Assembly (NCBI GenBank): GCA_963681505.1
Contig: OY811979.1
Coordinates: 7,548,736-7,612,735, forward strand
Length of the DNA: 64,000 nucleotides
From: Eunapius fragilis
Lineage: Eukaryota > Porifera > Demospongiae > Spongillida > Spongillidae
Reading direction: 5' to 3'
A program made the position numbers and the translations under genes. Of this stretch, positions 1 to 64,000 are shown in pieces. The notes beneath the pieces are model-generated. The model was not told where the DNA came from. It ran no database searches and saw nothing but the letters and a program-made list of their open reading frames with translations. Numbering within the stretch: position 1 is the stretch's first letter; each line of letters opens with the position of its first letter.

Positions 1-8
1 TAGAAAGA

Positions 9-2462
9 ATGAACACTACTGATCTTATCAAGATAGCAGAGAAAATGAGGATTCCTTACACCAATGATGAAAAAGAGATGAAGCGTAGTGTGATACGCCA
101 TACAAGGACAAGGTTCTTCAAGACTTGGCACGACCATGCAGAGATTGCAGGCCACAGTCACTTTCTCTGCACCATCACTAGTATATATGATCCTGCTTTC
201 TATTACACAACAGAAGAGATGTTGGCTAAGGGGAAAAAAATTGATGTTGAATTTCTAGTAGAACAGCCAGAAGTATACATTATAGCACGGTCAAAGTCAT
301 CATTGCAGGAACAAGCAGCATTTAACAAATCAAGAACAGAAGATTTAAACACACTGTCAGTACCAATCACTACAGCACATGGCGTACCCATTGATGATAT
401 TCTTCGGATCTTCCATGGTGATGGTCCAGCCCGTCAATTTGAGGCAGGAAACAATGTTGGGGGATATCATCCATGTACAGGTTGTGGGGTTTTGAGTACC
501 TTGTTTGATGACATAGTTCACAGCTATCGTTGCAAACCAATAACCATTGCAGAACGACAGGAATTCATTCTTGCTGGCAAAGCATGGAAAGTAGGGACAG
601 CACTGAACAAGTTATCAGCCAAACAACTGCGCACTGAAATGAAGATACATGGATTAAAAGCAGACGGGAAGAAGAAGGACATGATAAAAGATTTCAGGGA
701 AAAGCGCATGGGAATAAACAGCTTACCAGCTTTGATCCAAAGTAACCCAGAGCAGTCCCTTCATGATGGTCAACTTCGGCAGTATGAGATATGTTCAACT
801 GAACCCCTACATGATGTAAGAAGCCATATTGCCAATATTATTGATGCAGTTCAACCAATGCTATCAGGGAAACTAGAAGAGGATGTTAAACAAATAATAG
901 AAAGTGTACTAGGAAATGAAACAAAACGATGTTCGGAATATCGTAAGGCTTCACTTCTAATTTTAAAGGCAATGCAGAAAGGCAGCAAATCAGAAGATTT
1001 AACTCTTCTGTTCTCAACAGCATGCGAAATACAGGAGATATTGTACGCAAAAGAGAGCCACAGGAACGACGTATCAATACTGCGACTGCATAACATCACA
1101 TTTATGCATAGCATGTTGTGCAACAAGCTATTTCCGAAATCAAATTCCCAAAAGCACAACATCTATGAAAACTATTTCCACTCCATCATCTGCCATGCTC
1201 CCCAATGGTACCGGCTAATATCACTACGCTCAATTAACACAGAACACCAGGAACGCTTGTTTAAACAAGCCAATGCAATAACTTCAAGGACCTCAAACAT
1301 GCACCCTGACCACATAATAAAAAACATTCTAATGAGGATGCAAGAGGAGAAGAGGGTGATAGGAGTAACTGACTCACTCATGCCAGAAGAAAGTGTAATA
1401 GGTAAGATTGCAACTGTGTTACAAAAAGCACCCAAGTCGTACTTTTCAAAGGACTGGATTCAGTGTCACCAACAACAGTTCCAATCCCATTTGGAGAGAA
1501 TAGCAGACTACTTGGTGGATGGACCTGGTAAGTGGTGGATTGAGAAGGAAGATGGAGTGGAATTTCAAGATCAAGGTTCTCACTCAACTATTTGCAGTGA
1601 TCACTTTCACTCCACAAACATGGCTGCCATATCTTTGAAATTGCACACCTGTTGGGAGCAATGTCTACTTGAAAAAGTTAAATTGCCCTCAAAATACATA
1701 AAATCATACAATGGTATGGGTGAAGCAACAGCAATGGATATCAGTGAACAAGAAGATTGTCCAACCACACACCCATCTCCTCTGACCAGTGCTACTTTTC
1801 CATCTACTTCCATCCTAATACCAGCTTCAGTTTGTCCAACCACACAAACAGCTCACCCAACCAGTGTTACTTCTCCATCTACTTCCATCCTAATACCAGC
1901 TTCAGTTTGTCCAACCACACACCCATCTCCTCTGACCAGTGCTACTTCTCCTACTTCCATCCTAATACCAGCTTCAGTTTGTACAACCACACAACCAGCT
2001 CACCCGACCAGTGTTACTTCTCCATCTACTTCCATCCGAATACCAGCTTCAGTTTGTCCAACCACACAACCAGCTCATCCGACCAGTGCTACTTCTCCAT
2101 CTACATCCATCCTAATACCAGCTTCAGTTTGTCCAACCACACAACCAGCTCATCCGACCAGTGCAACTTCTCCATCTACTTCAACAATAGTAACACCAAA
2201 TTCAAAGGACAGAAGCCTTTTCACAAACCTAGGCCGTAACCTGATGAAAATTCTTCCAGGTCAACACAAATTAATATATGAGATAGACACACTAAGACAT
2301 AAAATAAAAACATCCCATCATGTATCTGAACATACAATTCGACTGAACAAAGAAAAGTGCAAACTAATGAAAACTATAGTACTAGAGATCTTGGACAAAA
2401 TAGAAACCCATAAAAACTACATGATTGCAAAATCTGTTCTTGCAGAATTTCATAACTTGTGA
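9..2462 (+). CDS. Uncharacterised 817-aa protein, SAP-like motif, repeat-rich C-terminus (probably transposon-related)
   Basis: One uninterrupted frame starts at ATG 9 and ends at TGA 2460-2462. The frame is also open to the window edge, so the protein may begin further upstream. Visible landmarks are HGDGPARQFEAG (136-147) followed by GGYHPCTGCG (151-160), a SAP-like helix-loop-helix (about 202-233, LSAKQLRTEMKIHGLKADGK), EPLHD (265-269), and a block FHSIICHAP...SLRSINTEHQERLF (390-418). C-terminal to these is a Thr/Ser/Pro-rich tandem repeat (584-732) and a basic, coiled-coil-like tail (about 745-805). From memory, proteins sharing GDGPARQFEAG, the SAP-like piece, EPLHD and SINTE.QE occur in many copies in cnidarian and sponge gene sets with no assigned function. 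The high copy number suggests a transposon protein, but I cannot name a superfamily. No intron is needed. Sure that it is coding; function unknown. Confidence 0.8.
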   Translation: MNTTDLIKIAEKMRIPYTNDEKEMKRSVIRHTRTRFFKTWHDHAEIAGHSHFLCTITSIYDPAFYYTTEEMLAKGKKIDVEFLVEQPEVYIIARSKSSLQEQAAFNKSRTEDLNTLSVPITTAHGVPIDDILRIFHGDGPARQFEAGNNVGGYHPCTGCGVLSTLFDDIVHSYRCKPITIAERQEFILAGKAWKVGTALNKLSAKQLRTEMKIHGLKADGKKKDMIKDFREKRMGINSLPALIQSNPEQSLHDGQLRQYEICSTEPLHDVRSHIANIIDAVQPMLSGKLEEDVKQIIESVLGNETKRCSEYRKASLLILKAMQKGSKSEDLTLLFSTACEIQEILYAKESHRNDVSILRLHNITFMHSMLCNKLFPKSNSQKHNIYENYFHSIICHAPQWYRLISLRSINTEHQERLFKQANAITSRTSNMHPDHIIKNILMRMQEEKRVIGVTDSLMPEESVIGKIATVLQKAPKSYFSKDWIQCHQQQFQSHLERIADYLVDGPGKWWIEKEDGVEFQDQGSHSTICSDHFHSTNMAAISLKLHTCWEQCLLEKVKLPSKYIKSYNGMGEATAMDISEQEDCPTTHPSPLTSATFPSTSILIPASVCPTTQTAHPTSVTSPSTSILIPASVCPTTHPSPLTSATSPTSILIPASVCTTTQPAHPTSVTSPSTSIRIPASVCPTTQPAHPTSATSPSTSILIPASVCPTTQPAHPTSATSPSTSTIVTPNSKDRSLFTNLGRNLMKILPGQHKLIYEIDTLRHKIKTSHHVSEHTIRLNKEKCKLMKTIVLEILDKIETHKNYMIAKSVLAEFHNL
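1758..2204 (+). repeat. 75-bp in-frame minisatellite, six units
   Basis: Six consecutive 25-residue units begin CPTTQPAHPTSATSPSTS and end ILIPASV. One unit is a codon shorter and the last diverges after the first 18 residues. Units come in two alternating subtypes (HPSPLTSAT and QPAHPTSVT), which suggests duplication of a two-unit block. The period is a multiple of three, so the reading frame is preserved. Confidence 0.9.
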
Positions 2463-3499
2463 GTGCTAACACATGTATTTGAGTTGTGTAACAGTTCAAT
2501 ATAACCATTTTTACTGCCAATAATGACCATGGCGATGTGCGCACAACACACACGAACAAAGAGTCAAGCACACACAAACTACACACAACCACCTTGACAC
2601 CCCCAACGCACACCCATAGCTATACACACATCCACCTCAACACCCCCAGTACACACCCATAGCAATGCACACAACCACCTTGACACTCTCAGCGCACTCA
2701 TAGCTATGCCTTGACACTCTCAATGCACACCCATTCCTGAACACATGCATTGCTATCCACACCTGCATCTCAACACCCCATCCATAAGCACCCACAGAAT
2801 TACTATATGGAAACAAGGTGTTTTTACCTATTGCAGCCCTATCCACATAGCACCACTTGAATTATAAATCTCTAGCTGCCAGTCACAACGTACGTCTAAT
2901 TAGCTTCATCGATGAGCTTGAGATCTTCCATACGTCCAATTGGCATCAAAGAACACATACGCAAGATGAAGTCAAACCGTACTCCACAAGAGTACATAAA
3001 AAAGCTGTTGTGACGATACCATCATCCACGGCACTAAATAGAATTATCGATACTGTCGAGAGAACAAAAAGGTTATCACATACATAGTAGGCCCCTAGTA
3101 AACTTACTTTTCATTAGTGTGACAACTGTTTTGCCCTGTTCACGTCACAACGTCCTTGTAAGCCTGCTTGTCTCTGTCGAATGTTATGATACCTGCTCTA
3201 AGTATGTTTCTTACATCGGATCTCCAATCGGAAGGCACTAGCGAATAGCTGATCGACCCGTCCATCTACCCATCTACCCGATTTTAAAAACTTACCAATA
3301 GCTACGTTCAAAAGTAATCACGCGTCAGTCACACGATATCAAAATAGGTATAGATTCCGCGGTTAGTGGTTACGTTTATAATTATCGGTTAACGCAAAAA
3401 ATAATTGGCGCGAAGAGTAACCATAGAAACGAGCGGCGCACGTACACACAATGATTACATCATGGCTATACGAAAATATTTCCAAAATAGCCTTAACCC
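2463..3499. other. Non-coding interval with a degenerate CA-rich minisatellite
   Basis: At 2530-2790 there is a degenerate tandem repeat of roughly 50-60 bp built on ACACCCATAGCTATGCACAC and CACCTTGACACTC. From 2860 to 3499 I see no gene. The long frame at 2857-3087 has no recognisable similarity and no supporting context. Confidence 0.6.
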
Positions 3500-4525
3500 A
3501 CCTGAGTACCCTTGGGAGACCAAACCTGCAAAAGATCTCTCGTAGAGCCTTTACTGTCCCTGAGGTTGTTGTACTCCTTTGAGGTTTTATTTCTATCCAC
3601 TTGGAAAATGCATCAACCACTACCAACCAAGAACTGCCTTCAAATGGGCCAGCATAATCTATGTGAATTCTATGCCAAGGTTCTGTAGGAACATTCCAAC
3701 TGAATAGAAGTGTTTCGTGTTCATGTGGTCGGTTTTGCTGACATGCCTTACATTGTTTTACATAGGTTTCCACATCATCATCAATATGTGGCCACCACAC
3801 ATAGTACCTTGCCAGAGCCCGCATGGCCCATATACCCGGGTGACCCTCATGTAATGTGTCCAAAACATTTCTGTGCAATGCTGTTGGAACCACGATTCGT
3901 CCTTGCCAAAGTAAAATGTTCTCCTCAAATGACAGCGTCTCACGTTTCTCATAAAATGTCAGAAGTTCTGCTGGTATTTGTTTTCTGTCACTAGGCCAGC
4001 CCCTGTCCACACACCTTATAACCTGCGCAAGTAGCGGATCTTGACGTGTCCTCTTCTGAAGATCTCTTTTTGACATTGGTAAGTCCTCAATTCGTATATT
4101 GAGTAAGGCATAATGATGGCCAACATCTTCTTCAGCGGATGTGCTTGACACATTCAAAGGCAATCTTGACTGTGGATCTGCCAACAAATTCTCTTTCCCT
4201 TTCACATACTGCAAATCATATTGATATGCACTAAGTGTTATGGCCCACCTTTGAAGTCTATTAGCAGCCATCTTCGGAATTTCCTGGTTTGCCCCTAAGA
4301 TGTGTTCCAACGGTTTGTGATCTGTACGCAGGGTGAATTTTCGGCCATACACATATTGGTAGAACTTTGTAACGCCAAAAATAATGGCCAATGCCTCCTT
4401 GTCAATGACTGAATAATTTTTTCACGATCCAGGAAGGTTCGTGAAGCAAATGCCACAGGTCTCTCTGATTTGTCTGGTAGTTGATGTAAAAGCACTGCAC
4501 CAACACCTGGATCACTTGCATCTGT
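3500..4525 (-). pseudogene. gypsy-1 RNase H and truncated integrase
   Basis: RNase H begins TDASDPGVGAVLLHQL and is shifted by one base in a homopolymer near 4420. It resumes as EALAIIFGVTKFYQYVYG and TDHKPLEHILG. The integrase zinc-binding domain (HEGHPG...CKACQQNR) and the first core Asp (HIDYAGPF) follow. Similarity stops after CRFGLPRVL near 3500, so the second Asp and the Glu of the DDE triad are missing. The remaining codons to 3363 look like unrelated flank. Confidence 0.8.
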
Positions 4526-5839
4526 TTAGAGGATGAGGGGCAATTCCTCCCTGTAGTGCACCAATGTGTCCCTAGCAGACAAAATCAGTTTCAAATGTTG
4601 AAAAATTTTATCACTCTCCTTGGACCATGTCCAGTTTACTGAATGCTTGGTAAGGGAATGAAGTGGGGCACAAATTGGTTGTAGATTTGCTATGAAACGA
4701 GAGTAATAGTTTATCATCCCCAAAAATGAACGTAGCTCCTTAGCATTTGTGGGGGTGGGCATACTTCGAATGGCTTCCAAATGCTCCTCTGTAGGGTGTA
4801 CTCCATGTTCATCTATTCTGTATCCTAAATACACAACCTCCTTTTGTACAAATCTGCACTTTGATTTCTTTGCCCGCACATTTGCATCTCTCAGCCTGAT
4901 GAATACCTCTCGGAGAATATGAATGTGTTCCTCTTTCGATGACCCTCCAACTATGATGTCGTCAATATAAACTGCCACTTTATCTATACCTGCTAAAATT
5001 TTTTCCATTGTTTTCTGGAAGATAGCTGGCGCAAAGTTTACCCCAAAAGGCAATCTCTTATACTGGAAATATCCCTTATGTGTTGCAACAACCATGAACT
5101 TTCTAGATGAAGGATCAACTTCCATCTGGAGGTATGCATCAGTAAGGTCAACGATTGAGAATGTTTTGCTGCCACTTAGTTTGGCTATGATGTTCTCGAA
5201 CCTCGGGAGGGGGTGTGGGTCTACGTACACGTGCGGGTTGATAGTCACTCCAAAATCCACACAGAGGTGAACTCCACTGCCACTCTTGGGAACACATACC
5301 AGGGGAGAGGCCCATTCAATTGGGTTTTTTGTTGTGTCGACTATCTCCAAGATATCTTGTTTTACTAATCGATTAAGTTCGTCTTCCACAGCCTTTTTCA
5401 TAGGAAACGGAATAGGATGAGCTGAGTACAGCTTTGGTACAGCTCCTTCTTTTAGGTGCACAACTGCCTTGTGCCCAACTATTGTGCCAGGTGTCTCAGC
5501 GAAAAGTTCGCCAAACTCCAAAAGTAACGATGCTAGTTCTGTATATTCCTGATGTTCCATACTACCTGATTCCTTCTTCATTTTAGGCTTGACATTACAG
5601 ATGGTAACTCCTTTCGGCATATTCAAATTGAAACTAACACACCAGTCTAAGCCAAACAGAGGTTTATCCTGTTCCTTTACAACTGAAACCAACAGATGTT
5701 TTACCCTTCCAAATGCCCGAACTCGCACCTCTGTTTCCCCTAGAGTCTCCACTGGGACATTTGTGTATGCCACCAATGTGTCAGTTGGTTTGAGGGGAGG
5801 TGCTCCAACTTTCCTCCAGGTTTTTTCACTGATAACTGA
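4526..5839 (-). pseudogene. gypsy-1 reverse transcriptase
   Basis: This is in the same frame as the Gag segment, after its TGA. It carries the remainder of the protease region, then an RT domain with ASPLVCVPK, LCVDFG, FSIVDLTDAYLQMEV, RLPFGV and the catalytic YIDD box (residues 270-273 counted from the Met at 5776). It ends at an in-frame TAA (4526-4528) where the RNase H domain begins; TDASDPGVGAV follows in the same frame. The enzyme would copy the element RNA into DNA in the particle. Confidence 0.85.
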
Positions 5840-6862
5840 TCAAGCTGCACCTGGATCATACAGCATTTTGACTCTCACGCCATTTATCTCTGCTTCCAAA
5901 CGTGCAGCACAACCCTTTACTGCCCGAATATGAATAGTGTTTACCTCTCCACAAGATATCTCCAGGTCATCATCATCACTGCTTTCAGTTCCTCCTGTTT
6001 CTTTTGCTTGTTTCATAGCATTTAATCTTTTCTTGCCTTTCTGTCCCTTGATGGATACTTTACCTGACTTGAGGCAGACCCTGGCATAGTGATTCAATCC
6101 ACCACAGGCGTTGCATGTCTGCCCCTTTGCCGGGCACTCTTCTACCTTCTTGTGTCTGCTATACCCACACCTTACACAGTCTCTACCAGCATCTAGTTCT
6201 CGGTGCTCAGTCTTCCTTTGGAATTGTGGTATTTGTTTCCTGGCCTCTCTCAGCCGATGCACCTCCGATCCCTTCTCTTGGGGGGCCGCCATTTGTCGTA
6301 TACTTTCCTGCTGTGTAGAAGCCTGTTCCAGTATTAGAGCTGAAGCTTCCACCTGTTGAAGGGTTGCATCGTTTGTCGTGTGAAGCCGAAATAGTTCTTT
6401 CTGCCACGCATCGTTGTTAATTCCTATCGCCAATTGATCACGAAGCCGTTCCGATAAGGATGCCCCGAACTCACAATTTCCTGCTATAGCTCGCAGTGCA
6501 ATGAGGAATTGTGTTACCGTTTCCTCTTCTTTTCTGTGCCTGAAAGTAAACTTCACCCTCTCCGCGAGGATACAAACCTTTTTTTGAAAATGTTTTTTCA
6601 ACGCATCTTTTAATTGTACATACGTCTTCGTCGTGACGTCTTCTGGACGAAAATGGTCAACTAAGACCCTAAAAGCTTCTGGTCCAACCTTGGAGAGCAG
6701 TAGGTTCCTCCGTGTGTCTGCTGTGTTATCCCCAACCAGTAATCGATGTAGCGCCAGTTCAGTATCAAACCGCTGCACGTAATACACCCATTCTTCTTCC
6801 TCGGCCTTAAAACAGTCGAACCGGAACCGCTGCACCGCATCACGAATAGAGTTTTCGTCCAT
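5840..6862 (-). pseudogene. gypsy-1 Gag and start of protease
   Basis: A 340-residue frame starts at ATG 6862, directly after the primer-binding site. A helical Gag region (1-200) is followed by two zinc knuckles (C229-C263; CVRCGYSRHKKVEEC and CNACGGLNHYARVC) that would bind the RNA genome, and the start of an aspartic protease (MLYDPGAA, 333-340). The usual D-T/S-G motif is D-P-G here. A TGA stop follows at once, and the same frame continues beyond it into protease and RT sequence, so the stop is a lesion. Suppression of the stop is possible in principle, but the other damage argues against function. Confidence 0.8.
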
Positions 6863-6877
6863 TGTCCCTCGTCGCCA
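6863..6877 (-). other. Primer-binding site of gypsy-1
   Basis: TGGCGACGAGGGACA on the minus strand lies just inside the LTR end and directly before the Gag ATG at 6862. The leading TGG pairs with a tRNA 3' CCA. The specific tRNA is not assigned. Confidence 0.55.
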
Positions 6878-6881
6878 AATA

Positions 6882-6995
6882 TGTAGGGAAATAGCTCAAT
6901 TTGCACACTGATGTGAACACGCTACAGATACATGCGCATCATATAGAGTCACGCAGTTAACTAACTATTACTAACTATTAGTTCATATCCTAACA
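6882..6995 (-). repeat. Putative 5' LTR of gypsy-1 (114 bp)
   Basis: Read on the minus strand, the segment begins TGTTAGGATATG and ends TTTCCCTACA, giving TG...CA ends. It lies four bases upstream of the primer-binding site. Its length matches the 113-bp LTRs of the intact element at 28561-33551. No second LTR is available for comparison, so the outer boundary is inferred. Confidence 0.55.
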
Positions 6996-7024
6996 TATAT
7001 ATAGCACAGAAACAGCATATGCCT

Positions 7025-7190
7025 TAGTCGAAGTGTGCTAAATATAGGACTATTACATTTTCCCTTCTGATAAAACTTGTTTCCTTGCTTTTTACACCAG
7101 TATACTAGTATACTATTTGTCTGCAAAACCTATATCCCATCAACTTTCTCAGTGAGAATGTTTTTATTTACTTGTATATATATGATCTCT
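7025..7190 (+). repeat. Diverged fragment of U-unit inner sequence
   Basis: The stretch contains AGTGTGCTAAATATAGG, TTGCTTTTTACACCAG and GAGAATGTTTTTATTTACTT in the same order as the inner part of the large U repeat (compare 43370-43510). It is an old isolated fragment, more diverged than the array copies. Confidence 0.5.
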
Positions 7191-7605
7191 GCTTTAAATG
7201 GTGTGGAATCCGTGCCAAGATTTTCATGCGGGAGAATTTTGTATTGACATACCTGCCAAAATGACTTTGCGGAACTCATGAGGGTGAAATTTTTTCATTA
7301 GGTACCTCGCGGAACTCGTGTATGGGAGGTGAACACCGCCATAATTATGCTCATTTGTTTTTTACCGAATTATCCTTTTTGATGCTTACGGTTAAAAAAA
7401 AGTTCGTGTAACGGGTGAAATATGTATTTTTCGTATTATATATATATATTTACACATTTTACGGAGGGACACGGGAAGCGTTCTATAAATAGAACAAGTG
7501 GTTTCAACGGGGAGGTCGTCTTATCACTAGCAGTGCGTTGTAACAAAGTTGAGAGCAGCTGTAAGGTAGATGCGTGTTGGAAGCTGCATGAAAACTTTGA
7601 TGTCT
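7191..7605 (-). repeat. Interspersed repeat X, copy 1
   Basis: Read in reverse this matches 11640-12060. Shared blocks include GGTGTGGAATCCGTGCC, CTCGCGGAACTCGTG, GAGGTGAACACCGCCATAA, CGTTCTATAAATAGAACA and AGCAGTGCGTTGTA. No transposase frame is visible, so it is probably a non-autonomous element or an old repeat. Ends are not resolved. Confidence 0.65.
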
Positions 7606-8784
7606 TCCAGTGGGTGGAGCTGTATTCCTGTTGAACTATAGGCATTGCAGTATTCACATTACAATAATTATTATATTTCATCCTCTTTATGTCTTAGTGA
7701 ACTTGTTTTATATTTAAAATAATATATGTTTTAAGAACTTAAATTGTTTTTAGACTGAGTTAGTTCAAGTACAACACCTAGTATTGCATTTATGACAGAG
7801 TAAATTTGTGATGCTTTAGATAAAGTTATTATTGTAAGAATATTATGGTACAAGAGCTTACAGAAAGATTATACTAATCCATAATAGATATGTATGAAGT
7901 AGCATTGCCCTTCTATATGGCAATTGACAATTGCAACCAAAGATTCTTTAAGAAAGGAGTAAACTGGGCAAAACATATAACTGTGGTCTAAGCACTTATA
8001 TTTAGATATATTTTCTTGTCTTCCGCTGAAGCAGCAACTAGACTGGATCCACTTGTTGATCTGGCAAGGTATGAAGGTTCAAAGGTATCACGGCAGGTGG
8101 CATCCCATACCAACATTTTCCCATTCCTCCAAGGATGCAATCCTAATGTGCATGTATGGGATACATAACTTATTCAAGTAACATTACACAGTACGTTGCA
8201 GTTTATTTATTTTACATAAGACCGACATACTCAAAAACAAAAATTAGTCTTGCCAGTGAGGAAGCTCAGTGGCTCCGGCTTACAAGGATCAAATTTAGTT
8301 GTGACTGGTTGGTAATGATGACTTCACTGATTCTGTCTGCATGACTAGCATCCTGTATGGCTATGCTGGCCTTCAGTTCCTCAGCATCCAAATAAGGCAC
8401 AACCACAAGAGGGATACAGGCCTGACCTAACTCTCTGCACTTTTCATTATAACTGCAACTACATGGATGTTCAAACATGTGTTGCATTTCAGGAGTTAAT
8501 CACACTGGTGATTGTGGCTGCTTTATAGAAATTTAAAACAAGCTTGACTTATGTTCAATCCATCCTCCCTCCTCGTACATGTACACCACCCTTACGCCAT
8601 TCATAATGACAACTCTTGGTGCAGCGTCACTTGTGCACGACTGCCAACTAGGCTGAATATATTAAACAGTGTACAGAACTCACGAACAGCAGATACATAC
8701 AACACAAACCACATCCATTGTATCCCCACGAACGTAGAACATATATTCACCACATAAACGATACTCAGAGCAGGGGCCAACTAC
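7606..8784. other. AT-rich interval, no confident gene
   Basis: Nothing is recognisable here apart from the short reverse-transcriptase scrap at 8361-8448. Confidence 0.6.
8361..8448 (-). pseudogene. Scrap of an R2-like retroelement C-terminus
   Basis: The minus strand reads NEKCRELGQACIPLVVVPYL. This resembles DAKCGEFGWVCIPLVVETYG in the endonuclease-region C-terminus of the element at 53870-58041. The match is short and its flanks are unrelated. Confidence 0.4.
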
Positions 8785-9303
8785 CTACAGCTATTGCTGA
8801 TATGAACCTTATTTATTCAGAGGTGGTGGGCCCCACACCACCTCAGGGGAATAACCTCACTGTGTGAGGAAAAAACCTCCTTACACGCTGCTCTGGACAG
8901 CAGTTCCGGGGTAGAGGGTCTTCAGCATCACCTGTGTCGTAGTGATCATTAATGAACAATTGGCCTATATTCAACATGAGAAGTTACCTGCCCCCTCGGG
9001 GCCACAACAGTGCACACAGTGATATTTCATACGCATAACATTACATAACAGCTATTGCTGATATGAACCTTATTTATTCAGAGGTGGTGGGCCCCACACC
9101 ACCTCAGGGGAAATAACCTCACTGTGTAAGAAAAAAACTTCCTAGATACTGCTCTCGACAACAGCAAAAGTATAGCAGCAGTTACGGGGTAGAGGATCGT
9201 CAGCTTCACCTGTGATCATTAAGGAACAATTGGCCTCATGTTCAATCTGAGAAGTTACCTGCCCCCTTAGGGCCACTACAGTGCACACAGTGGTATTTTA
9301 TAC
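8785..9303. repeat. Tandem duplication of a roughly 260-bp segment
   Basis: Two direct copies begin CAGCTATTGCTGATATGAAC (near 8788 and 9050) and share GGTGGTGGGCCCCACACCAC, AATAACCTCACTGTG, GAACAATTGGCCT and GAGAAGTTACCTGCCCCC. The copies differ by several substitutions and small indels, so the duplication is not recent. The palindromic core GGTGGTGGGCCCCACACC is present in both. Confidence 0.8.
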
Positions 9304-9589
9304 CTATAACAACACTAGCCATCTGGCAGCTGTCTGGCTGAACACAATCCACCCACACACACCATCCTGCTGAACACAACAATTGTAATATGTAAAGTTT
9401 CCAGACAATGACAGTGTAGACTCATTTTCTTCCCGCTCACATAACATTATATACCTCCACCTCCACGTACACACATCACCTGCTGTACAATCAATCACAT
9501 ACGGAGGGAGCATAGTTTCTGTCTAATTCACTTTGTTCAACCGACAGAAACGTGTATTTGGCGCCAGAAAAAAAAAAGAAATGAAGATC

Positions 9590-9830
9590 ACAAAGCGAAC
9601 TCTTTATTTAAATACTGTTTCTCCTGCTGACAAAGTTCATATTCTGTCAGTTTTTCATTGCCGGCTTGATCCTGTTTAAGGGTAATACCATCAATGGGTC
9701 TTGGTTTGCATTTTGACCCTAATGAGCTTCAAGTGGTGATAAGGTCTGGGACATCTAAGATCTTGAGTCTCTGCCTGTTACTTGGAAATGAAGCTTCTGA
9801 CCCTCTGGAACTACCACTGGCCAGTAGGCA
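9590..9830 (+). pseudogene. Fragment of an R2-like non-LTR retroelement
   Basis: The frames read ADKVHILSV then, shifted, VIPSMGLGLHFDPNELQVVIR. These correspond to TDRARLLSIS...VVPSEGLGLHFEPNQYNVALK in the element at 53870-58041. A TGA replaces the expected Trp codon near 9665, and a frameshift lies between the two parts. Downstream codons to 9999 stay open, but I do not recognise them. Confidence 0.55.
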
Positions 9831-10890
9831 TGGTGGTGCAGTTACTTGTCACAAAATGTTTAGAGCTAGATGTGCTAAAATTAATGTTTCAAAATTGAGG
9901 AAGGGAGTGGTCTCACTCCAGGAAATGGCTGTTCTCGACCAACATGCCAGACTGGGCCAGATAGAAGACAACCTGCTGCAGCAACTGTTCAGGAAGTGAG
10001 TCTCATTGCTAAAGTAGTCAAAACGTGTATTCTGCTTGTAATAGAAGTTGGGGGGCAGAAACCATTTTACAACTTCCATGCAGAGTGAAACTAATGGTTA
10101 GATTGACATTGTGTACACATTGCACTTAAATTGTTGCATCATTTTTAGGTGCGTGTAACAATTTTAATGTCATGGCAAGGAAAATCTACAAACAAACATA
10201 TTGGAAGAAAACTAGTTACTCATTTCAGTTTGTACAAGGAAATGTAACAACAAATACAGTGAGGGAAATGTTTATAATGGTAAACGCTACATCTCTAAGT
10301 TCAGCTCAAAAGAAGTCTTGTGGTTAGTGACAGAATTAAAAGGCTCAGCAGGAAGTGTGCCAGTCGTGTGGGTGGCATGGGGCCAATCCAGTCCATACTG
10401 TTGTGAGCGAAAGAGTTGTTAGAGACTGAATGTTGGTGTACCAAAGATTGTCTGAAATGTACACCATCACATGTACACACCAAACAACAAACCACCCACC
10501 ACAAATATTTTCAATACATAATTTGATACCAGTGGGAGATCAGGAGAGGAGGAACATGGAAAATCACATGAAAAACTCATTTCTATACCAATGTTTCTGA
10601 GACTTTGCCACACTGCAATAAATGGTGACTACATCCACCTGCATGCAGATATGTCAAGATATAAATATATATTTATGCACAAGTACATGCAACTAGACAT
10701 GACAAAGTAAACACAAAATGCTTGTAAATTGAGCATGCATGGTGCAAAATATGGTACACATTTTGTACTATGTGACATTTTTTAATTGGAGAAGCCATTC
10801 CCTTCTGTTCACCAGTTTGTTGAGAATGTGAATATTTCTAGTTTTAAAGCCCATCTGTCACCATGAATTGTAATCACAGTGATCTTGAAT
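9831..10890. other. No gene seen
   Basis: AT-rich non-coding sequence. I see neither a repeat shared with other parts of the window nor a convincing frame. Confidence 0.5.
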
Positions 10891-12374
10891 AGCTGATTTA
10901 ATTTGTAGGCAAAACAAATGTCATTTCATAAACTCTTCAGTTAATAACTTTTTTAGTACAATGAGTGAAATATATGCAATGCATCAAATGTTATACAAAA
11001 ATCTAGGTGGTCTTGCTGCACATTACAGGCTTAACTGATGCAGGCAATCAATTTAACATACTGGTGTGTGTACATGTATGTTCATCATCATTACTATATT
11101 TGGACACAGAGTGACTTTGATAAATTTCGTTTCTTTCATGTACATGTTATACAAGCACAGGACAGTAACGTATACACATGTAGATATCTAAGAGCTGCTG
11201 CTGCACTATTACAATAAAGGTAATGGTCAGCATTTTTCTTCCAGGGATGAAGGGGGGGGGGGGGGGGGGGGGGAATGGCTGGCTATTGAGATCCAAACAC
11301 CTGGATACTGAGGTATAAATTATGATATATAAAATACAATGTGCTTTTTTGGGCATCAAATAGAGTACTGAAATCAGAAATGGCTGTACACCTGGTACGT
11401 TGCAATAAAGGCAGAAAACCTTATGTGGTGCACATGTAGTAGGGATTCTGGATCGAACTATCTTTTCTCTTTGTCGCTGGTATGCAGTTATCCTTATTCA
11501 CGAATCAACCTTGCATTGTTTTTGGAGGGGAGGGGGGGGGAGATCTGTTTTAGACAGAGTCTTGCCAAAGATGGCGTGGCGCGTTCACACGTACTGCACA
11601 CGGTAATGAAGTTGGATGCATTTCTAATAAACAAAGACAAAGATTTCATGCAGCTTCCAACACGCATATACCTTCAGCTGCTCTCAAAATTGGTACAACG
11701 CACTGCTAGTGATAAGACGGCCTCCCCATTGAAACCACTTGTTCTATTTATAGAACGCTTTCCGTGTCCCTCCGTGTAAAAAAAAAGTATATAATACGAA
11801 AAATAAATATTTCACCCGTGACACGAACTTTTTTTTAATCGTAAGCATAAAAAAGGATAATTTGGTATGAGCAAAATTATGGCGGTGTTCACTTCCCATA
11901 AATTATGGCGGTATTCACCTCCCATACACGAGTTCCGCGAGGTACCCAATGAAAATTTTCACCCTCACGAGTTCTGCAACGTCATTTTGGCAGGTTTGTC
12001 ATTACAAAATTCTCCCGCATAAAAAATTTCTATTTTTGGCACGGATTTCACACCATAGAGAGCAGAGATCATATATATGATCTCTGATGAAAGAATGGAT
12101 GACATTTGAACGTAACACCACGATTTGGAACAGACCCATTGGCAAATAACATGGAACTAGGTACAATCAGAAACGAAAACTTTAATCCACAATATCCTCA
12201 GTTTGATCATTTCTTTCACTCTTTAGTGAACGGAAATCAAGGTCCATTCAGAGAAGGTCTCCTGTATATCATCTCTGTTACTCAACGACTGTCCATGAGC
12301 ATGCAATAAGCGATACATGCACTATATCTTTCAATTGATTGACTAGTTGTTGTTGTTTGATACCATAAAATGGC
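10891..12374. repeat. 1.48-kb segment, copy 1 (ends exactly at the N gap)
   Basis: From AGCTGATTTAATTTG to AACATAAAATGGC-like sequence at the gap edge, this copy matches 12575-14056 base for base as far as I can read. The visible differences are one base in each of two G homopolymers (near 11252 and 11535). The copy stops at the first N. Confidence 0.9.
11640..12090 (+). repeat. Interspersed repeat X, copy 2
   Basis: This is the reverse complement of 7191-7605 with roughly 85-90% identity by eye. It carries an extra internal duplication of the block ATGGCGGTRTTCACYTCCCAT (near 11880 and 11905). It ends in the palindrome AGATCATATATATGATCT near 12067. Confidence 0.65.
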
Positions 12375-12574
12375 NNNNNNNNNNNNNNNNNNNNNNNNNN
12401 NNNNNNNNNNNNNNNNNNNNNNNNNNNNNNNNNNNNNNNNNNNNNNNNNNNNNNNNNNNNNNNNNNNNNNNNNNNNNNNNNNNNNNNNNNNNNNNNNNNN
12501 NNNNNNNNNNNNNNNNNNNNNNNNNNNNNNNNNNNNNNNNNNNNNNNNNNNNNNNNNNNNNNNNNNNNNNNNNN
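12375..12574. other. Assembly gap, 200 N
   Basis: Exactly 200 N, the same length as the gap at 51845-52044. This indicates a fixed-size placeholder rather than a measured gap. Confidence 0.98.
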
Positions 12575-14056
12575 AGCTGATTTAATTTGTAGGCAAAACA
12601 AATGTCATTTCATAAACTCTTCAGTTAATAACTTTTTTAGTACAATGAGTGAAATATATGCAATGCATCAAATGTTATACAAAAATCTAGGTGGTCTTGC
12701 TGCACATTACAGGCTTAACTGATGCAGGCAATCAATTTAACATACTGGTGTGTGTACATGTATGTTCATCATCATTACTATATTTGGACACAGAGTGACT
12801 TTGATAAATTTCGTTTCTTTCATGTACATGTTATACAAGCACAGGACAGTAACGTATACACATGTAGATATCTAAGAGCTGCTGCTGCACTATTACAATA
12901 AAGGTAATGGTCAGCATTTTTCTTCCAGGGATGAAGGGGGGGGGGGGGGGGGGGGGAATGGCTGGCTATTGAGATCCAAACACCTGGATACTGAGGTATA
13001 AATTATGATATATAAAATACAATGTGCTTTTTTGGGCATCAAATAGAGTACTGAAATCAGAAATGGCTGTACACCTGGTACGTTGCAATAAAGGCAGAAA
13101 ACCTTATGTGGTGCACATGTAGTAGGGATTCTGGATCGAACTATCTTTTCTCTTTGTCGCTGGTATGCAGTTATCCTTATTCACGAATCAACCTTGCATT
13201 GTTTTTGGAGGGGAGGGGGGGGAGATCTGTTTTAGACAGAGTCTTGCCAAAGATGGCGTGGCGCGTTCACACGTACTGCACACGGTAATGAAGTTGGATG
13301 CATTTCTAATAAACAAAGACAAAGATTTCATGCAGCTTCCAACACGCATATACCTTCAGCTGCTCTCAAAATTGGTACAACGCACTGCTAGTGATAAGAC
13401 GGCCTCCCCATTGAAACCACTTGTTCTATTTATAGAACGCTTTCCGTGTCCCTCCGTGTAAAAAAAAAGTATATAATACGAAAAATAAATATTTCACCCG
13501 TGACACGAACTTTTTTTTAATCGTAAGCATAAAAAAGGATAATTTGGTATGAGCAAAATTATGGCGGTGTTCACTTCCCATAAATTATGGCGGTATTCAC
13601 CTCCCATACACGAGTTCCGCGAGGTACCCAATGAAAATTTTCACCCTCACGAGTTCTGCAACGTCATTTTGGCAGGTTTGTCATTACAAAATTCTCCCGC
13701 ATAAAAAATTTCTATTTTTGGCACGGATTTCACACCATAGAGAGCAGAGATCATATATATGATCTCTGATGAAAGAATGGATGACATTTGAACGTAACAC
13801 CACGATTTGGAACAGACCCATTGGCAAATAACATGGAACTAGGTACAATCAGAAACGAAAACTTTAATCCACAATATCCTCAGTTTGATCATTTCTTTCA
13901 CTCTTTAGTGAACGGAAATCAAGGTCCATTCAGAGAAGGTCTCCTGTATATCATCTCTGTTACTCAACGACTGTCCATGAGCATGCAATAAGCGATACAT
14001 GCACTATATCTTTCAATTGATTGACTAGTTGTTGTTGTTTGATACCATAAAATGGC
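12575..14056. repeat. 1.48-kb segment, copy 2 (starts exactly at the N gap)
   Basis: Second copy of 10891-12374, beginning at the first base after the gap. The copies end and begin precisely at the gap edges, which is what two overlapping contig ends placed side by side would give. Confidence 0.9.
13323..13772 (+). repeat. Interspersed repeat X, copy 3 (within the duplicated segment)
   Basis: Same as 11640-12090. It is probably not an independent copy if the flanking duplication is an assembly artefact. Confidence 0.6.
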
Positions 14057-14384
14057 TGAAAACTAGAATCCTCTGTGCATGCCAGACATAACGATAACCG
14101 GGGTGTCCTAAAATCAAGTACAGATAGCTGTTAGTAGGTAGTCACTTAATTGGGCAAAACCATTGTTCCATAACACAACTAAGATAGAACTATTTCTTAA
14201 GATGAAAACATTCCCATTCAGTCTGCAGAAGAACCATGCAATGCGCAAGACTTGATTTTTGTTATATGTGACTCGAGCCCCTGCATAGCTGTGTCCGCTT
14301 TCCATGGGGCACGTGCAGCAGTGAGCCACAGGTATCCACCAGATAAAGCGAAAAAGGTGAGTTATGTACTAAATAACACATAAA

Positions 14385-15525
14385 CAGCGCCACTGGCACT
14401 TACCGTATATACTGTTTAGCTCATTCTGTAAGCCCAATTAACTTCAGCGGCATGGGATCCTGGAACCGGACAGACAAGGATTTAGATTAACCAAATACCC
14501 ACGGATTGATTTTTCACCAGAGGTTTCAAAGTCACAAACCGAGGCTGCGACAATGGATATAAAAGCGAGTTACAACTAAATTTCTAAACATATGAACCGT
14601 TGAGCTTACAAATAAAAATGTAAATTTCTAAGTATTTGAACCGTTGAGTTTACAAACAAAAACCTAAATTTCTAAACTTTTGAACCGTTGAGTTTACAAC
14701 TATAAACGTAAATTTCTAAGCATTTGAACCGTTGAGTTTACAACTAAAAGCCTAAATTTCTAAACATTTGAACCGTTGAGTTTACAACTACAAACCTAAA
14801 ATTCTAAACATTTGAACTGTTGAGTTTACAACTAAAAACCTAAATTTCTAAACTTTTGAACCGCTGAGTTTATAACTATAAACGTAATTTTCGAAACCTT
14901 TGAATCGTTAAGTTTACAACTGAAAACCTAAATTTCTAAACATTTGAATCGTTCAGTTTACAACTAAAAACCTAAATTTCTAAACATTTGAATCGTTGAC
15001 TAAATTTCTGAACATTTGAACCGTTGAGTTTACAACTAAAAACCTAAATTTCTAAACATTTGAACCATTGAGTATCTGGAGTTTAGAAGTTTAGAGTTTT
15101 AAAGCGAAAACCAAGTAAAATTATAAATAAGGTAACTGGGAATGAGGGGATAGAATTTCGTCAAAATCATACAAGGTAGTAAAATTCCAAACAAGTTTGA
15201 GCATTCGGCCGTTTGAAGTTTACAAATTTAGATATATTTATGCGCGATGACGTACATTCCGAATGACTAAACTTCTGGTCCAGTAATTAGAGATTTGCAC
15301 CAATTTCGTGATAGAACATAGTATTCCAATTATTTTGACTGATTGGGATATGGAGTTTATAAGTTTAGACTTTTAAAGCGTAAACGAAGTAATATTATAA
15401 ATAAGGCAACAGGGAATGAGGGAATAGAATTTAGTCCGAATCGTACGAGGAAGTAAAATTTCAAACGAGTTTGAGCTTTCGGCCATTTGAAGTTTAGGAG
15501 TTTAGATATTTATATGCACGGTGAC
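14385..15525 (-). repeat. U0: truncated, diverged U unit (outer 1.1 kb)
   Basis: This starts at GCGCCACTGGCACT and runs through AAGCCCAATTAACTTCAGCG, CTGGAACCGGACAGAC, a 44-bp repeat array and the two AT-rich modules (GATGACGTACATTCCGAATG; GGAGTTTAGATATTTATATG). It stops at GCACGGTGAC, directly against the tip of FB1. Order and orientation match the outer third of U2 and U4. The terminal roughly 150 bp and the whole inner part are missing, and substitutions are more frequent than in other units, so it is the oldest visible unit. Confidence 0.75.
14570..15072 (-). repeat. 44-bp tandem subrepeat array of U0
   Basis: About eleven units of GAGTTTACAACTAAAAACCT joined to AAATTTCTAAACATTTGAACCGTT, with internal deletions in some units. 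This is the longest array of this subrepeat in the window. Confidence 0.85.
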
Positions 15526-15837
15526 GGTCCGTGTACTTTTAGAGCACTCCGCGTCCCAATCAGTAAAAATATTTGGAATATGATTTTCTATCACGAAATT
15601 GATGCAAACATCTCATTACTGGACATTTCGGCCATTTGAAGTTAGTCATTCGGAATATACGTCACCGCGCATATAAATATCTAAACTCCTAAACTTCAAA
15701 TGGCCGAAACCTCAAACTCGTTTGAATTTTTACTTCCTTGTACGATTCGGACTAAATTCTATCCCCTCATTCCCAGTTGCCTTATTTATAATTTTACTTA
15801 GTTTTCGCTTTAAAACTCTAAACTTCTAAACTCCCGA

Positions 15838-16090
15838 TACTCAACGGTTCAAATGTTTAGAAATTTAGGTTTTTAGTTGTAAACTCCACGGTTCAAATGT
15901 TTAGAAATTTAGTCAACGGTTCAAATGTTTAGAAATTTAGGTTTTTAGTTGTAAACTCAACGGTTCAAATGTTTAGAAATTTAGGTTTTTATAGTTGTAA
16001 ACTCAACGGTTCAGATGTTTAGAAGTTTAGGTTTTTAGTTGTAAACTCAACGGTTCAGATGTTTAGAAATTTAGGTTTTTTGTTGTAACT
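15838..16090 (+). repeat. 44-bp subrepeat array, FB1 left arm
   Basis: Units read AACGGTTCAAATGTTTAGAA then ATTTAGGTTTTTAGTTGTAAACTC. One unit is shortened to about 25 bp (TAGTCAACGG junction) and the same shortened unit occurs in the other arm. Confidence 0.85.
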
Positions 16091-16534
16091 CGCTTATATA
16101 TCCATCGTCCAAGCCTCGGTTAGTGACTTAGAGAGTTTTCATTACTTTTGGTGCAAAAATCAAATTTGGTCGAGTTCAATCCCCGAAGATGTTAAATCTG
16201 TTTATGTATTTGGTTATCCATATCCTCGTCTGTCCGGTTCCAGGAACCCACGTCGCTGAAGTTAATTGGGCTGACGCTTTGTGAGAATAATAAAGAAGTA
16301 CGCAAGCCTGAGCTAAACGGTTACGTGCCAGGTATACGCGGGCTTCAAAGTTAGCGCCAGTGGCATCTTAGCATTTTGTTGGTGCAGGCGCACACTGATG
16401 GCTGCTATGCACATATGCATCCCTGTGTCAGTTTTTCCAGAAAACGTGTGGGTGGGTGTATCTGTGCATGTGTGTACATGTACATGTACAGGTTTGCATT
16501 TGCAAATGCAGCCAGCATTATGGTGTGTAATGGT

Positions 16535-16536
<2 letters not shown>

Positions 16537-16585
<49 letters not shown>
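16537..16585 (+). repeat. GT microsatellite, FB1 left arm
   Basis: About 24 uninterrupted GT dinucleotides follow the anchor TAATGGTATT. Frames reading Cys-Val or His-Thr through it are artefacts. Confidence 0.95.
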
Positions 16586-16587
<2 letters not shown>

Positions 16588-18207
16588 ACTATGTGTGTGC
16601 AATGGGTTCATGTATTTGTGGCTGTATTTGATTGGCTTACCTTTTGGACTGTGGCCACACCCTCTTACATATAATGCTATCAGCTTGCTTTAAAAAAACT
16701 CTTCCTCTACCATTAGTACCTCCCTCTCTGGCCCCTCCTCCTCATGAATGAGGACATCAGTAGAAGATAGCTGCAGTGTTCCATGATGACCACACCCACC
16801 CAGCCCTCAAAAATACTGTGGTTTGAGGAAATCTAATCTGGCCATGGTAGGTATAGCACGTTCCAATGCTCTCTAAGGCAATTTCATTGGCTTACTGACT
16901 AAAATTCAAGCAAATGGATGCTTAATGCAGCTCATCCAGAATGGATGGGTTGTTGGTATCTGACACTGTGGAAGCTGGATAGTCAATTAAGTAGATAAAG
17001 GGGTGCTGTAGTAACGTATCTGGTTTTGTCGGATGATCTGCCTTAACTGGACGGGTGTCCTCCACCCTTTATTTTTTTTAAAGGTTTGCTTTCAAAGTGA
17101 TCAGTAGTGATGTGTAACAAGCACTTATCCTCTTTTTCAGTTAGAGCCTCAGTCACCTGCTGAGTGCAGAAATTCTCCTAGAGTGGTCCTCCTCCAGGGA
17201 TGGCACTGTGCACAGATGGTTTGGTCTGCAACTCCCAGATGGATAAACAACCTTGCTTGTATAGTACCTGCATTAGACCTTTAGCAGTAGTCAACTAGCT
17301 GCCACACACCCCTGCAATTGTTGCACGTGAAAATCTATTCCATTTGATGTATACTATATCTACCCTCCAGAGGATTGTTCCAGTTGTAGCCATACCACTT
17401 GTCTTTGACATGCTTTTGGGCTTAGACTACTAACCTAGTTTGTCTATAATCTCATCACTTCTCGTTCCCATGACCATAAATATCTAAATATCAAACCTAA
17501 TTTCCTGCACAGCCATGCCAGAGATTATATTAGGGGATTGGAAGCTGATCGTGCACGTTTCGCTGTACCTATGCACAGAATATTCGAGGTAGTTTTAATA
17601 TTAATCACACCTCTGAATTTATGGATTTTTGGTGAAAGACCATTGGGATTTGGAGTTGTCTCTCTTACAAAGTAAGCCAAAAAGTTTACTGTAACTTGAT
17701 CAACAAATAAATGTAGCTCTATGAATATGATTTGACAATGCAATCTTTTTATGTTAGCCAAATTCATATCTGCTATTTCTTTTGCTTCACACTTGTGAAA
17801 GGATGCTATTTTTTTTTACTTCACACTAGTGAAAGGATGGTATTTTTTCCCTGGGTAACTGCTCGTTACCTGTTAAAGCTTTAGTTTCTTTTTTGTGCTT
17901 TAAATGTCTTGCATTGTGTGTTGATGAAGGTTTTAACTTTTAAGAGTGATCCTTGCCAATGTTTTGCTGCAAGATCCTGAAAACATGATTTGGTACACAG
18001 GACACAGCTTGAAGTTGTGTTGTGTGGTTACTGTAATGCAGCGTGAAACTGACACCAATATTTTAGTACGGTCAAAACCCATGCATATGCCAATATACAT
18101 TTTGGGTCACGTTTATGGTTTGAAATTAATTTTGTTTTCATGCATGGGTGGATCAAACTTTAGGCTAGGAAGAATTCCACAGTACACAGACCAGCTAAAG
18201 TGAAAGC

Positions 18208-18483
18208 CTATGACTGCTTGAAAGGCTTTCTGCTGCACTTGTGGTGATCAGGGCAGATAGTGCGCATGAGATGACAGTGTGTACAACAGAACTCCTCCGC
18301 AGGACCATTGCGTCCATCTATACATTCATAAAAATATGCCACTGTTACTTGTAATCTTGGACACAAGCAGCTACCAAGATCGAGGTTCTGAGGGAGACCA
18401 CTGGCCCCTCCCACTGGGATGTTCATTTTTTGTTCACAGGTAGGACACTTGAACACTTGTTGGGAACCACTTTTCTCTATCAC
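18208..18483 (-). pseudogene. TRIM-like RING tail plus B-box fragment, copy in U1
   Basis: A 91-residue frame reads FKCPTCEQKMNIPVGGASGL and then EFCCTHCHLMRTICPDHHKC. The first part resembles the C-terminal half of a RING finger and the linker after it (CPTC...P.GG...LP.N). The second fits the B-box pattern C-x2-C...C-x2-H/H-x-C. TRIM proteins are ubiquitin ligases that combine these domains. The first half of the RING and any coiled coil or C-terminal domain are not recognisable nearby, so this is a captured gene piece or one exon. I infer no function for it. Confidence 0.5.
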
Positions 18484-19033
18484 AGAATGTAGTCATACTG
18501 ACAGAAGGAGTGCAGACATACACGTAGTAGAATTCTTGGATGACTGCGATAACAACGTGGTATACCTATCCTGCCCAGCCCCTCTCCCCACTCATTTACC
18601 TGCTATGGAATTCATTTGTCTCCATGGCTAAGCATATGGAATTTCTGCTGAACTATAAAATATCGTGCTCAGACACCATTACATCTCACATGGGTCTGAG
18701 TACAAAACATGATAGTTATAATTACTGGTACAGCACAAAGCAGTGCAAAAAAAAAAAAAAAAAACTGGTTGGGGGGGGGAGGGATTTGTGTATGGTATCA
18801 ATACATGCATGGCTCCTTGCATCCAAATACCCAGGGCAGGACACTGGGACCCCACAGACTTGATGTATACATCATTTGCAATTATGCATAGTTATATGTG
18901 TCGCACTTGATTCTCTTTTTTCTTCTTGTTCTCAAAAACAGACCTGAATAGCAGGATATATGTGTGTATGTTCAGAGTAATCATTAAAGACCAATGAGCA
19001 TAGCATTATGTGAGCAGGTGTACTGCATGTACA

Positions 19034-20067
19034 GCTGGGAGGGAGGAGAGTGTGGAATGGTAGGGAAAACACACAACACAGAGCTGTAGATAATCTATTC
19101 ACTGGGTTGGATCTGTAGTGTGATCTTTTGCTGGTTATCCAAGCATTCACAGTTTGTTTTCGGTCATTTTCAGCCTCTGTTCCAGAATGGTCTATGTCAT
19201 GGGTACAATCACAAGATGATGAAATGGAAAATAATCTCACACCTATTAAACCTTTGGTCTTACTATGAGGCATGTTAAATTAAAATGTTCTTTTGATATT
19301 TACATGGCGACCTGATGTCGACATAATATCTTCCTAGGTAGTATGACATCTTTCTTTCTTCTTCATTAAGAATCACATGGTGGAGAGGATCTGGGTTGTA
19401 TTTCACCGTGCAACTATCCAATGAAAAGCAGGCCTGATTGATATGGATAAAAAAGGAAGCTTGGACAATGCTGTACACCGCTTCATCCTGGTTTGAAATA
19501 AATGTTGGAGCAATGATGACAGCATAATAGTTCTTGGAATCAGCTCCACGTCTCACATCTGATGTGGGAATTCCTGAATGAGTAGCTGTACATGTTTCTG
19601 CCTCCATTTTTTGAATAGCAAGAAAGCTTTTAAGAACAGGTGGATATTGTAACATAAATGTCACAATTTACATTTCCTATTTGAAACTTGCTGTCATATT
19701 TAACAACATTCAAGTCTGGTTCCATCCATTAGATATACATGTTCTGTAAACAGGCTTTGCATAAGTGCAGTACACGACAAATGCCATCACTTGACTGATT
19801 TTGGTGTATGTACTGATTTCAATTTAATGTATATGGAATGTTGCACGAGATCACGAGATTCAAGTTTGACCCTTGTGGATAGATTTATATACACACAAGT
19901 AAATAAAAACATTCTCTAACAAGATCTGTTGTTGGTATATAGGATTGACTAATGGTGGTGTAAAAAGCACGGAAGAAATTTTACTGGAAAATTGAAATAG
20001 GCCTATATTTAGCACACATGGGCTATTTCAAAATTTCTGTCACACTTGTTTCTGTGCTTTTTACTGT
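19034..20067. repeat. FB1 loop (single-copy centre)
   Basis: This 1034-bp spacer between the arms is the reverse complement of the FB3 loop (43333-44366). Both lie between identical TGTACA hexamers. FB2 has this sequence in both arms, so FB1 and FB3 have lost one copy at the same junction. The right part (19960-20060) carries TGTAAAAAGCACGGAAG and ATAGGCCTATATTTAGC, sequences also found at the centre of FB2. Confidence 0.8.
19275..19664 (-). CDS. Unrecognised 129-aa frame in the FB1 loop
   Basis: The frame includes NYYAVIIAPTFISNQDEAVY, FSLDSCTVKYNPDPLHHVIL and MSYYLGRYYVDIRSPCKYQK. It is kept over part of its length in four U copies (19275-19664, 27553-27932, 35489-35880, 43922-44125), with frameshifts in the others. 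I do not recognise a domain. Composition looks protein-like and it lies on the same strand as the TRIM-like piece of U1, so it could be another exon of a captured gene. It may also be chance. Confidence 0.3.
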   Translation of the reverse strand: MTFMLQYPPVLKSFLAIQKMEAETCTATHSGIPTSDVRRGADSKNYYAVIIAPTFISNQDEAVYSIVQASFFIHINQACFSLDSCTVKYNPDPLHHVILNEEERKMSYYLGRYYVDIRSPCKYQKNILI

Positions 20068-20617
20068 TGTACATGCAGTACACCTGCTCACATAATGCTA
20101 TGCTCATTGGTCTTTAATGATTACTCTGAACATACACACATATATCCTGCTATTCAGGTCTGTTTTTGAGAACAAGAAGAAAAAAGAGAATCAAGTGCGA
20201 CACATATAACTATGCATAATTGCAAATGATGTATACATCAAGTCTGTGGGGTCCCAGTGTCCTGCCCTGGGTATTTGGATGCAAGGAGCCATGCATGTAT
20301 TGATACCATACACAAATCCCTCCCCCCCCCAACCAGTTTTTTTTTTTTTTTTTTGCACTGCTTTGTGCTGTACCAGTAATTATAACTATCATGTTTTGTA
20401 CTCAGACCCATGTGAGATGTAATGGTGTCTGAGCACGATATTTTATAGTTCAGCAGAAATTCCATATGCTTAGCCATGGAGACAAATGAATTCCATAGCA
20501 GGTAAATGAGTGGGGAGAGGGGCTGGGCAGGATAGGTATACCACGTTGTTATCGCAGTCATCCAAGAATTCTACTACGTGTATGTCTGCACTCCTTCTGT
20601 CAGTATGACTACATTCT

Positions 20618-20893
20618 GTGATAGAGAAAAGTGGTTCCCAACAAGTGTTCAAGTGTCCTACCTGTGAACAAAAAATGAACATCCCAGTGGGAGGGGCCAG
20701 TGGTCTCCCTCAGAACCTCGATCTTGGTAGCTGCTTGTGTCCAAGATTACAAGTAACAGTGGCATATTTTTATGAATGTATAGATGGACGCAATGGTCCT
20801 GCGGAGGAGTTCTGTTGTACACACTGTCATCTCATGCGCACTATCTGCCCTGATCACCACAAGTGCAGCAGAAAGCCTTTCAAGCAGTCATAG
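20618..20893 (+). pseudogene. TRIM-like RING tail plus B-box fragment, copy in U2
   Basis: Mirror copy of 18208-18483 with the same 91-residue reading. Confidence 0.5.
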
Positions 20894-22513
20894 GCTTTCA
20901 CTTTAGCTGGTCTGTGTACTGTGGAATTCTTCCTAGCCTAAAGTTTGATCCACCCATGCATGAAAACAAAATTAATTTCAAACCATAAACGTGACCCAAA
21001 ATGTATATTGGCATATGCATGGGTTTTGACCGTACTAAAATATTGGTGTCAGTTTCACGCTGCATTACAGTAACCACACAACACAACTTCAAGCTGTGTC
21101 CTGTGTACCAAATCATGTTTTCAGGATCTTGCAGCAAAACATTGGCAAGGATCACTCTTAAAAGTTAAAACCTTCATCAACACACAATGCAAGACATTTA
21201 AAGCACAAAAAAGAAACTAAAGCTTTAACAGGTAACGAGCAGTTACCCAGGGAAAAAATACCATCCTTTCACTAGTGTGAAGTAAAAAAAAATAGCATCC
21301 TTTCACAAGTGTGAAGCAAAAGAAATAGCAGATATGAATTTGGCTAACATAAAAAGATTGCATTGTCAAATCATATTCATAGAGCTACATTTATTTGTTG
21401 ATCAAGTTACAGTAAACTTTTTGGCTTACTTTGTAAGAGAGACAACTCCAAATCCCAATGGTCTTTCACCAAAAATCCATAAATTCAGAGGTGTGATTAA
21501 TATTAAAACTACCTCGAATATTCTGTGCATAGGTACAGCGAAACGTGCACGATCAGTTTCCAATCCCCTAATATAATCTCTGGCATGGCTGTGCAGGAAA
21601 TTAGGTTTGATATTTAGATATTTATGGTCATGGGAACGAGAAGTGATGAGATTATAGACAAACTAGGTTAGTAGTCTAAGCCCAAAAGCATGTCAAAGAC
21701 AAGTGGTATGGCTACAACTGGAACAATCCTCTGGAGGGTAGATATAGTATACATCAAATGGAATAGATTTTCACGTGCAACAATTGCAGGGGTGTGTGGC
21801 AGCTAGTTGACTACTGCTAAAGGTCTAATGCAGGTACTATACAAGCAAGGTTGTTTATCCATCTGGGAGTTGCAGACCAAACCATCTGTGCACAGTGCCA
21901 TCCCTGGAGGAGGACCACTCTAGGAGAATTTCTGCACTCAGCAGGTGACTGAGGCTCTAACTGAAAAAGAGGATAAGTGCTTGTTACACATCACTACTGA
22001 TCACTTTGAAAGCAAACCTTTAAAAAAAATAAAGGGTGGAGGACACCCGTCCAGTTAAGGCAGATCATCCGACAAAACCAGATACGTTACTACAGCACCC
22101 CTTTATCTACTTAATTGACTATCCAGCTTCCACAGTGTCAGATACCAACAACCCATCCATTCTGGATGAGCTGCATTAAGCATCCATTTGCTTGAATTTT
22201 AGTCAGTAAGCCAATGAAATTGCCTTAGAGAGCATTGGAACGTGCTATACCTACCATGGCCAGATTAGATTTCCTCAAACCACAGTATTTTTGAGGGCTG
22301 GGTGGGTGTGGTCATCATGGAACACTGCAGCTATCTTCTACTGATGTCCTCATTCATGAGGAGGAGGGGCCAGAGAGGGAGGTACTAATGGTAGAGGAAG
22401 AGTTTTTTTAAAGCAAGCTGATAGCATTATATGTAAGAGGGTGTGGCCACAGTCCAAAAGGTAAGCCAATCAAATACAGCCACAAATACATGAACCCATT
22501 GCACACACATAGT

Positions 22514-22515
<2 letters not shown>

Positions 22516-22564
<49 letters not shown>
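22516..22564 (-). repeat. GT microsatellite, FB1 right arm
   Basis: Mirror of the left-arm GT run, of equal length by eye, followed by AATACCATTA. Confidence 0.95.
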
Positions 22565-22566
<2 letters not shown>

Positions 22567-23009
22567 ACCATTACACACCATAATGCTGGCTGCATTTGCA
22601 AATGCAAACCTGTACATGTACATGTACACACATGCACAGATACACCCACCCACACGTTTTCTGGAAAAACTGACACAGGGATGCATATGTGCATAGCAGC
22701 CATCAGTGTGCGCCTGCACCAACAAAATGCTAAGATGCCACTGGCGCTAACTTTGAAGCCCGCGTATACCTGGCACGTAACCGTTTAGCTCAGGCTTGCG
22801 TACTTCTTTATTATTCTCACAAAGCGTCAGCCCAATTAACTTCAGCGACGTGGGTTCCTGGAACCGGACAGACGAGGATATGGATAACCAAATACATAAA
22901 CAGATTTAACATCTTCGGGGATTGAACTCGACCAAATTTGATTTTTGCACCAAAAGTAATGAAAACTCTCTAAGTCACTAACCGAGGCTTGGACGATGGA
23001 TATATAAGC

Positions 23010-23258
23010 GAGTTACAACAAAAAACCTAAATTTCTAAACATCCGAACCGTTGAGTTTACAACTAAAAACCTAAACTTCTAAACATCTGAACCGTTGAGT
23101 TTACAACTAAAAACCTAAATTTCTAAACATTTGAACCGTTGAGTTTACAACTAAAAGCCTAAATTTCTAAACATTTGAACCGTTGACTAAATTTCTAAAC
23201 ATTTGAACCGTGGAGTTAACAACTAAAAACCTAAATTTCTAAACATTTGAACCGTTGA
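23010..23258 (-). repeat. 44-bp subrepeat array, FB1 right arm
   Basis: Mirror of 15838-16090, with the same unit order and the same shortened unit. Confidence 0.85.
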
Positions 23259-24154
23259 GTATCGGGAGTTTAGAAGTTTAGAGTTTTAAAGCGAAAACCA
23301 AGTAAAATTATAAATAAGGCAACTGGGAATGAGGGGATAGAATTTAGTCCGAATCGTACAAGGAAGTAAAAATTCAAACGAGTTTGAGGTTTCGGCCATT
23401 TGAAGTTTAGGAGTTTAGATATTTATATGCGCGGTGACGTATATTCCGAATGACTAACTTCAAATGGCCGAAATGTCCAGTAATGAGATGTTTGCATCAA
23501 TTTCGTGATAGAAAATCATATTCCAAATATTTTTACTGATTGGGACGCGGAGTGCTCTAAAAGTACACGGACCGGGTCTGTGTACCTTTAGAGCACTCCG
23601 CGTCCCAATCAGTTGAAATATTTGGAATATGATTTTCTATCACGAAATAGATGCAAACATCTCATTGCTGGACATTTCGGCCATTTGAAGTTAGTCATTC
23701 GGAATATACGTCACCGCGCATATTAATATCTAAGCTCCTAAACTTCAAATGGCCGAAAGCTCAAACTCGTTTGAAATTTTACTTCCTCGTACGATTTGGA
23801 CTAAATTATTCCCTGTTGCCTTATTTACAATTTTACTTGGTTTTCGCTTTAAAAGTCTAAACTTCTAAACCCCATATCCCAATCAGTCAAAATAATTGGA
23901 ATATTATTTTCTATCACAAAATTGGTGGAAACCTCTAATTACTGGACCGGAAGTTTAGTCATTCGGAATATACGTCATCGCACATATAAATATCTAAATT
24001 TGTAAACTTCAAACGGCCGAATGCTCAAACTTGTTTGGTATTTTTACCCCATTGTACGATTCGGACTAAATTCTATCCCCTCATTCCCAGTTGCCTTATT
24101 TATAATTTTACTTAGATTTCGCTTAAAAACTCTAAACTTCTAAACTCCCGATAC

Positions 24155-24393
24155 TCAACGGTTCAAATGTTTAGAAATTTAGGTTTTCAGTTGTAAACTC
24201 AACGGTTCAAATGTATAGAAATTTAGTCAACGGTTCAAATGTTTAGAAATTGAGGTTTTTAGTTGTAAACTCAACGGTTCAAATGTTTAGAAATTTAGGT
24301 TTTCAGTTGTAAACTCAACGGTTCAAATGTTTAAAAATTTAGGTTTTTAGTTGTAAACTCAACGGTTCAAATGTTTAGAAATTTAGGTTTTTG
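24155..24393 (+). repeat. 44-bp subrepeat array, FB2 left arm
   Basis: Same unit as the other arrays. It ends in GGTTTTTGAAAACTCTCAAA where FB1 has the GTTGTAACTCGC block, so a short deletion marks this arm. Confidence 0.8.
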
Positions 24394-24799
24394 AAAACTC
24401 TCAAAGGTGACTTTGAGAGTTTTCATGACTTTTGGTGCAAAAATCAAATTTGGTCGAGTTCAATCACGAAGATGTCAAATCTGTTTAAGTAATTGGTATC
24501 CATATCCTCGTCTGTCCGGTTCCAGGAACTCACGTCGCTGAAGTTAATTGGGCTGACGCTTTGTGAGAATATGCAAGCCTGAGCTAAACGGTTACGTGCC
24601 AGGTATACGCGGGCTTCAAAGTTAGCGCCAGTGGCATCTTAGCACTTTGTTGGTGCAGGCGCACACTGATGGCTGTTATGCACATATGCATCCCTGTGTC
24701 AGTTTTTCCAGAAAACGTGTGGGTGGGTGTATCCGTGTGTACATGCACATGTACAGGTTTGCATTTGCAAATGCAGCCAGCATTATGGTGTGTAATGGT

Positions 24800-24802
<3 letters not shown>

Positions 24803-24834
<32 letters not shown>

Positions 24835-24855
24835 ACGTGCGTGTATGTGTGTGTG
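24803..24855 (+). repeat. Interrupted GT microsatellite, FB2 left arm
   Basis: About 13 GT repeats are followed by GCGCACGTGCGTGTATGTGT. The interruptions fit an older copy. Confidence 0.9.
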
Positions 24856-26469
24856 AGTAGACTATGTGTGTGCGCATGGGGTTCATGTATTTGTGGCTGC
24901 ATTTGATTGGCTTACCTTTTGGACTGTGGCCACACCCTCTTACATATTACGCTATCGGCTTGCTTTAAAAAGACTCTTCCTTTTACCATTACTACCTCCC
25001 TCTCTGGCCCCTCCTTCTCATGAATGAGGACATCAGTAGAAGATAGCTGCAGTGTTCCATGAAGACCACACCCACCCAGCCCTCAAAAATACTGTGGTTT
25101 GAGGAAATCTAATCTGGCCATGGTATAACACTTGACATACATTCCAATGCTCTCTAAGGCAATTTCATTGGCTTACAGACTAAAATTCAAGCAAATGGAT
25201 GCTTAATGCAGCTCATCCAGAATGGATGGGTTGTTGGTATCTGACACTGTGGAAGCTGGATAGTCAATTAAGTAGATATACGGGTGCTGTAGTAACGTAT
25301 CTGGTTTTGTCGGATGATCCGCCTTAACTAGACGGGTGCCCCCCACCCTATGTTCTTTTTTTTAAGGTTTGCTTTCAAAGTGATCAGTAGTGATGTGTAA
25401 CAAGCACTTATCCTCTTTTTCAGTTAGAGCCTCAGTCACCTGCTGAGTGCAGAAATTCTCCTAGAGTGGTCCTCCTCCAGGGATGGCACTGTGCACAGAT
25501 GGTTTGGTCTTCAACTCCCAGATGGATAAACAACCTTGCTTGTATAGTACCTGCATTAGACCTTTGGCAGTAGTCAACTAGCTGCCACACCCCCTGCAAT
25601 TGTTGCACGTGAAAATCTATTCAATTTGATGTATACTATATCTACCCTCCAGGGATTGTTCCAGTTGTGGCCATTACCACTTGTCTTTGACATGCTTTTG
25701 GGCTCAGACTACTAACCTGGTTTGTCTATAATCTCATGACCTCTCGTTCCCAAGACCATGAATATCAAATATCAAACCTAATTTCCTGCACAGCCATGCC
25801 AGAGATTATATTAGGGGATTGGAAGCTGATCATGCACGTTTCGCTGTACCTATGCACAGAATATCCGAGGTAGTGTTATTATTAATCACACCTCTGAATT
25901 TATGGATTATTGGTGAAAGACCATTGGATTAGGAGTTGTCTCTCTTAAGTAGTAAGCCAAAAAGTTTACTGTAACTTGATCAACAAATAAATGTAGCTCT
26001 AGGAATATGATTTGACAATGCAATCTTTTTACGTTAGCCAAATTCATATCTACTATTTTTTTTGCTTCACACTTGTGAAAGGATGCTTTTTTTTTTGCTT
26101 CACACTAGTGAAAGGAGGGTATTTTTTCCCTGGGTAACTGCTCGTTACCTGTTAAAGCTTTCGTTTCTCTTTTGTGCTTTAAATGACTTGCATTGTGCGT
26201 TGATGAAGGTTAAAAATATAAAGAGTGATCCTTGCCAATATTTTGCTGCAAGATCCTGAAAACATGATTTGGTACACAGGACACAGCTTGAAGTTGTGTT
26301 GTGTGGTTACTGTAGTGCAGCGTGAAACTGACACCAATATTTTAGTACGGTCAAAACCCATGCATATGCCAGTATACATTTTGGGTCTTGTTTATGGTTT
26401 TGTTTTCATGCATAGGTGGATCAAAACTTAGGCTAGGAAGAATTCCACAGAACACAGACCAGCTAAAGT

Positions 26470-26860
26470 GAAAGCCTATGACTGCTTGAAAGGCTTTCTG
26501 CTGCACTTGTGGTGTTCAGGGCGGATAGTGCACATGAGATGACAGTGTGTACAACAGAACTCCTCCGAAGGACCATTGCGTGCATCTATACATTCATGAA
26601 TAATATGTCACTGTTACTTGTATTCTTGGACACAAGCAACTACCACGATCGAGGTTCTGAGGGAGACCACTGGCTCCTCCCACTGGGATGTTCATTTTTT
26701 GTTCACAGGTAGGACACTTGAACACTTGTTGGGTACCACTTTTCTCTATCACAGAATGTATGCATACTGACAGAAGGAGTGCAGACATACACGTAGTAGA
26801 ATTCTTGGATGACTGCGATAACAACGTGGTATACCTATCGTGCCCAGCCCCTCTCCCCAC
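26470..26860 (-). pseudogene. TRIM-like RING/B-box fragment, copy in U3
   Basis: The frame reads FKCPTCEQKMNIPVGGASGL as elsewhere. The B-box part is in another frame after a stop near 26594 and has substitutions in its Cys/His pattern. It is decayed relative to the FB1 copies. Confidence 0.45.
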
Positions 26861-27195
26861 TCACTTACCTGCTATAGGATTCATTTGTCTCCATGGCTAA
26901 GCATATGGAATTTCTGCTGAACTATAAAATATCGTGCTCAGACACCATTACATCTCACATGGGTCTGGGTACTAAACATGATAGTTATAATTACTGGTAC
27001 AGCACAAAGCAGTGCAAAAAAAAAATGGTTGGGGGGGGGCGGGGAGGGATTTGTGTATGGTATGAATACATGCATGGCTCCTTGCATCCAAATACCCAGG
27101 GCACGACACTGGGAACCCACAGACTTGATGTATACATCATTTCCAATTATGCATAGTTATATGTGTCACACTTGATTCTCTTTTTCTTGTTGTTA

Positions 27196-27932
27196 TCAAA
27201 AACAGACCTGAATAGCAGGATATATGTGTGCATGTTCAGAGTCATCATTAAAGATCAATGAGCATAGCATTATGTGAGCAGGTGTACTGCATGTACAACT
27301 GGGATGAAGGAGAGTGTGGAATGGTAGGGAAAACACACAACACAGAGCTGTAGATAATCTATTCACTGGGTTGGATCTGTTGTGTGATCTTTTGCTGGTT
27401 ATCCAAGCATTCACAGTTTGTTTTCGGCCATTTTCAGCCTCTGTTCCAGAATGGTCTATGTAAGATGATGAACTGGAAAATAATCTCACACCTATTAAAC
27501 CTTTGGTCTTACTAATCATACAATGAGGCATATTAACCAAACAACAAATAAAAATGTTCTTTTGATATTTACATGGCGACCTGATGTCGACATAATATCT
27601 TCCAAGGTAGTATGACATCTTTCTTTCTTCTTCATTAAGAATCACATGGTGGAGAGGATCTGGGTTGAATTTCACCGTGCAACTATCCAATGATAAGCAG
27701 GTCTGATTGATATGGATAAAGAAGGAAGCTTGGACAATGCTGTACACTGCTTTATCCTGGTTTGAAATAAATGTTGGAACAATGATGACAGCATAATAGT
27801 TCTTGGAATCAGCACCACATCACATCTGATGTGGGAATTCCTGCATGAGTAACGGTTCATGTTTTCTGCCTCCATTTTTTGAATAGCAAGAAAGCTTTTA
27901 AGAACAGGTGGACATTGTAGCATAAATGTCAC
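27196..27932 (-). pseudogene. Decayed copy of the loop frame, U3
   Basis: Two overlapping frames (27196-27747 and 27672-27932) together cover the 19275-19664 frame and the adjoining 18932-19273 frame. A frameshift lies near 27700. Protein identity not recognised. Confidence 0.3.
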
Positions 27933-28560
27933 AATTTACATTTCCTATTTGAAACTTGCTGTCATATTTAACAGCATTCAAGTCTGGTTTCATTCATTAG
28001 ATATACATGTTCTGTAAATTATACAAAAAGGCTTTGCATAAGTGCAATACACGACAAATGCCATCACTTGACTGATTTTGGTGTATGTACTGATTTCAGA
28101 TTTAATGTGTATGGAATGTTGCACGAGATTCAAGTGTGACCCTTGTGGATAGATTTATATACACACAAGTAAATAAAAACATTCTCTAACAAGATCTGTA
28201 GTTGGTATATTGGATTAATCAATGCTGGTGTAAAAAGCACGGAAACAAGTGTGACAGAATCTGGGGCGGATGCAGGAATTTTCGAAAGGGGGGGTGTCAC
28301 CACTGGGGGTAGGTGTGGGAGGGGGATGTGCTCCCTCCCGCACGAAGCGCGGAAGCTTTTGAAATCATAGAATAGACGGGCTGGCATTGCATGCAAAATT
28401 AACTACTTTTCCTATACACGAACATGTACAGGTTTTTTTTTTAAATCCAAAATTTGATATAACTCCATTATCATGTACGTATGCTGGCAAAGGTGCCATG
28501 AATGCTACGTATGATAAAATTAATGCGCATGCATGCATGCGCATCACGATCGTTTACTGT

Positions 28561-28673
28561 TGTAGCAATCCAAGTGTTTAATCAAATAAGATCGTACAGC
28601 ACGCCATTAAATACCCTCAGGTGTAAACACTGCGCATGTCCATAATAAGAGCAGCTATAGCGCATGCGCTACA
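28561..28673 (-). repeat. 3' LTR of gypsy-2
   Basis: Identical to 33439-33551 over all 113 positions as read by eye. Confidence 0.93.
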
Positions 28674-28689
28674 CTATCCCCCCTCCTAG
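28674..28689 (-). other. Polypurine tract of gypsy-2
   Basis: AGGAGGGGGGATAG on the minus strand lies immediately before the 3' LTR and would prime plus-strand synthesis. Confidence 0.8.
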
Positions 28690-28700
28690 TGAATCTGTCT

Positions 28701-31700
28701 CTAGTCAAAAATGTTTGTTCCAAATCTGTCCGGCCGACTCCTTAATCTTTTCGACTGTCGGAGAAGTGGCAATGGCTCCACTGGCGGCTGTTCCTGCTGA
28801 TCATCCCGAGGCTCCACTTCATGTTGCTCCTCCTGGCGCTCTGGCTCGAGATTATCCTCTTGAGGAGCAATCACCAAGTTATCATCTTCAGTTTCCTCAG
28901 CATCGGATACATCTGATTCCTCAGCCTCAGAAAAAACAGCTGCATCACGTGGTGCGGTTGTCCCTTGTTCGTATGTACCTCCCCGTGCACACGGCTTCAA
29001 CCTGTCAAAATGAACAACAACTTTCTTGCGAGTGGAGTCCCTGTGTTGGATCAAGTATAACACATTACTGAACACTTTCACAACTTTATATGGACCCTGC
29101 CAATAAGAGTGTAATTTAGCCGACTTCCCCCTGGGCACAGCAGGACAATACAACCAAACCCATTCACCAATCCCATACGGCCTTCCCGTCCGTCTGCGGT
29201 CATACACCATCTTCTGACGGCGCTGCCGCCAACCTAACCGTTCTCGCACCCTCTCATACGCAGTATCCAGTCGAGCTCTCAAATCTTTGCTATATTGGTG
29301 TACCGGCTGAGGTGGAACATTTGGAGGCAACCCAAACATGACATCCACCGGCAGCCTGGCCTCACGTCCGAAGAGGAGGAAATATGGCGTACACCCAGTG
29401 GACTCCTGCACACTTGTACGATAGGCTAGCATCACTGCTGGAATACAGAGGTCCCAATTCTGTTCATCCTCCCTCGATGCAATGCTAAGGAGATCAAGCA
29501 AAGTTCGATTAAAGCGTTCGACCAGCCCATCAGATTGCGGGTGATAAGGCGTAGTCCTTGTCTTCTGAACTCCCAACAGCAAACACACTTCCTTAAACAG
29601 GGCGGACTCAAAGTTCCTCCCCTGATCGGTGTGCAGAACATCAGGGGCTCCAAACCTGCTGACAAAATGACTAACAAACACGTTAGCAATAGTTTTTGCT
29701 TCCATGTTAGGTATTGGATAAGACTCCACCCATTTTGTAAAATAATCCCCTAACACTAGAATGTACTTGTTCCCTCTATCCGTGAGCGGCAGAGGACCCA
29801 GGATGTCCATGGCCACACGCTGGAATGGGCCACCAGCCAACACCTGCTGCATTGGGGCACGATTGCGCCGTGGAGGTGACTTCCGTGCCGCACACAATTC
29901 ACAAGCTCGACACCAGTCTTCGATGTCATGGCGCTGACCCGGCCAGTAAAAACGGGAACGGACTTTCTCCAAAGTCTTGAACATTCCAAGATGGCCACCA
30001 CTGGGAGAGCTATGAAGTTGCTGCAGGACAGAGCCTATCCAACTCCGAGGTACTACCAACTGAAGATGTTTATTGCAACCCTTTCCCGGAACATCTTCCC
30101 ACTGTCTAAACAGAACCCCATCCCGAACTACCAGGTGTTTATACTGTGCCCACAATGTCTGCAGAGTGTAACTGCCCTCACTTGGCAAAGCAGCTGGTGG
30201 AGACGAGTTTTCTATCCAGGAAATTACCCTTCGAAGATCAGCATCAGACCCCTGCATCTCCTTAGAGTTCTCCAGTGGCAAAACGGAGAGGCCTGCCTCA
30301 GAATGCACATTCGATCCAGACCACAAATTACCACCGTTACCATTAACGGCCCCAAACGCATTGTGGAACAAACACGGCGTGGCAATGCCATTGTGCATAC
30401 CACATTGCTTACACTGGATCCTTGAAAGGGCGTCTGCATTGCCATGACGAAGACCTGGACGATGAATAACATCAAAATCAAATTCAGCGAGAATCTCTAG
30501 CCACCTCGCCACCTGGCCCTGGGGGTCTTTAAAACTACGTAACCAACGAAGCGCGCTGTGGTCGGTGCGAACAATAAACCTTCGTCCCCATAGATAAGCC
30601 CGAAACTGACGAACTGACCATACCAATGCCAACAACTCACGTCTCGTTGCACAATATTGGCATTCCGCCTTTGTAAGCACCCTGCTAGCATATGCGATCA
30701 CCCTTCCATCGTCCAAGTGTGATAGTACTGCTCCAACACCCTCCTGACTGGCGTCAGCATCAACCACAAATGTTCTGTCGAACTGTGGAAAGGATAAAAT
30801 AGGGGGCGAAGCTAACTTACCCTTTAAAGCCACAAATGCCTTATCACACAGTTCAGTCCAGTGCCAGGGTTTGGATTTTTCTGTTAGTGCATGAAGAGGA
30901 GCAGCGGTGTCTGCAAAATTGCGAATGAATTTCCTATAATAGGAAGCAAACCCCAAGAACTGTCGCAGGCTTTCATGATCAGTGGGCGTAGGCCAGTTTT
31001 CGACGCACTTGATCTTGTCAGCATCCGCAGCTATACCCTTCTCTGAAACCACGTAGCCCAGATACCGCACACTCTTGCAAAGCAGATGGCATTTGCTAGG
31101 CTTGATCTTCAGCCCCGCCTCCTTAAGCCTCTGTAGCACCTCTGTAAGCCGCTGCAAGTGCTCTTCCACCGTTCGACTAAAAATGATGATATCATCAAGG
31201 TATACCAAGCATGTTACCCAACTGAGTCCTGCCAGGACCATACTCATTAACCGCTGAAACGTGCTTGGAGCGTTCGTTAGTCCGAACGGCATTACTCGGA
31301 ACTGATGTAGACCAAACGGAGTGATGAACGCAGTTTTCTCCTTGTCCGCAGGATCCATTTCTACCTGCCAGTAGCCACTTGCCAAATCTAAGGTTGAAAA
31401 CCACTTGGAGCCGGATAAAGTGTCCAGAGCATCATCAATCCTGGGAAGAGGGTGCACGTCTTTTTTTGTTACGCTATTCAGGCGACGAAAATCTACACAA
31501 AACCTGTATGAACCGTCCTTTTTCCTAACCAGAACAATAGGCGAGGCCCATGCTCCTCCGGACGGCTCTATTATCCCCTGTTGGAGCATTCCCTGGATCA
31601 TTTTCTGTACCACGTCACGTTGATGAAACGGAAGCCTCCGCGCCGGCTGATGAACAGGGGGGGTGTCACCTGAGTTGATGGTATGACGTAAGACATTGGT

Positions 31701-33404
31701 ACGCCCTAAATCACCGTCACCTACAGAAATTACATCTGAGAAATGATGTAAAATTGTTTTCAACTTAGCACACTCCTCCCTTGACAACCCCGATGTGTCA
31801 CCCATTAATTCCCCAACTGCTTTACCAATTGCCTCTGTTGATCGGGCTGGAAGCCGTGTGCCCAATGCAGGCTCAACCATATTCGCTCCCTCTCTTCCAT
31901 CCCATGGGGATACCTGACCAACCTTCTCCTTGCAATGCAGTGTTACAGGAACTGCAGAGGGGTTCACCAGCTGAACTACTGCTTTGCCATCATGGACAGG
32001 AGATACAGAACAGGCAAACAGAAGTCCGCGTTGAGTAGACATTTCCGCCTTTGGCTGGAACAGACCCACATAGTCCCCGTCCGTTTTCGCACCTTCCAAC
32101 TGAACCTGCAATCGCATCTCGTGATAGGGTGGCACGACAGCTGTCTCCTGTACAAACACATGACATGTAGAAATACACGACCCGTACAAGGTGTCTAGGG
32201 GTATTGTTTCGCCTAACATGATCATTGTTCTTCTCCCCAGGTCAACAACACACCCGTATTGTTCTAGAAAGTCTGTTCCCAATAAACACTCCTGCGTCAT
32301 CTCACGCACAACAAGGACAGTATGAGTTCTCACATGCTTTCCCACCATAAGATCAAGGTCAATCTGTCCACATAGACTTAACGAGTCTCCATTAACTGCC
32401 ATCACAGGACATTGGGGTGTCAAGAGTTTCCTGTCTTGAGAAATGTCATTCCACACCTTTTCATGCACAAGGGTAACGGATGATCCTGTATCCACTAGCA
32501 TACGTGTGGGACGACCCCCAACCATACCCTGCAGTATCAACGTGCATGCCACAGCCGATGTGTACTTCACTGACCTGTCCTTCCCAATCTCCTTCGGAGA
32601 TACATTCCGTTCCTTCCGCTGAGGACAATTGCGCCGTATATGCCCTTTTTGCTTGCAGTTCCAACAGACAGGGACCCTTTTCGGAGCGCTCCTTTTCTCA
32701 CCGACTTCCCGACTTGACAACTTACTAATCTCCTGTGACAGCTGTTGGACTTGTAACGCCAACTCTTCCACCGTATTAGCTCGCAATGCACCTTGTACCA
32801 GGTCTCGTTCACCTGACACGGCAAGACTCGCACCTGACCCCTGTTTCTCTCCGCGTAGGCTTTGTTGAGCCAGCTCCACTGATTCCCACTGGCTAGCCAA
32901 AGCAAGTGCAGCCTCCAACGACTCTGGTTGCTTCCTCAAAAGCCTCATCTGCACAGAAGGAGAGATAACACCGTGAATAAATTGCTCACGCGCCATTTCA
33001 AGTCGTCTTTCCGCCGACCACGAAGGGTAAGCCTTGTCCGCCAGCATCCGCAACCGCCCTGAAAATTCTAACAGGGTCTCGGGTCTCTCCTGGTGGGCTG
33101 AGTGCAGTTTGCGCTGCCATTCCAGTTCGACTCCTTTTGGCGCATACTGCTCCTGCAGACATTTCTTCACCTCTTCATACTCCACCCCGTCACCGCTAAC
33201 AAAACCCGACTGACTCACTACCCGAAATGCGTCGTCTTCCAACAGCGCTACCAACTCTTCTCCTCGCTTGTTATCCGGGACCTTCGCTTCCCTGAAGTAC
33301 AGTTCTAACCTTTTGACCCAGAGATTGAAGTCAGCGCCCTTAGCAAACCGAGCGGGCGGTCTAGCGCTAAACCGAACAGCCTTCCGCTCTTCCTGCTCGG
33401 CCAT
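28701..33404 (-). CDS. gypsy-2 Gag-Pol polyprotein (1567 aa)
   Basis: I start the frame at ATG 33404 (MAEQEERKAV), just after the primer-binding site; the open frame reaches back to 33446 without an ATG. Domains with approximate residues: Gag helical core (20-190), one zinc knuckle CWNCKQKGHIRRNCP (247-261), aspartic protease MLVDTGSSVTLVH (DTG 305-307), RT with FCVDFRRLN, MPFGLTNAPSTF and YLDD (735-738), RNase H (FVVDADASQEGVGAV, about 880-990), integrase HHCC (H1131, H1138, C1168, C1171) and DDE core (D1200, D1260, E1296, 35 residues between the last two). Then comes a GPY/F-type module (YWQGPYKVVKV) and an acidic tail ending RQSKRLRSRPDRFG. There is no chromodomain. Gag and Pol share one frame, so no frameshift is needed. 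All catalytic residues are present. Confidence 0.95.
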   Translation of the reverse strand: MAEQEERKAVRFSARPPARFAKGADFNLWVKRLELYFREAKVPDNKRGEELVALLEDDAFRVVSQSGFVSGDGVEYEEVKKCLQEQYAPKGVELEWQRKLHSAHQERPETLLEFSGRLRMLADKAYPSWSAERRLEMAREQFIHGVISPSVQMRLLRKQPESLEAALALASQWESVELAQQSLRGEKQGSGASLAVSGERDLVQGALRANTVEELALQVQQLSQEISKLSSREVGEKRSAPKRVPVCWNCKQKGHIRRNCPQRKERNVSPKEIGKDRSVKYTSAVACTLILQGMVGGRPTRMLVDTGSSVTLVHEKVWNDISQDRKLLTPQCPVMAVNGDSLSLCGQIDLDLMVGKHVRTHTVLVVREMTQECLLGTDFLEQYGCVVDLGRRTMIMLGETIPLDTLYGSCISTCHVFVQETAVVPPYHEMRLQVQLEGAKTDGDYVGLFQPKAEMSTQRGLLFACSVSPVHDGKAVVQLVNPSAVPVTLHCKEKVGQVSPWDGREGANMVEPALGTRLPARSTEAIGKAVGELMGDTSGLSREECAKLKTILHHFSDVISVGDGDLGRTNVLRHTINSGDTPPVHQPARRLPFHQRDVVQKMIQGMLQQGIIEPSGGAWASPIVLVRKKDGSYRFCVDFRRLNSVTKKDVHPLPRIDDALDTLSGSKWFSTLDLASGYWQVEMDPADKEKTAFITPFGLHQFRVMPFGLTNAPSTFQRLMSMVLAGLSWVTCLVYLDDIIIFSRTVEEHLQRLTEVLQRLKEAGLKIKPSKCHLLCKSVRYLGYVVSEKGIAADADKIKCVENWPTPTDHESLRQFLGFASYYRKFIRNFADTAAPLHALTEKSKPWHWTELCDKAFVALKGKLASPPILSFPQFDRTFVVDADASQEGVGAVLSHLDDGRVIAYASRVLTKAECQYCATRRELLALVWSVRQFRAYLWGRRFIVRTDHSALRWLRSFKDPQGQVARWLEILAEFDFDVIHRPGLRHGNADALSRIQCKQCGMHNGIATPCLFHNAFGAVNGNGGNLWSGSNVHSEAGLSVLPLENSKEMQGSDADLRRVISWIENSSPPAALPSEGSYTLQTLWAQYKHLVVRDGVLFRQWEDVPGKGCNKHLQLVVPRSWIGSVLQQLHSSPSGGHLGMFKTLEKVRSRFYWPGQRHDIEDWCRACELCAARKSPPRRNRAPMQQVLAGGPFQRVAMDILGPLPLTDRGNKYILVLGDYFTKWVESYPIPNMEAKTIANVFVSHFVSRFGAPDVLHTDQGRNFESALFKEVCLLLGVQKTRTTPYHPQSDGLVERFNRTLLDLLSIASREDEQNWDLCIPAVMLAYRTSVQESTGCTPYFLLFGREARLPVDVMFGLPPNVPPQPVHQYSKDLRARLDTAYERVRERLGWRQRRQKMVYDRRRTGRPYGIGEWVWLYCPAVPRGKSAKLHSYWQGPYKVVKVFSNVLYLIQHRDSTRKKVVVHFDRLKPCARGGTYEQGTTAPRDAAVFSEAEESDVSDAEETEDDNLVIAPQEDNLEPERQEEQHEVEPRDDQQEQPPVEPLPLLRQSKRLRSRPDRFGTNIFD

Positions 33405-33420
33405 GTAGCATTCGGTCCGA

Positions 33421-33437
33421 TCCCACTTCTGACACCA
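33421..33437 (-). other. Primer-binding site of gypsy-2
   Basis: TGGTGTCAGAAGTGGGA on the minus strand begins one base inside the 5' LTR. It would pair with a tRNA ending ...ACACCA. The exact tRNA is not assigned. Confidence 0.8.
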
Positions 33438-33438
33438 G

Positions 33439-33551
33439 TGTAGCAATCCAAGTGTTTAATCAAATAAGATCGTACAGCACGCCATTAAATACCCTCAGGT
33501 GTAAACACTGCGCATGTCCATAATAAGAGCAGCTATAGCGCATGCGCTACA
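33439..33551 (-). repeat. 5' LTR of gypsy-2
   Basis: 113 bp with TG...CA ends; on the minus strand it begins TGTAGCGCATGCGCTATAG. An LTR this short is unusual for Ty3/gypsy, and the putative LTR of gypsy-1 is similarly short. Confidence 0.93.
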
Positions 33552-33649
33552 CTGTGTTACATTATGATTATACATATATACATGTCGGTATAGCCATAAA
33601 ATTGCGACAGAATGATTTTAAAAATCCCTTTGAGTTACTTGTCTTTGTG

Positions 33650-34800
33650 ATAAAGAGTAGAGAAGAGACGTCGCGTGGTTGCTTCCGAATGAACTCTTCT
33701 ACTACAGCACGACTATCGATCTGCACATCATAATGGGTATGCATCGGACACAATGATGACAACCTCTCTTCTCCCATATACATGAACGCAAAACGGTTTT
33801 CACCCTTCAAAATGCAGAGAATGAATTAACGCTCTGCCTTACAGCTTGTAACAGGAAGAACACATCCTAGCTGTAGCAAATGATGAACATTGGGAAACAA
33901 CTGCTGGTCACCCAAATTAAAGCCCCATGAAGTGTATCGGGTATCTTGGTGCTGCACCTCAACCACCTATCCCTCCAAATTTGATGCTCGCGATCGGCTT
34001 TCATATCTTGGCAGTTCGATTTCATAAAGTTTAAATCATTGACTACAGATTTCAAGACACTGTCATCACATTTCACTAATAGAGGAGGGACAAGTCTTAA
34101 GAGACCTCTAATACTTATAACTTTGAATCTTCAGAGAAACGACTACTTAACTGCATTAAGACTTCATCGCAGAATGGAACCATAATTGCAATTTTGTAGT
34201 ATTCCTTAGGACTATTTGGTTGGTGATTGGATCTTTTCTGCTGCCGTCCAACTACTCCAGGTTGTTTTTCTTCGCCTCCATTGCATTTCGTAATATGAAG
34301 AAATTCTTCGTACCAACTTTCATATCTCTCTACGTATGGTCTCAACATCTTTGACTACGCTCTCAACATCACAGAATGCTTCATATATATTCAGATCTCG
34401 CTTTTGAAGCTTGGATGTAATACCACGTAAAGGCATCAAAATGTTCTTCAGTGCAACAATACAAACAGAAAACTCGAAATTCCTAAATGAGGCTAAAATA
34501 CCTTGCGCTCTAGTTTTAGTGTCAGAATCCCACTCTAGCCATCTGTGCAGCCTTAATAATCTTCATTATTAGTGTAAAAATGAGGTGAAATAATCAGTTC
34601 ACATACTGTGACTACTGATTCCGCTAAAAAAAGAAGCAGTGCTTTGAAATTTTCTTTGTTAGCACTTTCATTGGCAGTATTATCATCCCGGTGGCCTCTA
34701 AGTGCAATTCCTTGCTTACCACAGTACACTAAACAATCAGCAATGCTTTCTAAAGCAGCTTTGATAAAAGAGAATTCACTATTTTGCTGTTCATGCGTCT
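33650..34800 (-). pseudogene. hAT transposase remnant, ZMYM1-like
   Basis: Minus-strand pieces in order are EFSFIKAALESIADCLVYCG with GIALRGHRDDN and NFKALLLFLAES (34560-34800), LEWDSDTKTRAQGILASF with LQKRDLNIYEAFCDVESVVK (34330-34540), RQQKRSNHQPNSPKEYYK (about 34190-34260), IWRDRWL...IPDTLHGALI with CFPMF (33880-34000), and LCPMHTHYDVQIDSRAVVEE (33650-33760). These match the hAT transposase / ZMYM1-like layout, including the C-terminal dimerisation end. At least one frameshift (near 34330) and lost segments show it is dead. The family cuts and pastes DNA using an RNase H-like core. Confidence 0.8.
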
Positions 34801-35488
34801 GTACATCACCCCCCCCCCCCTCTCCTCCATGTATCCGCCACTGCTCCCGCGCGAAGCGCGGACGCTTCTTTTGTTGCTGTAACTTCAAATTGCAATTTTA
34901 AACGCTATATTGCGCAACTATGAATATATAATTAGACGAACGAAAGAGGGGGGCACGTGCCCCCGGTGCCCCCCCCCCTCCCCCCCTGGATCCGCCAGTG
35001 CAGAAATTTTGAAAGAGGCCTATATTAGGCCTATATTAGCTCATATTTCTGTCACACTTGTTTCCGTGCTTTTTACACCAGCATTGGTCAGAAATTTTAC
35101 TGGAAAATTGAAATAGGCCTATATTTAGCACACGTGGGCTAATATAGGCCAATTTCAAAATTTCTGTCACACTTGTTTCTGTGCTTTTTACACCACCATT
35201 GGTCAATCCTATATACCAACTACAGATCTTGTTAGAGAATGTTTTTTCTTACTTGTGTACATATAAATCTATCCACAAGGGTCACACTTGAATCTCGTGC
35301 AACATTCCATACACATTAAATCTGAAATCAGTACATACACCAAAATCAGTCAAGTGATGGCATTTGTCGTGTATTGCACTTATGCAAAGCCTTTTTGTAT
35401 AATTTACAGAACATGTATATCTAATGAATGGAACCAGACTTGAATGCTGCTAAATATGACAGCAAGTTTCAAATACGAAATGTAAATT

Positions 35489-36225
35489 GTGACATTTATG
35501 TTACAATGTCCACCTGTTCTTAAAAGCTTTCTTCCTATTCAAAGAATGGAGGCAGAAAACATGAACCGTTACTCATGCAGGAATTCCCACATCAGATGTG
35601 ATGTGGTGCTGACTCCAAGAACTATTATGCTGTCATCATTGTTCCAACATTTATTTCAAACCAGGATAAAGCAGTGTACAGCATTGTCCAAGCTTCCTTC
35701 TTTATCCATATCAATCAGACCTGCTTTTCATTGGATAGTTGCACGGTGAAATTCAACCCAGATCCTCTCCACCATGTGATTCTTAATGAAGAAGAAAGAA
35801 AGATGTCATACTACCTAGGAAGATATTATGTCGACATCAGGTCGCCATGTAAATATCAAAAGAACATTTTTATTTGTTGTTTGGTTAATATGCCTCATTG
35901 TATGTTAAGTAAGACCAAAGGTTTAATAGGTGTGAGATTATTTTCCAGTTCATCATCTTACATAGACCATTCTGGAACGGAGGCTGAAAATGGCCGAAAA
36001 CAAACTGTGAATGCTTGGATAACCAGCAAAAGATCACACAACAGATCCAACCCAGTGAATAGATTATCTACAGCTCTGTGTTGTGTGTTTTCCCTACCAT
36101 TCCACACTCTCCTTCCTCCCAGCTGTACATGCAGTACACCTTCTCACATAATGCTATGCTCATTGATCTTTAAAGATGACTCTGAACATGCACACATATA
36201 TCCTGCTATTCAGGTCTGTTTTTGA
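35489..36225 (+). pseudogene. Decayed copy of the loop frame, U4
   Basis: Mirror of 27196-27932 (positions sum to 63421). Again two overlapping frames, with the break at the equivalent place, so the lesion predates or was shared between the arms. Confidence 0.3.
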
Positions 36226-36672
36226 TAACAACAAGAAAAAGAGAATCAAGTGTGACACATATAACTATGCATAATTGGAAATGATGTATACATCAAGTCT
36301 GTGGGGTCCCAGTGTCCTGCCCTAGGTATTTGGATGCAAGGAGCCATGCATGTATTCATACCATACACAAATCCCTCCCCCCCCCCCCCCCAACCATTTT
36401 TTTTTTGCACTGCTTTGTGCTGTACCAGTAATTATAACTATCATGTTTTGTATCCAGACCCATGTGAGATGTAATGGTGTCTGAGCACGATATTTTATAG
36501 TTCAGCAGAAATTCCATATGCTTAGCCATGGAGACAAATGAATCCCATAGCAGGTAAATGAGTGGGGAGAGGGGCTGGGCAGGATAGGTATACCACGTTG
36601 TTATTGCAGTCATCCAAGAAATCTACTACATGTATGTCTGCACTCCTTCTGTCAGTAATGCATACATTCTGT

Positions 36673-36940
36673 GATAGAAAAAAGTGGTTCCCAACAAATG
36701 TTGAAGTGTCGTACCTGTGAACAAAAAATGAACATCCCAGTGGGAGGGGCCAGTTGTCTCCCTCAGAACCTCGATCTTGGTAGCTGCTTGTGTCCAAGAA
36801 TACATGTAACAGTGACATATTTTTCATGAATGTATAGATGGACGCAATGGTCCTGCGGAGGAGTTCTGTTGTACACACTGTCATCTCATGTGCACTATCC
36901 GCCCTGAACACCACAAGTGCAGCAGAAAGCCTTTCAAGCA
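36673..36940 (+). pseudogene. TRIM-like RING/B-box fragment, copy in U4
   Basis: The plus strand reads LKCRTCEQKMNIPVGGASCL and then, after a stop and frame change, EEFCCTHCHLMCTIRPEHHK. The first Cys pair is kept but the following Pro is Arg. Confidence 0.45.
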
Positions 36941-38575
36941 GTCATAGGCTTTCACTTTAGCTGGTCTGTGTACTGTGGAATTCTTCCTAGCCTAAACTTT
37001 GATCCACCCATGCATGAAAACAAAATTAATTTCAAACCATAAACGTGACCCAAAATGTATATTGGGCATATGCATGGGTTTTGACCATACTAAAATATTG
37101 GTGTCAGTTTCACGCTGCATTACAGTAACCACTCAACACAACTTCAAGCTGTGTCCTGTGTACCAAATCATGTTTTCAGGATCTTGCAGCAAAATATTGG
37201 CAAGGATCACTCTTTATATTTTTAACCTTCATCAACGCACAATGCAAGTCATTTAAAGCACAAACGAGAAACGAAAGCTTTAACAGGTAACGAGCAGTTA
37301 CCCAGGGAAAAAATACCATCCTTTCACTAGTGTGAAGCAAAAAAATAGCATCCTTTCACAAGTGTGAGGTCAAAAAAATAGCAGATATGAATTTGACTAA
37401 CATAAAAAGATTGCATTGTCATATCATATTCCTAGAGCTACATTTATTTGTTTATCAAGTTACAGTAAACTTTTTGGCTTACTTTGTAAGAGAGACAACT
37501 CCAAATCCAATGGTCTTTCACCAAGAATCCATAAATTCAGAGGTGTGATTAATATTAACACTACCTCGGATATTCTGTGCATAGGTACAGCGAACCGTGC
37601 ATGATCAGCTTCCAATCCCCTAATATAATCTCTGGCATGGCTGTGCAGAAAATTAGGTTTGATATTTAGGTATTTATGGTCATGGGAACGAGAGGTCATG
37701 AGATTATAGACAAACCAGGTTAGTAGTCTAAGCCCACAAGCATGTCAAAGACAAGTGGTAATGGCTACAACTGGAACAATCCCTGGAGGGTAGATATAGT
37801 ATACATCAAATGGAATAGATTTTCACGTGCAACAATTGCAGGGGGTGCGGCAGCTAGTTGACTACTGCCAAAGGTCTAATGCAGGTACTATACAAGCAAG
37901 GTTGTTTATCCATCTGGGAGTTACAAACCAAACCATCTGTGCACAGTGCCATCCCTGGAGGAGGACCTCTCTAGGAGAATTTCTGCACTCAGCAGGTGAC
38001 TGAGGCTCTAACTGAAAAAGAGGATAAGTGCTTGTTACACATCACTACTGATCACTTTGAAAGCAAACCTTTAAAAAAAAACAAAGGGTGGGGGACACCC
38101 GTCTAGTTAAGGCAAATCATCCGACAAAACCAGATACGTTACTACAGCACCCTTTTATCTACTTAATTGACTATCCAGCTTCCACAGTGTCAGATACCAA
38201 CAACCCATCCATCCTGGATGAGCTGCATTAAGCATCCATTTGCTTGAATTTTAGTCTGTAAGCCAATGAAATTGCCTTAGAGAGCATTGGAACATATGTC
38301 AAGTGCTATACCATGGCCAGATTAGATTTCCTCAAACCACAGTATTTTTGAGAGCTGGGTGGGTGTGGTCATCATGGAACACTGCAGCTATCTTCTACTG
38401 ATGTCCTCATTCATGAGGAGGAAGGGCCAGAGAGGGAGGTACTAATTGTAAAAGGAAGAGTTTTTTTAAAGCAAGCTGATAACATAATATGTAAGAGGGT
38501 GTGGCCACAGTCCAAAAGGTAAGCCAATCAAATGCAGCCACAAATACATGAACCCCTTGCACACACACATAGTCC

Positions 38576-38652
38576 ACACACACACACACACATACACGCA
38601 CACGCACACACACACACATACACGCACATGCACACACACACACACACACACA
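38576..38652 (-). repeat. Interrupted GT microsatellite, FB2 right arm
   Basis: A run of CA repeats with ATACACGCACACGC-type interruptions, longer than its left-arm partner. Confidence 0.9.
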
Positions 38653-39099
38653 ATACCATTACACACCATAATGCTGGCTTCATTTGCAAATGCAAACCTG
38701 TACATGTGCATGTACACACAGATACACCCACCCACACGTTTTCTGGAAAAACTAACACAGGGATGCATATGTGCATAGCAGCCATCAGTGTGCGCCTGCA
38801 CCAACAAAATGCTAAGATGCCACTGGCGCTAACTTTGAAGCCCGCGTATACATGGCACGTAACCGTTTAGCTCAGGCTTGCATACTTTTTATTTATTCTT
38901 ACAAAGCGTCAGCCCAATTAACTTCAGCGACGTGGGTACCTGGAACCGGACAGATGAGGATATGGATAACCAAATACATAAACAGATTTGACATCTTCGG
39001 GATTGAACTCGACCAAATTTGATTTTTGCACCAAAAGTCATGAAAACTCTTTAAGTCACTAACCGAGGCTTGGACGATGGATATACAAGCGAGTTACAA

Positions 39100-39255
39100 C
39101 TAAAAACCTAAATTTCTAAACATATGAACCGCTGAGTTTACAACAAAAAACCTAAACTTCTAAACATTTGAACCGTTGAGTTTACAACTAAATACCTCAA
39201 TTTCTAAACATTTGAACCGTTGACTAAATTTCTATCCATTTGAACCGTTGAGTAT
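39100..39255 (-). repeat. 44-bp subrepeat array, FB2 right arm
   Basis: About three and a half units, fewer than in the left arm, so array length varies between arms of the same element. Confidence 0.8.
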
Positions 39256-39840
39256 CGGGAGTTTAGAAGTTTAGAGTTTTAAAGCGAAAACTAAGTAAAA
39301 TTATAAATAAGGCAACTGGGAATGAGGGGATAGAGTTTAGTCCGAATCGTACAATGGGGTAAAAATACCAAACAAGTTTGAGCATTCGGCCGTTTGAAGT
39401 TTACAAATTTAGATATTTATATGTGCGATGACGTACATTCCGAATGACTAAACTTCCGGTCCAGTAATTAGAGGTTTGCACCAATTTCGTGATAGAAAAT
39501 AATACTCCAATTATATTGACTGATTGGGATATGGGGTTTATAAGTTTAGACTTTTAAAGCGAAAACCAAGTAAAATTGTAAATAAGGCAACAGGGAATGA
39601 GGGAATTGAATTTAGTCCATATCGTGCGAGGAAGTAAAATTTCAAACGAGTTTGAGCTTTCGGCCATTTGAAGTTTAGGAGTTTAGATATTTATATGCGC
39701 GGTGACGTATATTCCGAATGACTAACTTCAAATGCCGAAATGTCCAGCAATGAGATGTTTGCATCAATTTCGTGATAAAAAATCATATTCCAAATATTTC
39801 AACTGATTGGGACACGGAGTGCTCTAAAGGTACACGGACC

Positions 39841-39846
39841 TGTGTG
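39841..39846. other. TGTGTG spacer between FB2 and FB3
   Basis: Six bases separate the outward tip ...ACGGACC of FB2 from the tip GGTCCGTG... of FB3. The same six bases follow the far end of FB3 (47854-47859), so they may be its target duplication. Confidence 0.5.
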
Positions 39847-40157
39847 GGTCCGTGTACTTTTAGAGCACTCCGCGTCCCAATCAGTAAAAATATTTGGAAT
39901 ATGATTTTCTATCACGAAATTGATGCAAACATCTCATTACTGGACATTTCGGCCATTTGAAGTTAGTCATTCGGAATATACGTCACCGCGCATATAAATA
40001 TCTAAACTCCTAAACTTCAAATGGCCGAAACCTCAAACTCGTTTGAATTTTTACTTTCTTGTACGATTCGGACTAAATTCTATCCCCTCATTCCCAGTTG
40101 CCTTATTTATAATTTTACTTGGTTTTCGCTTTAAAACTCTAAACTTCTAAACTCCCG

Positions 40158-40408
40158 ATACTCAACGGTTCAAATGTTTAGAAATTTAGGTTTTTAGTTG
40201 TGAACTCCACGGTTCAAATGTTTAGAAATTTAGTCAACGGTTCAAATGTTTAGAAATTTAGGTTTTTAGTTGTAAACTCAACGGTTCAAATGTTTAGAAA
40301 TTTAGGTTTTTAGTTGTAAACTCAACGGTTCAGATGTTTAGAAGTTTAGGTTTTTAGTTGTAAACTCAACGGTTCAGATGTTTAGAAATTTAGGTTTTTT
40401 GTTGTAAC
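40158..40408 (+). repeat. 44-bp subrepeat array, FB3 left arm
   Basis: Same unit order as FB1, including the shortened unit. Confidence 0.85.
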
Positions 40409-40853
40409 TCGCTTATATATCCATCGTCCAAGCCTCGGTTAGTGACTTAGAGAGTTTTCATTACTTTTGGTGCAAAAATCAAATTTGGTCGAGTTCAATC
40501 CCCGAAGATGTTAAATCTGTTTATGTATTTGGTTATCCATATCCTCGTCTGTCCGGTTCCAGGAACCCACGTCGCTGAAGTTAATTGGGCTGACGCTTTG
40601 TGAGAATACTAAAGAAGTACGCAAGCCTGAGCTAAACGGTTACGTGCCAGGTATACGCGGGCTTCAAAGTTAGCGCCAGTGGCATCTTAGCATTTTGTTG
40701 GTGCAGGCGCACACTGATGGCTGCTATGCACATATGCATCCCTGTGTCAGTTTTTCCAGAAAACGTGTGGGTGGGTGTATCTGTGCATGTGTGTACATGT
40801 ACATGTACAGGTTTGCATTTGCAAATGCAGCCAGCATTATGGTGTGTAATGGT

Positions 40854-40855
<2 letters not shown>

Positions 40856-40893
<38 letters not shown>
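40856..40893 (+). repeat. GT microsatellite, FB3 left arm
   Basis: About 18-19 GT repeats, shorter than FB1, and matched in length by the right arm of the same element. Confidence 0.95.
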
Positions 40894-40894
<1 letters not shown>

Positions 40895-42492
40895 ACTATG
40901 TGTGTGCAATGGGTTCATGTATTTGTGGCTGTATTTGATTGGCTTACCTTTTGGACTGTGGCCACACCCTCTTACATATTATGCTATCAGCTTGCTTTAA
41001 AAAAACTCTTCCTTTACCATTAGTACCTCCCTCTCTGGCCCCTCCTCCTCATGAATGAGGACATCAGTAGAAGATAGCTGCAGTGTTCCATGATGACCAC
41101 ACCCACCCAGCCCTCAAAAATACTGTGGTTTGAGGAAATCTAATCTGGCCATGGTAGGTATAGCATGTTCCAATGCTCTCTAAGGCAATTTCATTGGCTT
41201 ACTGACTAAAATTCAAGCAAATGGATGCTTAATGCAGCTCATCCAGAATGGATCTGACACTGTGGAAGCTGGATAGTCAATTAAGTAGATAAAGGGGTGC
41301 TGTAGTAACGTATCTGGTTTTGTCGGATGATCTGCCTTAACTAGACGGGTGTCCTCCACCCTTTATTTTTTTTTAAGGTTTGCTTTCAAAGTGATCAGTA
41401 GTGATGTGTAACAAGCACTTATCCTCTTTTTCAGTTAGAGCCTCAGTCACCTGCTGAGTGCAGAAATTCTCCTAGAGTGGTCCTCCTCCAGGGATGGCAC
41501 TGTGCACAGATGGTTTGGTCTGCAACTCCCAGATGGATAAACAACCTTGCTTGTATAGTACCTGCATTAGACCTTTAGCAGTAGTCAACTAGCTGCCACA
41601 CCCCCCTGCAATTGTTGCACGTGAAAATCTATTCCATTTGATGTATACTATATCTACCCTCCAGGGGATTGTTCCAGTTGTAGCCATTACCACTTGTCTT
41701 TGACATGCTTTTGGGCTTAGACTACTAACCTGGTTTGTCTATAATCTCATCACTTCTCGTTCCCATGACCATAAATATCTAAATATCAAACCTAATTTCC
41801 TGCACAGCCATGCCAGAGATTATATTAGGGGATTGGAAGCTGATCGTGCACGTTTCGCTGTACCTATGCACAGAATATTCGAGGTAGTTTTAATATTAAT
41901 CACACCTCTGAATTTATGGATTTTTGGTGAAAGACCATTGGGATTTGGAGTTGTCTCTCTTACAAAGTAAGCCAAAAAGTTTACTGTAACTTGATCAACA
42001 AATAAATGTAGCTCTATGAATATGATTTGACAATGCAATCTTTTTATGTTAGCCAAATTCATATCTGCTATTTCTTTTGCTTCACACTTGTGAAAGGATG
42101 CTATTTTTTTTTTTTACTTCACACTAGTGAAAGGATGGTATTTTTTCCCTGGGTAACTGCTCGTTACCTGTTAAAGCTTTAGTTTCTTTTTTGTGCTTTA
42201 AATGTCTTGCATTGTGTGTTGATGAAGGTTTTAGCTTTTAAGAGTGATCCTTGCCAATGTTTTGCTGCAAGATCCTGAAAACATGATTTGGTACACAGGA
42301 CACAGCTTGAAGTTGTGTTGTGTGGTTACTGTAATGCAGCGTGAAACTGACACCAATATTTTAGTACGGTCAAAACCCATGCATATGCCAATATACATTT
42401 TGGGTCACGTTTATGGTTTGAAATTAATTTTGTTTTCATGCATGGGTGGATCAAACTTTAGGCTAGGAAGAATTCCACAGTACACAGACCAG

Positions 42493-42780
42493 CTAAAGTG
42501 AAAGCCTATGACTGCTTGAAAGGCTTTCTGCTGCACTTGTGGTGTTCAGGGCAGATAGTGCACATGAGATGACAGTGTGTACAACAGAACTCCTCCGCAG
42601 GACATTGCATCCATCTATACATTCATAAAAATATGCCACTGTTACTTGTAATCTTGGACACAAGCAGCTACCAAGATCGAGGTTCTGAGGGAGACCACTG
42701 GCCCCTCCCACTGGGATGTTCATTTTTTGTTCACAGGTAGGACACTTGAACACTTGTTGGGAACCACTTTTCTCTATCAC
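42493..42780 (-). pseudogene. TRIM-like fragment, copy in U5 (B-box frameshifted)
   Basis: The RING part is as in FB1. A one-base deletion after YECIDGCN shifts the B-box out of frame, and the frame then ends in unrelated residues. Confidence 0.5.
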
Positions 42781-43332
42781 AGAATGTAGTCATACTGTCA
42801 GAAGGAGTGCAGACATACACGTAGTAGAATTCTTGGATGACTGCGATAACAATGTGGTATACCTATCCTGCCCAGCCCCTCTGCCCACTCATTTACCTGC
42901 TATGGAATTCATTTGTCTCCATGGCTAAGCATATGGAATTTCTGCTGAACTATAAAATATCGTGCTCAGACACCATTACATCTCACATGGGTCTGGATAC
43001 AAAACATGATAGTTATAATTACTGGTACAGCACAAAGCAGTGCAAAAAAAAAAAAAAAAAAACTGGTTGGGGGGGGGGAGGGATTTGTGTATGGTATCAA
43101 TACATGCATGGCTCCTTGCATCCAAATACCCAGGGCAGGACACTGGGACCCCACAGACTTGATGTATACATCATTTGCAATTATGCATAGTTATATGTGT
43201 CGCACTTGATTCTCTTTTTTCTTCTTGTTCTCAAAAACAGACCTGAATAGCAGGATATATGTGTGTATGTTCAGAGTAATCATTAAAGACCAATGAGCAT
43301 AGCATTATGTGAGCAGGTGTACTGCATGTACA

Positions 43333-44366
43333 ACAGTAAAAAGCACAGAAACAAGTGTGACAGAAATTTTGAAATAGCCCATGTGTGCTAAATATAGGCC
43401 TATTTCAATTTTCCAGTAATATTTCTTCCGTGCTTTTTACACCACCATTAGTCAATCCTATATACCAACAACAGATCTTGTTAGAGAATGTTTTTATTTA
43501 CTTGTGTGTATATAAATCTATCCACAAGGGTCAAACTTGAATCTCGTGATCTCGTGCAACATTCCATATACATTAAATTGAAATCAGTACATACACCAAA
43601 ATCAGTCAAGTGATGGCATTTGTCGTGTACTGCACTTATGCAAAGCCTGTTTACAGAACATGTATATCTAATGGATGGAACCAGACTTGAATGTTGTTAA
43701 ATATGACAGCAAGTTTCAAATAGGAAATGTAAATTGTGACATTTATGTTACAATATCCACCTGTTCTTAAAAGCTTTCTTGCTATTCAAATAATGGAGGC
43801 AGAAACATGTACAGCTACTCATTCAGGAATTCCCACATCAGATGTGAGACGTGGAGCTGATTCCAAGAACTAATATGCTGTCATCATTGCTCCAACATTT
43901 ATTTCAAACCAGGATGAAGCGGTGTACAGCATTGTCCAAGCTTCCTTTTTTATCCATATCAATCAGGCCTGCTTTTCATTGAATAGTTGCACGGTGAAAT
44001 ACAACCCAGATCCTCTCCACCATGTGATTCTTAATGAAGAAGAAAGAAAGATGTCATACTACCTAGGAAGATATTATGTCGACATCAGGTCGCCATGTAA
44101 ATATCAAAAGAACATTTTAATTTAATATGCCTCATAGTAAGACCAAAAGTTTAATAGGTGTGAGATTATTTTCCATTTCATCATCTTGTGATTGTACCCA
44201 TGACATAGACCATTCTGGAACAGAGGCTGAAAATGGCCGAAAACAAACTGTGAATGCTTGGATAACCAGCAAAAGATCACACTACAGATCCAACCCAGTG
44301 AATAGATTATCTACAGCTCTGTGTTGTGTGTTTTCCCTACCATTCCACACTCTCCTCCCTCCCAGC
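43333..44366. repeat. FB3 loop (single-copy centre)
   Basis: Reverse complement of 19034-20067 with a few substitutions and the same 1034-bp length. The partial frame 43922-44125 (FSLNSCTVKYNPDPLHHVIL) corresponds to the FB1 loop frame, here broken upstream. Confidence 0.8.
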
Positions 44367-44918
44367 TGTACATGCAGTACACCTGCTCACATAATGCTAT
44401 GCTCATTGGTTTTTAATGATTACTCTGAACATACACACATATATCCTGCTATTCAGGTCTGTTTTTGAGAACAAGAAGAAAAAAGAGAATCAAGTGCGAC
44501 ACATATAACTATGCATAATTGCAAATGATGTATACATCAAGTCTGTGGGGTCCCAGTGTCCTGCCCTGGGTATTTGGATGCAAGGAGCCATGCATGTATT
44601 GATACCATACACAAATCCCTCCCCCCCCCCCAACCAGTTTTTTTTTTTTTTTTTTGCACTGCTTTGTGCTGTACCAGTAATTATAACTATCATGTTTTGT
44701 ATCCAGACCCATGTGAGATGTAATGGTGTCTGAGCACGATATTTTATAGTTCAGCAGAAATTCCATATGCTTAGCCATGGAGACAAATGAATTCCATAGC
44801 AGGTAAATGAGTGGGCAGAGGGGCTGGGCAGGATAGGTATACCACATTGTTATCGCAGTCATCCAAGAATTCTACTACGTGTATGTCTGCACTCCTTCTG
44901 ACAGTATGACTACATTCT

Positions 44919-45206
44919 GTGATAGAGAAAAGTGGTTCCCAACAAGTGTTCAAGTGTCCTACCTGTGAACAAAAAATGAACATCCCAGTGGGAGGGGCCA
45001 GTGGTCTCCCTCAGAACCTCGATCTTGGTAGCTGCTTGTGTCCAAGATTACAAGTAACAGTGGCATATTTTTATGAATGTATAGATGGATGCAATGTCCT
45101 GCGGAGGAGTTCTGTTGTACACACTGTCATCTCATGTGCACTATCTGCCCTGAACACCACAAGTGCAGCAGAAAGCCTTTCAAGCAGTCATAGGCTTTCA
45201 CTTTAG
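44919..45206 (+). pseudogene. TRIM-like fragment, copy in U6 (B-box frameshifted)
   Basis: Mirror of 42493-42780, carrying the identical one-base deletion. Confidence 0.5.
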
Positions 45207-46805
45207 CTGGTCTGTGTACTGTGGAATTCTTCCTAGCCTAAAGTTTGATCCACCCATGCATGAAAACAAAATTAATTTCAAACCATAAACGTGACCCAAA
45301 ATGTATATTGGCATATGCATGGGTTTTGACCGTACTAAAATATTGGTGTCAGTTTCACGCTGCATTACAGTAACCACACAACACAACTTCAAGCTGTGTC
45401 CTGTGTACCAAATCATGTTTTCAGGATCTTGCAGCAAAACATTGGCAAGGATCACTCTTAAAAGCTAAAACCTTCATCAACACACAATGCAAGACATTTA
45501 AAGCACAAAAAAGAAACTAAAGCTTTAACAGGTAACGAGCAGTTACCCAGGGAAAAAATACCATCCTTTCACTAGTGTGAAGTAAAAAAAAAAAAATAGC
45601 ATCCTTTCACAAGTGTGAAGCAAAAGAAATAGCAGATATGAATTTGGCTAACATAAAAAGATTGCATTGTCAAATCATATTCATAGAGCTACATTTATTT
45701 GTTGATCAAGTTACAGTAAACTTTTTGGCTTACTTTGTAAGAGAGACAACTCCAAATCCCAATGGTCTTTCACCAAAAATCCATAAATTCAGAGGTGTGA
45801 TTAATATTAAAACTACCTCGAATATTCTGTGCATAGGTACAGCGAAACGTGCACGATCAGCTTCCAATCCCCTAATATAATCTCTGGCATGGCTGTGCAG
45901 GAAATTAGGTTTGATATTTAGATATTTATGGTCATGGGAACGAGAAGTGATGAGATTATAGACAAACCAGGTTAGTAGTCTAAGCCCAAAAGCATGTCAA
46001 AGACAAGTGGTAATGGCTACAACTGGAACAATCCCCTGGAGGGTAGATATAGTATACATCAAATGGAATAGATTTTCACGTGCAACAATTGCAGGGGGGT
46101 GTGGCAGCTAGTTGACTACTGCTAAAGGTCTAATGCAGGTACTATACAAGCAAGGTTGTTTATCCATCTGGGAGTTGCAGACCAAACCATCTGTGCACAG
46201 TGCCATCCCTGGAGGAGGACCACTCTAGGAGAATTTCTGCACTCAGCAGGTGACTGAGGCTCTAACTGAAAAAGAGGATAAGTGCTTGTTACACATCACT
46301 ACTGATCACTTTGAAAGCAAACCTTAAAAAAAAATAAAGGGTGGAGGACACCCGTCTAGTTAAGGCAGATCATCCGACAAAACCAGATACGTTACTACAG
46401 CACCCCTTTATCTACTTAATTGACTATCCAGCTTCCACAGTGTCAGATCCATTCTGGATGAGCTGCATTAAGCATCCATTTGCTTGAATTTTAGTCAGTA
46501 AGCCAATGAAATTGCCTTAGAGAGCATTGGAACATGCTATACCTACCATGGCCAGATTAGATTTCCTCAAACCACAGTATTTTTGAGGGCTGGGTGGGTG
46601 TGGTCATCATGGAACACTGCAGCTATCTTCTACTGATGTCCTCATTCATGAGGAGGAGGGGCCAGAGAGGGAGGTACTAATGGTAAAGGAAGAGTTTTTT
46701 TAAAGCAAGCTGATAGCATAATATGTAAGAGGGTGTGGCCACAGTCCAAAAGGTAAGCCAATCAAATACAGCCACAAATACATGAACCCATTGCACACAC
46801 ATAGT

Positions 46806-46808
<3 letters not shown>

Positions 46809-46845
<37 letters not shown>
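46809..46845 (-). repeat. GT microsatellite, FB3 right arm
   Basis: Mirror of 40856-40893, of equal length by eye. Confidence 0.95.
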
Positions 46846-46846
<1 letters not shown>

Positions 46847-47289
46847 ACCATTACACACCATAATGCTGGCTGCATTTGCAAATGCAAACCTGTACATGTA
46901 CATGTACACACATGCACAGATACACCCACCCACACGTTTTCTGGAAAAACTGACACAGGGATGCATATGTGCATAGCAGCCATCAGTGTGCGCCTGCACC
47001 AACAAAATGCTAAGATGCCACTGGCGCTAACTTTGAAGCCCGCGTATACCTGGCACGTAACCGTTTAGCTCAGGCTTGCGTACTTCTTTAGTATTCTCAC
47101 AAAGCGTCAGCCCAATTAACTTCAGCGACGTGGGTTCCTGGAACCGGACAGACGAGGATATGGATAACCAAATACATAAACAGATTTAACATCTTCGGGG
47201 ATTGAACTCGACCAAATTTGATTTTTGCACCAAAAGTAATGAAAACTCTCTAAGTCACTAACCGAGGCTTGGACGATGGATATATAAGC

Positions 47290-47540
47290 GAGTTACAACA
47301 AAAAACCTAAATTTCTAAACATCTGAACCGTTGAGTTTACAACTAAAAACCTAAACTTCTAAACATCTGAACCGTTGAGTTTACAACTAAAAACCTAAAT
47401 TTCTAAACATTTGAACCGTTGAGTTTACAACTAAAAACCTAAATTTCTAAACATTTGAACCGTTGACTAAATTTCTAAACATTTGAACCGTGGAGTTCAC
47501 AACTAAAAACCTAAATTTCTAAACATTTGAACCGTTGAGT
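47290..47540 (-). repeat. 44-bp subrepeat array, FB3 right arm
   Basis: Mirror of 40158-40408. Confidence 0.85.
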
Positions 47541-47868
47541 ATCGGGAGTTTAGAAGTTTAGAGTTTTAAAGCGAAAACCAAGTAAAATTATAAATAAGGC
47601 AACTGGGAATGAGGGGATAGAATTTAGTCCGAATCGTACAAGAAAGTAAAAATTCAAACGAGTTTGAGGTTTCGGCCATTTGAAGTTTAGGAGTTTAGAT
47701 ATTTATATGCGCGGTGACGTATATTCCGAATGACTAACTTCAAATGGCCGAAATGTCCAGTAATGAGATGTTTGCATCAATTTCGTGATAGAAAATCATA
47801 TTCCAAATATTTTTACTGATTGGGACGCGGAGTGCTCTAAAAGTACACGGACCTGTGTGGGGTCCGTG

Positions 47869-48867
47869 GGTCCGTGTACTTTTAGTGCACTCTTGTTTGA
47901 ATTTTTACTTACTTGTACGATTCGGACTAAAATCTATTCCCTCATTCCCTGTTGCCTTATTTATAATTTTGCTTGGTTTTCGCTTTAAAAGTCTAAACTT
48001 ATAAACCCCATATCTTAATCAGTCAAAATAATTGGAAAATTATTTACTATCACGAAATTGGTGCAACCTTCTTATTACTGGACCGGAAGTTTAGTCATTC
48101 GGAATATACGTCATTGCACATATAAATATCTAAATTTGTAAACTTCAAATGGCCAAATGCTCAAACTTGTTTGGAATTTTACTACCTTGTATGATTCAGA
48201 CTAAATTCTATCCCCTCATTCCCAGCTGCCTTATATATAATTTTACTTGGTTTTCGCTTTAAAACTCTAACCTTCCAAACTCCCGATGCTCAACGGTTCA
48301 AATGTTTAGAAATTGAGGTTTTTAGTTGTAAACTCAACGGTTCAAATGTTTAGAAATTTAGGTTTTTAGTTGTAAACTCATCGGTTCAGATGTTTAGAAA
48401 TTAGAAATTTAGGTTTTTAGTTGTAACTCGCTTATATATCCATCGTCCAAGCTTCGGTTAGTGACTTAGAGAGTTTTCATGACTTTTGGTGCAAAAATCA
48501 AATTTGGTCGAGTTCAATCCCGAAAATGTCAAATCTGTTTATGTATTTGGTTATCCATATCCTCGTCTGTCCGGTTCCAGGAACCCACGTCGCTGAAGTT
48601 AATTGGGCTGACGCTTTGTGAGAATAAAAAAGAAGTACGCAAGCCTGAGCTAAACGGTTACGTGCCAGGTATACGCGGGCTTCAAAGTTAGCGCCAGTGG
48701 CATCTTAGCATTTTGTTGGTGCAGGCGCACACACTGATGGCTGCTATGCACATATGCATCCCTGTGTCAGTTTTTCCAGAAAACGTGTGGGTGGGTGTAT
48801 CTGTGTGTACATGTACATGTACAGGTTTGCATTTGCAAATGCAGCCAGCATTATGGTGTGTAATGGT

Positions 48868-48904
<37 letters not shown>

Positions 48905-51157
48905 GCGTGTATGTGCATGTGTGGACTATGTATGTGCAAGGGGTTCATGTATTTGTGGCTGTATTTGATTGGCTTACCTTTTGCACTGTGGCCACACCCT
49001 CTTACATCTTATGCTATCAGCTTGCTTTAAAAAAATTCTTCCTTTTACCATTAGTGCCTATCTCCCTGGCCCCTCCTACTCATGAATGAGGACATCTGTA
49101 GAAGACAGCTGCAGTGTTCCATGATGACCACACCCACCCAGCTCTCAAAATTACTGTGGTTTGAGGAAATCTAATCTGGCCATGGTATAGCACTTGACAT
49201 ACGTTCCAATGCTCTCTAAGGCAATTTCATTGGCTTACAGACTGAAATTCAAGCAAATGGATGCTTAATGCAGCTCATCCAGGTTGGATGGGTTGTTGGT
49301 ATCTGACACTGTGGAAGCTGGATAGTCAATTAAGTAGATAAAGGGGTGCTGTAGTAACGTATCTGGTTTTGTCGGATGATCCGTCTTAACTAGACGGGTG
49401 TTCTCCACCCTTTATTTTTCTTTTAGGTTTGCTTTCAAAGTGATCAGTAGTGATGTGTAACAAGCACTTATCCTCTTTTTCAGTTAGAGCCTCAGTCACC
49501 TGCTGAGTGCAGAAATTCTCCTAGAGTGGTCCTCCTCCAGGGATGGCACTGTGCACAGATGGTTTGGTCTTCAACTCCCAGATGGATAAACAACCTTGCT
49601 TGTATAGTACCTGCATTAGACCTTTAGCAGTAGTCAACTAGCTGCCACACCCCCTGCAATTGTTGCACGTGAAAATCTATTCAATTTGATGTATACTATA
49701 TCTACCCTCCAGGGGATTGTTCCAGTTGTAGCCATTACCACTTGTCTTTGACATGCTTTTGGGCTTAGACTACTAACCTGGTTTGTCCACCTCTCGTTCC
49801 CATGACCATAAATACCTAAATATCAAACCTAATTTCCTGCATGGCCATGCCAGAGATTATATTAGGGGATTGAAAGCTTGCACGATCGCTGTACCTATGC
49901 ACAGAATATCCGAGGTAGTGTTAATATTAATCACACCTCTGAATTTATGGATTTTTGGTGAAAGACCATTGGATTTGGAGTTGTCTCTCTTACAAAGTAA
50001 GCCAAAAAGTTTACTGTAACTTGATCAACAAAAGTGAAAGGGTGCTTTTTTTTTTACTTCACACTAATGAAAGGATGGTATTTTTTCCCTGGGTAACTGC
50101 TCGTTACCTGTTAAAGCTTTAGTTTCTTTTTTGTGCTTTAAATGTCTTGCATTGTGCATTGATGAAGGTATTAACTTTTAAGAGTGATCTTGCCAATGTT
50201 TTGCTGCAAGATCCTGAAAACATGATTTGGTACACAGGACACAGCTTGAAGTTGTGTTGTGTGGTTACTGTAATGCAGCGCCAATATTTTAGTACGGTCA
50301 AAACCCATGCATATGCCAATATACATTTTGGGTCACGTTTATGGTTTGAAATTAATTTTGTTTTCATGCATGGGTTGATCAAAATTTAGGCTAGGAAGAA
50401 TTCCACAGTACACAGACCAGCTAAAGTGAAAGCCTATGACTGCTTGAAAGGCTTTCTGCTGCACTTGTGGTGTTCAGGGCAGATAGTGCACATGAGATAA
50501 CAGTGTGTACAACAGAACTCCTCTGCAGGACCATTGCGTCCATCTACACATTCATAAAAAATATGTCACTGTTACTTGTAATCTTGGACACAAGCAGCTA
50601 CCAAGATCGAGGTTCTGAGGGAGACAACTGGCCCCTCCCACTGGGATGTTCATTTTTTGTTCACAGGTAGGACACTTGAACACTTGTTGGGAACTACTTT
50701 TCTCTATCACAGAATGTATGCATTCTGACAGAAGGAGTGCAGACGTACAAGTAGTAGAATTCTTGGATGACTGCGATAACAACGTGGTATACCTATCGTG
50801 CCCAGCCCCTCTCCCCACTCATTTACCTGCTATGGGATTCATTTGTCTCCATGGCTAAGCATATGGAATTTCTGCTGAACTATAAAATATCGTGCTCAGA
50901 CACCATTACATCTCACATGGGTCTGGGTACAAAACATGATAGTTATAATTACTGGTACAGCACAAAGCAGTGCAAAAAAAAGAAGAACTGGTTGGGGGAG
51001 GGGAGGGATTTGTGTATGGTATGAATACATGCATGGCTCCTTGCATCCAAATACCCAGGGCAGGACACTGGGACCCCACAGACTTGAAGTATACATCATT
51101 TGCAATTATGCATAGTTATATGTGTTGCAATTAATTCTCTTTTTTCTTGTTGTTATC
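47869..51157. mobile_element. FB4: left arm (U7) of a further palindromic element, cut by a BEL/Pao insertion
   Basis: The tip GGTCCGTGTACTTTTAG at 47869 follows a 15-bp spacer TGTGTGGGGTCCGTG. The outer module just inside the tip is deleted (TAGTGCACTCTTGTTTGAAT). After that the order matches other units: 44-bp array (48285-48425), GT run (48870-48900), unique inner part, and a TRIM-like fragment on the minus strand (50552-50818, KCPTCEQKMNIPVGG). It shares CACTTGACATA near 49192 with FB2 and so belongs to that subfamily. The unit stops at TTGTTGTTATC, where the BEL/Pao LTR starts; the rest should lie beyond that element. Confidence 0.8.
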
Positions 51158-51341
51158 TGTTAGATATTTTATTGTTACGTCATATGGACGCACGTGATTA
51201 TTATTATTATTATTAATTGCAGTAGCGTGATCGACAAGGTTCCTCGCGTAATCGTTAGACATCGTCCCGCTGCGTGATTCTACATGGAGAGATAAGATGG
51301 CTAGAAGCAATTATCCATTGACCTTTCTCGAATTTCTTACA
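51158..51341 (+). repeat. 5' LTR of a BEL/Pao retrotransposon (184 bp)
   Basis: It begins TGTTAGATATTTTATTG exactly where the U7 sequence breaks off, and ends CGAATTTCTTACA directly before the primer-binding site. TG...CA ends fit an LTR. The 3' LTR is not in the window. Confidence 0.75.
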
Positions 51342-51359
51342 TGGTCCTTCGAGCCAGGA
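51342..51359 (+). other. Primer-binding site of the BEL/Pao element
   Basis: TGGTCCTTCGAGCCAGGA follows the LTR end with no spacer. This TGGTCCTTCG-type site is common in BEL/Pao elements. Confidence 0.75.
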
Positions 51360-51420
51360 AGGTGATCAGCTATTTGAAACGATATTGTTCTAATTAAGGC
51401 CCATTATCGAGACTCGCAGC

Positions 51421-51844
51421 ATGTCGGAGGAGCTTACAAGAAAAAGAAAGGTTCGTGATGGACACCGTGCTTTGGCGATACGAATTCTTGGCGATATTCA
51501 GACTACATTATCAAGTGAACCTACGGATACAGCCAGAATTACCAAGCTACATCAGATTATCGAAGAGAAATTGAAGGTCCTTACAGCGCTTGATAAAGAG
51601 ATCCTCGCACTCACTGACAATGATTCCATAGAGGAAAAAATCGTTACCGCTGACCAATTCAAGGAATTACTGCAAGTTGCCTCATCAGAATTAGCTCGTG
51701 TCCTGAATCCTGTCGTAGCGCTGTCACATGCAAGTCAAGCAAGCGTAATCAACTCTGCTACTGTCACGCCTTCAACTATTGTCACGCCTTCAACTACTGT
51801 CACGCCTTCAACTACTGTCACGCCTTCTACGCAATCAACCTTCA
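51421..51844 (+). CDS. BEL/Pao Gag, N-terminal part, truncated by the gap
   Basis: ATG 51421 opens MSEELTRKRKVRDGHRALAI and continues through a helical region (LHQIIEEKLKVLTALDKEIL, EKIVTADQFKELL). This layout of RKRKVR.GHR followed by EEKL..L..LD.EIL is typical of BEL/Pao Gag N-termini. At 51765-51830 a 15-bp repeat encodes TVTPST units. The frame runs into the 200-N gap, so Gag, protease, RT and integrase are not seen. Confidence 0.75.
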
Positions 51845-52044
51845 NNNNNNNNNNNNNNNNNNNNNNNNNNNNNNNNNNNNNNNNNNNNNNNNNNNNNNNN
51901 NNNNNNNNNNNNNNNNNNNNNNNNNNNNNNNNNNNNNNNNNNNNNNNNNNNNNNNNNNNNNNNNNNNNNNNNNNNNNNNNNNNNNNNNNNNNNNNNNNNN
52001 NNNNNNNNNNNNNNNNNNNNNNNNNNNNNNNNNNNNNNNNNNNN
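51845..52044. other. Assembly gap, 200 N
   Basis: Placeholder of the same length as the gap at 12375. The sequences on its two sides belong to different retroelement classes. Confidence 0.98.
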
Positions 52045-53573
52045 ACCTGATCTCTGAGCTGACCTCTGAACTCATACTAGGCTATTTGGATGATGTCACC
52101 TTTGGAGGTAGCCTTGCTGATGTCTCTCGTGATGTCCAGCTTTTTGAGCAGGCAGCAAAGCAGCTTGGCCTAAAACTTAACCATACAAAGACTGAAGTTA
52201 TCACCAATGACCCATCTGTCCGTTCTGACATGCTACTGCTTTTTCCCAATGCCCAATTCATAGACCCTCGCGATGCCACCTTACTGGGATCCCCAATTGG
52301 TGATATCAATTCAATCACTGCCTCAATTTCTAAGAAGACGGGGCTACTAAGTCTAATGGGTGAGAGATTGCAACACATTTTCTCGCATGATGCAATCCTC
52401 CTACTCCGCAATGCTTTTGCCATCCCAAAGCTATTGTACCTCCTGCGGACATCATCCTGTTTCCTGTCACCCACTCTGCAATGCTATGATGATGAACTTC
52501 GGAAAATTCTTTGTTCCATCACAAACATATGCCTTGGTGAAGCAGCCTGGACCCAGGCCACACTTCCAGTTCGTTTTGGGGGCCTTGGCATTCGGAGTGC
52601 TGTACAGTTAGCACCATCAGCTTTCCTTGCTTCTGTACACAGCTCTCAGGACCTGGTCAACAAGATCCTACCACAACGTCTCCTTTCCACAGACCTGCTT
52701 CACAAGGACACAGCTATCTCTGTGTGGTCACAGGGCCATCAACATTCTCCTCCTCAGGAAAAAGCATCCTTTTCGCAAAAGGCATGGGACACTCCAAGGG
52801 TAGAGGCTGTCTTTGCAGCTTTGTTAGACCAAGCTTCTGATGCCGTCACTAGGGCTCGCCTACTGGCTGTCTCCAGGAAGGAGTCTGGTGCTTGGCTTCA
52901 TGCTGTCCCTAACTCTTCACTGGGCCTAAGAATGGACAATGAAACAGTTAGAGTGGCAGTTGGTCTTCGCCTTGGAGTAGCTCTATGTAGCCCTCATTCT
53001 TGCCAGCATTGTGGTGCAACAGTTGACCAGTTTGGACTTCATGGTCTCAGCTGTCGGTTTAGTACTGGTCGTCATTATCGTCATGCTGCTCTAAATGAAA
53101 TTATCCATCGAGCCCTGACCACCTCCCACATCCCATCCAGACTAGAACCCACAGGCCTAGACCGCTCAGATGGGAAACGCCCTGATGGAATCACCATGGT
53201 CCCATGGAAGAACGGGAACCTTTTGGTTTGGGATGCCACCTGTTCTGACACATATGCCCCATCTCACCTGGCACAGTCCACTTTGGCAGCAGGTGCTGTC
53301 GCTAGCCAGGCAGAGGACCGGAAAAAGATCAAATACTCATATCTGGACGGACACCCAGGCATCTGTTTTACCCCTATTGCCTATGAAACATCAGGAGTAG
53401 TTGGTCCTCTTTCCCAGATCTTCCTGAAGGAGCTAGGTCACAGGCTCTCAGCAACAACTGGTGACACAAAAAGTTACAGCTATCTGCTCCAACGTCTTTC
53501 AGTGGCTGTACAAAGGGGCAATGCTGCCTCCATCCTAGGAACACTTTTTTCACCTTATACTACTGATTTTTAA
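52045..53573 (+). CDS. R2-like non-LTR retroelement A: RT C-terminus and restriction-like endonuclease (5' end lost in gap)
   Basis: The frame is open from the gap through GYLDDVTFGG, the RT catalytic YxDD box, to TAA 53571-53573. After the RT thumb come a Cys/His motif CQHCGATVDQFGLHGLSC (near 53010-53055) and a PD-(D/E)xK-like region, GKRPDGITMV...LLVWDATCSDT (53170-53250), then AGAVASQAEDRKKIKYSYL. RT, then a CCHC motif, then a restriction-like endonuclease is the plan of R2, R4/Dong and related non-LTR elements, which nick a target and prime reverse transcription on it. No stop or frameshift in the visible part, so this copy may be fairly young. Confidence 0.8.
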
Positions 53574-53654
53574 GGTTATTATAATAGTGATAATAAATGT
53601 GCATTTATTACTGTTTATGTATTGTTTTGCATTAACATAAATGTTAAAAAAATT

Positions 53655-53686
<32 letters not shown>
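53574..53686 (+). other. 3' UTR and poly(A) tail of retroelement A
   Basis: An 82-bp AT-rich UTR with AATAAA near 53592 ends in 31 consecutive A (53656-53686). The tail marks the 3' end of a target-primed insertion. Confidence 0.85.
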
Positions 53687-53688
<2 letters not shown>

Positions 53689-53869
53689 TAACAGTTACAC
53701 TGTAATAATAATAATAATGACGTACATAAGATAGAAAATACACTGACGCACAATTACATACACATAACAATTCATGAGGGCACAATCCTGGTGAGGATAG
53801 CCGAAGAAATTATCTCATGAGGCAGGTGTTAAGCCTTCCATAAATCTCATTTATGACGACTGATTTAGG
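53687..53869. repeat. Direct and inverted pieces of the retroelement B 3' end
   Basis: 53687-53702 (CTTAACAGTTACACTG) repeats 58021-58036 in direct orientation. 53827-53867 is the reverse complement of 57987-58027, 39 of 41 bases by eye, and encodes KSVVINEIYGRLN on the minus strand. Between them is ordinary AT-rich sequence. Confidence 0.75.
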
Positions 53870-54016
53870 ATGGCGGCTGAGTTGAAGGGTAGATGTTGCT
53901 CTTGTAACGAGAAAAACGCTCGATGTAAGTCCTGTGTGTGTTGCAAGAAGAAGAGGAAATGTTCCAACTGCCTTCCTATGAATAACAAATGTTGTTTTAA
54001 TTCCAATGAGTCCTAG
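53870..54016 (+). CDS. 48-aa Cys-rich ORF preceding retroelement B
   Basis: ATG 53870 to TAG 54016 encodes 48 residues with 13 Cys: CCSCNEKNARCKSCVCCK, then KCSNCLP and KCCF. From memory, similar C-x2-C...C-x2-C-x-C...C-x2-C-L-P pieces open retroelement proteins in cnidarians and sponges. The stop overlaps the next frame, whose ATG is at 54006, in the -1 relation. Whether it is a separate ORF or the N-terminus of the large protein joined by a frameshift cannot be told here. It is probably a nucleic-acid binding module. Confidence 0.55.
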   Translation: MAAELKGRCCSCNEKNARCKSCVCCKKKRKCSNCLPMNNKCCFNSNES

Positions 54017-55936
54017 CGCTTGCCCTCCAGAGCCTCTGGCGCCATCCAATTCAATTCCACGTGCTTCCAGTTCAGTTATACCTTCTACTTTGCCTACGTG
54101 TTCCAGTTCACCTACACTGCCTACACAGGTTCGGCAACCAATGAATACTATGAACCCAAGCGTTGATTCGGAACCATTATCGAATTCAAGACCCCACGTG
54201 GCCTGTTCGCTTACATTGGTGCAACCACAAATGAATACACGAACAACTTTTCAAGAACATCCATGTATTCCCATTGACCAAGAACTCCATAAAGAGCCTT
54301 GCATCGTCGAGGGGTGCAAAGAGCACATAGCCCCCTCTATGTGGCTTCCGCACATGACTAGTCATGCTAAGGGAGTTCTTCCTGGAGTTGTTCCCTCATC
54401 ATGGCTGCGATCCCAATCCCGTTTTATCTGTCCTAACTGCAGTTCTATTGTTTCTAATTCTCACTTTGTTTCCCATGCAAGGAAGTGTCCTTCTGTGGCC
54501 TGTGGAGGTCAGAACGGTCAGACTAATATCTTCAATGTTGTGTCCAGTTCCATTCCTAATCATCAGGTCACTTTGCCCAGTCTAGAAGACATTTGTAGTT
54601 TGAAGCACCCAACTATTCGGTTTATTCCTTCAAGTGCCAGGCCAGCCTTTGCACGTGTTCTATCTTCTGTGTTGAAAGAAATAGTGGCAGTAAACTCTGT
54701 TGCTGCCTGGACCAAATTGCTAATGCTGCCCAAATGTGTTCTCCCCAATTCCAAAAGGGGTGGTCGTCACAATAAGCCCATCTCTATTGATATCCTATGT
54801 GACATGTGGTTGAAGGGAAACCTGTGTGAGTTGTGGCATCGTGCACAGACTCGGGCTACTATCTCTACACAGTCTAAGAAGGTGCTTCCAAATAAAAGGG
54901 TGGATTCTGCAATAGCTCTGGCCAAAGATGGACTTTACAGCAAAGCTTGTCAGATGCTAACATCTCAGGGCGTAGCCCCCGATGATGACAACACTTGGAA
55001 TCTGTTGATTTCCAAACACCCTCAAGGTGAGTGCCCGTCAAACCTCCCTATTCCATCGACAGTGACAGTGTTGCCTCATGATTTTAACATCGTTCCTGTT
55101 TTAAGATCATTCTCCAAACTAACTGGGGCTGGCCCCACAGGTTTGCGTATTCAGCACTTGATAGACGCAGTTGAGGTTCTTTTATCATGCTCGATTCTTC
55201 AATCTTTAAAGGGAGTAGTCAACATCCTTGCGGCTGGTAGAGTTCCACCCATGATAGCATCCTTTCTGGCTGGAGGTAATCTCACTGCTTTGGTTAAGTC
55301 TACGCAAGGTTCTTCGTTTGATATTCGCCCCATTGCAGTGGGAGAAGCTCTTCGCCGTCTTACCGGGAAGTGTTTATGTGCATTAGTGAGGTCTAAGGCC
55401 TCTGAATTTTTTCAACCACACCAGTTTGGGGTGGCATGTCCTATGGGAGCAGAAAAGATTGTGCATGGTCTTAGAGCGTGTGTCGAAAAGCATTGGCTGG
55501 AAGAAAACTTTGTAGTGTTGAAAGTAGATATGAAGAATGCGTTTAATCTGGTGTCGCGTCAGGCACTCCTCTCAGAGTGTGCCAAACATTTTCCTGAACT
55601 CTACCCTTGGGCTCATTGTGGTGTTATAGCCAGCACCCATACTTATGGCACACGATGGGGAATCTAACTTCAGAATGTGGTGTCCAGCAAGGGGATCCCC
55701 TCGGCCCTCTCTTATTCTCTTTGGTGTTGAATATCTTTGTGTCTGAGATTGTATTGGAGCCAGGCTGTGCCAATCTGTTGTACCATGCTTGGTATTTGGA
55801 TGATGGTGTTGTGGCAGGCTCGAGCACTGAGGTATGTAGAGTGCTGGCTATTTTAGAAGAAAGAGGTCACTCTTTGGGACTACATGTCAACATTAATAAA
55901 TGTGAAGTTTTTTGTCACAGCGACCTAAGTCACTTC
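54006..55936 (+). pseudogene. R2-like retroelement B, part 1: zinc fingers and RT
   Basis: The frame 54006-55667 carries a C2H2-like motif (CIVEGCKEHIAPSMWLPHMTSH region, C near 54300), a second finger FICPNCSSIVSNSHFVSHAR near 54424, and the RT start: RPIAVGEALRRLTGKCLCAL, FGVACPMGAEKIVH, LKVDMKNAFNLVSR. A frameshift near 55655 moves it to another frame with CGVQQGDPLGPLLFSLVL and the catalytic YLDDGVVAG. N-terminal zinc fingers before an RT are typical of R2-type elements and bind the target DNA. The frame is then interrupted at 55937 by an insertion. Confidence 0.8.
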
Positions 55937-56754
55937 CTCAGGGTAGTTAAGGCTGCCACCGAATAATTTTACGTCATACAAAATGGCGGCTAGTACCAAA
56001 AAGTTATATTTCACGCAAGGACCATTCACTTGCTTAAAACTTGATGTGAATATGTGTGTTAAATACTGCTACTTCTAATGGCTATGTTGTATGCTCTTTA
56101 ACACACCTATCGTACGTAACTGTTTGGAAAATGGCTATGTAAACAAATACGGCTGTAGGCGGGGATGTTGCGATACAAATTTTAATACGCTAATTGGCTA
56201 CAAACAGTCTCCCTATGCTCTCACACACTAAATCGACTGGATGCTGTGAATTCATTGCTTGGTGTTATCACAACAAACGTTAACATTGGTCAAAATGGCC
56301 GTCGACTTGTACGAAATACGATACATCTTCGATACCCTATGCAGTTATCGAAATATCCAGTCGCAGTGAATAACTAGAACCCTAGAGGAGCTTGCCTAGC
56401 CGAATAAATTTACCTGAGAGCTGCGTTTCATCCCCGCGTTTTGAACCTCCGATATTCCCATACAAAGTACAGTGGTTATTAAAATATAACCACCCGCCAG
56501 ATTTGTATTGCTGGGCAGCTGTACGCTCTTTTCGCTAGTCCATTGTGCGTTTTTTCCCATTTTGTGTACGTTTTGCTCTAGATCACTGTAACGTAGTAAC
56601 AGTGTATGAATACGATACTGAAATATTGTCCTTGCGCTAAATGAAGACCGAAACGTATAGAATGATATAACGTCATAATGATGTAATTACAAACATGAAT
56701 GTTGACAGCATGTTAACATGATTTTTCTTGTGAGGCAGCCTTAACTACCCTGAG
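55937..56754. mobile_element. 818-bp MITE-like insertion in retroelement B
   Basis: Ends are perfect 21-bp inverted repeats starting CTCAGGGTAGTTAAGG. It is flanked by TC on both sides (55935-55936 and 56755-56756), a possible 2-bp target duplication. Length plus duplication is 820 bp, and leaving it out brings the reading frames on both sides into register with no stop. There is no transposase frame. The superfamily is not assigned. Confidence 0.75.
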
Positions 56755-56756
56755 TC

Positions 56757-58041
56757 CCCCCATCAATGAAGCAATCCCACCAGCCAAACTTTGAAATCTT
56801 GAGGATCCCCATTGGTGACCTAGATTTTTATACCACCTTTATTTCTCATAAGCATGGTTTGGCTAAACAACTCATGCTACAGATAGAAGAAGTTGGAGCA
56901 CTTGATCCTCAAGTAGCTTTAATGCTACTTCGCACTTGTAGTGGCTTTTGCAAACTATCTCATCTGGCTCGCGCTACTCCACCCTCGCTCTCCGTCAATG
57001 CTCTGGAGCTTTTTGACCAGGATGTTAGATGTTGTCTGTCTCAGAGTACTTCGGTAGACTTGACTGATGTATCATGGAATCAGGCCCAGCTAAGTTTGAG
57101 TAGAGGTGGTTTGGGTATGCGCTCTCTCATGCTTCATGCTCCAGCTGCTTACATTGCCTCCGTTTGTTCATCCGGCTATGGCCTCCAGTCTCTTACCCAC
57201 CTCACCCATGCTGTGGAGATGTTCAATGTATGTGTAGCACAAGCTGATAAGATTTCGTTGGACTCCCTCGCATCTTCCAACATAAATCAAAAGATCCTGT
57301 CATCCAAACTAGATGATTATCAACTTCAGGGCATATTTAACAGGTCCTCAGTCACTGATAGGGCACGCCTATTATCCATCTCTGCCCCTCATTCCTCTGC
57401 TTGGCTTTCGGTTGTGCCATCAGAAGGCCTTGGGCTCCATTTCGAACCAAATCAATACAATGTAGCCCTTAAATGGTGGCTAGGTTTAGACACATCATGT
57501 GGCTCTAGTTGTGCATTCTGCCCAGATTCTATTCCTGGATCCTCTAGGCCACCATGCGTCCACGTGCAAACGAGGGGGAGACGCAGTTCATCGCCATAAC
57601 CTGCTGCGAGATGTGTTTGCAGATTCCTGCCGCCTGGCTCACCTTCCTGTCAAGCTCGAAGTAAATAATAATTTAACTCCAGACCATGACCACAGTAGAC
57701 CCGCAGATATCCTTGTCCACAATTGGTCACTGGGCAAGCCTGCAGCCTTTGACTTCTGTGTGACCTCTCCGCTAAACTCACTTATCCTTTCGGAAGCGGG
57801 AGTGTCTTCAGGAGTGGCGGCTCAGGCCTCAGAGATAAGAAAACACATCAGTAATGATGCTAAATGTGGGGAATTTGGTTGGGTGTGCATCCCTTTGGTT
57901 GTCGAGACGTACGGAGCATGGGGTCAAGAGGCAGTTAAAACTTTTGCGCAGTTTGTATCCAGGCTGGCAATTGCATGCTCCAAGCCTAAATCAGTCGTCA
58001 TCAATGAGATTTACGGAAGGCTTAACAGTTACACTGAATAA
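56757..58041 (+). pseudogene. R2-like retroelement B, part 2: RT thumb, CCHC motif and endonuclease
   Basis: The frame 56766-57599 continues the RT C-terminus (ILRIPIGDLDFYTTFISHKH, QAQLSLSRGGLGMRSLMLHA) and the first Cys pair CAFC. A frameshift near 57535 leads to the frame ending at 58041, with GHHASTCKRGGDAVHRHNLL (the His and Cys of the CCHC motif), RPADILVHNWSLGKPAAFDF (endonuclease region) and KSVVINEIYGRLN at the end. The protein is clearly related to retroelement A but diverged. Dead because of two frameshifts and the insertion. Confidence 0.8.
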
Positions 58042-58084
58042 CAATAAAATAAGCATCACTGTCCTCAAAAACAAGGCAATCTTT

Positions 58085-58409
58085 GCTCGCAAAAGTGCAC
58101 AGAACTGAGATAGCATTACCTCTGTACGGCTACAGCGAGGTGTTGAAGTAAATATGGAAAAGACTTCACTTCCCCTGACACCTTACAAACACGACAAGCA
58201 AGATCCTTTAGGAATGAAAGAGTCCGTTTTCCAAACACACCCGATGTTACTATGACAACTGGAGCAAACAGATACATATTGGGGTCCATATTTGAGTATT
58301 TGTCGGATTTCCGTTTCTCAGCTTGGTCAGCCACTGCCCCTGCCTCCTGTAACGCAACTCTGCTATAAGAGGAGCATAGGTGTCGACACATGTTGAATAG
58401 TGATTTCAT
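58085..58409 (-). pseudogene. Inverted scrap of a third R2-like retroelement (C-terminus)
   Basis: The minus strand reads AGAVADQAEKRKSDKYSNMD, VVIVTSGVFGKRTLSFLKDL and SFPYLLQHLAVAVQR. These match AGAVASQAEDRKKIKYSYL, AYETSGVVGPLSQIFLKEL and SYSYLLQRLSVAVQR in retroelement A. After QR a two-base loss shifts the frame, and GNAISVL continues to about 58085. 5'-truncated copies are usual for non-LTR elements. Confidence 0.75.
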
Positions 58410-58639
58410 TTTGTTTATGTTATTGGTACATGCTACTGTTTAATTATTATTCATGATTCTTTTTTTAACACGTAAACTTTTATTATTATTATTATTGATA
58501 CAGTACAAGCATATAAATTAATACATGACACAGACACATGATACGCTATTAAAAAATAATGGTAATAATAATTTTTATATAATGTACAAATTGTCCTTGT
58601 CCTAGATGGTGGCTGCGTCCTCACCAGCCTCCTCTCCTG
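58410..58639. other. AT-rich interval with an ATT microsatellite
   Basis: TTATTATTATTATTATTG near 58480. No gene seen. Confidence 0.6.
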
Positions 58640-58815
58640 CCAGGTTCTGACCATGTGGTGTGCAAGGGTGTCAGCAGCTGCCATGCTGGCCAGGGGGGCA
58701 GTGCTGGTGGTGGTAGTGGCAGGGGCAGTGCTACTGCCTCTGCTGGTGATGGGGGAGCCGTGCAGCAAGTGGTGGTAGCGGTGGGGGCAGTGCAGCAAGT
58801 GGCGATAGCACTGTT
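58640..58815. repeat. GC-rich minisatellite, short block
   Basis: Irregular repeats of GGTGGTAGTGGCAGGGGCAG and GTGCTGCTGCCTCTGCTGG. Frames through it read Gly/Ser/Ala on the plus strand and Pro/Ala on the minus strand; neither has a convincing start or conserved part. Confidence 0.8.
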
Positions 58816-58821
58816 GGATGT

Positions 58822-59395
58822 GGGTTCGTACAAGGAATAGCTATATGGGAGAAGGATATGGTTGCAGTAATTCACCTAGTACTCAGCCATCGCAACTGCA
58901 ATTAAATTCTACAGTTGCGTGCACAGGCAGGCAGCCTTACATGTAATGCACAGCATTTTGTACATCAGATTAACATCAATGGCACCCCAATATTCTATAA
59001 ACAGGTCACGAAGGAGAAAGGATTACTGTACACACAGTTGGTCACCATCCATGTGAAGTGAATGGTTTTGTGCAAGATCCCTTACATGCATGCATGCAGG
59101 TGTGTGGTTTGCATGCACATCTTCCCATAGCTTTTTAATGCTAGTACAATACAACATGCCCATGACATACCTTTGGGTGGTAGTGGTAGTTCTGTGCAAT
59201 ACTGCCACCTCTTGGTAGCATGTTTATCGAATCAGACAGTGGGGTCATTCCAATGCCAACTCCTTTTAGATGCCTTAATGGCAGCTGAATAGAACTCGTA
59301 TTTCTGCCTTTTAGCAGCACAGATCTCCTCGAGGTCCTCTGCATTTTTGCGGATCGCTCAGAGTCAATATATGTGTTGTAACTGTCGCATACAGA
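58822..59395. repeat. Segment D, copy 1 (roughly 550 bp)
   Basis: It shares in order GTACAAGGAATAGCTATATG, CAGCATTTTGTACATCAGAT, TCAATGGCACCC, CTGTACACACAGTTG, CCATGACATACCTTTG, GGTAGTGGTAGTTCTGTG and CTCCTCGAG with 60168-60690. The copies are roughly 80-85% identical by eye with several indels. Confidence 0.8.
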
Positions 59396-59404
59396 GGCCT
59401 TCTT

Positions 59405-60055
59405 TTTGGTGGCAGGGGCAGTGCTGCTGTTGCTTCTGCTAGTGGTGGGGGCAACATAGCTAGTGGTGGTAGCAGCGGGGGCAGTGCTGCTGCTGCTTCT
59501 GCTGGTGGTGGGGGAAGCGCAGTTAGTGGTGATAGCAGTGGAAGCAGTGCTTCTGCTGTGGTGGGGGCAGTGTAGCTAGTGGTGGTAGCAGCGGGGCAGT
59601 GCTGCTGCTGCTTCTGCTGGTGGTGGGAAAAGTGCAGCTAGTGGTGGTAGCAGTGGAAGCAGTGCTTCTGCTGATTCTGCTGCTGGTGGGAGTGGGGGGC
59701 AGAGCAGCTAGTGCTGGTGGCAAGGGCAATGCTGTTGCTGCTTCTGCTGGTGGTGAGGCAGCACAGCTAGTGCTAGTGGTGGTAGTGGTGGGAGCAGTGC
59801 TGCTGATGGTTGGGTGTAGGGGGCAGCACAGCTAGGGCTGATGGCGGGGGCAGTGCTCTTTCTGCTGGTTGTGGGGGTAGGATACAGTGCAGCTAGTGGT
59901 GGTAGTGGCGGGGGCAGTGCTGCTGATGCTTCTGCTGGTGGTGGTAGCGGCAGGCGTAGTGTTACTGCGGCTTCTGCTGGTAGTGGGGGCAGTGCAGCTA
60001 GTGGTGGTAGCGGTGGGTGGATTGTTGCTGCTACTGGTGGTGGGAGACAGATCTT
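59405..60055. repeat. GC-rich minisatellite, long block
   Basis: At least ten irregular units built on GGGGCAGTGCTGCTG, CTTCTGCTGGTGGTGGG and CAGCTAGTGGTGGTAGC. It is the same repeat as 58640-58815. G/C strand asymmetry is strong (purine-rich plus strand). Confidence 0.85.
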
Positions 60056-60167
60056 GTAACAACCTTTTGAGCTAGCAATTACAAAGGGCATCATTTACTT
60101 CACATAGAAACTCACTATCCCTAAGAATAGCTTTTTCAAGACCACCATTATGTACCCCATTAGTGCA

Positions 60168-60690
60168 AGAGATTTGGGTTCATACAAGGAGTAGCTATAT
60201 GGTTGCAGTAATTTTCATTTCAAGGGTTGAGTGCAACTGCAATTAAACTCATACACAGCTGCAGGCATATACATGTACAGCATTTTGTACATCAGATACG
60301 GAAGCCTTTTTGTCATCAGATTAACGTCAATGGCACCCTAATATTTAACAGACAGGTCACAAAGAGAAAGGACTACTGTACACACAGTTGGGTCACCATG
60401 CATGCTTTACATGTGAAATGAACGGTTTTGTGCAAGATCCTTTTCATGTTCACATGCCCATGACATACCTTTGCATGGTAGTGGTAGTTCTGTGACCCCT
60501 GCGATGGCGCCACAGCTCGGCAGCACGTTTAGCCAATCAGACAGTGAGGTCATTCAATACCGACTTCTTAATGGCAGCTGAATTGTCTTCGTATTTCTGC
60601 CTTTAAGAGCGCAGTTCTCCTCGAGTCCTCTGACTTTCAGCAGATCGCTTAGATTCAATATCTGCGTTGTAGCTGTCGCGCGTACAGAAG
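60168..60690. repeat. Segment D, copy 2
   Basis: Direct repeat of 58822-59395 on the other side of the long minisatellite. Immediately beyond it lies the SYKADPEKK-repeat remnant; copy 1 ends with a short related piece (ACAGAGGCCTTCTTTTTGG near 59390), so the duplicated unit once reached into that gene. Confidence 0.8.
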
Positions 60691-60693
60691 CCT

Positions 60694-60853
60694 TCATTTT
60701 AGGTCGGCCTTGTGTACAGAGGCCTTCTTTTCGGGATTGGCCTTGTAGCTATCATGTGCCGAAGCCTTCTTTTCGGGATCGGCCTTGTAGCTGTGATGTA
60801 CAGAAGCCTTCTTCTTTTTGGTACTTGAAAGCTTCAGCTTACTCTCAACCTCG
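60694..60853 (-). pseudogene. Remnant of a gene with SYKADPEKKAS repeats
   Basis: The minus strand reads VESKLKLSSTKKKKASVHHS and then YKADPEKKASAHDSYKANP and EKKASVHKADLK before TGA 60694-60696. The roughly 13-residue unit [D/H]SYKA[D/N]PEKKAS is of a kind I recall from repeat-bearing proteins of sponge and coral genomes, often associated with mobile helicase-type genes. Only three units remain. No start or domain is visible, so the parent gene is not identified. Confidence 0.5.
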
Positions 60854-61092
60854 GGGTCGTCTCAGTGCAAAATCCTACCATACAGTGTTGCTGAACAGCC
60901 TCGTTGTGTACGCTGCTTGGATTATTAGAACAATTCCAAATTACGTCATTGCATCCAACATCCCATAGTTTGCTCTTTGCTCTTGCGCTAAAAAGTGCGG
61001 GGCGCACACGGGTGCCTGGCACATAAGAACTGAACCAAAACAACGTGCACACCCACCTCCTTTGGCATCAAGAACACCTCTGAAAGGGCCAT

Positions 61093-61266
61093 CTAATAGT
61101 TGCCTTCGGTCAGAGCTATGAGCGCAGAGATGTACACGGTCCTGTGCTGGTGGTAAGCAGCTATGTTGTCCCTGTGCACTCTGGCCAAGCCCACCTCTCC
61201 TAGGGCCTTTGCAACGCTCAACGCTTCAATGCTGCAGCATATCAGCTGGGTAATGTCAAAGTGTTA
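61093..61266 (-). pseudogene. Short coding-like fragment upstream of the SYKADPEKK remnant
   Basis: A 56-codon open stretch without ATG includes ICCSIEALSVAKALGEVGLA and RVHRDNIAAYHQHRTVYISA. It looks protein-like and lies on the same strand as the repeat remnant, so it may be another piece of that gene. An acceptor-like TTACCCAG precedes the CTGATATGC. Family not recognised. Confidence 0.35.
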
Positions 61267-61269
61267 GTG

Positions 61270-63110
61270 TACAATGCATGCACGACTTGGGCCACTTATA
61301 GAGCCTGCATGGTACCAAAATCATAGCTGTAAAACAGCACAGATATATACTTTTAACGGTATCAGAGAAGCTAAGACATTTGATGGACATCAATTACAAC
61401 TGGCAACAAATAATACGGATGGCACAAGGCTTACTAAAGAACTAACCTATGTACAGAGAACACTGTATGTAAAATACGAAAGGCATCTTACAGAGTCTTT
61501 TTCCTTTCACTAACAGAGTGCTGCTATGTTGTTGAGTTAAGTACAGTGTTTCACCATATTCAGTGTACTAGCTCACTTGGCACTTGGCACAGAGCAGTGT
61601 CTTAATCTCATCAGTTACACATTGATGATCAAAATGACTAAAACATTTACTGTGACGCAGATCACCAGCAAAGAGATGGTAGAAGACGAGTTTTGTCGAT
61701 ATATAATGGCAGAACCCACCAATTGGCGTGTAAACAATGTCATGGACTGGGGGAGCAGTAATAAAGGAAATTTTCAGAATATAGCAAAGATGGCACTAGA
61801 ATATTCAGCTGTTTGAGCATCAAGTGCACCTTCTGAATGTATTTTTTTTCCCAATTGAAGCTAATCCTTGACAGAAAGAGGTGGAGAATTGATGCAGACA
61901 GGCGAGAAAGGATTTTGCTTTTACGATGCAACAAGAACTTCAGTTCCTAATTCCCATCCTCAACTCCTTAGTTCTCTTTAGGCTGTTTCCAATATGTCCA
62001 TGTATATTCATTCGTTCATTGAATCATTGCTATATATTGCATCTGGTATCATCTAAAGGAATTAGCATAAAGCTGCATCTATACACATACCGATGTGCAA
62101 ATTGTGACCAGCAGTGCATGCAGTTACATATGCTGCCAATACAGAAATATACATATGCAAGTTTGACTTTAACCGACTAAGACTGTCTGCCGTGACGGCT
62201 AAGTATGAACTGGCAGTTTTTGACGGTCCAAAACTAACCGTGACGGTGCCACATAGGTTTCAAATGGCCTGCCCGTGATCGTGACCGTACTGAACTGGTC
62301 ATGGTTATCTCTAGCCATGACCGTGACCACCAGAGGTCTATTCCAGTCAACTGGCTGTCCATGACTTCCACCAATTGGTCTTGCAAGTGGGATCCCAAAT
62401 ACAACTGGGGGAGTAGAATACCCCACTACCACTACAGATCGGCCTATACTTAAACGTTAAATACGACTGAATAGTGCTGCCTATTATTGGGTTGTAAAGA
62501 TGGTAACGCCCAAGTCCCACAGAGATTCAGCACCGCTAGTAAAGATGCAGCAGTCCTCTGAAGTTGCAACTATAAATCAAGGCTGGGGGGTGAGGCTCTG
62601 GCCTCCCCGGTCATTGCTGGGCAATAAATGTTATTTTAACATGATGTAGCACAAAAAATTGTAGTACAGCCTCCAGGTCATGAGAACTTGTGTCTGCACC
62701 CACACTATTAATGATGTGAAACAAGTTGCAGATTAAAATGGAAACGCAATAGCTCCTGAAAGAGCCACACCCACTCTATGAACTCGTGCTGGGCCAATAA
62801 TTCTTGCCATCCCCTGACCCTGGAAATGCTCCAACCTGTTCTATGCAGACTCTTTATCTGCCACACCTTCAGGCTTGTCACCCACAATGGAGTATTTAAC
62901 TGGTACATCTTACACATGCATGTAAAAAAGCTGCACACAGGCTAAGTATCAGAAAGCCACATATGCAATGCATGCAATGAAGTGAAACTGTACTTTGATT
63001 GACGATAAATGCGAGTTTGCAAGTTTGTGATACAAGAACAATGCACAATAACATTAAATCAGGACAAAGAAAAGGTAGTTTTATGAAAGTGCTGCTGCTA
63101 AGTGATACAA
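61270..63110. other. No confident gene
   Basis: AT-rich sequence with scattered short frames, none of which I recognise. At 62297-62325 there is a short hairpin-forming inverted repeat, GGTCATGG...CCATGACC, within a stretch of repeated ACCGTGAC motifs (62190-62330). Confidence 0.5.
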
Positions 63111-63113
63111 AGC

Positions 63114-64000
63114 TTAGAAAGCATCAATTGGTTGGCATCGATCTACGAATGACTTCCACAGGTTAAGCATGCCGCTAGAGTCTCTGCCATAAATCCATTC
63201 TCGCTTGATGTTGTTAAATCTGATGGCAGCTGTGGCAAAAAACTTGAGGACATCCTTCCCACTACATCCAACTCTAAACTCGTGCACATGGAATACAGTA
63301 TCAGGAAGGAAGCAGTGCGGGCATGTACCCGGAATTGTTAGGCTTACTGGGTAGCTGGGACAATCGCTGGATTCATGCTGGCCTTGAAGGCATCTATAAC
63401 ACAGCCCACGAACAGTGGGGCACTTGGCGGCCTTGAGTCAACATTTGACCTTTTGAAATGAAGCAAACAATGCAGTTCTTCTCAAACATCATAAGGAAAT
63501 GCTTCAACTGTTGCCCGAGGTGACGTTCAGTGCTGACCAGAATGTGTGCATGGGTCATGTATATTGCTTTACCAGCCTCAAGCTCTTCGTCAAATGATAA
63601 GAAAAGCTCTTCATCAAAAGATCATATTCCATCACGGCTTGCAGTGCCAATCCCTCTTGACCTTTGAGGTGCTTCAGCTTGCACTCTTCTTTTCTTTTGT
63701 TAAACAGAAGGCTTTCCATCGCGACCAGCTCGTCCACACTGCTAACTATATTCTTCGAGTACGGTAGTCCAAACAAAGTCACGTCCCAAACATTAGGGTA
63801 GTCAATCCCTATACCAAAAGCACTCGTTGCTACCATCAAGGAAAAGAAACCAAGCGAGATTCCGTGAGTAGTGGCGAGCAAAAGTGGATGTAGACTATGG
63901 AATCCCGCCTTCAGGGGCAGGTTGAAATGGAAAACCAAAGAGGGTAACAGGCCCGTAGATAAAATCGATGATTTCGTAGTTCTTGGAGCAGAACTATTTG
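63114..64000 (-). pseudogene. RecQ-like helicase C-terminal half, decayed, running off the window edge
   Basis: The upstream piece (63555-64000, open to the window end) has VATSAFGIGIDYPNVWDVTL, a RecQ-type motif V with GIGIDYPNV. The expected motif VI with GRAGRDG is not seen. After a stop the minus strand resumes near 63480 with KNCIVCFISKG, then a one-base shift, then KCPTVRGLCYRCLQGQHESS, CPHCFLPDTVFHVHEF, GKDVLKFFATAAIRFNNIKR and a stop at 63114-63116. The Cys-rich tail resembles those of multi-copy RecQ-like genes in sponges, from memory. RecQ enzymes unwind DNA 3' to 5'. With missing motif VI and frameshifts this copy is probably dead. Confidence 0.6.

Follow-up and report, generated by a model that had tools for sequence, protein, structure and literature searches.

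The window analysed here comprises 64,000 nucleotides of Eunapius fragilis DNA, in which self-comparison reveals eight arms in strictly alternating orientation over 14385–51157. The array consists of three complete palindromic elements (E1, E2, and E3) and two fragments (U0 and U7), and is contained in one contig (12575–51844) bounded by two 200-N gaps at 12375–12574 and 51845–52044. The features of the array are as follows:

14385–15525, minus strand: U0, an arm fragment with 44-bp tandem repeats, without the outermost ~135–150 bp of the tip
15526–23573: E1, complete palindrome of 8048 bp (arms 15526–19033 and 20068–23573, unpaired centre 19034–20067)
15913–16088, plus strand: 44-bp tandem repeats of the E1 left arm (mirror copy 23013–23186)
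18215–18541, minus strand: arm stretch similar to host genes on C1 and C6 in their RING/B-box-like region (a label taken from residues, not from a database hit)
18822–19234, minus strand: second stretch, in pieces, similar to sequence that lies upstream of the C1 host gene and reaching from the arm into the unpaired centre
23574: 1-bp spacer, G, between the E1 tip and the E2 tip
23575–39840: E2, older palindrome (left arm to 28259, right arm from 35162, tip GGTCTGTG)
28561–33551, minus strand: Ty3/gypsy-type LTR retrotransposon in the E2 centre (LTRs 28561–28673 and 33439–33551, long frame 28701–33446)
39841–39846: 6-bp spacer abutting the E2 tip, TGTGTG, the left copy of the E3 target duplication
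39847–47853: E3, complete palindrome of 8007 bp (arms to 43332 and from 44367)
47854–47868: 15-bp spacer TGTGTGGGGTCCGTG, made up of TGTGTG (right copy of the E3 duplication) and GGGTCCGTG
47869–51157, plus strand: U7, element fragment (tip GGTCCGTGTAC, then an arm with deletions that ends near arm position 3406)

The self-comparison confirmed the eight alternating arms with 1, 6, and 15 bp between tips that had been described in an earlier note on this sequence. The repeat unit was misread there as a single arm; it is the whole palindrome, a foldback transposon of at least 8 kb with two arms. The objection that perfect alternation would not result from independent transposition therefore fails, because E1–E3 are each palindromic and any row of them alternates automatically, such that no new copying process is required and the puzzle of perfect alternation disappears. 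Nor is the array free of other DNA, since the E2 centre (28260–35161) contains other sequence including the Ty3/gypsy-type element, the two 113-bp LTRs of which are identical. A 183-aa inner frame of E2 matched four proteins, none of them with a name.

The arms of E1 (approximately 3.5 kb) are 99.8% identical and those of E3 99.9% identical in the self-comparison, in both cases around an unpaired centre of 1034 bp, and the arms of E2 are approximately 4.7 kb long. Counted outside the tandem repeats, the two arms mismatch at 1 of 2765 positions in E1, 6 of 2751 in E3, and 102 of 2719 in E2 (0.04, 0.2, and 3.8%, respectively), and this difference argues against an origin in a single event. Homogenisation of the arms within an element was suggested by the BLAST identities (99.8% between the E1 arms, 98.4% between E1 and E3) and was rejected on the mismatch counts, in which young arms from some separate loci are as alike as the two arms of a single element, the smallest difference between loci being 1 in 2765. 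Much of this likeness is explained by a recent burst.

The elements end in GGTC[C/T]GTG..CACGGACC, and the tip has 33 matches genome-wide, compared with one for the reversed control. Palindromes with other flanks are present on C4, C5, C9, C10, and C23, and two-ended copies were also found elsewhere on the array's own contig and on five other contigs. An exact 6-bp target duplication flanks 5 of the 13 two-ended copies, including E3, and a further two have one if extra terminal sequence is allowed; the other six, including E1 (left flank ACGGTGAC, right flank GGGTCTGT), E2, and both C5 copies, have none. The duplication is always 6 bp long, never 7 or 8, among the copies tested. When the right boundary was moved by 1–6 bp either way, duplications were found in 0/13 copies at eleven shifts and in 1/13 at one, and random flank pairs matched in 6 of 20,000 draws. 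In E3, the exact duplication TGTGTG stands directly against the E2 tip, and GGGTCCGTG in the 15-bp spacer resembles a tip stub.

Furthermore, the same tip is found in other families, in which seven of nine copies tested have 6-bp duplications, and the tip-to-tip arrangement recurs at other loci and in these families. Among 271 tips, 23 tip-to-tip pairs were counted, against 0.009 expected under the presumption of uniform independent placement, and the commonest spacing is 6 bp, i.e., the duplication length (4/23 pairs). The earlier note had named as refuting its view a survey in which the tips are ordinary ends of a known family that inserts singly with random spacing, and one part of this came out positive: copies with target duplications do exist elsewhere. 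Their spacing, however, is non-random. Fused tips with a 4–5-bp overlap account for another 4/23 pairs, with one more seen by eye in L096, and they also join different families (F4 with F6). Elsewhere on C9, the end of an inverted duplication of at least 10.47 kb coincides exactly with an element tip. The C10 element is enclosed on each side by 209 bp of identical mirrored sequence, consisting of F2 and a 7-bp tip stub, outside which lies a GTGGCT duplication in the style of F2. The mirrored flanks at C10, C5, and C9:8101501 had raised the idea of insertion at palindrome centres, which lost weight once these flanks were traced to other families with the same tip, C10 remaining odd. A count of the superfamily by the bare 10-mer GGTCCGTGTA was uninformative (390 matches, 416 for the reversed control).

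The array is best explained, with a probability of roughly 0.8, as clustered foldback DNA transposons, giant and apparently non-autonomous, that inserted beside one another's tips at different times. Each element is a palindrome of two 3.5–4.7-kb terminal inverted repeats and would be cut at its ends by a transposase acting in trans, the pasting step producing the 6-bp target duplication. Together with other families that have the same terminal bases, these elements would land preferentially at or beside the tips of their kin, so that palindromes accumulate tip to tip. E2 would be old, with E1 and E3 as more recent additions on its two sides; the places of U0 and U7 in this order are conjectural. 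The U0 tip beside E1 is missing, hence the insertion of E1 cannot be reconstructed, and any reason for its lack of a duplication is likewise conjectural. Among the processes offered in the earlier note, repeated insertion into each other's tips is borne out by the E3 duplication at the E2 tip, the pairs elsewhere, and the differing arm divergence, whereas hairpin or foldback replication is not needed for the array. The six two-ended copies without a duplication and the failure to find a transposase count against the clustered-insertion reading, and plain cut-and-paste does not account for the tip stubs, fused tips, and mirrored flanks. The tip-to-tip preference in several families provides a test case for the choice of kin ends as targets by a transposase.

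Repeated inverted copying of one element, through a hairpin-closed intermediate or foldback priming, is an improbable source of the row: the fused tips elsewhere could be replicated hairpins and the C10 element has its mirrored flanks, but the units are not of one age, E3 carries a target duplication, and the F4–F6 fusions join different families, which one hairpin end cannot give. A single inverted duplication as the origin of the window array was rejected on the differing arm divergence and the E3 duplication; at other places in the genome, hairpin or foldback replication could conceivably have given rise to some of the fused tips and mirrored flanks. Local recombination or end-joining among resident elements, to which new insertions added little, would suit the unmatched flanks of E1 and E2, and the C9 inverted duplication indicates that rearrangement at tips occurs; nevertheless, the exact duplication at E3 and the 6-bp commonest spacing render it very unlikely as the main source. 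It is also highly doubtful that the array, or the order within it, was in part misassembled because the arms are nearly identical. Both contig ends are close, the two sides of the left gap are duplicated at 99.9%, and young copies at different loci are nearly identical, but the same palindrome occurs at other loci with different flanks, the E3 junctions carry a matching duplication, and the divergence of E2, U0, and U7 suffices to anchor the order.

Beyond the clustered-insertion reading, we tentatively raise the lesser possibility of an undescribed transposon superfamily, with GGTC[C/T]GTG ends and 6-bp duplications, in which tips would attract new insertions of kin and palindromes would be enlarged layer by layer. 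After insertion in a kin tip, hairpin- or palindrome-guided repair would duplicate one flank onto the opposite side, and the larger palindrome would then jump by its outer tips; the C10 copy may be such a product. The mirrored flanks are relevant to the origin of very long inverted repeats and to their continued likeness.

No transposase has been found for the palindromic elements as far as tested, as the earlier note had observed, and Pfam returned nothing above its cut-off for 10 open frames taken from the arms. Complete copies of F2, F3, and F4 showed no recognisable long frame, nor did an F6 copy in its central 3 kb; four frames from the F2–F4 copies had no Pfam match above the cut-off, and the remaining frames were judged by eye. 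Domain searches for MULE and P-type transposases yielded 45 and 57 matches in the genome, respectively, none of which was seen by eye between a facing tip pair among the tips listed, which for the bare 10-mer are its first 100 places. Because it is located within the inverted repeats, the gene-like stretch is present in mirror image, an arrangement that could in principle give double-stranded RNA.

Features of foldback-type elements are present: most of each element consists of long terminal inverted repeats, the 44-bp tandem repeats lie inside them, and separate copies carry target duplications of fixed length. In the literature passages compared, the closest match in kind is with foldback elements, Galileo and Tetris among them. 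In Drosophila willistoni, Galileo (P superfamily) includes a 9021-bp copy with inverted repeats of 4246 and 4680 bp and without a transposase segment; tandem repeats lie inside its inverted repeats, changes in one repeat end up in both, 14.7% of copies have other elements inserted at their termini, and target duplications are 7–8 bp (PMC4168063). The elements described here share the foldback structure, tandem repeats in the arms, arms of similar length without a transposase segment, and insertions at the termini, but differ from Galileo and its superfamily in their 6-bp duplications; among the tips compared, no P-type transposase was tied to them. Tetris in Drosophila virilis is likewise a foldback element, non-autonomous and with tandem repeats in its long inverted repeats, and the passages compared report no transposase found; these traits are shared. 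Its inverted repeats reach 1735 bp, and its 8–10-bp duplications are read by its authors as pointing to Mutator (PMC4079207). The arms here are longer, and the 6-bp duplications fall outside the 8–10 bp given for Tetris as a Mutator-like foldback element.

IS3EU and GingerRoot have 6-bp duplications and TA..TA ends, occasionally TG..CA in GingerRoot (PMC10045372); the duplication length agrees, but the ends here are GG..CC and not the TA..TA of IS3EU. Dada has 6–7-bp duplications, a range that includes the length found here, and tandem copies with one duplication between them are reported; Dada-U6 and Dada-U1, whose insertions lie in small-RNA genes, are described as lacking terminal inverted repeats (PMC3706591). 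By contrast, inverted repeats form most of the present elements. Pack-MULEs hold pieces of genes between their inverted repeats and are mobilised in trans (PMC6431247). A gene-like fragment is likewise carried here and supply of transposase in trans is proposed, but the stretch lies inside the inverted repeats, and Mutator membership is only a candidate. Polinton/Maverick elements have AG..CT ends and their own polymerase and integrase genes, unlike the GG..CC ends and the arm frames without Pfam matches found here. Their 6-bp duplications (PMC10045372) are shared. The combination of 6-bp duplications and GG..CC ends fits none of the superfamilies in the passages compared, in which foldback arms this long are already known from Galileo, and a literature search returned nothing recognised as this GGTC[C/T]GTG-ended family. 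Elsewhere in the window, an 817-aa frame at 9–2462 gave 32 hits, the best 50% identical, and those with names belong to molluscs and a hydrozoan.

Self-alignment of the window bears out the earlier note's eight arms of alternating orientation across 14385-51157. The natural repeat unit is a palindrome (tip-arm-centre-arm-tip), and three complete elements lie between two arm fragments:

14385-15525: U0, arm fragment
15526-23573: E1, palindrome, 8048 bp
23575-39840: E2, palindrome, 16266 bp with later insertions counted in
39847-47853: E3, palindrome, 8007 bp
47869-51157: U7, arm fragment

Because every element is a palindrome, alternation adds no information, and its earlier interpretation as the sign of a special process is not sustained. 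The six ends of E1-E3 read inward as GGTCCGTG or GGTCTGTG, and the array members are separated by G, TGTGTG, and TGTGTGGGGTCCGTG. E1 and E3 comprise arms of ~3.5 kb either side of a 1034-bp unpaired stretch. The arms of E2 are ~4.7 kb long and both carry the counterpart of this stretch; therefore, the shorter type has probably lost one copy. Further mobile DNA occupies the centre of E2, among it a gypsy-type element whose 113-bp LTRs are identical.

A 24-base tip pattern, allowing up to three mismatches, matches the 219-Mb genome at 33 places, and its reversed control at one. Palindromes with long inverted repeats are located on contigs C4, C5, C10, and C23 and at further sites on C9, which carries the window array; C2 carries a 1-kb derivative, and a single end of the C17 copy was read. 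Of the 13 copies with two ends, five have left and right flanks that agree over exactly 6 bp, namely E3 (TGTGTG), C4 (CCAGAA), C9:8117631 (GACTAC), C9:8101501 (TAGGTC), and C23 (TGCCTG), so that the tip mapping proposed earlier did yield copies with target duplications outside the array. CCCCTC is duplicated at C9:7528152 on condition that a 17-bp extra tip piece is admitted, and GTGGCT at C10 at the outer tips of another family, F2. Flank comparison revealed no duplication at E1, E2, both C5 copies, C9:8261472, or C2. Six identical bases occurred in 6 of 20,000 random flank-pair draws; on shifting the right boundary 1-6 bp either way, eleven shifts gave 0/13 matches and +3 gave 1/13 (C9:8261472).

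Arm-versus-arm mismatches over E1 arm positions 650-3500 (dinucleotide repeat removed, gaps ignored)
E1: 1/2765
E3: 6/2751
C4: 7/2762
C5a: 0/2764
C10: 0/2765
C9:8117631: 3/2765
E2: 102/2719
C9:8101501: 5/2745
C9:8261472: 0/2745
C23: 45/2509
C9:7528152: 41/1757

Judged by arm divergence, E1 and E3 seem to be young and E2 old, and differences between loci of the young type, down to 1 in 2765, fit a recent burst. In the arm tree, arms pair by element for E1, E2, E3, C4, C23, and C9:7528152 (support 0.88-1.0) and are unpaired for C9:8117631; those of C9:8101501 and C9:8261472 intermix since both are copies of one duplicated stretch.

Element flanks further brought to light families sharing the tip, i.e., F2 (GGTCCGTGTAAGAAACC), F3 (GGTCCGTGTATATTTCC), F4 (GGTCCGTGTATATTTCG), and F6 (GGTCCGTGTACTTTTCCAC), with F5 (GGTCTGTGTGCC) recognised by eye. 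Tip patterns with few mismatches occur 71 times for F3 and F4, 103 for F6, and 67 for F2 (controls 0), and 6-bp duplications accompany 7 of 9 tested copies of these four families, the two lacking one being the F6 copies at C3 and C1:21102118. The 10-mer GGTCCGTGTA by itself shows no enrichment (390 matches versus 416 for the reversed control); therefore, the case rests on the longer patterns and the duplications. At C11:8300205-8304656, an F3 element lies 202 bp inside an F2 element (duplication CGGGCA), and 210 bp of the junction recur unchanged on either side of the C10 element; at C4:1474200-1477200, the centre of an F6 element is made up mostly of long simple repeats.

The 271 listed tips include 23 pairs in tip-to-tip arrangement, with separations between -12 and +100 bp, against 0.009 expected under uniform, independent placement, a model that leaves shared causes of clustering outside. 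The pairs, one of which (85 bp apart) spans another junction, occur on eight contigs within and across families; 15 have spacings of 1-16 bp, 6 bp being commonest (four pairs). C9, which makes up 9.8 of the 219 Mb, accounts for 59 tips out of the 271 and for 13 of 104 clusters. The duplicated TAGGTC of C9:8101501 reaches into the opening bases of an F4 tip, the duplicated TGCCTG of C23 includes the first base of the tip that follows, and the C9:8117631 element is located ~75 bp inside an F4 tip. No tip 8-mer was found within 120 bp on either side of the C4 and C2 copies.

The best reading is the earlier note's repeated insertion of elements into each other's tips, E3 lying directly against the E2 tip. 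Elements would be moved in trans by cut-and-paste transposition, with a stagger of 6 bp and a preference for the tips of kin elements; E3 would have inserted directly against E2, and E1 would have been added on its opposite side. Candidate attractants are transposase bound to the tip or to the 44-bp repeats, and bent or hairpin-prone DNA. Several features are compatible with hairpin or palindrome repair acting alongside ordinary transposition. Tip stubs of 7-17 bp adjoin junctions at E3/U7, C5, C10 (both sides), C9:8101501, C9:8117631, and C9:7528152. The C10 element is flanked by identical, mirror-image 209 bp, with an F2-style duplication further out, and its F2-F3 junction recurs at C11. 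Tips overlap by 4-5 bp in 4 of 23 pairs, and another overlap is seen by eye elsewhere. Furthermore, an inverted duplication with copies ~160 kb apart (C9:8100001-8110473 versus C9:8261472-8271922; 99.7% identical, one mismatch, five gaps) ends exactly at an element tip and, reaching the edge of the compared sequence, spans at least 10.47 kb.

The elements are filed as foldback-type, superfamily unassigned. In the portions of the sources available, the two arms of one Galileo copy measure 4246 and 4680 bp, and alterations spread to both arms (PMC4168063), and Tetris is a non-autonomous foldback family (PMC4079207); in neither are the duplications 6 bp long. IS3EU and Dada, as excerpted, share duplications of ~6 bp but differ in their ends (PMC10045372, PMC3706591).

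Stretches of the arms match a C1 gene locus in pieces, at 76-89% identity, and one piece is ~79-80% identical to two C6 loci, further C6 loci being among the matches listed. The frames in these C1 and C6 loci are 632-665 aa long and bear Cys/His clusters resembling RING and B-box; judged from these residues, the loci may be named TRIM-like. The fragmentary arm copy had no Pfam match above the cut-off.

Elsewhere in the window, the same 1484 bp (10891-12374 and 12575-14056, 99.9% identity) flanks a 200-N gap at 12375-12574, which therefore probably joins overlapping contig ends. Broken gypsy-type frames at 3363-6862 match reverse transcriptase, RNase H, and integrase zinc-binding domains. Four long frames at 52086-58041 look retroelement-like by eye; three of them were scanned against Pfam, with no match at 0.001. 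An 817-aa frame at 9-2462, with internal 75-bp repeats and a sub-threshold SAP domain, has 32 database relatives, the named ones belonging to molluscs and one hydrozoan.
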